NCBI RefSeq assembly: GCF_036373705.1
Contig: NC_089864.1
Coordinates: 4,307,001 to 4,371,000, forward strand
Source of the DNA: Amia ocellicauda
Lineage: Eukaryota; Chordata; Actinopteri; Amiiformes; Amiidae
DNA length: 64,000 nucleotides
Direction: 5' to 3'
Positions 1 through 64,000 of this stretch are shown one piece after another. A program made the position numbers and the translations under genes. Each line of letters begins with the position of its first letter. The first letter of the stretch is position 1. The notes below the pieces were generated by a model. That model did not search any database. It saw only the letters and a list, made by a program, of their open reading frames with translations, and was not told where the DNA came from.

Positions 1-391
1 GTACATTAATGTACACTTGCGTTTAAAATAACACAGGTTACCCTATAGTATAAACAGTACAAAGCATTAAATACCAACCATTTGTAACAATCGTAATTTG
101 TCTTCCGACTCTGTCCCCCAAAACATTTAGCTGCATGACGAGGCTGGTAACGCAATGTACAAGTGTAACGTGAGACAGCCTGTGTATTGCCAAGAACAAG
201 ACAAGAACGATGATAGAAACATTTAGCCTGTGCTTTAAACCCCTTGCTATAAATAACCGATTCATAGCATTGCAACAAAATATTAAAAAACATGTTTTTA
301 ATTGGGATTTCACTGAAGATATAGGAAAAGTTAATATTGCCATGAAAATGGGCTGACAGAGTATGAAACCTGCGGCAGTCGCAGTACTCAC
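1..391. other. Presumed intron 1 of gene G (leftward)
   Basis: This stretch lies downstream, on the minus strand, of the gene G leader exon. I see no exon, repeat or RNA gene in it. It is read as intron because the leader exon ends in a clean GTGAGT donor and no V exon lies inside the window. Confidence 0.4.
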
Positions 392-882
392 AGAGGAAGA
401 GGAGCAGAGCCGCCCTGCTGTCCAGCCCGTCCATCTCAGCAGACACTGACTGCACTGGAGAGACTGGGGCTCTCGGTCTGTCTTCCTGTGTGAGACTGTG
501 CGCTCTTATCTACTGTCTGATTTGAATGTCACCAATGGGGAGCATCAGCATGACTGTGATTGTAATTTGTAGCAGCACACTTCATTTCACTTCATCAGAC
601 CACGAACCGTCCAAATATCTCTGTCTTCACTGGCCCTTCCTCAGAAATGAAGTGTGCTGCTACAAATTACAATCACAGTCATGCTGATGCTCCCCATTGG
701 TGACATTCAAATCAGACAGTAGATAAGAGCGCACAGTCTCACACAGGAAGACAGACCGAGAGCCCCAGTCTCTCCAGTGCAGTCAGTGTCTGCTGAGATG
801 GACGGGCTGGACAGCAGGGCGGCTCTGCTCCTCTTCCTCTGTGAGTACTGGGACTGCCGCAGGTTTCATACTCTGCCAGTCC
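350..882. repeat. Near-perfect 238-bp inverted repeat with 57-bp spacer carrying two divergent leader exons
   Basis: Arm 350-587 is the reverse complement of arm 645-882, with about four mismatches, mostly at the outer end. The spacer is 588-644. Each arm holds a leader exon and about 150 bp upstream of its ATG, so the presumed promoters of genes G and A face each other. Confidence 0.9.
392..434 (-). CDS. NITR-like gene G, leader exon only (gene runs off the left edge)
   Basis: This 43-bp exon encodes MDGLDSRAALLLFL plus one base and is followed on the minus strand by a GTGAGT donor (phase 1). It is the same as the leader exon of gene A at 798-840, in inverted orientation. The peptide is a short hydrophobic signal sequence that would direct a receptor to the secretory pathway. 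The V, stalk/transmembrane and cytoplasmic exons would lie left of position 1, so the class of receptor is inferred only from identity with gene A. It may be a functional gene, or only a leader copied by the inverted duplication that contains it. Nothing in the window decides between these. Confidence 0.6.
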
Positions 883-1748
883 GTCTAAATTGATTATTGA
901 TATCTTTAACACGTTGGAATGCATTGCATGCTATTTTCGATTTAGTCAGATACCCTCCCTCCTTAAAAAAAGCTACGAACAAGGCTACAACGTGCCCCTG
1001 TGAGAACTGACAATCAGCGTGCTGGAATAAACCAGTGGTAGGTAGTCATCAATGTTTTACATCAAGTTGAAATTGTCGTCGTCTCCTAAAAATAATATAG
1101 CCATACCTACACATAAGAACTAAAAATAAAGGAAACATTACTAAGGCACATCTATAAATCAGATTGTATGCTGAGAAGAAGCACTCCTGAAGTATAAGAA
1201 CACATTATTCTGAGGTAAAAGATCAGTATACAGTAGCCTGCTTAACTGTACTTCTGTTGATTAAGATTTAACATTTGTTGTCATGTTTTCAGTTTAGGTA
1301 AAGAGTCGGCAGCTACATGTTGGTGTAAACCCTGGGTGAATATGGGCCAAAATTGGGTCTAAAATTAAATAAACTCACACATTATCCTAAAGTAACTGTG
1401 ACAGTCAATGAGCTTTATTGAATGCAACCTTTAAAAGAATTCCGTTGTAGGATCATTGTTAAGCAATGGAGGCAACGGAAAGCTATTCTGCTTTCATCAG
1501 CCCTCGAAATACTATGCGATTAACTCCACAAATTAACCGTATGAAGCACAAAATGCAGAAAAACAATATCGTTTATTTTTTTCTTGAATAAACTTTAGTA
1601 TTTATGTTGAAAATATTTTCAATGTAGCGTATTTGTTTAATGATACATTTTATACATATAATATAAATATAAATATAATGTAATTAACACAAGCTCCAGT
1701 AAAATGCGTCTGGTACTCAGACTAAATATTATACATATATACTTAAAC

Positions 1749-1793
<45 letters not shown>

Positions 1794-4700
1794 TTGTAAT
1801 AAATAAATATGGGGGGGGATTGGTGGACTAGCGTATATGAATGTTACTTATATAGAGAAAAAGGATATAGACGTTACAAAAACTCAGTTTCAGTTTTAAA
1901 GGAAAGGGTCACTCACATTACTTTATTTAAAATGCGACGACTCTGTGTCCCGCTGCTGTAGTGGTGTCTGTCCTGAGCCGCTCCTCTGTGTCCCGCTGCT
2001 GTAGTGGTGTCTGTCCTGAGCCGCTCCTCTGTGTCCCGCTGCTGTAGTGGTGTCTGTCCTGAGCCGCTCCTCTGTGTCCCGCTGCTGTAGTGGTGTCTGT
2101 CCTGAGCCGCTCCTCTGTGTCCCGCTGCTGTAGTGGTGTCTGTCCTGAGCCGCTCCTCTGTGTCCCGCTGCTGTAGTGGTGTCTGTCCTGAGCCGCTCCT
2201 CTGTGTCCCGCTGCTGTAGTGGTGTCTGTCCTGAGCCGCTCCTCTGTGTCCCGCTGCTGTAGTGGTGTCTGTCCTGAGCCGCTCCTCCGTGTCCCGCTGC
2301 TGTAGTGGTGTCTGTCCTGAGCCGCTCCTCTGTGTCCCGCTGCTGTAGTGGTGTCTGTCCTGAGCCGCTCCTCTGTGTCCCGCTGCTGTAGTGGTGTCTG
2401 TCCTGAGCCGCTCCTCTGTGTCCCGCTGCTGTAGTGGTGTCTGTCCTGAGCCGCTCCTCTGTGTCCCGCTGCTGTAGTGGTGTCTGTCCTGAGCCGCTCC
2501 TCTGTGTCCCGCTGCTGTAGTGCTGTCTGTCCTGAGCCGCTCCTCTGTGTCCCGCTGCTGTAGTGGTGTCTGTCCTGAGCCGCTCCTCTGTGTCCCGCTG
2601 CTGTAGTGGTGTCTGTCCTGAGCCGCTCCTCTGTGTCCCGCTGCTGTAGTGGTGTCTGTCCTGAGCCGCTCCTCTGTGTCCCGCTGCTGTAGTGGTGTCT
2701 GTCCTGAGCCGCTCCTCTGTGTCCCGCTGCTGTAGTGGTGTCTGTCCTGAGCCGCTCCTCTGTGTCCCGCTGCTGTAGTGGTGTCTGTCCTGAGCCGCTC
2801 CTCTGTGTCCCGCTGCTGTAGTGGTGTCTGTCCTGAGCCGCTCCTCTGTGTCCCGCTGCTGTAGTTCTGGTCCAGCGGGAGAGTCTGTGTGAAGCGGCCG
2901 AGCGGCGGACTGTCAGAGCCGGGGACACCGTCACCCTGGACTGCGGTGTCAAACACAGTCAAAAAACTCGCTGGTTTGTGCAGCGAGGCGAGGAGGCTCC
3001 GGTTCAGAAGATCGCCGGCAGCAGAAGAGCTGGGAATCACAATGAAGCTATTGCAGATGAGACAGACGATCAGCGCTTCTCTGTGCTGTGGAACAACAGC
3101 AGCAGCTCCATCAGCCTGAAGATCCAGAGCATCACTGACACAGACCTGGCGCTGTACTACTGCATGGAAATAGATGGTACACGGCTGGTATTTGGAAATG
3201 CGACCAGGCTTGTATATGGAGGTGAGGGATGTGAATCAATAGTGTGTATCAACGCTGAATTCTACGTATAAATTGTGTATCCTATATGTTAATATCTTAA
3301 ATGTCTTAAATGTTCATGTTTTGTACTTCAACTGCCCATTGTTATTTATCCATCTCAAATGATGAATTAGCGTGCATTCATTTATATCTGTACCGAACTT
3401 GAAATCCTTTGCATTGCTAATAAGTAAAACAGTTTAAAAAATGCATAGTAGGCCTACTTACTGTGATTATTTTTCTCTACCTTGAAACATTAATTGCTGA
3501 CGTTTGTACTTGTTTGACCCTGATGTTTACAGGTGATCAGAACTCTTCCACTATACATTCATCCTCACCAACAGCCTCTCTCTTCAATTCTTCCTCCTCC
3601 TCTCTCTCTCCATCTCCCTCTCCCTCCTCCTCTCTCTTTCCATCTCCCTCTCCCTGTGCCCCCTGTGTGCTGAGCTGGGCGCTGCTGGGCTGTGTGTCTG
3701 CAGGCTGCCTCCTGCTCTCCGGCTGTCTCTGCTGCCTCTGGAGCAGGAGAGGTGAGACTGTCCTCTCTCAGAGCTACTACAGTGTCATAGTGTTTCCATG
3801 ACATTAATGGGTTATATCAAGTTGGGCCACTGATGTCTCTGTGTTTTCCTGACAAGAGATAAGTTCTCTTCCAGGGTGTATTGAGGCCTGTCCAAACCTC
3901 TTCCCAGTGGCAAAACGGCAGGGAAACATGCCACATATGCCACCCACCCAGCTTCTTATTCACTCTGTTGTGCACATTTACCATTACAAGTTGCATATTT
4001 AGCAATTGCTTTTATGAGTTAAATCACTTTGGGACCCTGATGTCTCTGTGGATTCTTCACCAGGGACAATTTCTCTACCAGGTACAAATGTATTTAGCCC
4101 GGCCCAATGTGGCTTTCATTGGCAAAACAGCAGGTAAAATGCCACATATGCCAACCTATTTATACAAGTCATTTATTTAGCAATTTAAGTAACGGGTTAA
4201 TTTGCATTGGGCCACTGTTTTCTCTTGGAACAAATGGAAGCTGCGTGAATAAGAAGCTGCAAATAAGAAGCCAACTTCAGCTTTGTGTTAGTCCCGTACT
4301 TAGTCTCCTCTAGAGGCAGCAGCAGTGATTTTGGGGTTTGTTGCAATGGAGACACTGTTTATTTAATTCTGCTGAAGAAACTACAATATTATTATTATTA
4401 TAGTTGTTTTGTGATCTACATATTAGACAGAAGTAGAGAATTTTGCTGTCTGACCCCTAACTCTGTCTCTCTCTGTGTTTCTCTGCGTCCAGGTGGTGTT
4501 CAGTGTGTCGGGGCGCAGAGGAGTCCAGGGCAGAGCAGGAGTGAAGGAGCAGCGCAGGTATTGTGTACAGTCCTGATGGACACACTGTAGAGAGAGGAGC
4601 ACACAGGGGAGCCGCTCGACACACTGTAGAGAGAGGAGCACACAGGGGAGCCCCTCGACACACTGTAGAGAGAGGAGCACACAGGGGAGCCGCTCGACAC

Positions 4701-5113
4701 ACACTGTAGAGAGAGGAGCACACAGGGGAGCCGCTCGACACACACTGTAGAGAGAGGAGCACACAGGGGAAATGAATCCATCAGTTGTTTGTTAGCTCTG
4801 ATGTCTAGCAAGTGTGAAGAATGTGTATTCATTGGGTCATTATCACTGAGCTGTAATGACAGTAAAGGAGTGTAATGTTTGCCATTTTAAATGTTCTATC
4901 CACTCAATGTTAAAACAACTTGAATTTCTGTGTAGACATTCAAATAAACATGTCATTCCAAAGGCTCTTGAGGGGGTGAAATTCAAGCTGCTGATATATC
5001 TCCATCCATCAGCCTTTATCAATCCACTACAGGATGAGGCTGGCGAGTGTCTCTCTCACACACACACAACTGCAGTATATACAGCTCTGGGAAAAATTAT
5101 TTTTTTCCAGAGC

Positions 5114-5192
<79 letters not shown>

Positions 5193-8035
5193 TCACCTAA
5201 ACGATTATTAGGAACACCTGTCCAATTTCTCATTAATGCAATTATCTAACCAACCAATCACATGGCAGTTGCTTCAATGCATTTAGGGGTGTGGTCCTGG
5301 TCAAGACAATCGCCTGAACTCCAAACTGAATGTCTGAATGGGAAAGAAAGGTGATTTAAGCAGTTTTGAGCGTGGCATGGTTGTTGGTGCCAGATGGGCC
5401 GGTCTGAGTATTTCACAATCTGCTCAGTTACTGGGATTTTCACGCACAACCATTTCTAGGGTTTACAAAGACAGGTGTGAAAAGGGAAAAACATCCAGTA
5501 TGCGGCAGTCCTGTGGGCGAAAATGCCTTGTTGATGCTAGAGGTCAGAGGAGAATGGGCCGACTGATTCAAGCTGATAGAAGAGCAACTTTGACTGAAAT
5601 AACCACTCGTTACAACCGAGGTATGCAGCAAAGCATTTGTGAAGCCACAACACGTACAACCTTAAGGCGGATGGGCTACAACAGCAGAAGACCCCACCGG
5701 GTACCACTCATCTCCACTACAAATAGGAAAAAGAGGCTACAATTTGCACAAGCTCACCAAAATTGGACAGTTGAAGACTGGAAAAATGTTGCCTGGTCTG
5801 ATGAGTCTCGATTTCTGTTGACACATTCAGATGGTAGAGTCAGAATTTGGCGTAAACAGAATGAGAACATGGATCCATCATGCCTTGTTACCACTGTGCA
5901 GGCTGGTGGTGGTGGTGTAATGGTGTGGGGGATGTTTTCTTGGCCCCTTAGTGCCAATCGGGCATCGTTTAAATGCCACGGCCTACCTGAGCATTGTTTC
6001 TGACCATGTCCATCCCTTTATGACCACCATGTACCCATCCTCTGATGGCTACTTCCAGCAGGATAATGCACCATGTCACAAAGGTCGAATCATTTCAAAT
6101 TGGTTTCTTGAACATGACAATGAGTTCACTGTACTAAACTGGCCCCCACAGTCACCAGATCTCAACCCAATTGAGCATCTTTGGGATGTGGTGGAACGGG
6201 AGCTTCGTGCCCTGGATGTGCATCCCACAAATCTCCATCAACTGCAAGATGCTATCCTATCAATATGGGCCAACATTTCAAAAGAATGCTTTCAGCACCT
6301 TGTTGAATCAATGCCACGTAGAATTAAGGCAGTTCTGAAGGCGAAAGGGGGTCAAACACAGTATTAGTATGGTGTTCCTAATAATCCTTTAGGTGAGTGT
6401 ATACACACACACACAGACACGCACACACATATATATGTATATATTTAAAACAAAGACAAATATACAGCAAACAAGTGTGAATGTTTGATGTTAATTCTGT
6501 AATGAAGTTAATTCTTGTCACTGTCATTGTAGTGGGTTTCATTGTGTACATGAGCTAATTACATGTCTCATTACATGAGCTTGTTACAGTTACGCATTCT
6601 CTTTGAAGTCTGTGTGTGTGAATCTCACACATCAGCAGAAATGGTTTGTCACTCTGCTGGGTGGCGCTGTGTGTGGAGTGCTTGGAGCTGCACCTGAGAG
6701 ATAGCATGGTATGAATTTGAACAGGGGACTGCACCGTCTACACCAAAGCAAAACAACATGTCCTTTAAGATACTGATATCTCCTAAAACTGTACCTGAGA
6801 AAATGCTTGTATATTGTTTTAAAATCAACACTTGATCTGTCTGGGTATTTATTTATCATATATACATAAACTATCTCTGTATTATATACACTACCATTCA
6901 AAAGTTTGGGGTCACTTTGAAATGTACTTGTTGTGTCCTTTACAATAACATCAAATTGATCAGAAATACAGTGTAGACATTGTTAATGTTGTAAATGACT
7001 ATTGTAGCTGGAAATGGCTGATTTGTAATGGAATATCTACACAGGTGTACAGAGCCCCATTATCAGCAATCATCAGTCCTGTGTTCCAATGGCACGTTGT
7101 GTTTGCTAATCCAAGTTTATCATTTTAAAAGCCTAACATTAGAAAACCCATTTGCAATTATGTTAGCACAGCTGAAACTGTTGTGCTGATTAAAGAAGCA
7201 ATAAAACTGGCTTTCATTACACTAGTTGAGTATCTGGAGCATCAGCAATTGTGGGTTCGATTACAGGTTCAAAATGGCCAGAAACAAAGACCTTTCTGCT
7301 GAAACTCATCAGTCTATTCTTGCTCTAATCAGAATAGAAAGAGGAGTGGAGGCCCCGGTGCACAACTGAGCAAGAGGACAAATACATTAGAGTGTCTAAT
7401 TTGAGAAACAGATGCCTCACAGGTCTTCAACTGGCAGCTTCATTAAATAATGCCCGCAAAACACCAGTCTCAACGTCAACAGTGAAGAGGCGACTCCAGG
7501 ATGATTAAAAATCATTATTTCTAACCTTGTCAAAGACTATATTTCCTATTAATTTTGTTATATGTCGTATTCAAACTCATTTCATGTATGTTTTCATGGA
7601 AAACAAGAACATTTCTATGTGACCCCAAACTTTTGAACGGTAGTGTCAAATGTGTCAGATTAACAGATATAGTCTTGTGGTTTTACAGAATAGTCCACAC
7701 CAAATTGCTGCATGAAAGCAGTGGGAATGGGTGAGACTAGTGTTTGTATTTCTGTAGTGTTGTGATGATGATGTGTATAGGCCCTTATATTTCATAAGAA
7801 TTCACATTTTTAAACTGCAAAAGGATGTGATTGACAACTGTGAAGTATGGACTTGTCATTTTTTATTGAAACCAACATTGTTTATTTATATTTATTTACC
7901 TCTCAGGTGGAAGACAGAGATGTGAATTATGCCTCTCTGGAGATCCGTACAGAGCCCCAACGCCCCAGGACTCGACCAGAGGAGAAGGAAGACCTCTGTA
8001 CTTACTCTGACATTAATCACTGTAGGAGGACATGA
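798..8035 (+). CDS. NITR-like inhibitory receptor, gene A (5 exons, 270 aa)
   Basis: The exons are 798-840 (leader), 2865-3221 (V), 3533-3751 (stalk and transmembrane), 4493-4557 and 7907-8035. Phases are 1-1-1-0 and the total is 270 codons plus stop, with no interruption. The V exon shows ESLCEAAERRTVRAGDTVTL, the first canonical Cys (LDCG), the core Trp (TRWFVQ), LALYYC, and a J-like FGNATRLVYG in the same exon. The last feature is the NITR hallmark. Next comes a stalk of about 40 residues rich in Ser and Pro, a Cys-rich transmembrane segment (CVLSWALLGCVSAGCLLLSG) without a charged residue, and a tail with a consensus ITIM, VNYASL, and an ITIM-like CTYSDI. By family knowledge such a tail would recruit SHP phosphatases in leukocytes. 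Intron 1 holds the 43-bp minisatellite and intron 4 holds a Tc1 element. NITR is the best fit, though another VJ-type fish receptor is possible. Confidence 0.82.
883..1940. other. Intron 1 of gene A, upstream part
   Basis: This is AT-rich sequence with no exon signal that I can support. It contains an (AAT)n microsatellite near 1750-1792 and a G-run near 1811. Confidence 0.5.
1749..1792. repeat. (AAT)n microsatellite
   Basis: About 14 uninterrupted trinucleotide copies lie in intron 1 of gene A. Confidence 0.9.
1941..2864 (+). repeat. 43-bp minisatellite, 21 full units plus a final partial unit, ending in the V-exon acceptor of gene A
   Basis: The unit starts CTCTGTGTCCCGCTGCTGTAG, where the last TAG is the acceptor, and continues TGGTGTCTGTCCTGAGCCGCTC after that point; it repeats every 43 bp. 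The first unit starts at 1941 and the last, partial one at 2844. That last partial unit is the real polypyrimidine tract and TAG acceptor of the V exon that starts at 2865. Single-base variants occur in a few units (near 2288 and 2522). The antisense strand has no stop in any of the three frames, which produces long spurious minus-strand ORFs. Confidence 0.95.
4579..4770 (+). repeat. 39-41-bp minisatellite, 5 units, just after the exon 4 donor of gene A
   Basis: The unit begins CACACTGTAGAGAGAGGAGC and recurs five times, starting about 20 bp after the GTATTG donor at 4558. The matching place in gene E (60825-60840) has only one copy of the first part of the unit, so this is an expansion specific to A. 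Confidence 0.9.
5081..5116. repeat. Short palindromic MITE remnant (ACAGCTCTGG termini)
   Basis: It starts ACAGCTCTGG and ends CCAGAGCTGT as an inverted repeat with almost no internal sequence. Longer relatives are at 10111-10190 and 36758-36833. It is followed by (GT)n and (AT)n tracts to 5189. Confidence 0.75.
5117..5189. repeat. (GT)n(AT)n compound microsatellite
   Basis: A GT tract runs into an AT tract, and the first Tc1 copy is inserted at a TA at its right end. Confidence 0.9.
5190..6400 (+). mobile_element. Tc1/mariner DD36E element, copy 1 (in intron 4 of gene A)
   Basis: The terminal inverted repeats CACTCACCTAAA and CTTTAGGTGAGTG are flanked by TA on both sides (5188-5189 and 6401-6402). 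It belongs to the same family as the copies at 19428-20648 and 40536-41756, and is about 10 bp shorter. Confidence 0.92.
5338..6367 (+). pseudogene. Tc1/mariner DD36E transposase, frameshifted
   Basis: The reading frame begins MGKKGDLSSFERGMVVGARW (helix-turn-helix region) and continues through the first catalytic Asp (AWSDESRFLL). Near 5943 it lacks 11 bp that are present in the other two copies (the part encoding HTLG), which shifts the frame. The C-terminal part, with the second Asp (FQQDNAPCHKG) and the final Glu (SPDLNPIEHLW), continues in another frame from about 5951 to 6367. The intact relatives are 346 aa. This copy should make no active transposase, although its terminal repeats look mobilisable by the intact copies nearby. 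Confidence 0.9.
6889..7645 (+). mobile_element. Internally deleted Tc1-like element
   Basis: The terminal inverted repeats are CACTACCATTCAAAAGTTTG and CAAACTTTTGAACGGTAGTG. A TA precedes the left end; the right flank is degenerate. The inside keeps only the N-terminal transposase region: ATG near 7274 (MARNKDLSAETHQSILALI) and, after breaks, a stretch like RCLTGLQLAASLNNARKTPV. The catalytic core is missing. It lies in intron 4 of gene A. Confidence 0.85.
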
Positions 8036-9631
8036 AAGCCTTTGCCCTGGGGAATGCTGTGTGTATATGGTGCAGTGGCACACCTGTGTGGTGAGACTGA
8101 GCAGTGATGATGATGATGATGATGATTATTAATATTTATAATACATTTTAATAATTAGTACCTTTTTTCAAAGCAGCTCCTCCTAAAAATGGTAGCTTAT
8201 TATTGTACATCATTATTATTATTATTATTATTAAACAACTGTACAGCACAGCAGGAGCTCTTGAGACAGAATTGGAGTTTACTCAGAGTAAGAGATCAAT
8301 TTCAGTTCAAGTCTTGAATTAATAATGAATTGGAATTGAGAGACATGGAATTTCCATGTCCATTCCGCTAAACAACAGCAATAATATAGAACTATTATTA
8401 TAATTTACATACATGTTTAAGGAATAGTATTTTCAGTTTAGTCTGGCTGAAAATTAAGCACATATGGACATAGGCGTAGTTTTAGAGGGTGACACGTCCC
8501 CCCCAATGTTGAGAGAACCTTAACTTGTGCCCCCCAACATTGTATGCCTGGCTCTATAGGCGTCTGGAACACATCCCCCCAATAATGACAGTGTCCTGTT
8601 CTGAAACTAAACCTACACCCCTGCATATGGATATAACATTAACAACAGGTGCCATCTGGTTTCCATGGGCCAGAGGAGCCTGAGCTGCTCCATGTGTTGC
8701 ACCTATTGTTGTTAAATTGCCTGTTGTCATTTGAATCTGCTCTCTATTGAAAATCAATGTTAATGTGTATTTTAACTAATCAACTTGAATTGAATTGAAG
8801 GAATTGAAGGAATTCCTGTACAGGGGATTGAATTGGAGTTGAATTTGTAGAATTGCAATTCTATCTGAACTGAATGAATTAGTCTAGAGAGGGACGTGAA
8901 CTGAACAAACTGATGTGGACAATGAACTGAATTAACATTGAATTCATGCACTGAGCCCAATCCTGACTGGAGAGCTCCAGTGCCACACAGTCAGAGCCCC
9001 CAGCCCTTTAATCAGGCCAGATGAACATGATCCCCTGCTAAACCTTTATACATTAAATCATTCCAATACACTTTGTAAAACAATGTGCCGTTATGCATAA
9101 TGAGGGTGTCTGTTAATGTAGAGCATGTTTATTTTGTTTTGTATCATTTGATTGCTTTATAATAATTAGGTTGTTTATATGGCAGTTCAAGATAAACAAC
9201 TTACAGGATATGACACTTGGTTTTCTAATTTTAACAGGATAGAACATACAACATTTAAATGAACTGTTCTGTATCTGTGTGTCTTTTATTGAGTCACTTG
9301 CATGTTAAACTTATAAGTATGATGTTAGATCATCTTTCTATATAAGCTAAAGGTTGCAGCATACACATTGTTTTTTCTGTTTTTTATAGGTGTTAAACAT
9401 CTGCAGTGTACATGCAGGTATGCTAGTAGTTTGAATGTAGGAGTTGTATTTAACATTTTTTACAAAACATTGTAATGTATTTAAAGAAATGCATGCATTG
9501 AGCACTCTCTTATTGCATCTTATAGTCTTTAAAAGAGAAAACACTTTTCTCAAGAGATTGCAAAGCACTTTCCTTTATTATGTTCATTAGTGAAATAGAA
9601 AATGAAGTCCACTGTGTTAGTGCAACAGAGA
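8036..9631. other. 3' flank of gene A: repeats only
   Basis: This region holds short GAT and ATT microsatellites (8106-8129, 8214-8233), a small inverted-repeat element (8466-8630) and AT-rich sequence. No exon is recognised. A polyadenylation site for gene A could not be fixed. Confidence 0.4.
8466..8630. mobile_element. Small MITE-like repeat
   Basis: The ends TAGGCGTAGTTTTAG and CTAAACCTACACCC are imperfect inverted repeats. Related sequence recurs at about 31266-31345. The family is not identified. Confidence 0.45.
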
Positions 9632-9906
9632 GATACTCCTCTCCAGCTCTGTGGCTGCAGGCCATTGGCTGTCCTTCAGAGGAGAGAGCAGAGCGCCTGT
9701 CTGTGAGCCTCAGCCACGGCTCTGACACACACAGCCCTGCTGCTACAGGTGTGAGCTGCTCAGAGCCCAGGTGTGAGGCGCTCACTCTCCTCACTGCAGA
9801 TACTGACACTGCAGCTGATCATGTGGGCAGATATGTGTTTGTACTTCTGCAGAAAGTTGCAGGTGCAGTTAATGAAGATGCAGCTGGAAATGCAGGCACA
9901 GAATAA
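9632..9906 (+). pseudogene. Possible Ig-like exon relic
   Basis: An open stretch encodes SEERAERLSVSLSHGSD, then CEALTLLTAD and GRYVFVLLQK. The L.L..AD....GRY.F pattern resembles the last strands of an Ig-like domain such as those in genes B and C. A related piece lies at about 51960-52085 on the minus strand and is interrupted. No flanking exon or leader was found, so I regard it as a duplicated fragment. It could instead be part of an unknown interspersed repeat. Confidence 0.3.
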
Positions 9907-10110
9907 TAATACTGCCTGTTGACACACCCTTTTATTTTGGAAAGGGAGACAAAGATAGACATTTTGACAGTTTGATTGCGTAAATACTCTACATCAACTA
10001 AATATAGGTGCCTATTGCATGGAGGAGAAAAACAGAAAAGATGTATTTGTTTGATTTCTATAATTCAAAGCAAATAATATCGATAAATACAATTATAAAA
10101 TTCCATATAT

Positions 10111-10190
10111 ACAGCTCTGGAAAAAATTAAGAAACCAGTCCAAGTTCAGAAATCAATGTTAAGTGGTCTCTTAATTTTTTCCAGAGCTGT
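10111..10190. mobile_element. 80-bp palindromic MITE (ACAGCTCTGG termini)
   Basis: The inverted termini ACAGCTCTGGAAAAAATTAAG and their complement surround a short core with an AGTGGTCTC motif. It has the same structure as 36758-36833. Flanking AT-rich DNA gives TA-type ends. Confidence 0.8.
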
Positions 10191-10560
10191 ATATATAATG
10201 CAGTTATGTAGTGTCTGCATTACTCTGCGTGCACACACCCAGACACACACAAAGATATATACACACACACACAGAATCACACACACATACTGAAAACAGA
10301 CAGAAGAAAAGTTACTAAAAATAGAAAAGCAGTAGCAATACATTCAATTGCATGCATTTTTTTGAAGTTGCTGAGTTGTGATCATGACCAGCCCCCAACT
10401 TTAAGGAAGTCAGTTTCTCAAGTTTAAAACATGTAGTGTTTCTAAAGTTTTCAAAAAAAATAATTGAATAATGTAGCTTCATACATTTTGTTAAACTATA
10501 TTTATAAAATATCTCTATTTCCTTTGTCTTCAGGATGTTGTTTTTATTATGAATTGTACT

Positions 10561-10927
10561 AACTAACTGTGGGACCGCCCAGAGACAGGTGTAGTTAACC
10601 TGAAGTCATGTGACACACCTTAATTGCACAGAGGTGGACTCCATTCACCTAATTACATGATTTCTAAAGACAATGGGTTTCACCACAGCTCACTCAGGTG
10701 TGTCATAGCAAAGGGGATGATTACTTATGCCTTCAATTATTTTTTGTTTTGCATTTGTAATTAATTTAGAACAATTTGCAGATTATATTTTTCACTTTGA
10801 CATTATGGACATTTTCTGTGTTGATCAGTGGCAAAAACTGCTGATTAAATCCATTCTGATTTCATGTTGTAACACAATGAAATGTGGAAAAGTCCAAGGG
10901 GGGTGAATATATTGGAGAGCCACTGTA
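10561..10927. mobile_element. Tc1-like remnant, one end only
   Basis: The sequence ends in a typical Tc1-family terminus (GGGGGGTGAATATATTGGAG then CCACTGTA) and contains the usual untranslated tail phrase GGGGATGATTACTTATGC. No transposase frame is present and the other end is not seen. Confidence 0.55.
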
Positions 10928-11114
10928 TACTGAAATATTGCAAGATACAGCAAGTATATTAAAGTAATAATCAGAGAGACCTAAAGACCTAAAGTTTGAC
11001 TTTCTCAAAATAATGTAATCACACCGGAAGCCTATTTACAGAACTTGAATTTGAAGTTAAATTAGGTGAAGGATACAGAGCATTTATTGTCAGAAGCCAC
11101 TTTCTCTAAATTAC

Positions 11115-11270
11115 AAATTAAAAGATTTCTGAAATGACTTTGGGAGATCTGTATTGGAAGATATTCTGGAATGCACTTTAAGATACTGTAAGATATTATA
11201 CTAAATTTCCAGTAAGTCCACAGCAGTTAACGACCAATGCTTTTGCAACTTAATACGGGGAGTCAGGGGG
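11115..11270 (+). repeat. Dispersed direct repeat (partner at about 21725-21880)
   Basis: The two segments share GATTTCTGAAATGACTTTGG, CACTTTAAGATACTGTAAGA and GTAAGTCCACAGCAG in the same order and orientation, separated by small differences. Together they flank gene B. Confidence 0.7.
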
Positions 11271-11811
11271 AACTGCCTCTAATAAATGACAACACCTTTG
11301 TAATACAGTTGTAGTGTGAAATGTTGAGCTGCTCCATTGACTCATGTAGTGTAATAGTAGTGTTCACTGCACTAGACTAATCGATTATATACTTCTGATC
11401 TGAATATAGTGTAGAGAAGCAGCCCTGAATTTACATCCCCCCCCTCCCCGCTCAACCAACTGCAATCAAGAGTGTTAATGAGGTTCCATCAGTGTTCAGC
11501 AAACTCTGAAAAAACACGGTTTACAAATCTAGCTCAATCAGATGTTGGTTTTAAACGTGTGAAATGAGGTTTATGAAAATAAATGAGTCAAACTCATTTC
11601 TCTCTCATTCAGGGGGGTCAAACTTGGCTCTTGAGGGAAGGGGCGGGGGGGCTGGAAGGCATTGCCTCTAATAAATGACATCACCTTGTGGGGTTACTAA
11701 ATTAATGGAGGTCAAAGGTCAGCACCGCTGCTGCAGGCTTGCTCTGGTCAGCCCTGTCCAGGACTCAATGTGTCCAGACCCCTCTTTTCTGTCCGGCTCT
11801 GCAATGTCGTT
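11271..11811. other. 3' flank of gene B
   Basis: This is presumed 3' untranslated and flanking sequence of gene B. A short phrase (GCCTCTAATAAATGACA) occurs twice, near 11272 and 11665. No other feature was recognised. Confidence 0.4.
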
Positions 11812-14800
11812 CTACTCTGCTGTTGGGGGGACAGAGCTGACGGGGTTAAACTCTCTCTTCTTCATGTAATACACAATGGCTCCGGCCAGCAGCACCAGCA
11901 GCACCAGCAGTGCGATCACCAGCCCGATCACCAGCCCTGTGGAGTCACGAGAGTCTGCAGACAACAATATTAATAATAACAGTTAATTTTAATTAGTAAT
12001 AATAATTAGTAATACTGAGGCATGTTTTACACTGGTGGACATTGAAGGTAAAGGTAAAGTTAACTACAAATATATTAATTTAACAGTTATGTGATTTAAT
12101 GGAAATATTAACACTGTATTAGTGACTGTCACTGCTGTCGGGGCGGCTGGCTGTGTCCCTCTCCGCAGCATACTGAGCTGATCATCATACAGCTCAGCCA
12201 AGTTAGAGGCAAATTTACACTGCGATTTCTGATCCGAATCAAGTGCATTGGTAGCATTTGATCAGGATCAGAAATGGCAGTGTAAACGCTCGGTGATCGG
12301 ATCAAATGTACTTCGGTTGCAATGGTGCGTTGGTTTACAATGAGATAAAATTACAGTTTTTGATATAGCCGTGTTCTAAAGGGCTAATTTAATATATTCA
12401 TATAATTAAGTTTGGACTTGCATGCTAGTGCTAGTTTTAAATTTAAGTCTTTTGTTAAGCCGACCCTGCACCAGGCTTAAATGGGAAAATCTCTTGCTAT
12501 AGAAACTGACATGAAACCAACATGGCAGCACATATGCCAGGTCATTCTGAATGATTAAATTAAAGGGTATTTAATCGAGAGAGGATATTTAAGGACAGGC
12601 AAAACCGTTCTCATATAAATAATTCAGAAATAACACAGGAGAACGCAAAAGCTCTATAAAAATGTTTAAATGCTTAATTACATACAAAGTAATGGAAGTT
12701 TGACTAATAATGCTTGCAACTAATTTGACACCGAAATGTTTAATTTAATTAATAAAAACATTTAGGTGAACTAGTACAATACAAATTCAAATCTATTATC
12801 TAGTATCTATTATAAATAATGACAAATGAATTAACAACCAACAACTCTTAACAAATACAATAATAATTTTCTCCTTCACCTTTTAACTCGAATTGCCATT
12901 TTTAACTTTTATATTTTGATTTCTAGATAAAGTCTTTCCCTTCACAACAATATAGTTCCCTTCTGGAGTTACAAAAATTAAATGTAAAGGTCCTCACTTT
13001 GAACTTATTCTTTTTTTAGTTTGAATTGGGCCTACATCTTCAGAATCTGCAATTAAATAAGTAAATGTCCTGTTATGTAGTCGGTAAGACAGCTGTAAAA
13101 ACAAGCAATGTACACCAATCAGCCATAACATTATGACCACCTGCCTAATATTGTGTAGATCCCCCTTTTGCCCCAAAACAGCCCTGACCCGTCGAGGCAT
13201 GGACTCCACTAGACCTCTGAAGGTGTGCTGTGGTATCACCAAGATGTTAGCAGCAGATCCTTTAAGTCCTGTAAGTTGAGAGGTGGGGCCTCCATGGATC
13301 GGACTTGTTTGTCCAGCACATCCCACAGATGCTCGATTGGATTGAGATCTGGGGAATTTGGAGGCCAAGTCAACACCTTGACCTCCTGATTCATCAGACC
13401 AGGCCACCTTCCTCCATTGCTCCGTGGTCCAGTTCTGATTCTCACGTGCCCATTGTAGGCGCTTTCGGCAGTGGACAGGGGTCAGCATGGGCACCCTGAC
13501 TGGTCTGCGGCTACGCAGCCCCATACGCAACAAACTGCGATGCACTGTGTGTTCAAACACCTTTCTATCAGAACCAGCATTCACTTTTTCAGCAATTTGA
13601 GCTACAGTAGCTCGTCTGTTGGATCGGACCACACGGGCCAGCCTTCGCTCCCCACGTGCATCAATGAGCCTTGGCCACCCATGACTCTGTGGCCGGTTCA
13701 CCGCTTTTCCTTCCTTGCACCACTTTTGATAGGTACTGACCACTGCAGACCGGGAACACCCCACAAGAGCTGCAGTTTTGGAGATGCTCTGACCAAGTCG
13801 TCTAGCCATCACAATTTGGCCCTTTGTCAAAGTCCCTCAGATCCTTACGCTTGCCCATTTTTCCTGCTTCTAACACATCAACTTTGAGAACAAAATGTTC
13901 ACTTGTTGCCTAATATATCCCACCCACTGACAGGTGCCATGATAACGAGATTATCAGTGTTATTCACTTCACCTCTCAGTGGTCATAATGTTATGGCTGA
14001 TCGATGTTTATTAATAATTGTAACTATACAAATAGGCCTATGTCGCTGAGCACGCTGTCGCTTTTAAAGAAACCCTGCTGCAGTTGCACAGAATCGTCAG
14101 TATAGCACAGCGTGGTTTCCCTGCTCGTTTCTATAAAAATGTAGTATACACTTTCTGTTATTGATTGTACTGTATTCAAACTTAAGTAAAAATAAGTGGT
14201 TTAGAATACAAATTTAAAATTACACTGACAGCGCACACTACAGCGGGGTTGATGGCATTTGCGTTTTGTGTTATTTCATTTCAGGCTTATATTTTTGTAT
14301 GGATTTTCCCACAGAATTACCAGTTTTCTTATGATTAGTTTTTCATCTTCGGTGCAATTGATATTTTTTTAACTTTATATGCTGCCATTTCTTTTTTTCC
14401 GTTCTTCACAAAAAAGACCAGACTTTGTTGCTTAGCAAGAACAGGTAAGCCAGGGCTAACACGGGACCTGCAAGGTTTTCTTTTGTGCAACGGTCTTATC
14501 GCGAGGTCTTACATAAGTCCAGTGTCACAGGACTTAGACTAAGGCTAAGACTTAAAGTAAGACCTTTTTAGTGCAACCAGCCCCAGATCTCCAGTAGAGC
14601 CCGGCCCCTGTCCTACCTGTCACAGTGACGTTCACAGTGCTGATGGTCTTTCTGCTCTGGGAGTCCAGCACTATGTAGGTGCCCTGGTCAGTGGAGGTCA
14701 GTGCAGACAGTGTGACCTCCTGCTCCTGCCCTGAGACTCGGGTCCCATAGGCAGGGTCAGGGGTCACGGTGCCGCCCTCTACAACACACACTGGGAGAGA

Positions 14801-16479
14801 GGCGCCAGCGCCCGCAGGGTTAAACCGCACTGTCACAGCTGCCCTGCTGTACAGACGGAGGCTCAGGGGCTGCCCATAGGAGACAGAGGTGTTCTCCTCA
14901 CGGCCTGCGGAGGGAACAGGACACAGCTGTAAATGAAAGTGAGTTTACAGATTTTATTAGAATTAAAAGCTGACACTCTTGCCTATGACAAAGACGTAAT
15001 AAATAGGAATTTTGGCAGGTAGCATAAATAGAGATATTTATGCACATCAATTAGGATTCTTGCAGCAGCAAAGAAAACAAAGAAACATGAACACATCACT
15101 CCAGTGTTGGCTTCTCTTCACTGGCTGCCCATGCGCTACAGGATAGATTTCAGAGTTCTCTTATTAGCATTGAAAGCACTAAAGGGACTGGCACCTCCCT
15201 ACCTAAAAGATCTCCTTATAGAATACACTCCAGGAAAACAAAGGAGATCCCAGAAAACAAAAAATACACAAGAAAACCACAGGTGGCAGAGCATTTTGTT
15301 ATAGGACCCTGAAACTGTGGAACGATCTTCCAGACTATGCAAGAGATGCCCCCTCTGTCTCAGCCTTTAAATCACTCCAGAAAACTCATCTCATCCTTTT
15401 AGTCTCTGTTTTTCTAGTCACCATAACCCATAGTGCCACCGTTGCACCATGGACATGCAATGTACAATGTATTCTGTCATCTCCTGCATTTTACTATTAG
15501 TAGCTGAACACAATTTCCTCTTTCTTGTCTTTCAGAAATAGCCCCCTCTGAGGGGCTGACGAGGCACCCTGTCCCCCACTCCAGAGTGCTGATGTGGCAC
15601 CCACATCCCTGACCAGTCATCCCCACTGATGATGTTCCGAGACAGAGATTAGTTTTCTCTTATAACAGTCTGCAATCCTATAGGAGTTTGTTATTCTCTC
15701 CTGAATGCCTAATGACTTTTAATGTATTTTAATTGTTCATTGTTTATTTATTTGTTGATCTTGTTTTGTTTGTGTATCTGTGAAGCATTCTGTAGTTACC
15801 CTGCGAAGGGCACTAAACTAAATGAAAATTGAATGGTTATTTTAATAGACACATTTCAGACTCTTACCTGTGACAATAAGGTGAACACTTCCAATAACAA
15901 TCAGTTGTTTTCTCTCTCCCTCACTGCGACACTCATACGTCCCTCCATCAGAGAACAGTGTGTGCTGGAGGTTCAGAGAGAAGTTTCCCTGTCTGATCCT
16001 CTCCAGGGGAACCTCAGTCCTGTTCTCAAACCCTAGGCCAGGAAACAGTTTACCTAAACTAAACTCACAGATACGCTGATTTACTGTCTCCCACTTGATG
16101 TAGATGTGATCTATAGGAGTCCCTCTGTAGGCTGATCCATCACAGGGCAGAGTGACAGAGTCCCCGACTCTCACTGAGACAGGAGCTGAGGAGACTGAGA
16201 CACAGTGAAGAGACAGACTGAGACACTGCAACACAAATTCACTGCAGACATGTAAAATCTCAGGTTGAGACTTCTGTTTTGTTTTTTATACATCACAAAG
16301 ATTTTATATATTAGGGAAAAATACACATTCTCAGTTTCCCGGCATCTCTATGTGATGCAGGTCATTATGGATTTCAAAGGAATTCAATCAATGTAAAGAA
16401 GCAAAAACTAGGAAAGGAAACAAGTGTCTCAGAGCCCCTACCTCCCACCAGTGTCACAGCCAGGAGCAGCCCAGGAATC
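11812..16479 (-). CDS. Two-Ig-domain membrane protein, gene B (B7/butyrophilin-like V-set; first coding exon not found)
   Basis: The minus-strand exons are 16442-16479 (rest of the leader, IPGLLLAVTLVGG), 15868-16185 (V-set), 14617-14904 (second Ig-like) and 11812-11954 (transmembrane and tail). All junctions are phase 1 and all frames are open. The V-set shows VRVGDSVTLPC, the core Trp (YIKWE), FENRTEVPLERIRQGNFSLN and TYECR, as in B7/butyrophilin domains. The second domain (SVSYGQPLSLRLYS to DQGTYIVLDSQS) lacks the normal cysteine pair. The membrane span is LVIGLVIALLVLLVLLAGAI, followed by a tail of about 20 residues without tyrosine after the membrane-proximal YY. The leader exon begins in mid-codon after a CCACAG acceptor, so the ATG must lie in an upstream exon that I could not identify. 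Compared with gene C it has one Ig-like domain fewer. A deleted Tc1 element sits in its last intron and an L2-like LINE sits in the intron before. Confidence 0.75.
11986..13112. other. Last intron of gene B, proximal part
   Basis: AT-rich sequence with no recognised exon. A short imperfect inverted repeat built on GATCAGAAATGGCAGTG / CACTGCGATTTCTGATC lies around 12217-12280. Confidence 0.4.
13113..14006 (-). mobile_element. Internally deleted Tc1-like element, second family
   Basis: The termini CACCAATCAGCCATAACATT and GTTATGGCTGATCGATG are inverted repeats. It is unrelated in sequence to the DD36E copies and lies in the last intron of gene B. Confidence 0.85.
13160..13830 (-). pseudogene. 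Tc1-like transposase with internal deletion
   Basis: The reading frame begins MTKGQIVMARRLGQSISKTA, a helix-turn-helix region, and continues to the first catalytic Asp (AWSDES). It then jumps, near 13385, to the region just before the final Glu (WPPNSPDLNPIEHLWDVLDK). About 100 residues including the second Asp are missing, so the protein cannot be catalytic. The last part (SMPRRVRAVLGQKGG) lies in a shifted frame. An apparent longer frame that runs on to 12994 is flanking intron and not coding. Confidence 0.85.
15085..15832 (+). mobile_element. L2-like LINE, 3' end
   Basis: The first 200 bp encode LHWLPMRYRIDFRVLLLALK and KGLAPPYLKDLL, then, after breaks, LWNDLPDYARD, which is the conserved C-terminal end of fish L2/Rex-like reverse transcriptase ORFs. 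An untranslated tail follows. It is truncated at the 5' end and broken, and lies in an intron of gene B. Confidence 0.75.
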
Positions 16480-16997
16480 CTGTGGACAGGAGAAACAGGT
16501 CACTGCACAGCACACAGCCTGCTGGGACTAGACATGTGACATTACCATAGATGTGGTGCAAAAGTGGGGCAAAATGGCAAACGATGACTTTGGGGTGTGT
16601 GCAATTCGTCCATGTCCTGACCTGATTGGTCAGGTAACCATATAAAGGCAGTAAGCAGATGGGGACAGAGACGGAGACACCTGGGAGTGAGCTGCAGCAA
16701 AGGAGAATTTGCATTTGTTTTATTTGGTTTGTGCCATCAGCAGGCTGTGCTCTCTGGCTTGTGTACAGAAGGTCACCTTTTGTCAGGTAGAGCTCCACAC
16801 ACAGAGGGAGAGAGAGAGGTTCCTTTGAGGAGAGTTGGATCTGAATCCATCCAAGGAGCCAAAATACAGTATTTTTTTATTTTTGTATTATATCACACTC
16901 TGTTGGTGTGATCCAGCAGTGATGGATGGAGCTCATGGGAGTGGCCCTTGTCACTCTGGCTGAACTGTGCTGCCAGGACATCAGTCAGCGCTTCATG
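16480..16997. other. Upstream of the known gene B exons
   Basis: No exon with an ATG in the right frame was found here; a stop lies in the frame just before the 16479 acceptor. Otherwise nothing is recognised. Confidence 0.4.
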
Positions 16998-16999
16998 TA

Positions 17000-17831
17000 C
17001 ACTACCGGTCAAATGTTTCAGAACACCTACTTACAGTTTTTATTTACATTTATGCAGTTTAATGTCTCAATGTGCTCTAAAATTAAATAAATTAAACAAA
17101 TAAACAATTGGAGATAAAAAAATAAATGGAATTGTTTTGTTTAACAAAATGTAACCCCTTGAGCTGACAAACCCCTACGGTACCCTTAAAAGAGCACCAA
17201 ATCCGTGTGCTTTTTTAATCCCATGTGTACTCTTCAGTGCTGTGTTGTTTGCCAAGTCTTTGGTATCCTATGAAAGCTGAGACTCTCAGTAGGAATACAA
17301 AATCTCAGAAAATATTGACAATTATGATAATTCTGGAACCAGACAGTCTACCGATCAAACCAATACCATCCATATTTTGGTAGAAACAACACACACCCAT
17401 AGAGAGATGTCAAGATGGAAAACTCAGTTTACATTTTACATAATTGGATCTGAACTTCTCTGTGTTTGACAGACCATCAAATAATATATACTGGATTAAT
17501 CGTTAGGTTGTTCTGAACAAACACTGAGTGATCTGTGACTGTCTGAATGAGAACCACGCCAGCAGACTGCGTGTTTACCCCCCGGGCTCTGAATGATGGC
17601 AGGCGACACAGAAACTGTAAATCGGATGTGTCTGAGAATGAAACACGCTGGTAGCCAAGATAATTAGCTTTGAAATGATGTGCGCATTGTAGGAATACAG
17701 TGTCATTTCTATACACAGGCAGTTTACCGCTTACCTTTGTACCATTTCAGGTTATTCACAGGACTTGAACTGCGTAGATTTCAATAAAAACTGGAAAGAT
17801 GGGGTTGTTGTAAAGCTTTTGACTGGTAGTG
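17000..17831. mobile_element. Non-autonomous Tc1-like element
   Basis: The termini CACTACCGGTCAAATGTTTC and AAAGCTTTTGACTGGTAGTG are inverted repeats flanked by TA (16998-16999 and 17832-17833). No transposase frame remains. Confidence 0.85.
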
Positions 17832-19427
17832 TACACAGTTGCATACAGGATAATTATGTGTGGTCTTGTCATCCTGAGTGTTCCCCTCCTGGTATGTGTG
17901 CCTGCGTCTGTCCACCCTGTGACAATCAGTCACAGTCTGCTGACCCTTTCCACTGTGTTTCTGTGCCAAGCAGGGGCTGAGCCAGGGGGTCGGCCACAGG
18001 GGTACTGGCCCATGGTGAAATTTGATTGCCCCCCCCGAGTGCCCGCACCCCTGTCACTGCAAAATGTTCTTGCAATACATTGTGGTTTCCTGTGTCCCTA
18101 TTCTGGACAATGTGATTCGTTAGTTTATTATCAAAGTTGTAAGTTTTGTGTGTGTACCGCCCGGCAAAAGTCAATGCGGGAGAGAGGAGTTATTATTTTT
18201 TTACAACATATGCGTTGCTGTCGATGCACTCTGCTCTTAGCGCATGCGCACAGCCACAGCCACAAAAGACGCTAGTTTCAAGAGTTTATGGAGACAACTA
18301 CCATACCCAGAATGCACCACTCTGTCGGCGTGTTCATCTGGCGCACACTTTCCTTATTCTGCACAGTATCTGACCATTTAGCCCATGAAGACTCAGACTT
18401 TCCTCATTCTGTGCAGAATTTTGCAAGAAATCACAAGTGTACACTGAGTTTATACAAATAATTGCCATGCATTGAAAATGTACGACTATCACTGAATAGT
18501 CAAGGTCTCATTCAATAATTATTATTATTCACATAAATTAAAGCCTTATTGTGTCAATGCACAGCCCTTACCACCGGGTCTGGGAGGTTTATGGTGACTA
18601 CTGTGAAATAGTCCTATCTTTCTTTTCATACGTGTTCCTACTTTTCAGTTTTCAGGCTTAAAACTATTGATTGGCTGCAGTAAATCGATTAATAAAAAAG
18701 GTGTGTATCGGATTTGATAGGCGAATATAAAGCTGTGGGTGTCAAGGAGACGGTGCACAGCACAGAGATTAATACTGAAACAAATGAAGAAACACTGCAG
18801 GATGTAAACCCTCCGCCACCAGTCAGGGGTAACAAACACAGCACATGAGGCAGACAGGAGGGACAATCAGTCTTCAAAATGAGCAAGAACTACATGTATC
18901 AGTCAGCGGAAGTGGAATTATTGGATTCATGGAGGATATTTTAATGTGGATAAGAAAGCGAAACCGAAACAAACTCCTGCCTAAAGAAATCCCTTAAACA
19001 CGTCCTCCTGTGGGAAAATCGCAGCAACGAAAAACAGCTCGATGCTTCAGTCTGTGTGACTGTGTGGCAGACAGCCGTATAACAGGTATATTAGTCACTA
19101 CGTACCACTGGATACACATGTGTCCGCCGCTGTCTCTCAGCACCGCTCGGACAGGCGCAGGACGTGGTCACGCTGGGTGACGTTGCACGTCGGATTGGAC
19201 GTAAAGGGCAGAAGGGCTGGCATGAGTGCGACTCCGGAGTCTGGAGCCCGGAGAGTGGAGCTGGACTCGGGCTCCTCCGCTGCGGTACCGGGGGTCTCAG
19301 GTCATCAGAGCAGTTTAACACCAGTATCCAGGACATGTGAAACACAGGAGCGGATAGAGCTCACCTGCCTTTCTTCTGTTAAATCATCTTTTTATTACAA
19401 TGATAGATCTATTTGTAGGACACTATA
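17832..19427. other. Intergenic region with a CpG-rich patch
   Basis: Around 19120-19300 the DNA is clearly richer in CG dinucleotides than its surroundings, which suggests a promoter or CpG island. It is upstream of gene B on its strand, so it could be that gene's promoter. About 17975-18060 resembles an old MITE-like repeat. No exon is supported. Confidence 0.35.
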
Positions 19428-20648
19428 CACTCACCTAAAGGATTATTAGGAACACCTGTTCAATTTCTTATTAATGCAATTATCTAACCAACCAATCACA
19501 TGGCAGTTGCTTCAATGCATTTAGGGGTGTGGTCCTGGTCAAGACAATCTCCTGAACTCCAAACTGAATGTCTGAATGGGAAAGAAAGGTGATTTAAGCA
19601 ATTTTGAGCGTGGCATGGTTGTTGGTGCCAGACGGGCCGGTCTGAGTATTTCACAATCTGCTCAGTTACTGGGATTTTCACGCACAACCATTTCTAGGGT
19701 TTACAAAGAATGGTGTGAAAAGGGAAAAACATCCAGTATGCGGCAGTCCTGTGCGCGAAAATGCCTTGTTGATGCTAGAGGTCAGAGGAGAATGGGCCGA
19801 CTGATTCAAGCTGATAGAAGAGCAACTTTGACTGAAATAACCACTCGTTACAACCGAGGTATGCAGCAAAGCATTTGTGAAGCCACAACACGTACAACCT
19901 TGAGGCGGATGGGCTACAACAGCAGAAGACCCCACCGGGTACCACTCATCTCCACTACAAATAGGAAAAAGAGGCTACAATTTGCACAAGCTCACCAAAA
20001 TTGGACAGTTGAAGACTGGAAAAATGTTGCCTGGTCTGATGAGTCTCGATTTCTGTTGAGACATTCAGATGGTAGAGTCAGAATTTGGCGTAAACAGAAT
20101 GAGAACATGGATCCATCATGCCTTGTTACCACTGTGCAGGCTGGTGGTGGTGGTGTAATGGTGTGGGGGATGTTTTCTTGGCACACTTTAGGCCCCTTAG
20201 TGCCAATTGGGCATCGTTTAAATGCCACGGCCTACCTGAGCATTGTTTCTGACCATGTCCATCCCTTTATGACCACCATGTACCCATCCTCTGATGGCTA
20301 CTTCCAGCAGGATAATGCACCATGTCACAAAGGTCGAATCATTTCAAATTGGTTTCTTGAACATGACAATGAGTTCACTGTACTAAACTGGCCCCCACAG
20401 TCACCAGATATCAACCCAATAGAGCATCTTTGGGATGTGGTGGAACGGGAGCTTCGTGCCCTGGATGTGCATCCCACAAATCTCCATCAACTGCAAGATG
20501 CTATCCTATCAATATGGGCCAACATTTCTAAAGAATGCTTTCAGCACCTTGTTGAATCAATGCCACGTAGAATTAAGGCAGTTCTGAAGGCAAAAGGGGG
20601 TCAAACACAGTATTAGTATGGTGTTCCTAATAATCCTTTAGGTGAGTT
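19428..20648 (+). mobile_element. Tc1/mariner DD36E element, copy 2
   Basis: This is a full-length 1221-bp copy with terminal repeats CACTCACCTAAAGG and CCTTTAGGTGAGTT, flanked by TA (19426-19427 and 20649-20650). It is the same length as copy 3 and very similar to it. Confidence 0.95.
19576..20616 (+). CDS. Intact Tc1/mariner DD36E transposase (346 aa)
   Basis: This protein binds the terminal repeats and carries out cut-and-paste transposition into TA sites. The N-terminal half (about residues 1-120) holds the paired helix-turn-helix DNA-binding region, including ISQSAQLLGFSRTTISRVYK. The catalytic triad is visible as Asp in AWSDESRFLLRHSD, Asp in YFQQDNAPCHKGRI and Glu in SPDINPIEHLW. There are 36 residues between the second Asp and the Glu, against 34 in classic Tc1 elements. 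That spacing marks the DD36E (Incomer) group. No stop or frameshift interrupts the frame. It differs from copy 3 at about seven residues, so the family was active recently. PDIN, where copies 1 and 3 have PDLN, is a conservative change. The start is the first ATG, shared by all copies. Confidence 0.93.
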   Translation: MGKKGDLSNFERGMVVGARRAGLSISQSAQLLGFSRTTISRVYKEWCEKGKTSSMRQSCARKCLVDARGQRRMGRLIQADRRATLTEITTRYNRGMQQSICEATTRTTLRRMGYNSRRPHRVPLISTTNRKKRLQFAQAHQNWTVEDWKNVAWSDESRFLLRHSDGRVRIWRKQNENMDPSCLVTTVQAGGGGVMVWGMFSWHTLGPLVPIGHRLNATAYLSIVSDHVHPFMTTMYPSSDGYFQQDNAPCHKGRIISNWFLEHDNEFTVLNWPPQSPDINPIEHLWDVVERELRALDVHPTNLHQLQDAILSIWANISKECFQHLVESMPRRIKAVLKAKGGQTQY

Positions 20649-22233
20649 TACATTATGCCAGAGTATTTATAAAGACTTCATAAATGTAACATTTTTTAAG
20701 ATATTTCATGAATTAAAAGCACACTAGTGTAGAAACAGACCTCAAGGGGTTAAAACTATAAAGGCCTTTGCCAGGAGAGCTAAACAACAACAACCACAAA
20801 CTGCACAGGTTAAAAAACAAGTCACCATAAGTAAAAAAGAAACAAACAAAAACACCTTTCTGCACCACTTTCCTTTCCCCTCTTTTTGCCCTGTTGTCCC
20901 AATGTAGAGATGTTTTCTGCCCAAAGCTGACACTTTACTATGACTTTACAACATCTTTACTACAGTAGGTGGACAAAGTGTAAATGCCACATTAATAGAA
21001 CAAGAATAAGAAATGTAATGCAGTACCTGAGTCTGAGGACAGATGAACACAACAGTGCGATGTGACCACAGGATCCAGGACAGCACTTCTCTTCAGCACT
21101 TCAAGTCAGTCCACTGCCAACAGCACACTGCGGAGTTCAGCTTGGGGGCGTGACAGGCTGACACTGCAACTCTGGAGACTGAAGCCGGGAGAATATGGTT
21201 CCTACTACTATCTAAACTAATTCAGATATTCCTGGAGATCAGTTCTACATTATTTTGGCCCTGAAGTGTAAAACACAATTGCAAAAAGAAAAAGAAAAAG
21301 AAAAAGAAAAACAGAATTGCAATTCCGCTTATATTTTGTAAGTCGCCCTGGATAATAAAAAATAATATGTATATAGTGTGTATATAATCGTTGTAGTTTA
21401 TTTATATAAAAATCATGTTTCTACATTTATTTTCATTTTGTATTTATTTAGTTATATAATTATGTATTTCGAATTTTATTTATTTAGGTTTTAATTTTGT
21501 CACACATTATCCAGCTGGCATTCCAACTGGGACCTTCAAATCTGGGCTATCCTGCAAGATAAGCTATGCAATTTTCAGAAAATTGTCTGTATCAAATCAC
21601 TATAAACACTTGGAATTCAGAGGGGGGGGCTCAATTTCTCTCGTTCCTTTCCTTTTTCTCTCTTTTCCCCCTTTTTTATTCTCTCTAGCCCTAGATCCGG
21701 TAAGCAAAGCTATTGTTAATTAATTTTTAGATTTCTGAAATGACTTTGGGAGATCTGTAAGTGTTTGAAGATATTGTGAAATACACTTTAAGATACTGTA
21801 AGATAATTTACTAAATTACAATTCATCTTCATGTAAGTCCACAGCAGCTAAAGAGTGATGCTTTCACGGCTTAATATAGTCACTCATGATGGGGCCCAGA
21901 AAGGCTTGACGGTTATGATTATTTCTGCTCTGTCACAGGGACAGTTGCTATCTGCTCTCACACTTCGTTCCCTGACACTCTGCTCTGCCATCTGCCATCC
22001 TCAGATAACACACACTGCCTCAGAGCTGTAAATCAGCCAGTGCTGCTGTGCTTAATACTACATATTAATAACATCATAACAATTATCATCAATAATATTA
22101 TAATTTCTGTCTTCCCCTCCATTATGGCAGAACATTTTGAGATGGGTCAGGACAGGTAATCTTTGGTCCTACATTTACTTCTAGTAGTCATTCAATAATA
22201 TATTTAACGAAGTCACCAAAATGCACAGAATAA
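20649..22233. other. Intergenic region upstream of gene B
   Basis: It includes the repeat partner at 21725-21880, AT-rich sequence and a pyrimidine run near 21630-21690. A minus-strand candidate 5' untranslated exon ending in a GTACTG donor near 21027 could belong to gene B, but it has no ATG and I cannot support it further. Confidence 0.35.
21725..21880 (+). repeat. Dispersed direct repeat (partner at 11115-11270)
   Basis: See the partner. The two copies lie on either side of gene B in the same orientation. Confidence 0.7.
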
Positions 22234-22241
22234 CCTAGATG

Positions 22242-22511
22242 CAGGGCCGGTGCTACCTATAGGCAGAGTAAGCAATTGCCTAGGGCCTCGGGCTCCCTAT
22301 ACGCGAGTGTAACAGGACTCATTCGTGTCATAATGAACCCGTTACAAAGTGACGTAACCATTGCCGCTGCAGTGCAGAGCGCCAGTGGTACGTGCCTCGA
22401 ATCCCAGGCGAGGAGCCCCGACCCGCATCGGGCACACCAGTCCACCAATCAAGAGGGGCGCCTCCTACAAAAATGTTGCCTAGGGCCTCCAAATGTCTAG
22501 AACCGGCCCTG
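22242..22511. mobile_element. hAT-type MITE with 8-bp target duplication
   Basis: The ends CAGGGCCGGTGCTA and AGAACCGGCCCTG are inverted repeats. The 8-bp flank CCTAGATG is present exactly on both sides (22234-22241 and 22512-22519). It is 270 bp long with no coding capacity. Confidence 0.93.
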
Positions 22512-22519
22512 CCTAGATG

Positions 22520-23413
22520 AACAGCAGATATGGAAGAGACTGAATTAGTCAACGAAGAGGCAGACAGGGTGGCCAACAGACAAGGAGACACCCAGGTTCA
22601 AGTTCATTACATGTATTTAGAAAATCTGTACAATATATGTGTATTTGAAAAATTTCTCCCCCGCCTCTTCTAGTGGCTAAAGGGAGCAATCTTCCAACAA
22701 AGCTTGCCTTATAAGAATAGATTTGATCTATTCACATAGTTGTAGTGCGTTTCTTTTTCCTGAATGTGTTGACACTACACCGACAATGAAAAATGACTGA
22801 CTTACCTTGATGAGAGATCCATCATCCTCGCCAAGGTAGAGGCAAAGTGCCTTGATGATCACTTCTCTTTTGAGATTGACATCTCGTCTGTACAGATTGA
22901 TACAAATAATTGGATAGCAAATTTAACAACAGATTGACTTTAAACATAGAAGCACCAGTGTTCAGTGTTGGCATAACTAAGGAAATATTCACAGCAAATC
23001 CATTAAATAAAATCACAAATTTCAGAATATCTCTGTGACCAATGGTGCCCTGAAAACTTTAGTGATTTTGCTTTAGAAATTATGCTATATATATTTTACG
23101 TTTTCCTCTCTCTCTTTGAGAATATCATATTGTTGTTATGCATTGAAATTCAGCTCCTATCTGTTATACATAGATGAAAAAGACAATCGAAGACAAAAGC
23201 ATATTGTCAAGAAAGCAGTCCCCCATCTCTCCCTTCTCCACTCATCCCCATCTCTCTCCTGCTTCTTCCCCCACACCCCCAGCTTAAGATCCCTCTCACC
23301 TTCGCACTTGACCTCTTAAGGAGAGCGTCAACAATAATACAACACTGTATACCCTGAGAGAGTGCAAAGGCCTGGGGTGGAAAAAGAAATAAAAAATCTA
23401 AGTATGATCTTAC
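22520..23413. other. Intergenic or intron sequence next to the SAMD3-like fragment
   Basis: No exon was recognised with confidence. A C-rich stretch lies at 23219-23290. Confidence 0.35.
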
Positions 23414-23825
23414 CTCATCTATTTGGAAAAGTGCAGGCCACCTGGTTTTGAAGTCTCCTAGCACTAGACTTACCAACTCTCTTCTTCTGTAGGAGAATGT
23501 TTTTGACATCTTCTATTTTAAGAGAGATGCACCATTTCGCTGTCTGACATCATTCAGTAGCTCAAGTCTCACCTTTTCTAAGCTTTCATCCATTTCTCCA
23601 GTAAGGTGGGCAGGACAATAGTTCACTTCAGCCTTTTTAGGTTTCTTCAAATTTTTGGCTGGGAGGTATTCATCACTTGACTTGTTATTCAAAGCATTAA
23701 GAGTCACTTCTGGACAATCAATGTTTTGCATTTGGAAAAAAAATTCAGCCAACTTTTGTAAGATGTCAGACTTCAGCCCTGGACTAACCCTCAGACTAGT
23801 GCCAATTTCCTTGAAGGTCTCATTT
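23414..23825 (-). pseudogene. SAMD3-like gene fragment
   Basis: On the minus strand one frame reads ETFKEIGTSLRVSPGLKSDI through DESLEKVRLELLNDVRQRNG. After a break near 23515 another frame continues MSKTFSYRRRELVSLVLGDF and RWPALFQIDE, which is followed by a GTAAGA donor at 23413. The phrase (K)TF.YRRREL....F..RWPALFQ is familiar to me from the multicopy SAMD3-like proteins of fish. The break between the frames, and the LTR-element fossil that begins right at its 5' side, suggest a dead fragment. The family assignment rests on memory of this phrase only. Confidence 0.4.
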
Positions 23826-26304
23826 ACGTTTAGGTGCCGAGAAAGATCCTATCATTACTTGTTACCACAATTTCAGGGAGCAGAGCTAAGTGTAGCAGTA
23901 GCTCAGAAACTGCAACATTGCTCAGAGACTGAGTTAACCCAACTGGGCTAGTAGCAGATTTCTTTCCTTTATGCTTTTTCTTGTACCTTGTTTTACTCTT
24001 ACTCCACTTAGGATTTTCTTTCTTTTTTTTATTGTAAGCCTGGGTGTCTTGGGTTCCATCCTTGGGAGGTTCTTTCCTTCTTTGAATCTCTGTCCCCTCT
24101 AACTCCAGTGGAGAAATAGAGCACCTTGCCAGTACTTGGGTGCTTGAATCTTTACGATCAGAAGCGCTATTGTACTTGCTTTCCCAAGCTTTCTGTGCCA
24201 TTTTACGAATTTCGGCTATGTTCATATATGTTGCGTCTGCATGTAATATGATCATTTCCTTAATCGTTGGGAACAAATTAGCAACAAACAACCCTTTAAA
24301 GCTCACCTCTTCCTTGGCCCCGGGTCGATCTTGACCCGCAAAATAGGTTTTCCTAAGCTTTTCATAGTAATCGCAGGGGGACTCATGCTTACCCTGTTTG
24401 ATCTGGTGTGCGGCCGTCACTGCTGCCACTGGATCAATGAACCTGGAATAGTCCCTAATTAATGCTCTGCACAAGCGTTGAAAACTATCGCAGACCATGG
24501 ACCCTTGCCTCCCCATCCAAGAATGGACTTGGCGAGAGGTAGTTTTGCGGATTAGGAGAACCTTTTCCTTCTCTGTAGCCTCAGGATAGAAACGCAAAGC
24601 ATACTTAATGTCCTTAATATACGCTTCCACATTTCCTTCCTTGTCTGCTGGGTTAAAGGTTTCACAATCTTTAGCCAGTTCTCTCAACTGGCGCATGTTA
24701 ACCTTTCGGTCAGGACTCTCGGGAGAGGAAGTTCGTCTGTGCAACGAGCTTCTTACCCTGAGTGGAGAAAGACTACAGGGAGGGGTACGATCAGGACGAG
24801 GCAACTCGGGGCCTAAATGTGGAGACGGTGTGCGACTCCGTGCATTGGGCGGTTCCAGCTGTTCCTTTTTGCTGTCAGGTGTCAGCTTTGCAGCCCACCG
24901 AGAGGCAGCTTGCAGGGCCCCTATTTGTTGCTTGAGACGCTCATTTTCAACTTCAGTTGATTTGAGTTCTCCCCTAAGCACCTGATTTACTCTCCTCATT
25001 TCTTCACTGTCCCTTTTTAAATGTATGACCTCGCCTTCGAGTATCTCAATTTTTACAGTGCCCAAATCTTTCTCCCTGACTGTTTTGCAAAGACGCATTT
25101 CCAAAACATCCCGGTCCTTCAAAACTATCCTTTCATTTTCAACCGCTTTACATCTGTCATTTTACAGACCTTTTACTTGGATCAGAGTTGTTTCCAATTC
25201 ATCTTGACATTGTCTTAAATCATTTCCTAATTGCTCTCTCTGTTCAATTAAGTCCTCTTTTTCAGCATTCAACACAATGACTTGTTTTCCACAAGTATCT
25301 AGCTTTCCTTCAAATTCTAAATCCATTCCATGCAGTTTGTCTCTTTCTTCTTTCGCTTTCACATACTTTTCTCCTAGCTTTTTCAGTTTTTCAAACTTGC
25401 TTATGCTCCAGTTCACTAACCTTGAGCTCACAAGTGCTAAGCTAGCCATAACTTTCACCACCTCTATCGACTCTTTTTCGAGTTGCGTCGTAGTGTCGTT
25501 TAACAACTGTGTTCGACGCGACTCTACTTCAAAGTCCAAACTGCCTAGGCATCCAAGGAATTCAGGAATCTCTGTTCCTGGTACCTTTACAATCAATGCT
25601 TCACATGGGGACATTTGGGTAATCATTGTTTTGGCTATTCAACAACCCAACAGAACAGTACTCGATTAATCACCTAATGACTCTAATGCCAATGCACCAT
25701 ACACATACCACGTGGGCAGTTGTAGAGCGCCCTCTAGAGTACAAACAGTGTATCGTGCCTACAAAAGTTTTCTTGTTTCAAAACTTTGGATTCTGGATTT
25801 CTGGACAAAGCTATCCAATAACTATTACAGAAACTAGTTCTTTTCAGTCTAAGATCCCTCACACGAGGCACCAATTATGTAGCGTAAAGTACACTTATAA
25901 ATTTCAAATTAAGAAGTGAATTTATAGTATCACCTTATCATGAATCCTGGAATCTTGTAGAACTCAATTTCTGTAATAATTGGACGCAGACACCAATTCC
26001 AAAGATATAAATTGTCAAATTTATTCAAAAATAAAGACTAAATGTAGCACTACACTAATTATACAAAAGGGAAAAACTAATTAAAATTCAACTCTAGATC
26101 AACAAATCAAAGACAAATCACTTCCGTGACCAAATCAAAGACCATGGGATCGCATATGATATCACACAAATCGTTAAACAAAAAAGGTTATAAACACATT
26201 GACTACAATACCGGTTAGTAAGACGAAGGTGAGTCTCTCATTAGTATTGTTAGTCAGACATTAAATAACTACGCAGGTTAGTATTTATGTCAGGTAACTT
26301 CTCG

Positions 26305-26345
<41 letters not shown>

Positions 26346-27733
26346 TCTCATTTACGTTTAGGTGCCGAGAAAGATCCTATCATTACTTGTTACAACAATT
26401 TCCTTTAACTGATTATTATTCAATGATTAAGGATAGGCAGGGCCACCAATAATCTAATGTCTATTAATGTGTGTCAATTTCAGACTGTTTAAATTCAACA
26501 GTTAAACAGGAATGAGAAGATATCTCTCGGTGTTGACAGATTTTATTTCTAAAATTATCAACAAAACAGTTTAATGCAACACACATTTATATTTAAGAAA
26601 ACTAAATGATATTACACATTCTAGAGTTATGAGTCACAGATTAACATTTCTAATTGATTTCTCAAATGTCATGAATCATGAACTCCAAACTGTTAAACTT
26701 ATCTGAACTTCGTCGCAGAGAGGCCTCTCTGGCTTCGGGCTCAGATAACAGCACACGGCACGAGGTCCGTGTGGTTTGGAACAAAGGCAGTCCGGTTCGG
26801 CTTTGTCCAAGAACTTCCACTCAGTCGATGCACCTGGAAGTTGGGGTTTCGCGAATGTAGAGTCGTTTCCAAACAGATTTTCCACTGGTTTGAAGACTCC
26901 AAGGTTGTGCACAAAATCTTCTTTGTAAGCAGGGGTTCCACCGTAGTTACTTGAAGACAAAGTCTTTGAGGAAAGCAGGGCCCTGTTTGTTTCCAAGGGT
27001 CAAGTTTCTTAAGACTCAAATAGCTATTTAAATGACTGACACTTTCGTATACAGTCGACTTGTCAATTGTCCAGCTGTATTCACTCCACTGATCAGGTGG
27101 GCACAGGCGGGCAGCGCAGTCTGTAAAGTTCTTTATTTAATAAAGTCCTTTAAAAGAATTCTTCGTACGGCTCAATCTCCTTCTCCCAGTTTAACTCTTC
27201 TGTTGCCGGCAAAGACTTGGTTGGTTTCTGGTTCCGGTTCGGGCAACAGAGCTACAGGTTGAGCTGTGGCAGCAAGTTACTGGTTCAGGTGAGAGAGAGA
27301 AAGAGACCGTGCGCTGTTCTTTATACGTCTGTCAGATCAATAGGTGATTGGTTCTTGAGTTTTGAGATTGAATTTCGGTTTCAGCCCCCAGTGTCCTATT
27401 GGAGGGGGGTTTGATTTATGACTGATGTCAATCCATGCCATCTTTTGGAAATGCCGGTTGGCCCGGGTTCGTATATCTGTGTCTGGATTTCGGGTCTCGT
27501 CCATTTCAAAGAGTTTTTATTACCTACAGGCCCCCTTCCCCAGACATTTCACCGCAGGATTCCAAACTATTTGGCCTCTTCTCGGTGCCGTCCTCCCAGA
27601 CTGTCACTTTGATGTCAACCAGTCCCACGCTTTAAGGAAATCTGATAACTTTGGGGGGAGAGGTCTTCTTTGGATCAGTGCTTCAGCTCAGAGCTAAAAT
27701 GCTCTTATCAAAATAACCCATCATAACGCTACA
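23819..27733 (-). mobile_element. Retrovirus-like LTR element fossil: one LTR plus gag
   Basis: An LTR-like block spans about 25878-27733, starting TGTAGCG and ending CGCTACA. On the minus strand it is followed by a gag-type region at about 23830-25630. The gag region has a coiled-coil N-terminal part and a capsid-like part with RRTSSPESPDRKVNMRQLRE and FNPADKEGNVEAYI. No pol, env or second LTR was recognised in the window, so the element is a broken remnant. A segment of about 57 bp is shared by the gag edge (23819-23875) and the LTR (26345-26401). The fairly open gag suggests a modest age. Confidence 0.7.
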
Positions 27734-28208
27734 ACTGTATATGAAAGTCTCTATCAATTCCAAATGTTTTGCGAATTATATGGCACAACTCCTCAATAGT
27801 TTCTGGTATCCAGTCTTCTGAAGTCATCATCTTCAAACAATGACTTTGAGCTTCGCATGTTAAGAGACAGAATAAATATTATTAAATCAGTAGGTGGGAA
27901 TGTTGCCATATTTTTTACAATGAACTGCAGAAGGGCAGGTACTGACAACCACACAGCTTGTTTTATAGTTGTCTTTAAAATACTACTCATTACCACCTCT
28001 CTCTTATTTTTTAATTGAGGAATACTCATTAAATAACCTGTTCAAGTAAGGACAATAGGAAAACAAAATGTTAATAATTATTGTGTGGTAGGCACTCCTT
28101 CCAACTTTCAACTTGAAGCATCTCAAAAGTCTTATGGTAGGCACAAATGTACATCTAATATTTTTAAAGTGCATCCAAACATACAGCACAAGAACAAAGC
28201 ATGAATTA

Positions 28209-28508
28209 TCATAACCCTACCTCTAGCTGTATGAATCTTTTAAGTGTCACCATTCGCCTGCCTCCAATCTTGTAATCAGCCAAGGGGTACTGGTCTACCA
28301 AGACATCAAGCTTAATGAGAGAAACTTGCAATGTAGGACACAACTCAAAAGCCCTGAAATGCTCCCTATACCATGCATATGAACAATATAAAAGGGGAGG
28401 CATTTGACTCAATGTCTTACAGACATATTTACAAATCTCTGGGATAAATTCTGAATCTAATGCAGTTCCAGGGAACAGTGCAGTGGATGTAGTTTTAACA
28501 AGTAGCAT
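28209..28508 (-). other. Unrecognised open stretch (99 aa)
   Basis: This frame encodes residues such as FELCPTLQVSLIKLDVLVDQ and YPLADYKIGGRRMVTLKRFI. The composition looks protein-like, not random, and it may be an exon of the same decayed gene as the SAMD3-like fragment on this strand. I do not recognise the family and have no splice evidence. Confidence 0.25.
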
Positions 28509-29224
28509 ATAATTACTGAGTTTTTAACAAATTAAAATCGAGATTTCTAATGGTTTACATTCAAAGACACAGCACTTCTCTGAAATAGCTCTTAATATCA
28601 CTTATGGGTCATTTGACTGACAAGTTAATTAACATAAGTAGCAGATTTTCATAAGCATAAGCATAATAATAATAATAATAATAATAATAGTAGGTTAAAC
28701 TCCCTTCATGGTACAGGCCTCTGCAATAAGAAATGTCATTGAGTACCTGGGTGCCACTGAGCCGAGAGCCGCAGGATCCACGTCCATGTGTTGTTTTCAT
28801 AATGGACAATAATTATATAATACAGAAACGGTTTGCGATCTGTCTTTTTTAATGTAGTCTACACTCAGTTCAAGGCAGTGTGTGTAACTTTTCTATAAAT
28901 TGAAACTTTTCTTTGTCTAATTATGACAGATTTACCACCAAGGCCTGGTGAGGAAGTCGCCTTATCTCCACCTGTCCCAGCACAGATGTCACCGCAGGTT
29001 CCTGTTGTGTAATGCCTGCTGGTAGTTGACAAGAGACAAGTAGCGTTTGAGTAAACTGGAGACGGATATGAGGCTAGAGAAGGGGACTGGATAGCGGCTG
29101 AACGTCTTGTGTAGTGCGTGCAGTTACTTGTGGTAGGAAAAGTAAATGTGACCGAGGATTTCTTAAACGGCCGCCAGGATAACCTGGTGTCCTTCTATGC
29201 CTTTGTTGGAGGAGCCGCATGTGT

Positions 29225-29300
29225 CTTTATTATTATTATTATTTATTTCTTATCAGACGCCCTTATCCAGGGCGACTTACAAAATTTAAGCGCAATAAAA
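29225..29300 (+). repeat. L2/SINE-type 3' tail
   Basis: The phrase CAGACGCCCTTATCCAGGGC followed by GACTTACAA is the common 3' end of fish L2-related LINEs and SINEs. Its complement recurs near 44160-44195. Confidence 0.65.
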
Positions 29301-30649
29301 AGTGCAAAAATGCAGTGCAGTACAAGGCATAACATATTACAAATTCCAATTCACAAACTACAGTGCAATTCAAAGCATAATACATTACTTTACTGGTCTC
29401 CCATCATTAGGATGCAGTAGGTTTGTTTGTTTGTTTGTTTGTTTCTGTGGGGAGCAGGGAGGCGTGTATTGCATGCATATATACCTCACATTTATACAAC
29501 TCCCCGCATGGTATCGCAATATCTATAATATCCTTTATGTAAAAAAAGGGCCCAGTCATTTAAAGAGGAAATGTCAAACCAAATCATATATATAACAAAA
29601 TATTGGGTTATGGAAACAAGGAAAGGAACAAGAGCTTTACGGTGACTGATTTGCACTTACAGACTTGGCTTGAATTTGCAGATTTCGGACTGGATCGGTT
29701 GCTGGTCTGTTTGCATTACACGCTTAGAGAGGGACTCCTTGACCGTTTAGTGAGGCTCAAAGAGGAGTTGGGTTTATTTGGTGTTCGTATGCTTTCAAAT
29801 TAACTGAGTTAGAGTTGTAATCCTTGCCCAAGGCTGGAGACAAAGTACAGTATGCATATGCATCACATATTGAGTAAATTAGTGTCATTGCAGCTAAACT
29901 CCACTAGATGACACTGTAGCTTAAGTTTTAATGCTTGTCAAACTTCTCTGTCCATTACAATACCATCCTCTTTGAATCATGTTTGTGTGTGTGATTGTGA
30001 GTGGATATTCCTGTTTGATTATGTCTAGATGTATGTGTGTCTGTCTGTATATGCTTTGCCCTGTATGGAAGGTGGTGGATATTTTAATAAAACTTAAATT
30101 AGGTAAGAAACGATTACATGTATTTTGTTAATCATTAGTTAACACAATCAGTTAATCCACATTTACTTTTCTAATGTTACCATTTACAATTAATTAATAA
30201 AAAAAGCCTTCTAGAAGGTGGATTTAAAACAAAAGTGTGATGTGAATATGGATATAAATCTAATCTTGTACAGCTGCATTAATGTGAAATAAATGCCACA
30301 GACAATAAAACATAGCATAGGAAACTTGTTGAGAAACAACTAACCAGAATAGAACAAAGAATAAAATGGGGAAACCACAGAAAACGTCCGGTGAGCACAG
30401 GCGACAAAGTGGGCACATCGATCACAAAAATCTCAGACCACACCCACTTGACCCCTAAACAAACATGTTAAATACAGCAGTCACCTTCTGTAGAGACACA
30501 TTACAAGACACAGTTTCACAACAGATTGTAGCCAATAAATAACAATTAATACAAACGGTGCTGTGATAAAGACTGCAAAAAAAAAAACCTTGTTCTCCAT
30601 CTGTGGTGGTTTTCAATCCAGTGGAAGCATGACAGTAATTTTCCTCAGT

Positions 30650-30931
30650 TTAAAAACAATTTATTTTTGCCCTTGACTGCTCTGTGATCTGGTGAAGATA
30701 CACAGTTCTGTCTGTGGCGTAGGTGTGGCTTGTGTGAATCTGTATGTTGGCGTAATCTGACTCCACCTCTGCCCCCTGTAAAGGATGAACAACACAAACA
30801 CTCAGGTTTACAATCATTCACGTTGTTTCTATAGTGATACCTGTCTGGGCCTAATAGTCCACCCAGGGCCAGCTCAAATCTCATCATCAAGGGAGAGTGG
30901 AGCCAATGCTGTCTATTAATAATAGTAATAG

Positions 30932-30968
<37 letters not shown>

Positions 30969-31350
30969 AATAATAATAATAATAATAATATCTAGACTGT
31001 ATGGCCCAGATTGGACTTCGACACCCCATCACTGACACAGCTGTCAGTTTATGAACAAGCAGCTGCCCTGAGCAGCAGGACTGTACAGAATACCTGCACT
31101 GCTCCTTTTCCTCTGCACTGCTCCCCTCCACACCGATCGCCACCTGGACACAGAGAAAGACAGGGGAAGATATTGCATACAATCATCATACCACCGTCAT
31201 ATTCTGAAACATGGTGTGATGCCACCATCCACTTTACTCTGTCACATATACAAGGCACCTTGAGATGTATAGGTTGCATAGGTGTAGGTTTAAGGGTGGG
31301 GGGGACGGACATTGAGAGAACGTTATATTGTCCATCACCAACATTGTATA

Positions 31351-31389
<39 letters not shown>

Positions 31390-33325
31390 TGTCTCTCTCA
31401 GGCTGTGTAACACTTTTGACAGAAATGCAAGTATGTCCCTCCTCCATTGGCCCATGCTATGATTTTACTGCATATCACAATGCATACCACAGGATGACTC
31501 TTCCTGTCAGTCAGTCCCATTGTGACTATATTGCTACTGTAGTAGCTCTGAGAGAGGACAGTCTCACCTCTCCTGCTCCAGAGGCAGCAGAGACAGCCGG
31601 AGAGCAGGAGGCAGCCTGCAGACACACAGCCCAGCAGCGCCCAGCTCAGCACACAGGGGGCTGGGTGCTGGTTACTGGTTTCTGTAAACACAATCATCCT
31701 GACCATTATAATCAAAATTATAACCGACACCTAAAGCACAGTCAGCATCGATCCAGATCACAGTTTAATATCATAAGAAAGTTCGAATAAAAGCCGAACA
31801 AATCAGTAGGCAACTATCACCAGAGCCCGGTTCTGTCCCCCACTGTAACGCTTTGTTGTGAACGTTATAATTAGAAACACAATGTCAATCATATCAATTG
31901 ATCACATCAGTAACGAAAGACAGAAAGGCTGAATACAGGAGTCCTCTCTCACCGTAGACGAGCCGGGTCCCATTCCCCAACACAAGCCCTCCCTCTCCTC
32001 TCTCCACGCAGTAGTACAGCGCCAGGTCCGCCTCGGTGATGCTCTGGATGCGCAGACTGGCGGAGCCGCGGGGGTCTTTATCCGACTCCCACACCACAGT
32101 GAAGCGGGGGTCGTCGCCTCTGGAGAACCGTGAGAAGAGTTCGTCTACTGCCGTTTTTTTTGTTGCTAAAATGCTCAGGAATGGCGTCTCCGCGTCGCGC
32201 TGCCCAAACCACAGAGTCTCTTGCTTAAATCCGATGTCGCAGTCCAGGGTGACGGTGTCCCCGGCTCTGACAGTCCGCCGCTCGGCCGCTTCACACAGAC
32301 TCTCCCGCTGGACCAGAACTACAGCAGCGGGACACAGAGGAGCGGCTCAGGACAGACACCACTACAGCAGCGGGACACAGAGGAGCGGCTCAGGACAGAC
32401 ACCACTACAGCAGCGGGACACAGAGGAGCGGCTCAGGACAGACACCACTACAGCAGCGGGACACAGAGGAGCGGCTCAGGACAGACACCACTACAGCAGC
32501 GGGACACAGAGGAGCGGCTCAGGACAGACACCACTACAGCAGCGGGACACAGAGGAGCGGCTCAGGACAGACACCACTACAGCAGCGGGACACAGAGGAG
32601 CGGCTCAGGACAGACACCACTACAGCAGCGGGACACAGAGGAGCGGCTCAGGACAGACACCACTACAGCAGCGGGACACAGAGGAGCGGCTCAGGACAGA
32701 CACCACTACAGCAGCGGGACACAGAGGAGCGGCTCAGGACAGACACCACTACAGCAGCGGGACACAGAGGAGCGGCTCAGGACAGACACCACTACAGCAG
32801 CGGGACACAGAGGAGCGGCTCAGGACAGACACCACTACAGCAGCGGGACACAGAGGAGCGGCTCAGGACAGACACCACTACATCTTTACTAGGATAGTCT
32901 AATATGAAATTGTACCATGGTTAGCATCACTGAGTTTGTAGTCGATTGATTGATTGCTCAGTATTCTGCAGCCTGGAGCCACAGCCGAGTTCTTGCATCT
33001 CTTGCAGTCGCACACGGATGTGTTAAACCCAGTGTACCAGGACGATATACAATAATAACAATACTTCACCTGTAATGTTGAATAGGCGACATTTGCCTCC
33101 ACCGTTCACCGGATCTGTACTATTTACCACTGCGCACTGTACGAGGATCCAATGGAACTATTCTTTATCAGATCATAAAACTTCATTTTGAACTGATAAT
33201 GAAAGAAAAGCAAAGGTAAGTGTCTCAGGCGCCGCTAGTAATAGACAAGGTGAGAGACAGAGAGAGCAGCAGTGGAGTAAGTGCCGGTACTCACGGAGGA
33301 GGGAGAGGAGCAGCGGCGCTGCCAT
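30650..33325 (-). CDS. NITR-like inhibitory receptor, gene D (5 exons, 228 aa)
   Basis: The minus-strand exons are 33295-33325 (leader MAAPLLLSLL), 31953-32318 (V), 31568-31681 (short stalk and transmembrane), 31094-31143 and 30650-30775. Phases match and no frame is broken. The V domain has LVQRESLCEAAERRTVRAGD, LDCD, LWFGQRD, ADLALYYC and a J-like LGNGTRLVYG. The stalk is only about 9 residues (ETSNQHPAP), against about 40 in gene A. The transmembrane exon is identical to those of A and E over about 93 bp. The tail carries a consensus ITIM, SDYANI, so an inhibitory role is inferred. A second tyrosine, TVYLHQ, does not fit the motif. Intron 1 carries 13 units of the 43-bp minisatellite right at the V acceptor. 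The tail resembles that of E more than those of A and F. Confidence 0.82.
30926..30990. repeat. (ATT)n/(AAT)n palindromic microsatellite
   Basis: Tracts of ATT and then AAT lie back to back in the last intron of gene D. Confidence 0.85.
31352..31388. repeat. (GT)n microsatellite
   Basis: About 18 GT units lie in intron 3 of gene D. Confidence 0.9.
32319..32881 (-). repeat. 43-bp minisatellite, 13 units, starting at the V-exon acceptor of gene D
   Basis: The unit is the reverse complement of the arrays in A and E, as expected because gene D is on the minus strand. ACAGCAGCGGG recurs at 32321 and every 43 bp to 32837. The unit nearest the exon forms the real acceptor. The array is very homogeneous. 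Confidence 0.95.
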
Positions 33326-36300
33326 AGCGCTGTCCAGCAGCTCACTGGTGTGGAAACCAGGCTCTCTGTATGACCAGTAGGGCGAGGGGGTCTTTGCCTT
33401 ACCTTTACAGAGAGGAAATGACTGATGGCAGAGAGCAACGCCCACAGCAGCCCCTTCATTGTGTAACACCTCAATCCGAAAACGAGGGCTATAGAAATCA
33501 AGTTATCTATACGTGTTCTAACACCAACCCATCAAAATAGTCTGTGACAGTGGGTTTGCAATTTCCTCACAATGAACCCAAGACACAAATACAGAAGCCT
33601 TCTTTATCGTTAAAAGTCACAACCATGCAAAAGGCTGGCGGTGTGGCTGTGCTCTCCCAAATAAATAAAACATACATCACACACAAAACCTCACAACTCA
33701 AAATAACCAAGTAAAACACAAGTCAGTAAATACACCTCAATAGTTATATGAATGAATTGTATAAACAAAGCAGCAATGCCAGCCCCCACCACTAAATAGG
33801 TGGATCTTTAGAGATAAATTAGGTTTAAAATAGTCTGTTGTGCTAAAAGTAGATATAAAAAAAGTGTATTAAAAATTCAAAAACAATTATCCTTATTACA
33901 CTACGCAAATAACAGTAAATAATTCTTCAGGGAGACCGAGTGAGGAACTACGAGGACAGCGACATACAGACAGATAACAAACAGCTCTGCCGCCCTGCCG
34001 CGAATTGGTTAATCCAAGCACTTTACAAAATATAGTGATACGAAATGTAGTTTTCCACTAATGCTTCGTGCAAAATAGCAACTTAGATGGTTGGTCTTTC
34101 TACTTCAACCACCAGTACCGTTACCATATCATTCAGAAACGGAATCAATACTCGCACTTCCTTTGCACAAACGTCAGCTGATCCGCAGCCCGCTGGTCCT
34201 TGCCGGCCCTCTCTCCTGCACACATTGCAAAGCGCCCCGACCTGCTTCTCTCTCTGTAACACGGAACATAGAAACCAGAACCAAACAAAGAAATGAGCCC
34301 CTTAGTTGCCTGCATTCCTTCTGCAATTGTGAATAATTAGGAAGCAGAATACCATTCAGGTGTTGCAATTAATCAGTTTTAAAACTTTAGACAGCTATGG
34401 CATTCACATCAGTTTGACAGGCAGTTAATAAATTGTTAATACAATTGTTAATATATATTAAAAAAAAAAAAAAAACACATTCGCAGCTGGGCCCAGTGCA
34501 CGCAGTTCAGGTTAAAACTGTATTAGTATCAGATTTCTGGCTGTATCAGATTTCTGACCCTGGTAATGTTCATGGTAGTCTTCCTCTGAAGAGGTGTGGG
34601 ATCCAAAGAACGGATGTCTTCCTTTGATACACTAGGAAAGTTCCGATCCCATGGATCTTATTTAACAACTGTCAATCGCTCATTAACAAAAACAGTTACT
34701 GCCTATCTGGAGAAAAGATTAAGTCCATAGACTTTTAACAAAGAACTGTGGGCCCTCTCTCTCTCTCTGCAGTTTGATCTTTTCTTTTATTGACAGGAAT
34801 GTCTAGAGGGGATGCCCTGAACAACTTGCAAAATGGTTGTTGCTACCATAATACATTTACTTTGCTTGGTCTGCATATTATTATTAATATAAAACATAAT
34901 ACAGTTTATATAAAACATTAATAATGGCTCTTCAGTACTGCTAATATAAATACATCAATTTCTGATATCAAATATTTGTTGCACATATTTTGATATAATC
35001 AATGCAGAGATTCTGCCGTCTAGGTGTGGTTTGCCTGGATGGGTGATTTCAGATGGTATTGCTTTCCCTCTGAGGTTTCCTCTCTCCAGCTGAAATGAAA
35101 GTGAAAATGTAATGTCAGTGTTAGTTTTTGTTTTGTTCTGATCAGAATCAAAATATATTTATAATTATTGGCTGTATTCAGGTCCTGCTCTGTTGGATTA
35201 CAGTGTGTGCTGACAGACGTCCTGTTGTCCAGCTATCTCCTCTGCATCTCTTAGCACCCTAATGAGGAAGCTGAGACTACATGTGACATAAGAGTTGATT
35301 TTGAATTGAACGAACAGATAGTTAAGTCACACATGATAGAGGGGATAGTTAGAGAAACATGATGCGACACTGTGCTCATTGTTGTACAGGAAACCACAAC
35401 ATCCTGGCAGCTTGTTCTCAAGCAGTTTATATAATTAACGGCCTCACTGAGAAATAACATCAACAATAGACTGCAATGCAATGCAAGTGAATAATCAGAA
35501 ACCACTTTCTAACATTTTTGATGTAAACCACGGCTGGCTACCAGTTTGCACTATTTGCACGATTAGTGAGTGGGTCAAAGTGTTTGAAATGGTTTAGTCC
35601 AATACCAGACTAACCTTGGTTGCCTACTTCAGTCTGACCCCAGTTTATTGTTGCTTGACATTGATTGATTCTGAATCTTTTTTCTCAACACACCCCAAGA
35701 AGCTCAAAGTATCTGTATGGCCAGGAAAGTTAAACCCGCTCGCTCACAGTTATAAGCTTTTTCCAGCTAATCACCCTTGCACCCCCTGCACCCTTGCACT
35801 GCATCTCATGGGGGTGGAGTCTCCTTCTGGAGATGAAACCATGTGCTACATCTTCTTGTCCTGTTGAACACAACATGGAAACTAAGTTAGCACCACCCCC
35901 CTCTGTGTTTGGGGGGGCTACAGAAAACATACACCGGAGGGCCGCAGTGTGGGACTGGCTGCCTGTAATAACCTGGCCAAGTTCATTCTGAGTACCGTTA
36001 TGGGAATATTGCCTGATTAGTTATGTCTTTAGATTGAAATTCCATATAGGGAGGAAGAGCATAACAATTGTTAATAAATGCATCATTGGCCTATATATAT
36101 ACTGCATGGCGATTGAGCTGATGGGAAGTGGGTTTTGGTTTCCTTTGCACCAATCATATCTCCCTTACATTGATCAATAAGTGTGTAATGTTCATAGACA
36201 CAGCACACTAGGTCCCAGACAAGCTTAAGATTGGACAGCACAGATTCACTGAGTCACAAAATTATCTTTATAGATGAGACAATCAGTCACCCGTTCTACA

Positions 36301-36706
36301 GGTGATCTGTAAGGCACTGTACTGTGTGAATCAAATGCACGGTAGTCTTGCACAAACTATAGATTGCAAAGAGAATATTAAAATACTGTTTGCTGACCAA
36401 CCACCCTCCCTCTGTAGGAGAGCTGAGGACACATGTAGTGAGGGCAACAGGGTGTACAATTGTGTAGCCAACTACACCACCTTTAAGATTAATTCATTAT
36501 TTTATTTTTATCTGGCACTGGAGTTATGGTAAAACAATGGAAGTTAATCTTTAACAAATCAAACACCAGGGAATAAAAGGACAAGGGATTGAAAATGAAA
36601 AAATATAAAAGATTCAAATATTAAAACTATTAAAATAAATTAAGTCAATTAAGTTTATTTTAGAATGTTTCAATGGAAAGGCTCAAACATTTAAAAAAAG
36701 TTGAAT
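33326..36706. other. Intergenic region between genes D and C
   Basis: No exon was recognised. The DNA upstream of the D leader (33326-33480) should hold the gene D promoter. Poly-A near 34459-34474 and an old repeat around 35740-35960 are the only marks. Confidence 0.4.
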
Positions 36707-36755
36707 TTCTTCTTCTTCTTCTTCTTCTTCTTCTTCTTCTTCTTCTTCTTCTTCT
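36707..36755. repeat. (TTC)n microsatellite
   Basis: About 16 TTC units run directly into the MITE at 36758. Confidence 0.9.
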
Positions 36756-36757
36756 AT

Positions 36758-36833
36758 ACAGCTCTGGAACAAATGAAGAGACCGCTTAACATTGCTGAAC
36801 TTGGAGTGGTCTCTTCATTTTTTCCAGAGCTGT
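36758..36833. mobile_element. 76-bp palindromic MITE (ACAGCTCTGG termini)
   Basis: It has the same inverted termini as 10111-10190, and GAAGAGACCGCTTAAC on one side matches AGTGGTCTCTTC on the other. Confidence 0.8.
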
Positions 36834-38435
36834 ATGTATAAAATAAACCAGTGACTTAACATCATTAGACGTCTATTAGAAAGTGTTCTTATTTTTGTTT
36901 CAATTAATATTACAGCTGTAGTTAGACCCTCTCACTCGTAAAAAAAGAGAGAAACGAAACGTCATACAACATGCAAAGACATCCCCTGTCTTTGGGTGAA
37001 GATCTTAGTGACAGAGTTGAAGGTTGAAGTACAGGGGAGGAAAGGAATTTACTCATCATCGCCGGGTTTATGTATTTACTGTTACAGTTCATTGCATTTA
37101 TATAAATTGTGCTTTTTAGACACAAGCAGCCAGACGAGGACCGAGACGTAGCGAATAGACAGACAGACAACGAAACTTGAGTCGCCGCTGTGAGTTATAA
37201 AGAAATAAAATAATAACTGTCTAAATTAATTCCCGTCATTGAAATGACTTAATGCTGTTGGTGTGATATAAATGAAAACAGCACATATTATAACTTATTT
37301 GGTACGCTTACACGTTTTTATCCGGTGTTTTATTGTGGTTTGCTGATGATACATTATTATGATTAATGGATTATTCTAAATAACTATTGTAATCATTTTA
37401 TCCGTGGGACGCAGGAAGTGAGACGCTACCGTGTCGAGGTCGTCGGGTTCAATCGTTCATGTGTGTGTTTTGTGCAAAAAGATGTTTTCCTTAAACCATT
37501 ATAGTCTATTGCTCTTTGACACAAATGCTCAATTCAATTTGCTTAACTAAAAGTCGCAATGTTTGAGCATAGCCTATAGAAACCAGAGACACCATTAAAA
37601 CGGTGTCTAAAATGAGTGAATAAAATAATCTACATACACTGATTCTCTGAAGAGCAAAGGGAAATTAAAATAAAAAGGTAAGAAAGACAAAACGAAAGAA
37701 GAAATGTAATTACAGCTGGCACAATTAAGTTAAAAAGTAAATCTTTCGCAGAGTAAAAATGTTCATTAGAAAGACAGGAAGTGTGTAGGTGTATAGCTTT
37801 TTATTAATAGAGAAACACGATGCAATACCGAAAGTGCTTTGAAGTTTTGACATGTCGCGTCTTCCCTCTCGGGCGTGAGAAGCGTCTACTTGAATTGACC
37901 TTTATTAGGGGTATTTTCGGTTCAAGTAAGTCGTGTGATAGAAACATAAGTTTAATTAATTAACTGATGTATCATTTCAGATGTCTTCAATAAGTTATTA
38001 TTGAGCCAAGGCACTGTTGTGAGATGAACAAAGAAGGCAAGGGCATCTGCGGTCAGTCACTCTCCTGGCTCACTTACTCCCTCTACTGATGGCAGGCGGA
38101 ATGACTTATTCAATTCCCCCCCGGGGGGGCAGAGTTCGTTTTGTTAATGCTGTAGCTCTTAATCCTGGTCTTGGGGGCTTAACCGTATTAACGATGAGTT
38201 TAGTGGGGTAATTAGGGAATGGAGACCTCGGTGTGGACCAAGACAGTGTCCCCCAGCACCAGGGTGGAGAAGCCCTGAATACACTATTTCTCTGCTGTGG
38301 CTCTGGCAGAGAGGGGGTTAATGACGCCTCTTCAGAAACTCCACATTTCAGGTTGTAGTGTTTCCACCTGATGAAGGTGGGATCAGACATTCTCATTCTC
38401 ACTGTTCTCCATTCTCCCACAGAGCTCCCAGCACA
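36834..38435. other. Upstream region of gene C
   Basis: A TCTCCCACAG acceptor at 38421 sits before the ATG exon of gene C, so a 5' untranslated exon should lie in this stretch, but I could not identify it. An old MITE-like repeat occupies about 38140-38280. Confidence 0.4.
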
Positions 38436-40397
38436 ATGGCCCAGTGTGTTGTCCTGGTCTGGATTCTCACAGTGTGGCTTGATAGTACAGGTAGGTGCTC
38501 TCTAGGTGCTTCTTTCTTTCTTTATTTGTGTGTTTGGTTGTTTTTGTAAAACATTTCCTCTGTTCTATGAGAAAGCAAGAGAAAAGGGAAACTGTGTCTC
38601 TCAGTCTCCGCAGCTCGTGTCTCAGTGTCAGTTGGAGACTCTGTCACTCTGCCCTGTAATGGGTCAGCCTGCAGAGAAATTCCTGAGGAGCAGCTATACA
38701 TTGTGTGGGAGACAGAAAAACAGCAAGTCTGTGAGGTCAGTGGAGGGAGACTCAACACCAGCATCGGCTTTGAGAACAGAGCTGAGATTCCCTTGGAGAG
38801 GATCAGACAGGGGGACTTCTCCCTGACCATTAACCACACACTGTTCACTGATGAAGAGATGTATGAGTGTCGCTGTCTGGGAGAGAAGAAAAATATGTTT
38901 TTCATTGGAAATGTTCATCTCATCATCACAAGTAAGAGTCTGAACTTTTAATATTAGTAAAGCAATCTTTAAACTTCCTGTCATTTACAGCCTCGTCCTA
39001 TTCCCTCCCTCCGCAGGCCATGAGGAGAGCAGCTCTGTCTCCTATGGGCAGCCCCTGAGCCTCCGTCTGTACAGCAGGGCAGCTGTGACAGTGTGGTTTA
39101 ACCCTGCGGGCGCTGGAGCCTCTCTCCCAGTGTGTGCTGTAGAGGGCGGCACCGTGACCCCTGACCCTGCCTATGTGCCTCGAGTCTCAGGGCAGGAGCA
39201 GGAGGTCACACTGTCTGCACTGAACTTCACTGACCAGGGCTCCTACACAGTGCTGGACTCCCAGAGCAGGACCATCAGCACTGTGAACGTCACTGTGACA
39301 GGTAGGACAGGGGCCGGGCTCTACTGGAGATCAGGGCTGTGATGAGAGACAGGACTCGGGCTGATGTTCTCCTGTTTCATCCTCTCAGCTCACAGAGACG
39401 CCCTCACCCTGCCGTCTGGAGCCTCGCTGTCTCTCCCGCTCTACTCTCCTGGGCCGGTGGAGGTGCTGTTTGCTGCTGCAGAAGAGGGAGCCTGTGTCTC
39501 AGTGTGCTCTGTGGAGAGGGGCGCAGCGAGCCGCCCTGGCCCCGGGTACGAGCACAGAGTGTCGGTGCAGAACGGCTCTCTGACCCTGCGATCACTCACA
39601 GCAGCTGACCAGGGAAACTACACAGTGAGGGAGTCTGGGAACAACCGCACCATCAGCACCATCTCTGTGTCTGCAGAGGGTAAGTGTCCCTATAATAACA
39701 CTGTTATACACTGTATGGGTGTGTCTCAACTCTGGTCCTTGGGGCACACTGACCTGATTTTAGTTCCAACCAAACTCTCACTTAATTGAACTTTTTACAT
39801 TATTTTTTGGACAGTTCAATATAAAATGATAAGACTTAAATTCACCAACATTTTGTAAGTTGAGCAAATGTAATGGTCAACTTATTCAATTAAGAGCCAG
39901 CAGGACCATGCGTCCCTGGGGCCAGGGTTCATTAGTGTCCCTGATCCAAAGCACCAAGACCGTAGCCAGTGTTCAAAGAAAATAAAAATGAAAGGAATTA
40001 GAGTAATTGGGTAATTTGAGATCTTGGATGGAACAAACAGCAGCAGGACTGTGAGCCCCAGACCCGGTCTGAGAAGAACTGCACTGTGTGACCAAACAAC
40101 ACTGGGACTGGAGTCCAGACTGAGGGCCCTGACATCAGTGCAGAAATGTGCTGAATGGACCTCTGTGCTGCTGTCCCACTGAGAGACCTCTACTGCAATA
40201 CCCACAAGTGACCAAATTCATTTTACTGCTTTGTTGTTTCTCTTCTAGAATCAGTGTTCCTGGTTGGCCTGGTCGCAGGGATCTTAGTACCGATCTTAGT
40301 GCTGATCTCAGTGCTGGGACTCGCTCTGCTCTTCTGGCACAGACGGCGGCATCACAATAAAGACCTGGCCCAGGAGGGCACAGAGAGCTCCCCATGA
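38436..40397 (+). CDS. Three-Ig-domain membrane protein, gene C (B7/butyrophilin-like V-set; 365 aa)
   Basis: The exons are 38436-38490 (leader MAQCVVLVWILTVWLDSTG), 38614-38931 (V-set), 39017-39301, 39389-39679 and 40249-40397. All junctions are phase 1 and the 365-codon frame is intact. The V-set has SVSVGDSVTLPC, core Trp (YIVWE), FENRAEIPLERIRQGDFSL and MYECR. Domains 2 and 3 have Ig-like ends (TDQGSYTVLD; TAADQGNYTVRE) but Val where the second cysteine should be. The membrane span is about VFLVGLVAGILVPILVLISV plus LGLALLFW. The tail HRRRHHNKDLAQEGTESSP has no tyrosine, and no charged residue lies in the membrane span, so no signalling motif is visible. It is homologous to gene B over the V-set and domain 2. 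A DD36E element lies 138 bp after the stop. I do not know the family's name. A ligand or adhesion role is only inferred. Confidence 0.8.
39715..39960. repeat. Old inverted-repeat element in the last intron of gene C
   Basis: TCAACTCTGGTCCTTGGGG near the start and CCCTGGGGCCAGGGTT near the end are imperfectly complementary, with matching CTTAATTGAA / TTCAATTAAG inside. It is probably a MITE; the family is not identified. Confidence 0.4.
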
Positions 40398-40535
40398 TAT
40401 GGAGCGGACACACCTCGTCAATAGCCAATGGGAACGGGAGTGTGATGGGGAGGGAACGCACAGTGTAGATTATGTTTGTGCCGTGTGTGTGTATTTCCCC
40501 ATACGGAAATGAAATATATTGCAATATATTATATA

Positions 40536-41756
40536 CACTCACCTAAAGGATTATTAGGAACACCTGTTCAATTTCTCATTAATGCAATTATCTAACCAAC
40601 CAATCACATGGCAGTTGCTTCAATGCATTTAGGGGTGTGGTCCTGGTCAAGACAATCTCCTGAACTCCAAACTGAATGTCTGAATGGGAAAGAAAGGTGA
40701 TTTAAGCAATTTTGAGCGTGGCATGGTTGTTGGTGCCAGACAGGCCGGTCTGAGTATTTCACAATCTGCTCAGTTACTGGGATTTTCACGCACAACCATT
40801 TCTAGGGTTTACAAAGAATGGTGTGAAAAGGGAAAAACATCCAGTATGCGGCAGTCCTGTGGGCGAAAATGCCTTGTTGATGCTAGAGGTCAGAGGAGAA
40901 TGGGCCGACTGATTCAAGCTGATAGAAGAGCAACTTTGACTGAAATAACCACTCGTTACAACCGAGGTATGCAGCAAAGCATTTGTGAAGCCACAACACG
41001 TACAACCTTGAGGCGGATGGGCTACAACAGCAGAAGACCCCACCGGGTACCACTCATCTCCACTACAAATAGGAAAAAGAGGCTACAATTTGCACAAGCT
41101 CACCAAAATTGGAAAGTTGAAGACTGGAAAAATGTTGCCTGGTCTGATGAGTCTCGATTTCTGTTGAGACATTCAGATGGTAGAGTCAGAATTTGGCGTA
41201 AACAGAATGAGAACATGGATCCATCATGCCTTGTTACCACTGTGCAGGCTGGTGGTGGTGGTGTAATGGTGTGGGGGATGTTTTCTTGGCACACTTTAGG
41301 CCCCTTAGTGCCAATTGGGCATCGTTTAAATGCCATGGCCTACCTGAGCATTGTTTCTGACCATGTCCATCCCTTTAGGACCACCATGTACCCATCCTCT
41401 GATGGCTACTTCCAGCAGGATAATGCACCATGTCACAAAGGTGGAATCATTTCAAATTGGTTTCTTGAACATGACAATGAGTTCACTGTACTAAACTGGC
41501 CCCCACAGTCACCAGATCTCAACCCAATAGAGCATCTTTGGGATGTGGTGGAACGGGAGCTTCGTGCCCTGGATGTGCATCCCACAAATCTCCATCAACT
41601 GCAAGATGCTATCCTATCAATATGGGCCAACATTTCTAAAGAATGCTTTCAGCACCTTGTTGAATCAATGCCACGTAGAATTAAGGCAGTTCTGAAGGCG
41701 AAAGGGGGTCAAACACAGTATTAGTATGGTGTTCCTAATAATCCTTTAGGTGAGTG
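40536..41756 (+). mobile_element. Tc1/mariner DD36E element, copy 3
   Basis: This is a full-length 1221-bp copy with CACTCACCTAAAGG and CCTTTAGGTGAGTG ends, flanked by TA (40534-40535 and 41757-41758). It sits just downstream of the gene C stop, possibly inside its 3' untranslated region. Confidence 0.95.
40684..41724 (+). CDS. Intact Tc1/mariner DD36E transposase (346 aa)
   Basis: The frame is uninterrupted from the first ATG to the stop and has the same length as the copy at 19576-20616. It differs from that copy at about seven positions: Q for R in GARRAG, G for A in SCARK, K for T in NWTVED, M for T in NATAYL, R for M in PFMTT, G for R in HKGRI, and L for I in PDINP. All three catalytic acidic residues are present, with 36 residues between the second Asp and the Glu. 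The R-to-G change lies four residues after the HKG turn that follows the second Asp region and could affect activity. I cannot tell from the sequence whether either copy is active today. Confidence 0.93.
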   Translation: MGKKGDLSNFERGMVVGARQAGLSISQSAQLLGFSRTTISRVYKEWCEKGKTSSMRQSCGRKCLVDARGQRRMGRLIQADRRATLTEITTRYNRGMQQSICEATTRTTLRRMGYNSRRPHRVPLISTTNRKKRLQFAQAHQNWKVEDWKNVAWSDESRFLLRHSDGRVRIWRKQNENMDPSCLVTTVQAGGGGVMVWGMFSWHTLGPLVPIGHRLNAMAYLSIVSDHVHPFRTTMYPSSDGYFQQDNAPCHKGGIISNWFLEHDNEFTVLNWPPQSPDLNPIEHLWDVVERELRALDVHPTNLHQLQDAILSIWANISKECFQHLVESMPRRIKAVLKAKGGQTQY

Positions 41757-42904
41757 TAAATATGTGGACATATCATTGAATATAATGTAAAATATATTCA
41801 GTTCAAAATACATTTGCCTAAATTATATCTAAAATACATTTAAGAAAATATTTACATTAATATATTTCACCTAATGTATTATTTCCAATTTCAATAATAC
41901 ATATCTAACATTGCATTGTACAGTGAAATGCCTGAGTCTCAAACTCAGTTGTTGGAGGTATGTATCACATAACTCAAAAGATTTCATATGTAACTACCCT
42001 AGTTAGGCTGGGCTCAACTAGGCTTGGGCTTTAGACAGGGGTTGCCAATATCTGCAACTCTACAGACCTGTATCTGTCTTAACTCAGTCCAATCAACTGG
42101 AATATTCACTACTGCTCTCTAGTCTAGGCTCAATCAATTTGAAATAATACAACACATTTTAAACTAAATTAGTGAATAATGCTTAAATTAAGGATGCCAA
42201 AACTTCAGTCTCTCCTGTATATATACCAGTATATATTTTTAATCTAATAACATTTTTACATTATTAAAATGTTACATATTCCTAATATATGACACCTGTC
42301 TATCTACCCAACTGTACATCTATTTATCTATCTATAATGAGTTTCAGTCGTACAGGCACTGATTTGACGTGATATGCTCTGCTGTGAATCAAGTGTGAAA
42401 CACTTGACACTCGGATCTGATTGGAGGAGAGATGGGAGCGGGGTGTGTGACGCAAGACGGAGGCGGAGAGACGGTCTTAATGAGGTGCGCTGGGAATTGG
42501 AGATTGGGACACAAACAGTGCAATGTTTCCTTTTTGATTTGTGGCAGTTGGTCTAAAAGAAGAGATTTCAGATGGACAAAAATGAAAAAACTTGTTGCTG
42601 ACGTGGGATTTTGGGATTGAATGCCGGCGCCAGTTGTTTCGGGACCAGCGTTTCCACTGAAACCATAGAAAGACGCCGATGGAGACTCGAACAGGTATGA
42701 GACATGAAATCCAGTGTTTCCTATGTGTGTGTAACTCGGGACTGTTTTTGTTTTGCGCTTACAGTTATTCTTGTACAGGTGATCAAATAGCTTCTGATGA
42801 AGAAACCATGTCTATCCAACATTAGCTTTTTTTATTTTTTCCTCCCTAGTGATTTGTCTGTGAACCAAATCAGGGTAAAAAGCAAAGTTTTGATTTGTCT
42901 AGTG
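41757..42904. other. Intergenic AT-rich region
   Basis: No exon is supported. A short GC-richer patch around 42430-42690 ends in a possible splice donor (GAACAG followed by GTATGAG near 42694) and might be an untranslated first exon of an unknown transcript. Confidence 0.3.
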
Positions 42905-43046
42905 CAGGGGTATTTAACCGGTCCTGGAGTACCCCCTGCCATTGCTTTGTTTGCTCAATCAAGGATTCAATTAAACAATTAAGACCTCAGTTGGAACAAA
43001 AACCAGCAGGGCAGTGGGTTCTCCAGGACCGGTTTGAAAACCCCTG
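42905..43046. mobile_element. hAT-type MITE with 8-bp target duplication
   Basis: The ends CAGGGGTATTTAACCGGTCC and GGACCGGTTTGAAAACCCCTG's inner part are inverted repeats. GTCTAGTG flanks both sides (42897-42904 and 43047-43054). Confidence 0.92.
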
Positions 43047-43745
43047 GTCTAGTGCAAGTGTCAATATTTGATTTGTGTAAACATCACATACATTATTTTG
43101 ATCGGTCACCGTGAACCCTAGGGCTTAGTTTCTGTTAAGAATTTAATTCTCTCCTTACTAATTTATTTTCATAGAAGCGACCAAAGAAATGTCTGGGGAC
43201 TAAACAAGGGGACATCAGGAAGGCTCAACGGAAAAATCAATGACCTTTGTCACCTGCTGAAGGAGAAAGAGAGGACACAGCCCTTCATCTGACACTGTAT
43301 TTCAGTGTAAATGGCCCCGGGCAGAGGCGCTCATGTGCCGCTTTTTACAATTGCATATGTTTAGAGTTTCCACTGGACTGTGTGTGTCTAGAAGTCCTCT
43401 GTATATTGCAGAAATCCATTCGCCTTTTACAAGTATATAAATAATTTTATATTTTTGCTCGATTTAGTTGTCCTTGTTAAGTTGTAGTTTTTAGCAAAAG
43501 CTATATAGTGCTGTGACGAGATACATTCAGAAAACAGTGCTGAATACAAGGCAGTGAAGACGTCTGTGCAGCCAGATCCATCACAATGCCGCGCAGCTGA
43601 CCCTGAAGCACAGGGGTCTCCAACCCTGGTCCTGGAGAGCCCCTATCCAGCAGGTTTTAGAGGTCACCCTTCTATTGCCATTTTATAAACACCTTGAAGT
43701 ATTTCAGTCTGATCAGTGATGCTTTGGTTTGGTAAATTTAGTAGT
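43047..43745. other. Intergenic region
   Basis: A truncated relative of the hAT MITE (CAGGGGTCTCCAACCCTGGT) begins near 43611. No gene was recognised. Confidence 0.4.
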
Positions 43746-44215
43746 TTAGAAACCATTGAAGCAATTATCTCCTTCCTCCAGAGCCGCTCCTTCTCATCCC
43801 TGGCAACTAAATGGTGGAACGACCTGCCCACTGAAGATGCATCTCTTCTGACAGTACTTGTAATATTAGTCCTTTTATCACTGCTAGATAGCACTTTACA
43901 GTTTTATTATGCTTCTCGCGTTCTTGATTGTTTTCCTCCTTGCTCCCTTTCCCGTAGCCCTAGTCTGTAACCCTACATCTTGACAGCACTTAGCTTTCAC
44001 CGTCCAGGATGTAGGAAGTCACTTACTGTACTTGTGTAAATTGTAAATTGGAATTTGTAAAATGTATTATTTTGAATTGCTGTTTTAGCTAAATTGAATT
44101 TATAATGATTGATGCCTTGTACTTCACTGTATTTTTGCACTTTGTTCGCACTTATGTTGTAAGTTGCCCTGGATAAGGGCGTCTGCCAAGAAATAAAAAT
44201 AATAATAATAATCAG
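43746..44215 (+). mobile_element. L2-like LINE, 3' end
   Basis: The phrase SLATKWWNDLPTEDASLL is the end of the reverse transcriptase ORF. It is followed by a tail ending TTGCCCTGGATAAGGGCGTC and an AAT repeat. It is truncated and broken. Confidence 0.7.
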
Positions 44216-44506
44216 AATACCTGCAGCCTCTTAGCAAGAGCTCCCTTGGTTGATGTGCTTAATTGATTAATAAATCACATGTGTTCCTAGTATTGTAACA
44301 TGTTAAAATATATTTTGAAGTTTTTATAATATATTTATAATCATATATTTTGAAAAATATATCAATATACAAAAATGTATTTGACATATTTTAAAATACA
44401 TTGCAATATATTACAAGATATTGTAATATATTTTCCAGGAAGATATTGTAACAGATATTTTAATATATTTTTTCCAATAACATTTATAATATTAAAAAAA
44501 TGTATT

Positions 44507-45988
44507 AGCAGAATTAAAAACAAACAAATCACCTGGGCCAGATAGTATATTTCCAACAGTACTTAAAGAAATAAGGGAAATTATTTCTAGGCCGCTAACT
44601 AAATATTCCAAATGACACATAGAACAGGGGATGTGCCAACTGACTGGAAGACAGCAAATGTCAAACCAATCCACAAGAAAGGGGACAAAACTGAGCCAGG
44701 AAATTACAGACCAATCAGTCTCACCTGCATCACCTGTAATAGAGGAGGAAAATAGAGGAGCATCTTAATGAAAACCATATTCTTGGAGACCGTTAACATG
44801 GGTTTAGACGAGGCAGATCATGTCTTACTAATTTATTCGAATTTTTTGAACATGCAACTGCAGCTGTAGATCAAGTGAAAGCATGATATGATATACTTAG
44901 ATTTACAAAAAGCTTTAGATAAGGTTCCACACCAAAGACTGATCCTCAAATTGGAAGCTGTAGGCATTCAGGGTAATGTAAGTAGATGGATTATGAACTG
45001 GTTGATGTCTAGGAAACAGGGTGTCGATTAGAGGAGTCACTTCTAACTGGAGTGAGGTTGCTAGTGGAGTTCCACAGGGATCAGTACTAGGGCCTGTGCT
45101 TTTTCTAATCTATATTCATGATCTGGACTCTGGGATAGTTAGCAAACTTGTCAAATATGCAGATGATACTAAAATTGCTCAGCAGATACAATCTTGGCAG
45201 CACAGGCTATTCAGAGGGACTTAGATGATATTCAGTTGTGGGCCGACACCTGGCAAATGAAATTCAATGTGGACAAGTAGAAGGTATTACATGCAGGTAA
45301 CAAAAATGTCCACTATAATTACACTATGGGAGGAATAGAACTAGATGAAGTAACGCATGAGAAAGACCTAGGAGTCTATGTGGACTCCTCACTTCCTCCA
45401 TCCAAACAATGTGGGGAAGCAATAAAAAGGCAAACACAATGTTAGGGTATATTGTCAAAAGAACAAGGGCAGTGATGTTCAGACTGTACAATGCACTAGT
45501 TAGAGCTCATCTGGATACTGTGGACAGTTCTGGGCTCCACACTTCAAGAAAGATATCGCTGCTCTAGAGGCAGTTCAGAGGAGAGCAACCAGACTTATTC
45601 CAGGTCTGAAGGGAATGTCCTACTGAGAGACTGAGGAACTGAAGCTTTTCACCCTGGAACAGAGGAGACTACGTGGGGACTTGATTCAAATCTTCAAAAT
45701 CATGAAAGGCATCGGCCACATCAAACCAGAGGAGCTTTTCCAGATCAGCAGGAACACACAGACCTGGGGACACAAATGGAAATTGGGCTTCAAGGCATTC
45801 AAGACAGAAAACAGGAGACACTTCTTCACACAGAGAGGCGTCACAATCTGGAACGAACTCCACAGCGATGTGGTACAAGCTGAAGATTTGGGAACATTGT
45901 CAGGCTGGGTAGGATTCTTGGAAACCAAACAAGCATGATGGGTCGAATGCCCTCCTATCATTTGTAAACTTTCTTATGTTCTTATGTT
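44507..45988 (+). mobile_element. CR1-like LINE, 5'-truncated
   Basis: Reverse transcriptase motifs are readable in scattered frames: KPIHKKGDKTEPGNYRPISL, a DLQKAL phrase, GVPQGSVLGPVLFLIYIHDL and KYADDTKI with the YADD active site. The ORF end region has FFTQRGVTIWNELHSDVV. The tail ends in repeats of TTCTTATG. Many frame breaks make it inactive. Confidence 0.85.
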
Positions 45989-47172
45989 TTAATGTATTCT
46001 GGATATATTTTATTTCCGTAAGGGTCTTCATGCTGCTAGTGGTGTTGATTGGAAGAGTCATTATTTTCTTGTATTTTGCAAGATCAATGTGGCACCTTGG
46101 TTATATTTCTATATCTTGAATCATCTGTACACTTTTATTTTTAAAATCACTACAATTGTACATATTGTTTTTAAATATATCCACACTACAACTGTAACCA
46201 GTTTCTCTAGGGCTGACTCCTTGGTGGTTTCAGCTCCTGAGACCCACTGCAGGACTGTGGGGATGTAAATATGTTCACTTTGTCAACTACATGAATTTCT
46301 GCCACTTCCTGTTTTTGTCAAATAAAATGTAGTTTGTTCCGTTTTTTTGTGTTGATGACCTCATTCCACATACACGTATTAATTCCCTGATTGCTCATTA
46401 TGAGGTTCACGTCTGTGCGCCGCGTTTTTCTGACACGTTTCTTGCTCGATCATGTTTGTTAATTCATAACGTTTACTCGCATATTTCGGCGGTTGTAATA
46501 ATACTGCTAAACTATTGTTTATATAAAAAAGCATGAATCTCAGTTAATGTTTTTTAAAAGACAATTATCAAGCATGGATTCTATGAAATTCTAACGAAAT
46601 CATGTTAGCACGCATGCGCCGTTGCTGCTGCTGTGTATTGATTACTGCAGTGAAGCGCATGTTCAGTTTCTTCAATATGGTTGGAGTTGCAACTGAAACA
46701 CATCTAGTCCGACACTCAGATTCGGGTGAAGAGTGAAATTCATACGGCAGTTCTGACCGCGATTCCTTTGAAAACAAGCAACATTTTATGGAAGTTAACC
46801 GCATTCGTATGTGTTGTTAGGTTATAGGAAGACGGTTTTCATCGTAATAAATACTTAAGAGAAATGACATGTTAATATACAGCATTTTAATGATAACATT
46901 TCAATCTCTAACACACACACGAGATTATTAAACAGTATGACATCATATGTTTTCTTTTCACAGTGAAAACACTGATTCCGCAGCATCGAAACGTCCATCC
47001 AATCGTGTAGAGGGTCTGGGGCTCACAGGACACTTCACACAGGCACATTGCTGGACTCATGTCTCCCAACTCCGCCAGTCCTGCCCACCACAGAGCCAGT
47101 GTTGCCAGGTCATCTCCTTGATTTCACCCAAACTGGTCCTAAAAATCCCCTAAATCAGAACCTTTCCCCCAG
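45989..47172. other. Intergenic region
   Basis: It holds an AATAAA at 46321 after a GT-rich stretch, which could be the 3' end of an unknown transcript, and nothing else I can name. A TTTTCACAG acceptor-like site lies near 46965. Confidence 0.3.
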
Positions 47173-47252
47173 GCTTTCACTCACAGCAGCTGACCAGGGA
47201 AACTACACAGTGAGGGACTCCAGCACCGTCTCTGTGTCTGTCACTGTGGGAG
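47173..47252 (+). pseudogene. Orphan Ig-like exon fragment of the gene C domain 3 type
   Basis: After a CCCCCAG, 80 bp encode LSLTAADQGNYTVRDSSTVS and VSVTVGG, and a GTGAGA donor follows. The TAADQGNYTVR phrase is the same as in domain 3 of gene C (about 39600-39630). The first two thirds of the domain are not found upstream and no transmembrane exon follows. It is read as the 3' piece of a lost or truncated paralog. Confidence 0.6.
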
Positions 47253-47930
47253 GTGAGATTATCTTTCTAGACTAATATTGCTGTAATTAGATTTAAGGCC
47301 TGGACATCGGCAGATAAATGCTACACAATACTTATAAGGAAATACACATACAGTACATCTATTATGTTTCAACATTGTGTAGTGTGTCAGGGGGTATCCC
47401 TCCTCCTCTAGTGTTACATGCGTTGTTATAGGGAAAACTGTACATGATTAGTTCTGTTGGGAACTAATTCCTCTTGCATTTCATCAGGAATACCTTGAGG
47501 TTCCCTGCTAAATTTAATTCTTATCATACTTTTATGTCTTGGCTTATTTGGTTGTTGTGGGTGATCATGTAGTGTGAACATGTGGGCATAGGTGGACCTG
47601 CATGGTGCATCACACATAGTGGGGTTCATAAGGGTTGGTGCAGAAGTTCGGTGTTAATAAGATAAGACTACATAAGACTGGAGCTGCCTCCCTGTTGCTT
47701 TAAGTGTTCTGTGGCTCCCACAAGGCCATAATAAACCCCCCTTTAATAGATAAAGAGTCAAGTATTTTATTCACATAGCATTATAGTATACTATCCAGTT
47801 GACCTTTGATTAAATAATTAACTATTATATGTACTTTTTGGAAGTGTCCAAGTTTAATTTAATCATAAGAAGATTAAAGAATGAAAGGAAAAGGGGGGGG
47901 TTCTAATTGAAATGATGTGCTTTCATTCAG
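47253..47930. other. Intergenic region
   Basis: No gene or clear repeat was recognised; a short G-run lies near 47892. Confidence 0.4.
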
Positions 47931-50900
47931 CTGTGAGCCAGGGCAAACAATCAGGTAGGGTAGGGAGTGAGAACCAATGGGAGTGGAGAGTAATGAAAGA
48001 GGTGCACATGGTGACTTGGAATGTTAATTAGGTGATTGAGGAAAGACAGAGGCCGACTTCAGTATTCAGGGGATGCCCTTCTCTGGAGGTCTCCTGTGGT
48101 GGAGAGAGGAGAAGTGAGGGAAGGTGTGAGAGGAGATGTGACAGTACCCCCTGTCCCAGGGACGGCACCAGCCAAAACAGAGCAGCGACGGGAGCGAGGA
48201 AGGAGCATCAGGATGGGCACTATGAACGTCCTATCAGGGTAGTGTCTTAAGATATCGACTGCAAATTCCCACGAACACTCCTCAGGACCATAGCCTTCCC
48301 AATCAACGAGGTACTGCAGGTGGCCTCGGTGGTGACGGGACTGGCCATCATAAGCAAGACCATCACTGAGATCCAGAGGAGGAGGAGGAGGAGGAGGAGG
48401 GGGGTGAGGAGACTGATCAGCAACAGTCAGAGCAGCGGGAGTTGAGGGATCCGAGACCACCAGCTTCAGGAGGGAGATCTGAAAGGAGAGAGATATTCGG
48501 TAGTGAGGCAACTGTAATCTGTACGTGACTGGATTGACTTGATGCAAGATGGGGAAAGGGCCGATGAAACGGGGACTCAGTTTTCATGACAGAAGTTTTA
48601 ATTTAAATGTTCCTGGTGGATAACCAAACCAGCTGTCCTGGGCAATACTGAAGAGCTGGTCGCCTGTGACGGTCAGCCTGGGTCTTTGGTTGGGCTATGG
48701 CTCGTTTGTAGGCGGACATGAGCAGCATTCCAGACCTCTATGCTGCAATTAAACCAGTCGTCCACTGCAGGGATATTGGTAGATTCTTCATCCTAGGGAA
48801 AGAGAGGTGGATGGTATCCAAGAATAAACTGGAAAGGTGTGATGCCAGAGAAAGAACTTGTTAATGAGTTATGGGCGTATTCTGCCCAGTGTAGAAACCG
48901 ACTCCAGTCTGTTTGTGAGGTGCTACAATACAAACGTAGGAATCTGCCGATCTCTTGATTTAAGCGTTCAGTCTGTCCATTAGACTGAGGGTGATATCCC
49001 AAAGTCAAACAGATGATAATATTCAAGGCTTTGAAGAAAGCTGCCCATACACGTGAGGTGAACTGAGGACCCCAATCATAGACTTATGTCTTCTGGCAAC
49101 CCATAAATACAAAACGGGTTCCTGCTGTCTCCAGAGCTGTGGGAAGCCCCTTCAATGGTACCAGCCGACATGTCTTAGAGAACCGATCAATGGCAACCAG
49201 AATGGTAGTGTGACCATGGGAGTTGGGGAGATCAGTAACTAAGTCTATGGAGATATGGGACCATGGCCGGTGTGGGATTGGAAGTGGTTTCAGGAGACTA
49301 GCGGGACGAAGTTGGGAAAATTTAGCTTGAGCACATGTGGTACAGGCATTGACAAAATCGAGTTACATCCTGTCTACACCAGAATTGTCTTTGCACCAGA
49401 GCAATAGTGTGGTGAATCCCTGGATGTCCAGAGGAGAGGGAGGAATGTAACCACCTCAAAAGTGAGGAACTCACAGATGAAGGGACATAGGTTTTGTCAG
49501 ATGGGCAGCTGGAAGGAGCTGGGTCTGAGGCAAGTCCTATTCTAATCCTTTCCCAGATATTCCATTGAATTGGATCTACAACACAAGTAGGTGATATGAT
49601 TGGTTCTGTTGTTGGAGGAGTATGCAGAGAATCAAACTGGCAAGAGAGTGAATCAGCCTTGACATTTTTAGATACCGGGCGATAGGTCAGAGTGAAAATA
49701 AAGCAAGTAAAGAACAATGCCCAGCCAGCTCATCGAGGGTTGAGACGCTTTGCAACTTGTATGTACTCCAAGTTCCTGTCATCAGTTAAGACCAGAAAGG
49801 GGTGTTTGGAGCCCTCCAACCAATGTCTCCATTCTTTGAATGCCAGTTTGACTGCCAGGCACTCATGGTTTCCGATGTCATAGTTGCATTCTGCAGGTGA
49901 GAGTTTGCGGGAAAAGAAGGCACATGGATGGAGCTTGGCTGACTTTCCTTGTCGTTGTGAGAGCACGGCCCCTACTCAAGTTTCTGATCCACCTCCACAA
50001 TGAAGGGCAGATTAGGGTCCAGATGTGTCAAGATGGGGGCAGTAGTAAACACAGTTTTCAGTTTAGTGGAAGCCTCACTAGCAGTACCAGGCGCAATACC
50101 TCATGGCGCAATACCAGGGATGGTGTGGAGGAAGATGTGAAGCTTGTGTCTTGCTAAACACAACTGCCAGATCCCTGTATTCAGAAGGAAACATGGGAGG
50201 GGTAGACAGGAGTGGGCTTTCCACATGGGTTGCCCTGCAGGGTAAGAAAAGACAGGAGGAAAAGCATGTCGAACCCCACAAGATTATGTCCCTATTGGTC
50301 CAGGAAATGATCAGGTTATGCTGCATGAGCCAGGGAAGTCCAAGTATAAAATCAGCTCCAGGAGAATCGATCACCAATAAAGACAATTGTTCGGTGTGCA
50401 GCAGGCCAATGTACATGGTTATGGGGTGAGTTCTCTGGGACACTGGACCGGAACGATGGGTTGATTGTTGACTGCCCAAAGGCATAGAAGAGGTAAGCAA
50501 GGGATATTCAGACGGTTTACCACTCGTCTCTCTATAAAATTCCCCGTGGACCCCGAATCCAATAAAGCAGACAAAAATACATGAGTTGACCCCGAGCTGG
50601 ATCCGTGCTTGAACAAGACACTGATCAGGGGTCATCAGAGGACAGATGATTGCTGTAGTGTGAAGGGTGATGGAGAGGCTGTGGACGTTTTCCTCTGGTT
50701 CTGAGAAGGTTGTCCAGGTGGACCGCGAGCTGAATAAGTGCTTCCAAGTTGAGTGATTCATCTTTACACGCCAGTTCAGTTTGTAGGTCCCTGTGTAGAC
50801 CGTGATGACAGTGATCAGTGCTGGCTCATCCCATCCACTGTTCTCAGCCAGGGTTCGAAACTTTAGGTCGTATTCAGAAGTGGTGGAGGTACCGTGATGT

Positions 50901-51483
50901 AGTGTGAGCAGCTGTTCCCCTTCATCTCATCCTGCTGCCGGATGATTGATTACATCCTTGAAATACTTCAGGAAGGTAGCTAGGGATTTGGTGACTTCTC
51001 CCTGATGAGTCCAAACAGCTGAAGCCCTCTGAAGTGCCTTACCAGTAAGTAAAGTAATAAAAGCAATTTTTGCTTTGTCTGATGGAAAGATTACGGGAAG
51101 ATGGGCAAAGTACAGGGAACATTGAGGAACCGAACCCTCACAGAGATCCAGAGAGCAGTCATTTTTTGGGGACAGCTAGCTGCACGGGATGGACTGAAGC
51201 TGCCGGTAGCTCTGGTGCAGGGGAGGCTGCTTGGGAGAGAGCAATCTGGGGTTGTGGTCTGACACTGGGGGGCTCTTGAGCAGCATGTCCAGCGTGGTCT
51301 TAATTTGTCATAACATCCACTCATGTTCTCCCAGCAGGATTCCCTGTTGGGTCAAAGCAGTGGTCACATTGGTGGAGGCTGCTAGGTCCATAGTAATGGC
51401 AAAGTTTTTGTCACACTTACCAGGGCAGGGCAAGGGGGACCCAAGCACAGACTCAATCACAGCTGTGAGCCAGGGCAAACAAT
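47931..51483 (-). mobile_element. Ty3/gypsy chromovirus fossil
   Basis: Read on the minus strand, recognisable parts in order are a gag/protease region (LLDSGSTGNFI), RNase H ([20 protein letters not shown]), integrase ([31 protein letters not shown]) and a chromodomain ([16 protein letters not shown]). A 22-bp sequence recurs at both ends (47931 and 51462) and may mark LTR or edge sequence, but full LTRs could not be delimited. The element is broken in several places and looks old compared with the gag fossil at 24 kb. Confidence 0.8.
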
Positions 51484-51649
51484 CCAAAAGGGGCAAATCC
51501 AGAAGTGCTGCCAAAATAGTAGCAGAGGAGCAGGGCAAGATGGAGAGGGATAGAGCTGGAAATGACATGTCTCACAGTTGTAGAAAAATAGTAGGACAAA
51601 CAAACAACACCAAGTCATGATCACTAACTCCATCGCTCCCTCTCTCCAC

Positions 51650-53356
51650 ATCTGTCCCCTCTTGTTCATTTCTGTCAAACAACTTTTTAATATACAGTCT
51701 TGGGAAAGGCACCAAAAGATCTGTGTATACTTTATGTAATTATTTATAACTTTAATTGGCGTTGTTTCTTCTGTGACCTGCAGTTATCAAAACCTGTGTG
51801 CAGCTGTACTACTTTAAACCCTGTTTCTCGAGGTGGGATTCACACACGCTTTCAGCATTAACACTTTGTGAAGGGTCATGTAATATGCGTCTGACCACTT
51901 GACCATCTGCAGCCTAATGGAAATATCTGTGGTCAGTATAATCAATATCTCACAGATTCAGAGATCACACCTGGGCTCTGAGCGGCTCACACCTGTAGCA
52001 GCAGGGCTGTGTCAGAGCCGTGGCTGAGGCTCACAGACAGGCGCCCTGCTCTCTCCTCTGAAGGTGTGAAACTGCAGGTGCTGCTGAGACACAGACAGGA
52101 TATCAGAGCAAACTGCTGCACACACTGCTGGAGAGAGGAGCCAGGGGAGTAAAGATTCCACAGTTGATTGCTTGTTTTCTGCTTGTGATGGAGCAAGACC
52201 CATCCCTTGGTTAAATTGTCAAATCCCTCTGTTACAATTTGAGGTAAAACAGATACTGGCGACCTAAATATAATATGCTTTGAACCATGTGTGGAAATGC
52301 ACAAATGGGTTAAAAAGCCATCAGAGAAACTTACCTTCAGTGTGTGTGTCTGTGGCAAGGAGGCTGTTTTTCTGAGGGGTTTTATGCTGTTTAATTACCT
52401 TAATCCTTCTTAGAATGGGTCCAATGTAGTTCTTTTTCTCTCTGTCTACAGTAGCTCATTATTTTCACTGGTATTTTGTATTTCTTTTGTACTTGAAGTG
52501 TGTATGTTTATAGACTTGTCTTTAACAGAAAAATGTTAAGATTAGATTTTTGTGTAACTTGTAAATGTATGTTTTTGAATGTATTTATCTCTTTGTTACC
52601 CTGTAAGGGTAATGGTTAGGAGGGTTCATGGGATCAGTTTGCTTTAGATTTGGTTTTGTTGTTTTTGCATGTTGATCGAAGGTTTTAAATACATTCTCCT
52701 CCTCCTCTTTGTCGAACTAAAATTAAAATAAAATATTTTACAAATAAATAAAATATAAGCATTTTTATATGGAAACTGCTACCTCATAAAACTGTTCCCA
52801 CCTTTTTAACACCAGACATTTGGCCTGCAACACTGTATAAGAGTCTCAAAGGACTAATAAAACAATCAATTCAGATATTTTATAAATATTTTTTATTAAC
52901 TTTTAGGCTATAAACATATATATACAATAAAAAACACTCCATTCAAATTTTTGTTTGTCTTTAACAGTTTCTTATGTCATGTCATGTCAATGATTAGTTA
53001 CCAGGTGGTTGACTGTTTGTTAACAGTCTGATTGTAAATTTCCTCGCAGTTCAAATCAATCAAATCATCTTTATTATACCTAAAAGGGAAAATAATTTGT
53101 TAAAACAGCATCCATGTATATAATAAAAAATACACTAAAACATTTTAAAAACCGGCAAATATACAAGATAACAGACACATCATTAAAAAATAGTGCATTC
53201 CACATATATGTATATATGTATGTATGTATATACATATATGTTAAGTACAGTTAAAACTGCACAATGAATATGTCATGCAAACCGATAATGCCATCTTAAA
53301 TGTGTCCTTCCACACACACACACCATATACACACAGCATTCACCAGGACAACAGCT
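51650..53356. other. Region between the gypsy fossil and gene F
   Basis: It contains the Ig-like relic at 51960-52085 and AT-rich DNA. It includes the presumed 3' flank of gene F. No other gene was recognised. Confidence 0.4.
51960..52085 (-). pseudogene. Possible Ig-like exon relic (partner of 9632-9906)
   Basis: On the minus strand it reads FTPSEERAGRLSVSLSHGSD and then is interrupted after ALLLQV. It shares this stretch with 9660-9760 at high similarity, including a following GAGC.GCTCAGAGCCCAG. It is too short to assign. Confidence 0.3.
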
Positions 53357-55701
53357 TCATTTGCTTTTAAGATGATTGATTTCAGAGTAAATGCACTGGT
53401 CTGCCCTCTCCTCTGGTTGTTCCCCGGGGTGTCGTGGGAGTGTACGGATCTTCAGAGAGGCATAAATCACTTCTCTGCCTTCATCCTAACAGGAAAAAGT
53501 TACATCAAGTTGTATTACTTGTGAGACATCAATCATATTCCTGTGTAGTTCAAATCATCTATATATAAAAATAATATATATAATACATATATTATTATTA
53601 ACATATAAGAATCAATCAGTAATCCATTGTTTACACCAATGCTTCTCATCCCTGTCCTGATGATTGTGATTTCACTCTCTCTCAATTACATACTGTCTTA
53701 TATACTGTCCCCTTAATTAAACTGTTCAAATGTGTTCAGTGTGTACAGCAGTTCCTCTGAGCAGCACGACAGTAAACTTGTATACCTTCTGCTCCACACT
53801 TTCATTCACCCCTGCTCTGCACTTCCTGGACATTGGACATACATAAACACACAAACTGTCCCACATAGTGAGCATACAAAATAGACAATTAGAGTACATT
53901 CCCCACCCAGCTCTGGAGACTGAGTAGCACAAATGTGCACTGAAGACACTGAAGAAAGCACAACTCATTACCAACTATTGAGTTCTGTTGAGATCCTTTA
54001 ATCTGGCATCATAGAAACTCTACTACCTGCGTACTGTCACTGTAGGGGCTCTGAGAGGTAAAAGTCTTGCCTTTCTTGGTGCAGAGCTTGTGGAGGAGGC
54101 TGGAGGAGAACAGGAGGGAGACTGCTAACGCATAGCCCAGCAGCACCCAGCTCAGCATGCAGGGAACAGGGGGAGCGGGAGAGGGAGTGGGTGGGGCGTG
54201 GGAAGAAGGAGACGGAGAGATGCAGGGAGAGGGAGAGGAAGAGGGACAGAGACAGGAAGATGAGGTGGCGGTAGAGGTTGAGATGGGGGGTGAGGTCAGG
54301 TGGTTACGATGAGCTGTGAAAATAAATTCAGGAGAGAATTCCATCGCAAATGGATTACTGTGTCTTAATCAATAACCCCTATTTATCACAGAAGCCAATA
54401 ATGTGTATAGCTTAAAATTGAATTGTGTTTATATATATGTAATTTAATGATCAAATCATTATATGGAATTATGAAGTGAAACTAAACTTAATTCCCCCCG
54501 ATTATGCAAACAGAGAACTCTTGCTCTCTCTCCTCACCTTCATAGACGAGTCTGGTCACATTTCCAAATCGTATCTGCCCTCCCTCTCTCTGGGCGCAGT
54601 AGTACAGCGCCGGGTCTGTCTGTCTGATGTTCTGGATCTGCAGACTGATGGAGCGCGCCGTGAAGTTCCACACGGGAGAAAACCTCTGGTCTTTTGTGCT
54701 CCCCAGGTAAAGATCATTGGGTTGGTTGGCCCTTGTGTAGATTTCAATCCCCAGAAACGGAGCCTGTTCATCTCGCTGTACAAACCACATAGTTCTTTGG
54801 TTGTGTCTGAGGCCACAGTCCAGGGTGACGGTGTCCCCGGCTTTGACAGTCCGCTGCTCAGCAGCTCCACACAGACTCTCCCACTGGGCCAGAACTACAG
54901 CAGCAGGACAAATTTGGTGTTAAAAAAGCCATTTGTAATTGGTGGAACGACCTTCCCACTGAGGGGGCAGGACAGCACAATCCCTGACCATCTTCCAGCG
55001 ATACAAGACACATCTGTTCAGACTGTACCTGTAATACAGCAGCCTGATTCTCTGGGATGTTCAGCACAATTGCTTTTAAACAATTAACTTATGCTTCCTT
55101 TGCTCCTGTGTACTTGTTAGCACTTCTATTGTATTACTGGGACAATAGAACTTAAGCATATAGAGGAGACTTAAATGTTTCTGCTCTTCTTACCTCATTG
55201 TGCTAGGATGTAGGCCTATGCTTATAGTGTTTTGTACTGATTGTATGACTGCACTTTTGTATCAATTGTATCCTTTTTATGAAAATCATCTCCCTGTCAA
55301 TATATATAATGTTGTTTGTTGATTGTTGGAATTAGAATAACTATGAACTAGACAGAAAGAGAAAGATATAACCCTTAATATAAACAATATAATATCACAA
55401 GACAATATCAATCTGAACCAAATGCTGAACTTTAAAAAAATGTTAATAGGCTATAATATTTGATTTTGACCATTAACTTTGCTGTTGTAGGCTCTATAGG
55501 AAAACAAAATTGCCTGATATAGCCTAACCTACATTGTGACTAGGGACTGAAATCACAACTGAAATATTCACCTGGCTGTAAATAGGCTACATTGCTTGCT
55601 TCATTTACAATAGCCTAAATATATTTTAGATCTAAAGTGTGGCAGTCGCAGTACTCACAGAGGAAGAGGAGCAGAGCCGCCCTGCTGTCCGGCACGACCA
55701 T
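53357..55701 (-). CDS. NITR-like inhibitory receptor, gene F (non-canonical splice options)
   Basis: The minus-strand exons are 55659-55701 (leader MVVPDSRAALLLFL), 54538-54894 (V), 54071-54313 (stalk and transmembrane), 53786-53825 or 53786-53811, and 53357-53485. The V domain has AAEQRTVKAGDTVTLDCGLR, MWFVQRD, PALYYC and a J-like FGNVTRLVYE. The stalk is about 50 residues rich in Ser, Thr, Pro and Cys. The span is CMLSWVLLGYALAVSLLFSS. The last exon has a consensus ITIM, VIYASL, and an ITIM-like CIYSEI. Where the other genes have a GT donor after the transmembrane exon, F has GC (AAAG followed by GCAAGA). With the usual acceptor the small exon would give a stop. An acceptor 14 nt further in, or a downstream GTAGTA donor at 54026 joined directly to the last exon, keeps the frame to the ITIM. 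It may be a functional gene with alternative tails or a gene starting to decay. Confidence 0.72.
54905..55320 (-). mobile_element. L2-like LINE fragment in intron 1 of gene F
   Basis: The phrases GGTGGAACGACCTTCCCACT and CGATACAAGACACATCTGTT read, on the plus strand, as the WNDLP...YKTHLF end of an L2-like reverse transcriptase ORF. It begins about 20 bp from the V acceptor of gene F, where the other NITR genes have the 43-bp array. Its far end is approximate. Confidence 0.6.
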
Positions 55702-58160
55702 CTCAGCAGACACTGACTGCACTGGAGAGACTGGGGCTCTAGGGATTAATGTAGCTTCGTATTCTGTCAGAGTGACATCACACGCACTGGGCAGCGGCAA
55801 GGCCATCGAGATCCACTGACCAATAACCTACACCACGCTGTCGCTTTAACACCGGGACTGAGTGACATGAAAATGTGAAGGTGTCTTAACTCAGTGTAAC
55901 ATTTCTGTAATGAGCTACCAGCTCTTCATCAGTACAGTACTCATATAATAATAATAGTAATAATAATAATGAATTATCCTACTAAAACATAGCATTTAAT
56001 TGTTAACACACAGGGTCTGTGTTAAAAAGAGAAGGATGAAACAGAAAAGGGCCAGTTGATATTTTTGGCCACCTTCTCTGTTTCAGTAGAGTCTGCTCTC
56101 CATATCGCTTAAGAAACACAACACGCTGAACAGTGACTCTGCAGGGTGGCTGAGTTTCAGAGGTTTTGGCAGAAACCCGTTCGCCACAATTAAGTATTGC
56201 TCTACTTTTCCATGGAGCATTATAAGGGTCCCCACATGGTCAAAATCCATGCAGTTTATTTTACTTTCAGGTACATAGTCTCTTTCAATGCAGTCTTGTT
56301 CCTCCACTAGATGGAGACTCTTACAATCACAAGCAGTGCTTCTGTATCACTTTAATGCTTCATAATGGCGACATCAGTTTTGGATCTAATCTGCCTGTGG
56401 ACACCTGGCTATACTTATAATAATGCAGTAATATGCCGTGGTCATGTAATTAGATCTGATCACATATACATATATATATATATAGTGCTGTTGATAAATC
56501 TGGATTGGATTATCCAGGGACCATTATATCATTTAATATTGAAATTGAAATCTCAAAATTATTAATAAACTCTGATTAGGAAAATTATTAGTTAAATTGA
56601 GTCATTGAGAGATCAGCTGGAACAAAACCGTAGGGCCCCAGGACTAGGGCCAGGAACCAGTGTGTCTGCCCAAGTCTTGCAGCGACAATACTGGTGCTAA
56701 ATTGAAAGGGGGGTTGCAGCACAGAGGAGACGAGGTACAGAGATCTGTGTCTGATCATCTGGGCTCCACAAGGACTTTGAAAGAGCAGTTTTTACATTCT
56801 GTGGTATAGCTATAGTGGATAGGGAGCGAATAATTGGTTGCTTCCTGGGAGGGCCTGTGTCATGCAGTTTGCAGGCATCTGTGTTAATAAACAGAAGCCC
56901 CCAAGAGCTCTTTTCTCATTAAAGCTGCAAGAGAGTTTTGATTGTGCAATATGAACGAAATGATTCCTAGATTGAGGCAAACAGAGAGACTGGGCAACTG
57001 GAGAACTGTACTGATTGTGTTTAGGTGGTGTGCATATACTCAGTTTACATAATGGCTGCAAAAGGTTGCACACAGTTACTGGGCAATGGAGGGGAAATTT
57101 AACAGCTTTATGATAAACCCCCAATGGTCTGTTGCTCAGTGCACAGAAAACCACAGCCCACATCCTCCCACCATCAGAAATGAGACACATGTGAAAATAT
57201 ACAACAACAGCAACAACAACAACAGCAACAACAACAACAGGCATGAATGAATGAATGTCTGAATCCCACAGGAATAACATAGAAATTATCCACTGAGTCC
57301 TGATGTTGATCAGCTTTAGAAGCCCTGACCCCAAACGTACAGCTAGACCAAATCAAAATTGTGACCTACCTGCTTATCGCAAAATACCAAACTGTACCCT
57401 ATCGTGGTTAATTTATTGTTAGAATCAATTTTCTACTATTTTTAAATGAACGTAATAGCCTCCAGTATGGTAATATGCTATCCGCAGGTTGCGCAAAGTT
57501 TTGATTTGGTCTATAGCCTCTAGTCTAGTGTGTAACCCTGACCTCAGCCTTCTTATACGTGTGCATAACAGCAGAACTCAGATTAAGTGCACTGAAGGTA
57601 TGCCTGTGTTATTCTTGTGGGATTCACAAATCAGTTCATTATGGATTGCTGTCCATTATTGTAAAGTGTGATAATGTATTAAACAGAAGACATAATCATA
57701 ATACAGTAATACGTTTACAGTCTGTGACAACGGGCAGACAAAAGAGCAAAGGTGCAGCATGATATTTCTTCCAGCTGAGCATCTGCTCCAGGCCCTGCAG
57801 CTGCACATGCCTTGCGCTGTGCTTTTTTTTATGCTGGGGGGTTGTGTTTCACTGGTGTTACTTGCAGAGTCTAACACTGATCTGTGAGTTTCTGTGTGAG
57901 TGCATGTGTGTGTGTGTGCTCCTGTGTGCTCCTGTGTGCTGCAGAAACTATGTGTCAGCGGTTTAAGATATGGGCTGCGATTAATCTTTATAGACCAAAT
58001 GCAGCACCCCCCTCCCACTTTTCAGACATTTCCGTTAAATCAAAGGTGGCTGATTGGCAGTGGAAACCAGCGTCCTGGCTAGGGCCCCTCGAGTGTGGAG
58101 AAGGCTCTGTCCCGACCCTCGGTGCTCCTGTCCTCAGGTCACACCTGTGAAACGGCTGAG
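55702..58160. other. Divergent intergenic region between genes F and E
   Basis: The DNA next to 55702 shares with the gene A leader region the 30 or so bases just upstream of the ATG. (CAACAA)n lies near 57205-57238. No other gene was recognised; it should contain the promoters of F and E. Confidence 0.45.
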
Positions 58161-61047
58161 ATGAGCCACGGAGCCCGGCTGCTCGTCTCCCTCCTCCTGC
58201 GTGAGTACTGAGCCTCGCTGCTCGGCTCTGTGCCACTACCGACATACAAACGGACTGCTTGACGTCTGAGCTCAGCATACAGGAAACACAGATCAGGATC
58301 ACGACAGCGGCGTCGAGCCAACAGCGGCTCAGGGTTACCGATGTGAAGTGCAGAGACGTCGCACATTGACATGTTTATAATTGCGATTCGTGGCAAATTA
58401 ACGGGCGAGACACCGCGACTTAATAAAATAAAATAAAAGCAAAACTAATTCCGACAGATGCATTCTCAGAGATACCGGTCTTGTGTGTGTTCAGCAGACG
58501 TGTGATGAATGTGTGATTTACATGTGATTGTCCTTCCATTGAAGATCTTCAAACTCAAAGCAATTCTCAAAGTGTCCCAGTGAACAACAAGTGCGCAAAT
58601 GATTAGAAATTAGTCCAGGACTGTATAAAATCTAATTCTGGGCAACTGCCTTTTTAAAGATATGTAGATTCTGTCTGTCCTGAGCCGCTCCTCTGTGTCC
58701 CGCTGCTGTAGTGGTGTCTGTCCTGAGCCGCTCCTCTGTGTCCCGCTGCTGTAGTGGTGTCTGTCCTGAGCCGCTCCTCTGTGTCCCGCTGCTGTAGTGG
58801 TGTCTGTCCTGAGCCGCTCCTCTGTGTCCCGCTGCTGTAGTGGTGTCTGTCCTGAGCCGCTCCTCTGTGTCCCGCTGCTGTAGTGGTGTCTGTCCTGAGC
58901 CGCTCCTCTGTGTCCCGCTGCTGTAGTGGTGTCTGTCCTGAGCCGCTCCTCTGTGTCCCGCTGCTGTAGTGGTGTCTGTCCTGAGCCGCTCCTCTGTGTC
59001 CCGCTGCTGTAGTGGTGTCTGTCCTGAGCCGCTCCTCTGTGTCCCGCTGCTGTAGTGGTGTCTGTCCTGAGCCCCTCCTCTGTGTCCCGCTGCTGTAGTG
59101 GTGTCTGTCCTGAGCCGCTCCTCTGTGTCCCGCTGCTGTAGTGGTGTCTGTCCTGAGCCGCTCCTCTGTGTCCCGCTGCTGTAGTGGTGTCTGTCCTGAG
59201 CCGCTCCTCTGTGTCCCGCTGCTGTAGTGGTGTCTGTCCTGAGCCGCTCCTCTGTGTCCCGCTGCTGTAGTGGTGTCTGTCCTGAGCCGCTCCTCTGTGT
59301 CCCGCTGCTGTAGTGGTGTCTGTCCTGAGCCCCTCCTCTGTGTCCCGCTGCTGTAGTGGTGTCTGTCCTGAGCCGCTCCTCTGTGTCCCGCTGCTGTAGT
59401 GGTGTCTGTCCTGAGCCCCTCCTCTGTGTCCCGCTGCTGTAGTGGTGTCTGTCCTGAGCCGCTCCTCTGTGTCCCGCTGCTGTAGTGGTGTCTGTCCTGA
59501 GCCGCTCCTCTGTGTCCCGCTGCTGTAGTGGTGTCTGTCCTGAGCCGCTCCTCTGTGTCCCGCTGCTGTAGTGGTGTCTGTCCTGAGCCGCTCCTCTGTG
59601 TCCCGCTGCTGTAGTGGTGTCTGTCCTGAGCCGCTCCTCTGTGTCCCGCTGCTGTAGTGGTGTCTGTCCTGAGCCCCTCCTCTGTGTCCCGCTGCTGTAG
59701 TGGTGTCTGTCCTGAGCCGCTCCTCTGTGTCCCGCTGCTGTAGTGGTGTCTGTCCTGAGCCGCTCCTCTGTGTCCCGCTGCTGTAGTGGTGTCTGTCCTG
59801 AGCCGCTCCTCTGTGTCCCGCTGCTGTAGTGGTGTCTGTCCTGAGCCGCTCCTCTGTGTCCCGCTGCTGTAGTGGTGTCTGTCCTGAGCCGCTCCTCTGT
59901 GTCCCGCTGCTGTAGTGGTGTCTGTCCTGAGCCGCTCCTCTGTGTCCCGCTGCTGTAGTGGTGTCTGTCCTGAGCCCCTCCTCTGTGTCCCGCTGCTGTA
60001 GTGGTGTCTGTCCTGAGCCGCTCCTCTGTGTCCCGCTGCTGTAGTTCTGGTCCAGCGGGAGAGTCTGTGTGAAGCGGCCGAGCAGCGGACTGTCAGAGCC
60101 GGGGACACTGTCACCCTGGACTGCGGTGTCAGACACCAGAGGGAAACCCTGTGGTTTGGACAGCGAGGCGAGGAGACTCCGTTCCTGGGCATAATAGTCT
60201 CTATAAAATCTGGGACGGATGAGGTTTCCTGTCATTTCTTCCAAGGCTCTGACCCTCGCCTCTCCGCTGCTCTGAAATCCAGCACCCACTCCATCAGTCT
60301 GCGCATCCACAACATCACCGAGGCGGACCTGGCGCTGTACTACTGCGCGGAGAGAGCGGGGGGAGGCTTTATTTTAGGAAATGGGACCAAACTTGTAGAC
60401 GGTGAGAAAACTTCTTCACCCTTGATTCGTGTATTTTGATCAATAATATGTATTACTATTAAAAATATAACTACTATTATTGTAGGACACGTCAGTGGAG
60501 CCCCTGCCCCCTGTGTGCTGAGCTGGGCGCTGCTGGGCTGTGTGTCTGCAGGCTGCCTCCTGCTCTCCGGCTGTCTCTGCTGCCTCTGGAGCAGGAGAGG
60601 TGAGTCTATCCTCTCTGAGGCACTGCAGGGCTGAATAATTTAGAGATTTGGTGTCTCCTCTTTGTATTGATCTCAGATCTTTTCCATTTTCCACATTGTG
60701 CTCCACAGTGCTGCCTTAACTCTATGTCTCTCTGTCTCTCTGTCTTTGTGTCTCTGTGTCCAGGTGGTGTTCAGTGTGTTGGAAGGAGTGAAGGAGCAGT
60801 GCAGGTATTGTGTACAGTCCTGATGGACACACTGTAGAGAACTATACAGTCTGAACTGTAGTGTAGGGTCGAGAGGACCATGGAGCTCAGCTTGTTTTGT
60901 TTTTCCGTGTTTTTGCAGGCAAACGATGTGTGGTCAGTTTATGCCAATGCAGAAATGCACACAGACCCTAACTGCACCCTGACGAGACGAGCTGCAGAGG
61001 AGCGCTCGGTGTATGTTCTCCAGGGTGGGCCGGAACCGGAATTTTAA
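58161..61047 (+). CDS. NITR-like receptor, gene E (5 exons, 226 aa, degenerate ITIM)
   Basis: The exons are 58161-58200 (leader MSHGARLLVSLLL), 60045-60401 (V), 60486-60599 (short stalk and transmembrane), 60764-60804 and 60919-61047. All phases match and the frame is open. The V domain has LVQRESLCEAAEQRTVRAGD, LDCG, LWFGQRG, an extra cysteine in VSCHFF, ADLALYYC and a J-like LGNGTKLVDG. The stalk is only about 9 residues (GHVSGAPAP). The transmembrane exon is identical to those of A and D. The last exon resembles that of D, but its tyrosine motifs are SVYANA and SVYVLQ, and neither has I, V or L at the +3 position. A normal ITIM function is therefore doubtful. Intron 1 has the largest 43-bp minisatellite. 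It could be a decoy or activating partner form, but no charged membrane residue supports the latter. Confidence 0.8.
58672..60044 (+). repeat. 43-bp minisatellite, 31 full units plus partial ends, ending in the V-exon acceptor of gene E
   Basis: CTCTGTGTCC recurs at 58691 and every 43 bp to 60024, and the last partial unit is the V acceptor itself. Five units have GCCCC where the others have GCCGC, at 59071, 59329, 59415, 59673 and 59974. The spacings of 6, 2, 6 and 7 units show block duplication inside the array. Confidence 0.95.
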
Positions 61048-64000
61048 ATACTACTTTGTAGATATTCAAATGTGCCTTTAAATACCATCAGCATTATTTT
61101 CAAAAAGGATTGTTTGATCATTTTTTAAAGACTAATTTATGTAACCAAATCTCATCTGTTTGTAAGAGTGCAGGAAAACGGACCCTGGGCACATTTTACA
61201 GGCTCTTCTAAGGAACCGTATGAAGTGACCCCAGATCAGGTTGCAGACACTTCCTTGCAATTCGTTTCTGTCAAGGGTGTGATAACAACTCCACTAACTA
61301 ACAGGATGGTACTGGTGGTTTCCTGTTCACTGAATAGCCCTTGTTCAAATCCCCTGCACTCTTTATTTAGAACCATTTCCTTGACATTTTATATGACTAC
61401 AATTGATTCTTAAGGCCCTAATTGTGTAACTTATCAAAAATAGAAGTTGGTCGCAGAGATGTGTGAAATGCCTGTATGTAATTTAATTTATGTTTTAAAG
61501 GTGCAGAAATGTGAATATTTTGTTGTATCCTTATACTGAAATATATATTAAATTAAGAAAATCAGGTTTTATAAATTGAAATAGAAATAGCATTTCAACC
61601 AGCCTCATTTCATCCTAACTTTTCGAAAATCATGTTGATATTAGTTGAAAGAATGAAAAAAAAGCTTTTAACTAAACAGATACTGTATCTTTTTATTTGT
61701 TAGCTGGGAGATAGAAAGCAAATTTGCATGTGCAGAAAAGGTATTACAGACAGTATGCAGTTATTAGGTGTTTATTAATGGTGTCTACTAACATGTATGA
61801 ATGCAACAGAAATGGTTGTACTTGTAAGTATGCATTAACCAGACATAAAGCAGTAACTCTATTGTGTGACATTTCACCCCATTTAATAATATAAAACTCA
61901 ATATACAACAATAAATATATACAAGGAAAGAAACAAAATCAAAAGTATAACAAATCGAATCTTACATCAAGTGTATATAAATATGGGGTAATGTAAGTGG
62001 ATAGTGCAAATACACAGATGTGCAAATGAGCAAATAAATAATACACTGTATATATACACTGATCAAAGTGTCCGTGGGTTATTGTCAGCGCTGTTGTTGC
62101 TGTGCTGTGGTCAGTGAGGGTGCTGGTCCTTGGCAGCGTCCGCATTACGGATCTGGGTGGCTTGGGGGTATTATTGCTCCCGAGACTCTCTGTGTTCACC
62201 TTGGAGCTGCTGTAGCATTTCCTGAGCGCAGCAGTGGGGTGCACTTCCCAACCTGCAGGACATCTGCACCAGAAGGAGCAGGACTGATGCCAGGAGAATC
62301 ATTAAGGATCCCAGCCACCCGTACAATGGGCTCCTCCTGGTGCAGATATCCTGCAGGTTGGAAAGTGCACCCCAGGTGGTGCTCTCAGCCAACCGCACCC
62401 CTCCGTGCAGGGTCTTCAGTCCTCAGTATCTCGGGGCCATCCTAGACTTTCCAGACGTCTGAGGTGATGGAGGCGTTCCGTGTCGAGTCCTGTGTGCTGT
62501 GAACGCTGAGGTGCTCACCCTCTCCTCTGGGCCCCCACTGATCCTGAGGAAGTGGTAATGTGTCAAAAATGTTTCAGTGAGCTACACTGAGCAAAGATAT
62601 AAACAGTTTGTCCCAGCACAAGGGCACCTGTATAATGATATTATCTTGGCAAAGGAGAAATACCTCACTAACAGGGATGCAAACAAATCTGTGCACAACA
62701 TTTTAAAGAAATAAGCTTTTTGTGCGACCCCTGTTGTGGAGCCGGCATGACTGGGTTAATGATCGCATTGAAACAAGTAAAACGAAACTGACGTGGGGGA
62801 ATTGTTTCTTCTTCTTCTTCCTGTTTTTGAGTGAATACGGAGAAGTATAGAGTATATACTTTTTTGTGAAGACTTTTTGGGAGTTTTTGCGTGTGGGTGT
62901 GTGTGAAGTGAGACTAAGAGTATAAATGCCTGGAACCGGTCCCTAAAATTACCCAATGTGGAAATTAGACAAGTGATTGTATATATATATATGAACTATA
63001 AGAAAATCACACACACAGAGACGTCCAATATACACACTGGTCTTGGCATGTATAATTCATGTAATTGCTGAAGCGAGTGTTGGTCGCCTCCTGGTGGTGA
63101 TTGTCTGTTTGTATTTATATGTATTGTAATATTTTTTGAATAATACTGATTCGTTTTTGTATTCTGTATAAATAAATTGTTACCTGTTGTCTTTTAATTC
63201 ACGTCTGTGGCTATTCTTATTTGTTTAAGAGGGGCCTGCACTGAGGAACCGGGCCTAGTTATCAGTACTGAGTTGGGTGATATTAAAGGGCTGCAGTCTA
63301 ATCAGAAGCTGCGTGTGTGACGTATGGTTCCATTTGTTACGTATTGTTTTTCGCCTTAAAGATGGAAATCCCTGGGGAGTTTATACATTGATGACACCTT
63401 CCGTTGTACCGACTAAATTATGTTGCTATAGCGTTGTGAGTCATTGAGTGTGAGTGGGAATTTCTTTAATTTTATTATTGTTCTATGATAAAAACCCCGA
63501 TGATTTTATGTTTATGCATTATGAGCGCACTGACAGTGCACGAGTTGTCGCCCAAGAGAGAAGAAACGCAAATCTGCGCAACCTTGTATCAACTGACCGG
63601 TAGGCCATCGTTACAGCTGCTTCTTGATTATTTCTAGGTTTGTATCGTAGTACGACACGATCTGTGTGTCCTGTATGTTTTAATCCGAATTGGGGTTAAG
63701 TGCAAATTATTTTCTGGATTCGCGACAGACTTGAAATTGTTTCTGTAATTGATCACATTGGAATCGAAATACATTGACCCACATTCTCGTGTGTGTCTAC
63801 TGCGTTTTCTTCGTAATTTGTCTCTACTTTCCTCTGAACACTATTTTGGATATAGTAAAAAGACGTAATTGGAGAAGTTTCTTTGCAGTAGTTATTTAAT
63901 GACTATATAAACTGGGAATCCCTGCCTGTGCAGGGCTCATGTTCTCCCTGTGTCCGCATCTCTGCGCAGCTCCACCAATGGGATCGGAGGGATTCTGCAG
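61048..64000. other. 3' flank of gene E and unannotated sequence
   Basis: No exon, RNA gene or transposon with clear ends was recognised. An imperfect hairpin lies at 62237-62373. The sequence at 62060-62500 looks like an old LINE-derived repeat but shows no decisive motif. Confidence 0.4.
62237..62373. repeat. Imperfect inverted repeat
   Basis: Arm 62237-62279 (GGGTGCACTTCCCAACCTGC) and arm 62330-62373 (GCAGGTTGGAAAGTGCACCC) are complementary with a few mismatches, around a 50-bp spacer. Confidence 0.75.

Follow-up and report, generated by a model that had tools for sequence, protein, structure and literature searches.

Immunoglobulin class-switch regions are kilobases long, consist of tandem repeats and act in B cells by AID. 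In trypanosomes, conserved 3′ ends are among the features that delimit VSG cassettes. Genetic manipulation has shown that the 70-bp repeats upstream of VSG genes promote access to archival VSGs (available text of PMC4858185). The 'mirage' minisatellites of amphioxus are tandem repeats that lie over intron–exon borders of globin and Adh3 genes; they comprise many units with splice signals, their length is unstable and either border of an exon may be affected. The mirage of BflGb6 covers the end of an intron and the start of an exon, in units of 150–160 bp that are 81–100% alike (available text of PMC3087553 for both statements).

Here we describe a 43-bp minisatellite that abuts the V-exon splice acceptor of NITR-like receptor genes in the bowfin, Amia ocellicauda (Holostei). 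It resembles class-switch regions in that its tandem repeats lie within the intron that immediately precedes an exon of an immune gene, but nothing in the bowfin data suggests somatic action. Amphioxus mirages are the nearest precedent (available text of PMC3087553); both are tandem repeats of unstable length at an intron–exon border with splice signals in their units. The bowfin unit holds the acceptor but, unlike in the mirages, it has no detectable exon part, 118 of the 130 whole units over nine arrays are identical to the consensus, and the unit is common to nine paralogous receptor genes. The VSG 70-bp repeats are the nearest functional likeness (available text of PMC4858185), in that a tandem array lies near a hypervariable gene and may form a boundary of duplicative gene conversion; unlike VSG switching, the bowfin exchange is an inherited, germ-line one that we infer from coincident breakpoints, and it also occurs without arrays.

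The original prediction, made from the DNA letters, knew of no described receptor family with such an arrangement; in the light of the available mirage text, its kind is not wholly new. New here is a splice-site minisatellite that has spread across a receptor family, most likely by conversion. The literature searched, outside which most subscription papers lie, yielded no paper on an NITR minisatellite, no title on NITRs among the papers that also treat gene conversion and, among the matches listed, no title on bowfin NITR genes (holostean NITR work may exist). The terms 'tandem repeat', 'gene conversion' and 'recombination' are absent from the main text of PMC2442602, as available, which treats NITRs.

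The arrangement bears on an old question, namely how families of innate receptors retain a shared frame and still vary their binding sites. The likely units of exchange (leader, array plus V start, and transmembrane (TM) exon) are visible here, and they are near-identical between genes with V exons that differ by 29–57% in the bins directly following the first cysteine. The array is a visible, length-variable marker of that exchange, and also a natural test of how the spliceosome chooses one acceptor from a series of up to 32 near-identical ones.

Results

A ladder of splice acceptors before the V exon

The window (the whole 64-kb stretch analysed, C21:4307001-4371000) holds four V exons of one subfamily, in genes A, C, D and E (Table 1). 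Arrays of one shared 43-bp unit had been claimed beside three of these V exons, and TRF found them there: 1941-2865 in gene A (21.5 copies, 99% matches), 32318-32882 in gene D (13.1 copies, 100% matches, minus strand) and 58672-60045 in gene E (32.0 copies, 99% matches), each on the strand of its own gene as predicted. The count of three array genes stands for the window; the fourth V exon, that of gene C, lacks an array, and in the genome the array accompanies nine of ten V exons.

The claim that the unit is itself an acceptor was confirmed by the acceptor 21-mer CTCTGTGTCCCGCTGCTGTAG, present in 22, 13 and 32 copies in the arrays of A, D and E. At up to three mismatches the window total is 67, versus 0 in 100 shuffles. 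Each array thus forms a ladder of splice acceptors in which 22 nt separate one 21-mer from the next, and 21 (A), 12 (D) and 31 (E) acceptor-like copies precede the true site, in agreement with the 12 to 31 extra sites originally proposed. In all three arrays the final copy is ...CTGCTGTAG/TTCTGGTCCAG, and the array ends exactly at the TAG of the V-exon acceptor, as the original prediction had it. The assignment of the acceptor to this final TAG is based on the open frame of leader plus V and on protein models, which are predictions; the leader-to-V junction at the final TAG is seen in models P0001 (A), P0007 (D) and P0006 (E). Each unit also contains CCTGAGC, with its A placed 28 nt upstream of the G of the AG; at a guess, this is a candidate branch point.

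Table 1. Features of genes A, D, C and E in the window.
Feature	Position	Strand	Basis
Gene A leader exon (MDGLDSRAALLLFL, phase 1)	798..840	+	Sequence; in frame with V; P0001 has the same start
Gene A 43-bp array, 21 whole units and one partial	1941..2864	+	TRF; 22 21-mers; unit walk
Gene A V exon, first 80 bp in homogenised block	2865..3221	+	V-set E=9.4e-11; frame; divergence profile
Gene A exon for stalk and transmembrane segment (second homogenised island)	3533..3751	+	98-bp comparison; P0001
Gene A cytoplasmic exon	4493..4557	+	Sequence; P0001
Gene A 39-bp array, 4.8 copies, from 21 nt past the cytoplasmic-exon donor	4579..4770	+	TRF
Gene D V exon	31953..32318	-	V-set E=5e-07; P0007
Gene D 43-bp array, 13 whole units	32319..32881	-	TRF; 13 21-mers; unit walk
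Gene D leader exon (MAAPLLLSLL), different leader type	33295..33325	-	Sequence; frame
Gene C V exon of this subfamily, without array (0 units), acceptor TTTGTCCTGCTGCTGTAG	54538..54894	-	V-set E=2.4e-10; 3′ end by eye
Gene C leader exon (MVVPDSRAALLLFL)	55659..55701	-	Sequence; frame
Gene E leader exon (MSHGARLLVSLLL)	58161..58200	+	Sequence; frame; P0006
Gene E 43-bp array, 32 units	58672..60044	+	TRF; 32 21-mers; unit walk
Gene E V exon	60045..60401	+	V-set E=4.9e-07; P0006
Gene E transmembrane exon	60486..60599	+	1 difference to A in 98 bp

Family identity

The definition of NITRs includes a V and/or I domain that ends in a J or J-like motif, FGXGTXLXV, and NITRs lacking the I domain have been described (available text of PMC2442602). 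The genes had been called NITR-like, a view supported by a V-set domain, a J-like motif and ITIM-type motifs. A, C, D and E, as well as four full-length models, score better than the gathering score for V-set. The V domains end in FGNATRLVY (A), FGNVTRLVY (C), LGNGTRLVY (D) and LGNGTKLVD (E), which are variants of the J-like motif rather than exact matches. Inspection by eye located cytoplasmic ITIM-type motifs in P0001 (VNYASL), P0004 (VSYHSL), P0005 (VSYTSL), P0007 (SDYANI) and P0008 (SDYATV), and none in P0002, P0003 and P0006; in NITRs, a cytoplasmic ITIM or itim is a trait of inhibitory members. The transmembrane segment, also by eye, carries no charge, and a second Ig domain (an I domain with six conserved cysteines) was not found in the four full-length models scanned. 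The V domain, J-like end, uncharged transmembrane segment, ITIM-type motifs and clustered, diverse V family are shared with the NITRs of bony fish (PMC2442602, available text).

The protein predicted for gene A has 207 residues and matches 'uncharacterized protein LOC136711101' of A. ocellicauda along its whole length with 100% identity. Protein relatives at E <= 0.001 number nine, eight from bowfin and one from spotted gar, all named 'uncharacterized' and with no named NITR among them. In a PDB search, the best 60 of 3542 matches were mostly antibody-type, scFv or TCR V domains, an uninformative outcome.

Distribution in the genome

A protein search of the genome (988 Mb in 385 contigs) gave at least 51 V matches. 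The close subfamily comprises at least 10 V exons, all at C21 4.09-4.39 Mb, and more distant matches lie on C6, at about 4.49 Mb and at C21 2.0-3.05 Mb; these counts are lower bounds, 150 of 197 candidates having been scored. Genes of the close subfamily outside the window are named here by their position on C21. The 43-bp array is present at nine of the ten V exons found, gene C being the exception, and in all nine genes its end is the acceptor. The arrays contain 9, 7, 14, 19, 6, 21, 13, 32 and 9 whole units. At nine of the ten V exons the 33 bp across the acceptor/V junction match exactly; gene C, the remaining one, shows two mismatches. Because the array genes are not independent, the presence of the array in nine of nine counts as one origin and not as nine trials.

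In the genome, all 65 matches to a two-unit query fall inside the nine arrays. The 21-mer at up to two mismatches matches 137 sites, 131 in the nine arrays and 6 elsewhere, while the reversed pattern, used as a control, matches once. TRF over the window and eight flanking loci (117.5 kb, all picked for, or near, these receptor genes) returned 11 arrays, nine of 43 bp and two of 39 bp, at thresholds that we set ourselves (period >=15, >=3 copies, score >=150). Arrays of near-identical units are hard to assemble and one assembly was examined, and an assembly artefact has to be considered; we regard it as exceedingly unlikely, given that the nine arrays have eight different whole-unit counts, unit variants that are private (in E, one change present in five units), differing flanks and occurrence on two strands.

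Upstream acceptor copies

Splicing to the internal upstream units is predicted to give a stop in 121 of 121 cases across the nine genes. The nine outermost edge positions also give a stop, and seven of these follow an AG; in eight genes the decoy stops lie at codon index 33-42. The last acceptor is the one used in each of eight bowfin protein models (predictions, one per cluster, with gene C and the 4217-kb gene absent). Identity of decoys to the true site from -20 to -1 is found in 20 of 21 cases in A and 31 of 32 in E, with the outermost edge counted, and in 0 of 14 in the 4245-kb gene, the true site of which has one change. The upstream copies look like decoys, and the array probably has no dedicated splicing function. 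The identity of most decoys to the true site, together with the stop from every internal one, would suit a rheostat in which decoys compete with the true site and the yield of productive transcript falls with array length. We consider such a role very improbable: every model joins the leader to the last site, gene A and its 4305-kb twin have 100% identical V proteins and arrays of 21 versus 6 units, and similar repeats in amphioxus are reported not to disturb splicing (PMC3087553, available text).

Other uses of the array were considered and set aside. A recursive splice site is contradicted by the absence of AGGT (AG/GT) from three concatenated units, and coding use by stops in all three frames. 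RSS-guided rearrangement finds two weak RSS-like matches in 64 kb, neither within an array. One of the two, in the V exon of gene D at about 32073-32101 (-), consists of CACTGTG, a 13-nt spacer and ATAAAGACC, and is probably due to chance. Derivation of the unit as a copy of the V-exon start was rejected when shuffles scored as well in 806 of 2000 trials for A and 150 of 2000 for C; the apparent likeness arose because the shared acceptor inflated the score. For the 22 nt of the unit after TAG, this shuffle comparison detected no source in the V-exon start of A or C.

Homogenised blocks

Over V codons 1-26 the nine array genes have a pairwise divergence of 1.0-1.1% (third positions, 22/936, from 8/468 and 14/468). 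In the 13-codon bins after codon 26 the divergence is 29, 32, 57, 45, 37, 11 and 39% (third positions, 32, 37, 60, 46, 35, 18 and 43%), so that the step from 1% to 29% comes directly after the first cysteine of V; the 11% bin is codons 92-104, where the sequence is conserved as far as YYC. Seven of the nine array genes are identical over the 80 bp with which the V exon begins, and gene C differs by 8 to 10. A second island lies in the TM exon, with 0-4 differences per 98 bp among the nine array genes and 35-37 to gene C (for gene A, 0-2 to the eight others and 35 to C). The third is in the leader (105 bp, seven genes compared), where four genes are identical and C differs by 14. The leaders of A and its 4305-kb twin are identical to each other and have 10 differences from the identical four; gene D, the 4245-kb gene and gene E have other leader types.

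Other subfamilies make a general constraint on the V start unlikely: in eleven of their non-array V exons, chosen from 19 loci with near-duplicates, L036 and L037 left out, the V start diverges by 28-41% and the rest by 27-70%. Because these V starts diverge to this extent, amino-acid constraint alone is insufficient for the homogeneity in the array genes. Repeated rounds of putative gene conversion on the scale of exons do explain the block pattern. The array as the cause of homogenisation is weakened by the leader and TM islands, which have none, and by the L023/L024 pair described below. Gene C lacks the array, V-start homogeneity and TM homogeneity alike, and because it lacks the latter two it is no clean control for the array.

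A shared variant unit and the left edges of the arrays

Gene A and the 4272-kb gene have the same variant unit, with the same base at the same index (-14) from the V exon. Estimated by hand from index, position and base, the chance of this coincidence is about 1 in a thousand. Beyond codon 26 the V exons of the two genes are 66% identical, and because the variant unit is shared despite this low identity, the array and the V start have probably moved together between genes.

At the left edge of the array, intron sequence otherwise unlike the unit ends in GTAG directly before the first unit in D and in the 4217-kb and 4305-kb genes; the flank ends in GAG in the 4094-kb gene, and in E and the 4272-kb gene an AG lies a few bases off. 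In A and the 4245-kb and 4393-kb genes the AG is within a unit-like partial copy, and gene A has no AG just before this copy. In several genes the left-edge AG might be the recipient's own acceptor, after which the array was slotted in.

The differing left flanks, the unit-like left-edge acceptors of A and the 4245-kb and 4393-kb genes, and the single acceptor of gene C, which resembles the last part of the unit, are what independent growth of the arrays in each gene from a shared ancestral acceptor would leave. We judge such growth very improbable. One 43-bp unit occurs across the loci, including 22 nt that are absent from C; unit divergence between loci is near zero; and the variant at index -14 is common to two genes.

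Identity cliffs and a donor-side array

Comparisons of the three closest gene pairs were made with the arrays masked. All three pairs are near-identical from the array rightwards, and leftwards the intron is diverged or unalignable. D and the 4245-kb gene have 2 differences in 758 positions downstream versus 27 in 156 in the two upstream bins that adjoin the array (p=7.5e-20); upstream, diverged homology extends over about 160 aligned bases, and beyond that the sequences are like shuffled ones. Near-identity in this pair begins at the array and ends at V+757, 7 bp beyond the TM exon. A and the 4305-kb gene are 96-98% identical downstream of the array, the upstream 900 bp align no better than shuffled sequence, and the near-identical stretch, which begins at the array, reaches V+916 in A and so extends 30 bp beyond the TM exon. 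The 4094-kb and 4217-kb genes are 98.4% identical over 377 bp and 86% over the next block, with 1 difference in the 98 bp of the TM exon; their nearest eight upstream bins are at 60-75%.

The pair L023/L024, of another subfamily on C21, has V exons that are 98.6% alike over 1165 bp starting 7 bp before the exon, and upstream of this cliff the sequence is unlike and contains no array. Because this cliff at the acceptor has no array, arrays are not needed for identity cliffs, and exon-limited homology suffices to produce them. The homogenised blocks and the cliffs lend indirect support to the originally suggested link between the array and V-exon exchange, in which an active role of the array is hypothetical.

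A further subfamily has the mirror image of the acceptor array. In four of four V exons (L020, L021, L022 and L025, at C21 2.63-2.70 Mb), a 31-bp array with 10.6 to 17 copies per gene starts from the V-exon donor, and a genome search for the 31-bp unit gave 29 matches at those four places only. The true donor is GCTGCG/GTAAGAGAGG, and in each array GGTAAA is retained at 2 to 6 of the later sites. The match between L020 and L021 sets in about 135 bp ahead of the aligned V start and covers the V exon (97-100% per 100-bp bin) and the array; the outer sequence is unalignable on both sides until a block about 300-500 bp past the array.

These limits invite the reading that the array works as a recombination anchor, the array on the 5′ side and the TM exon on the 3′ side bounding a V cassette that is swapped in the germ line. 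The near-identity of D/4245 kb and of A/4305 kb spans just this interval, in the former pair it stops at the array although diverged homology continues upstream, and in the 31-bp subfamily V exon and array edge a near-identical block between unalignable outer introns. We nevertheless think a working anchor unlikely. The leader and TM islands are homogenised without such an array, the L023/L024 cliff has none, and cliffs at exons are expected anyway, since conversion tracts end where homology ends and the introns share little. Equally doubtful is the broader proposal that the acceptor array and TM exon are paired anchors of a VSG-like germ-line V cassette system and that V-border minisatellites evolved at least twice.

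Proposed origin of the arrays

We favour, with moderate confidence, the explanation that exon-anchored gene conversion spread a splice-site minisatellite across the bowfin NITR-like genes. In one gene, a 43-bp unit with the V-exon 3′ splice site would have grown into a tandem minisatellite next to the V exon. Interlocus gene conversion, anchored by exon homology, would then have copied the array and the first ~80 bp of V to the other eight genes, in several cases apparently placing the copy just after the recipient's own acceptor AG, and repeat slippage or unequal exchange would have altered array length later. The last AG is assumed to be used in splicing, which would leave the upstream copies as decoys with premature stops. 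As homology common to otherwise unrelated introns, the array may allow later exchanges to start at the V-exon edge.

Several observations count against spread by exon-anchored conversion. V divergence after codon 26 is not uniformly high, the leader and TM exons are equally homogeneous without the 43-bp array, the L023/L024 cliff lies at an acceptor without one, and the part of the unit that follows TAG has no detectable source in the V start.

Other repeats and minor observations

A 39-bp array follows the cytoplasmic-exon donor in three paralogs, with 4.8 copies in gene A, 2.5 in L014 and 3.5 in L015, and the 9-mer GAGCCGCTC is common to this array and the 43-bp unit. An inverted repeat of 160 bp (372-531 and 701-860, 99.4% identical) corresponds to two leader regions, that of gene A and that of the twin at C21:4305 kb in head-to-head orientation, which lie about 170 bp apart and perhaps share a two-way promoter. 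Weak V-like matches outside the subfamily, at 38607-38750 (+) and 15914-16165 (-), contain GDSVTLPC at E of about 0.2 and are possibly other Ig-domain genes between the receptors. Beside gene A, at about 5190-6400, a stretch resembling a DNA transposon was recognised by eye, with terminal inverted repeats CACTCACCTAAA...TTTAGGTGAGTG.
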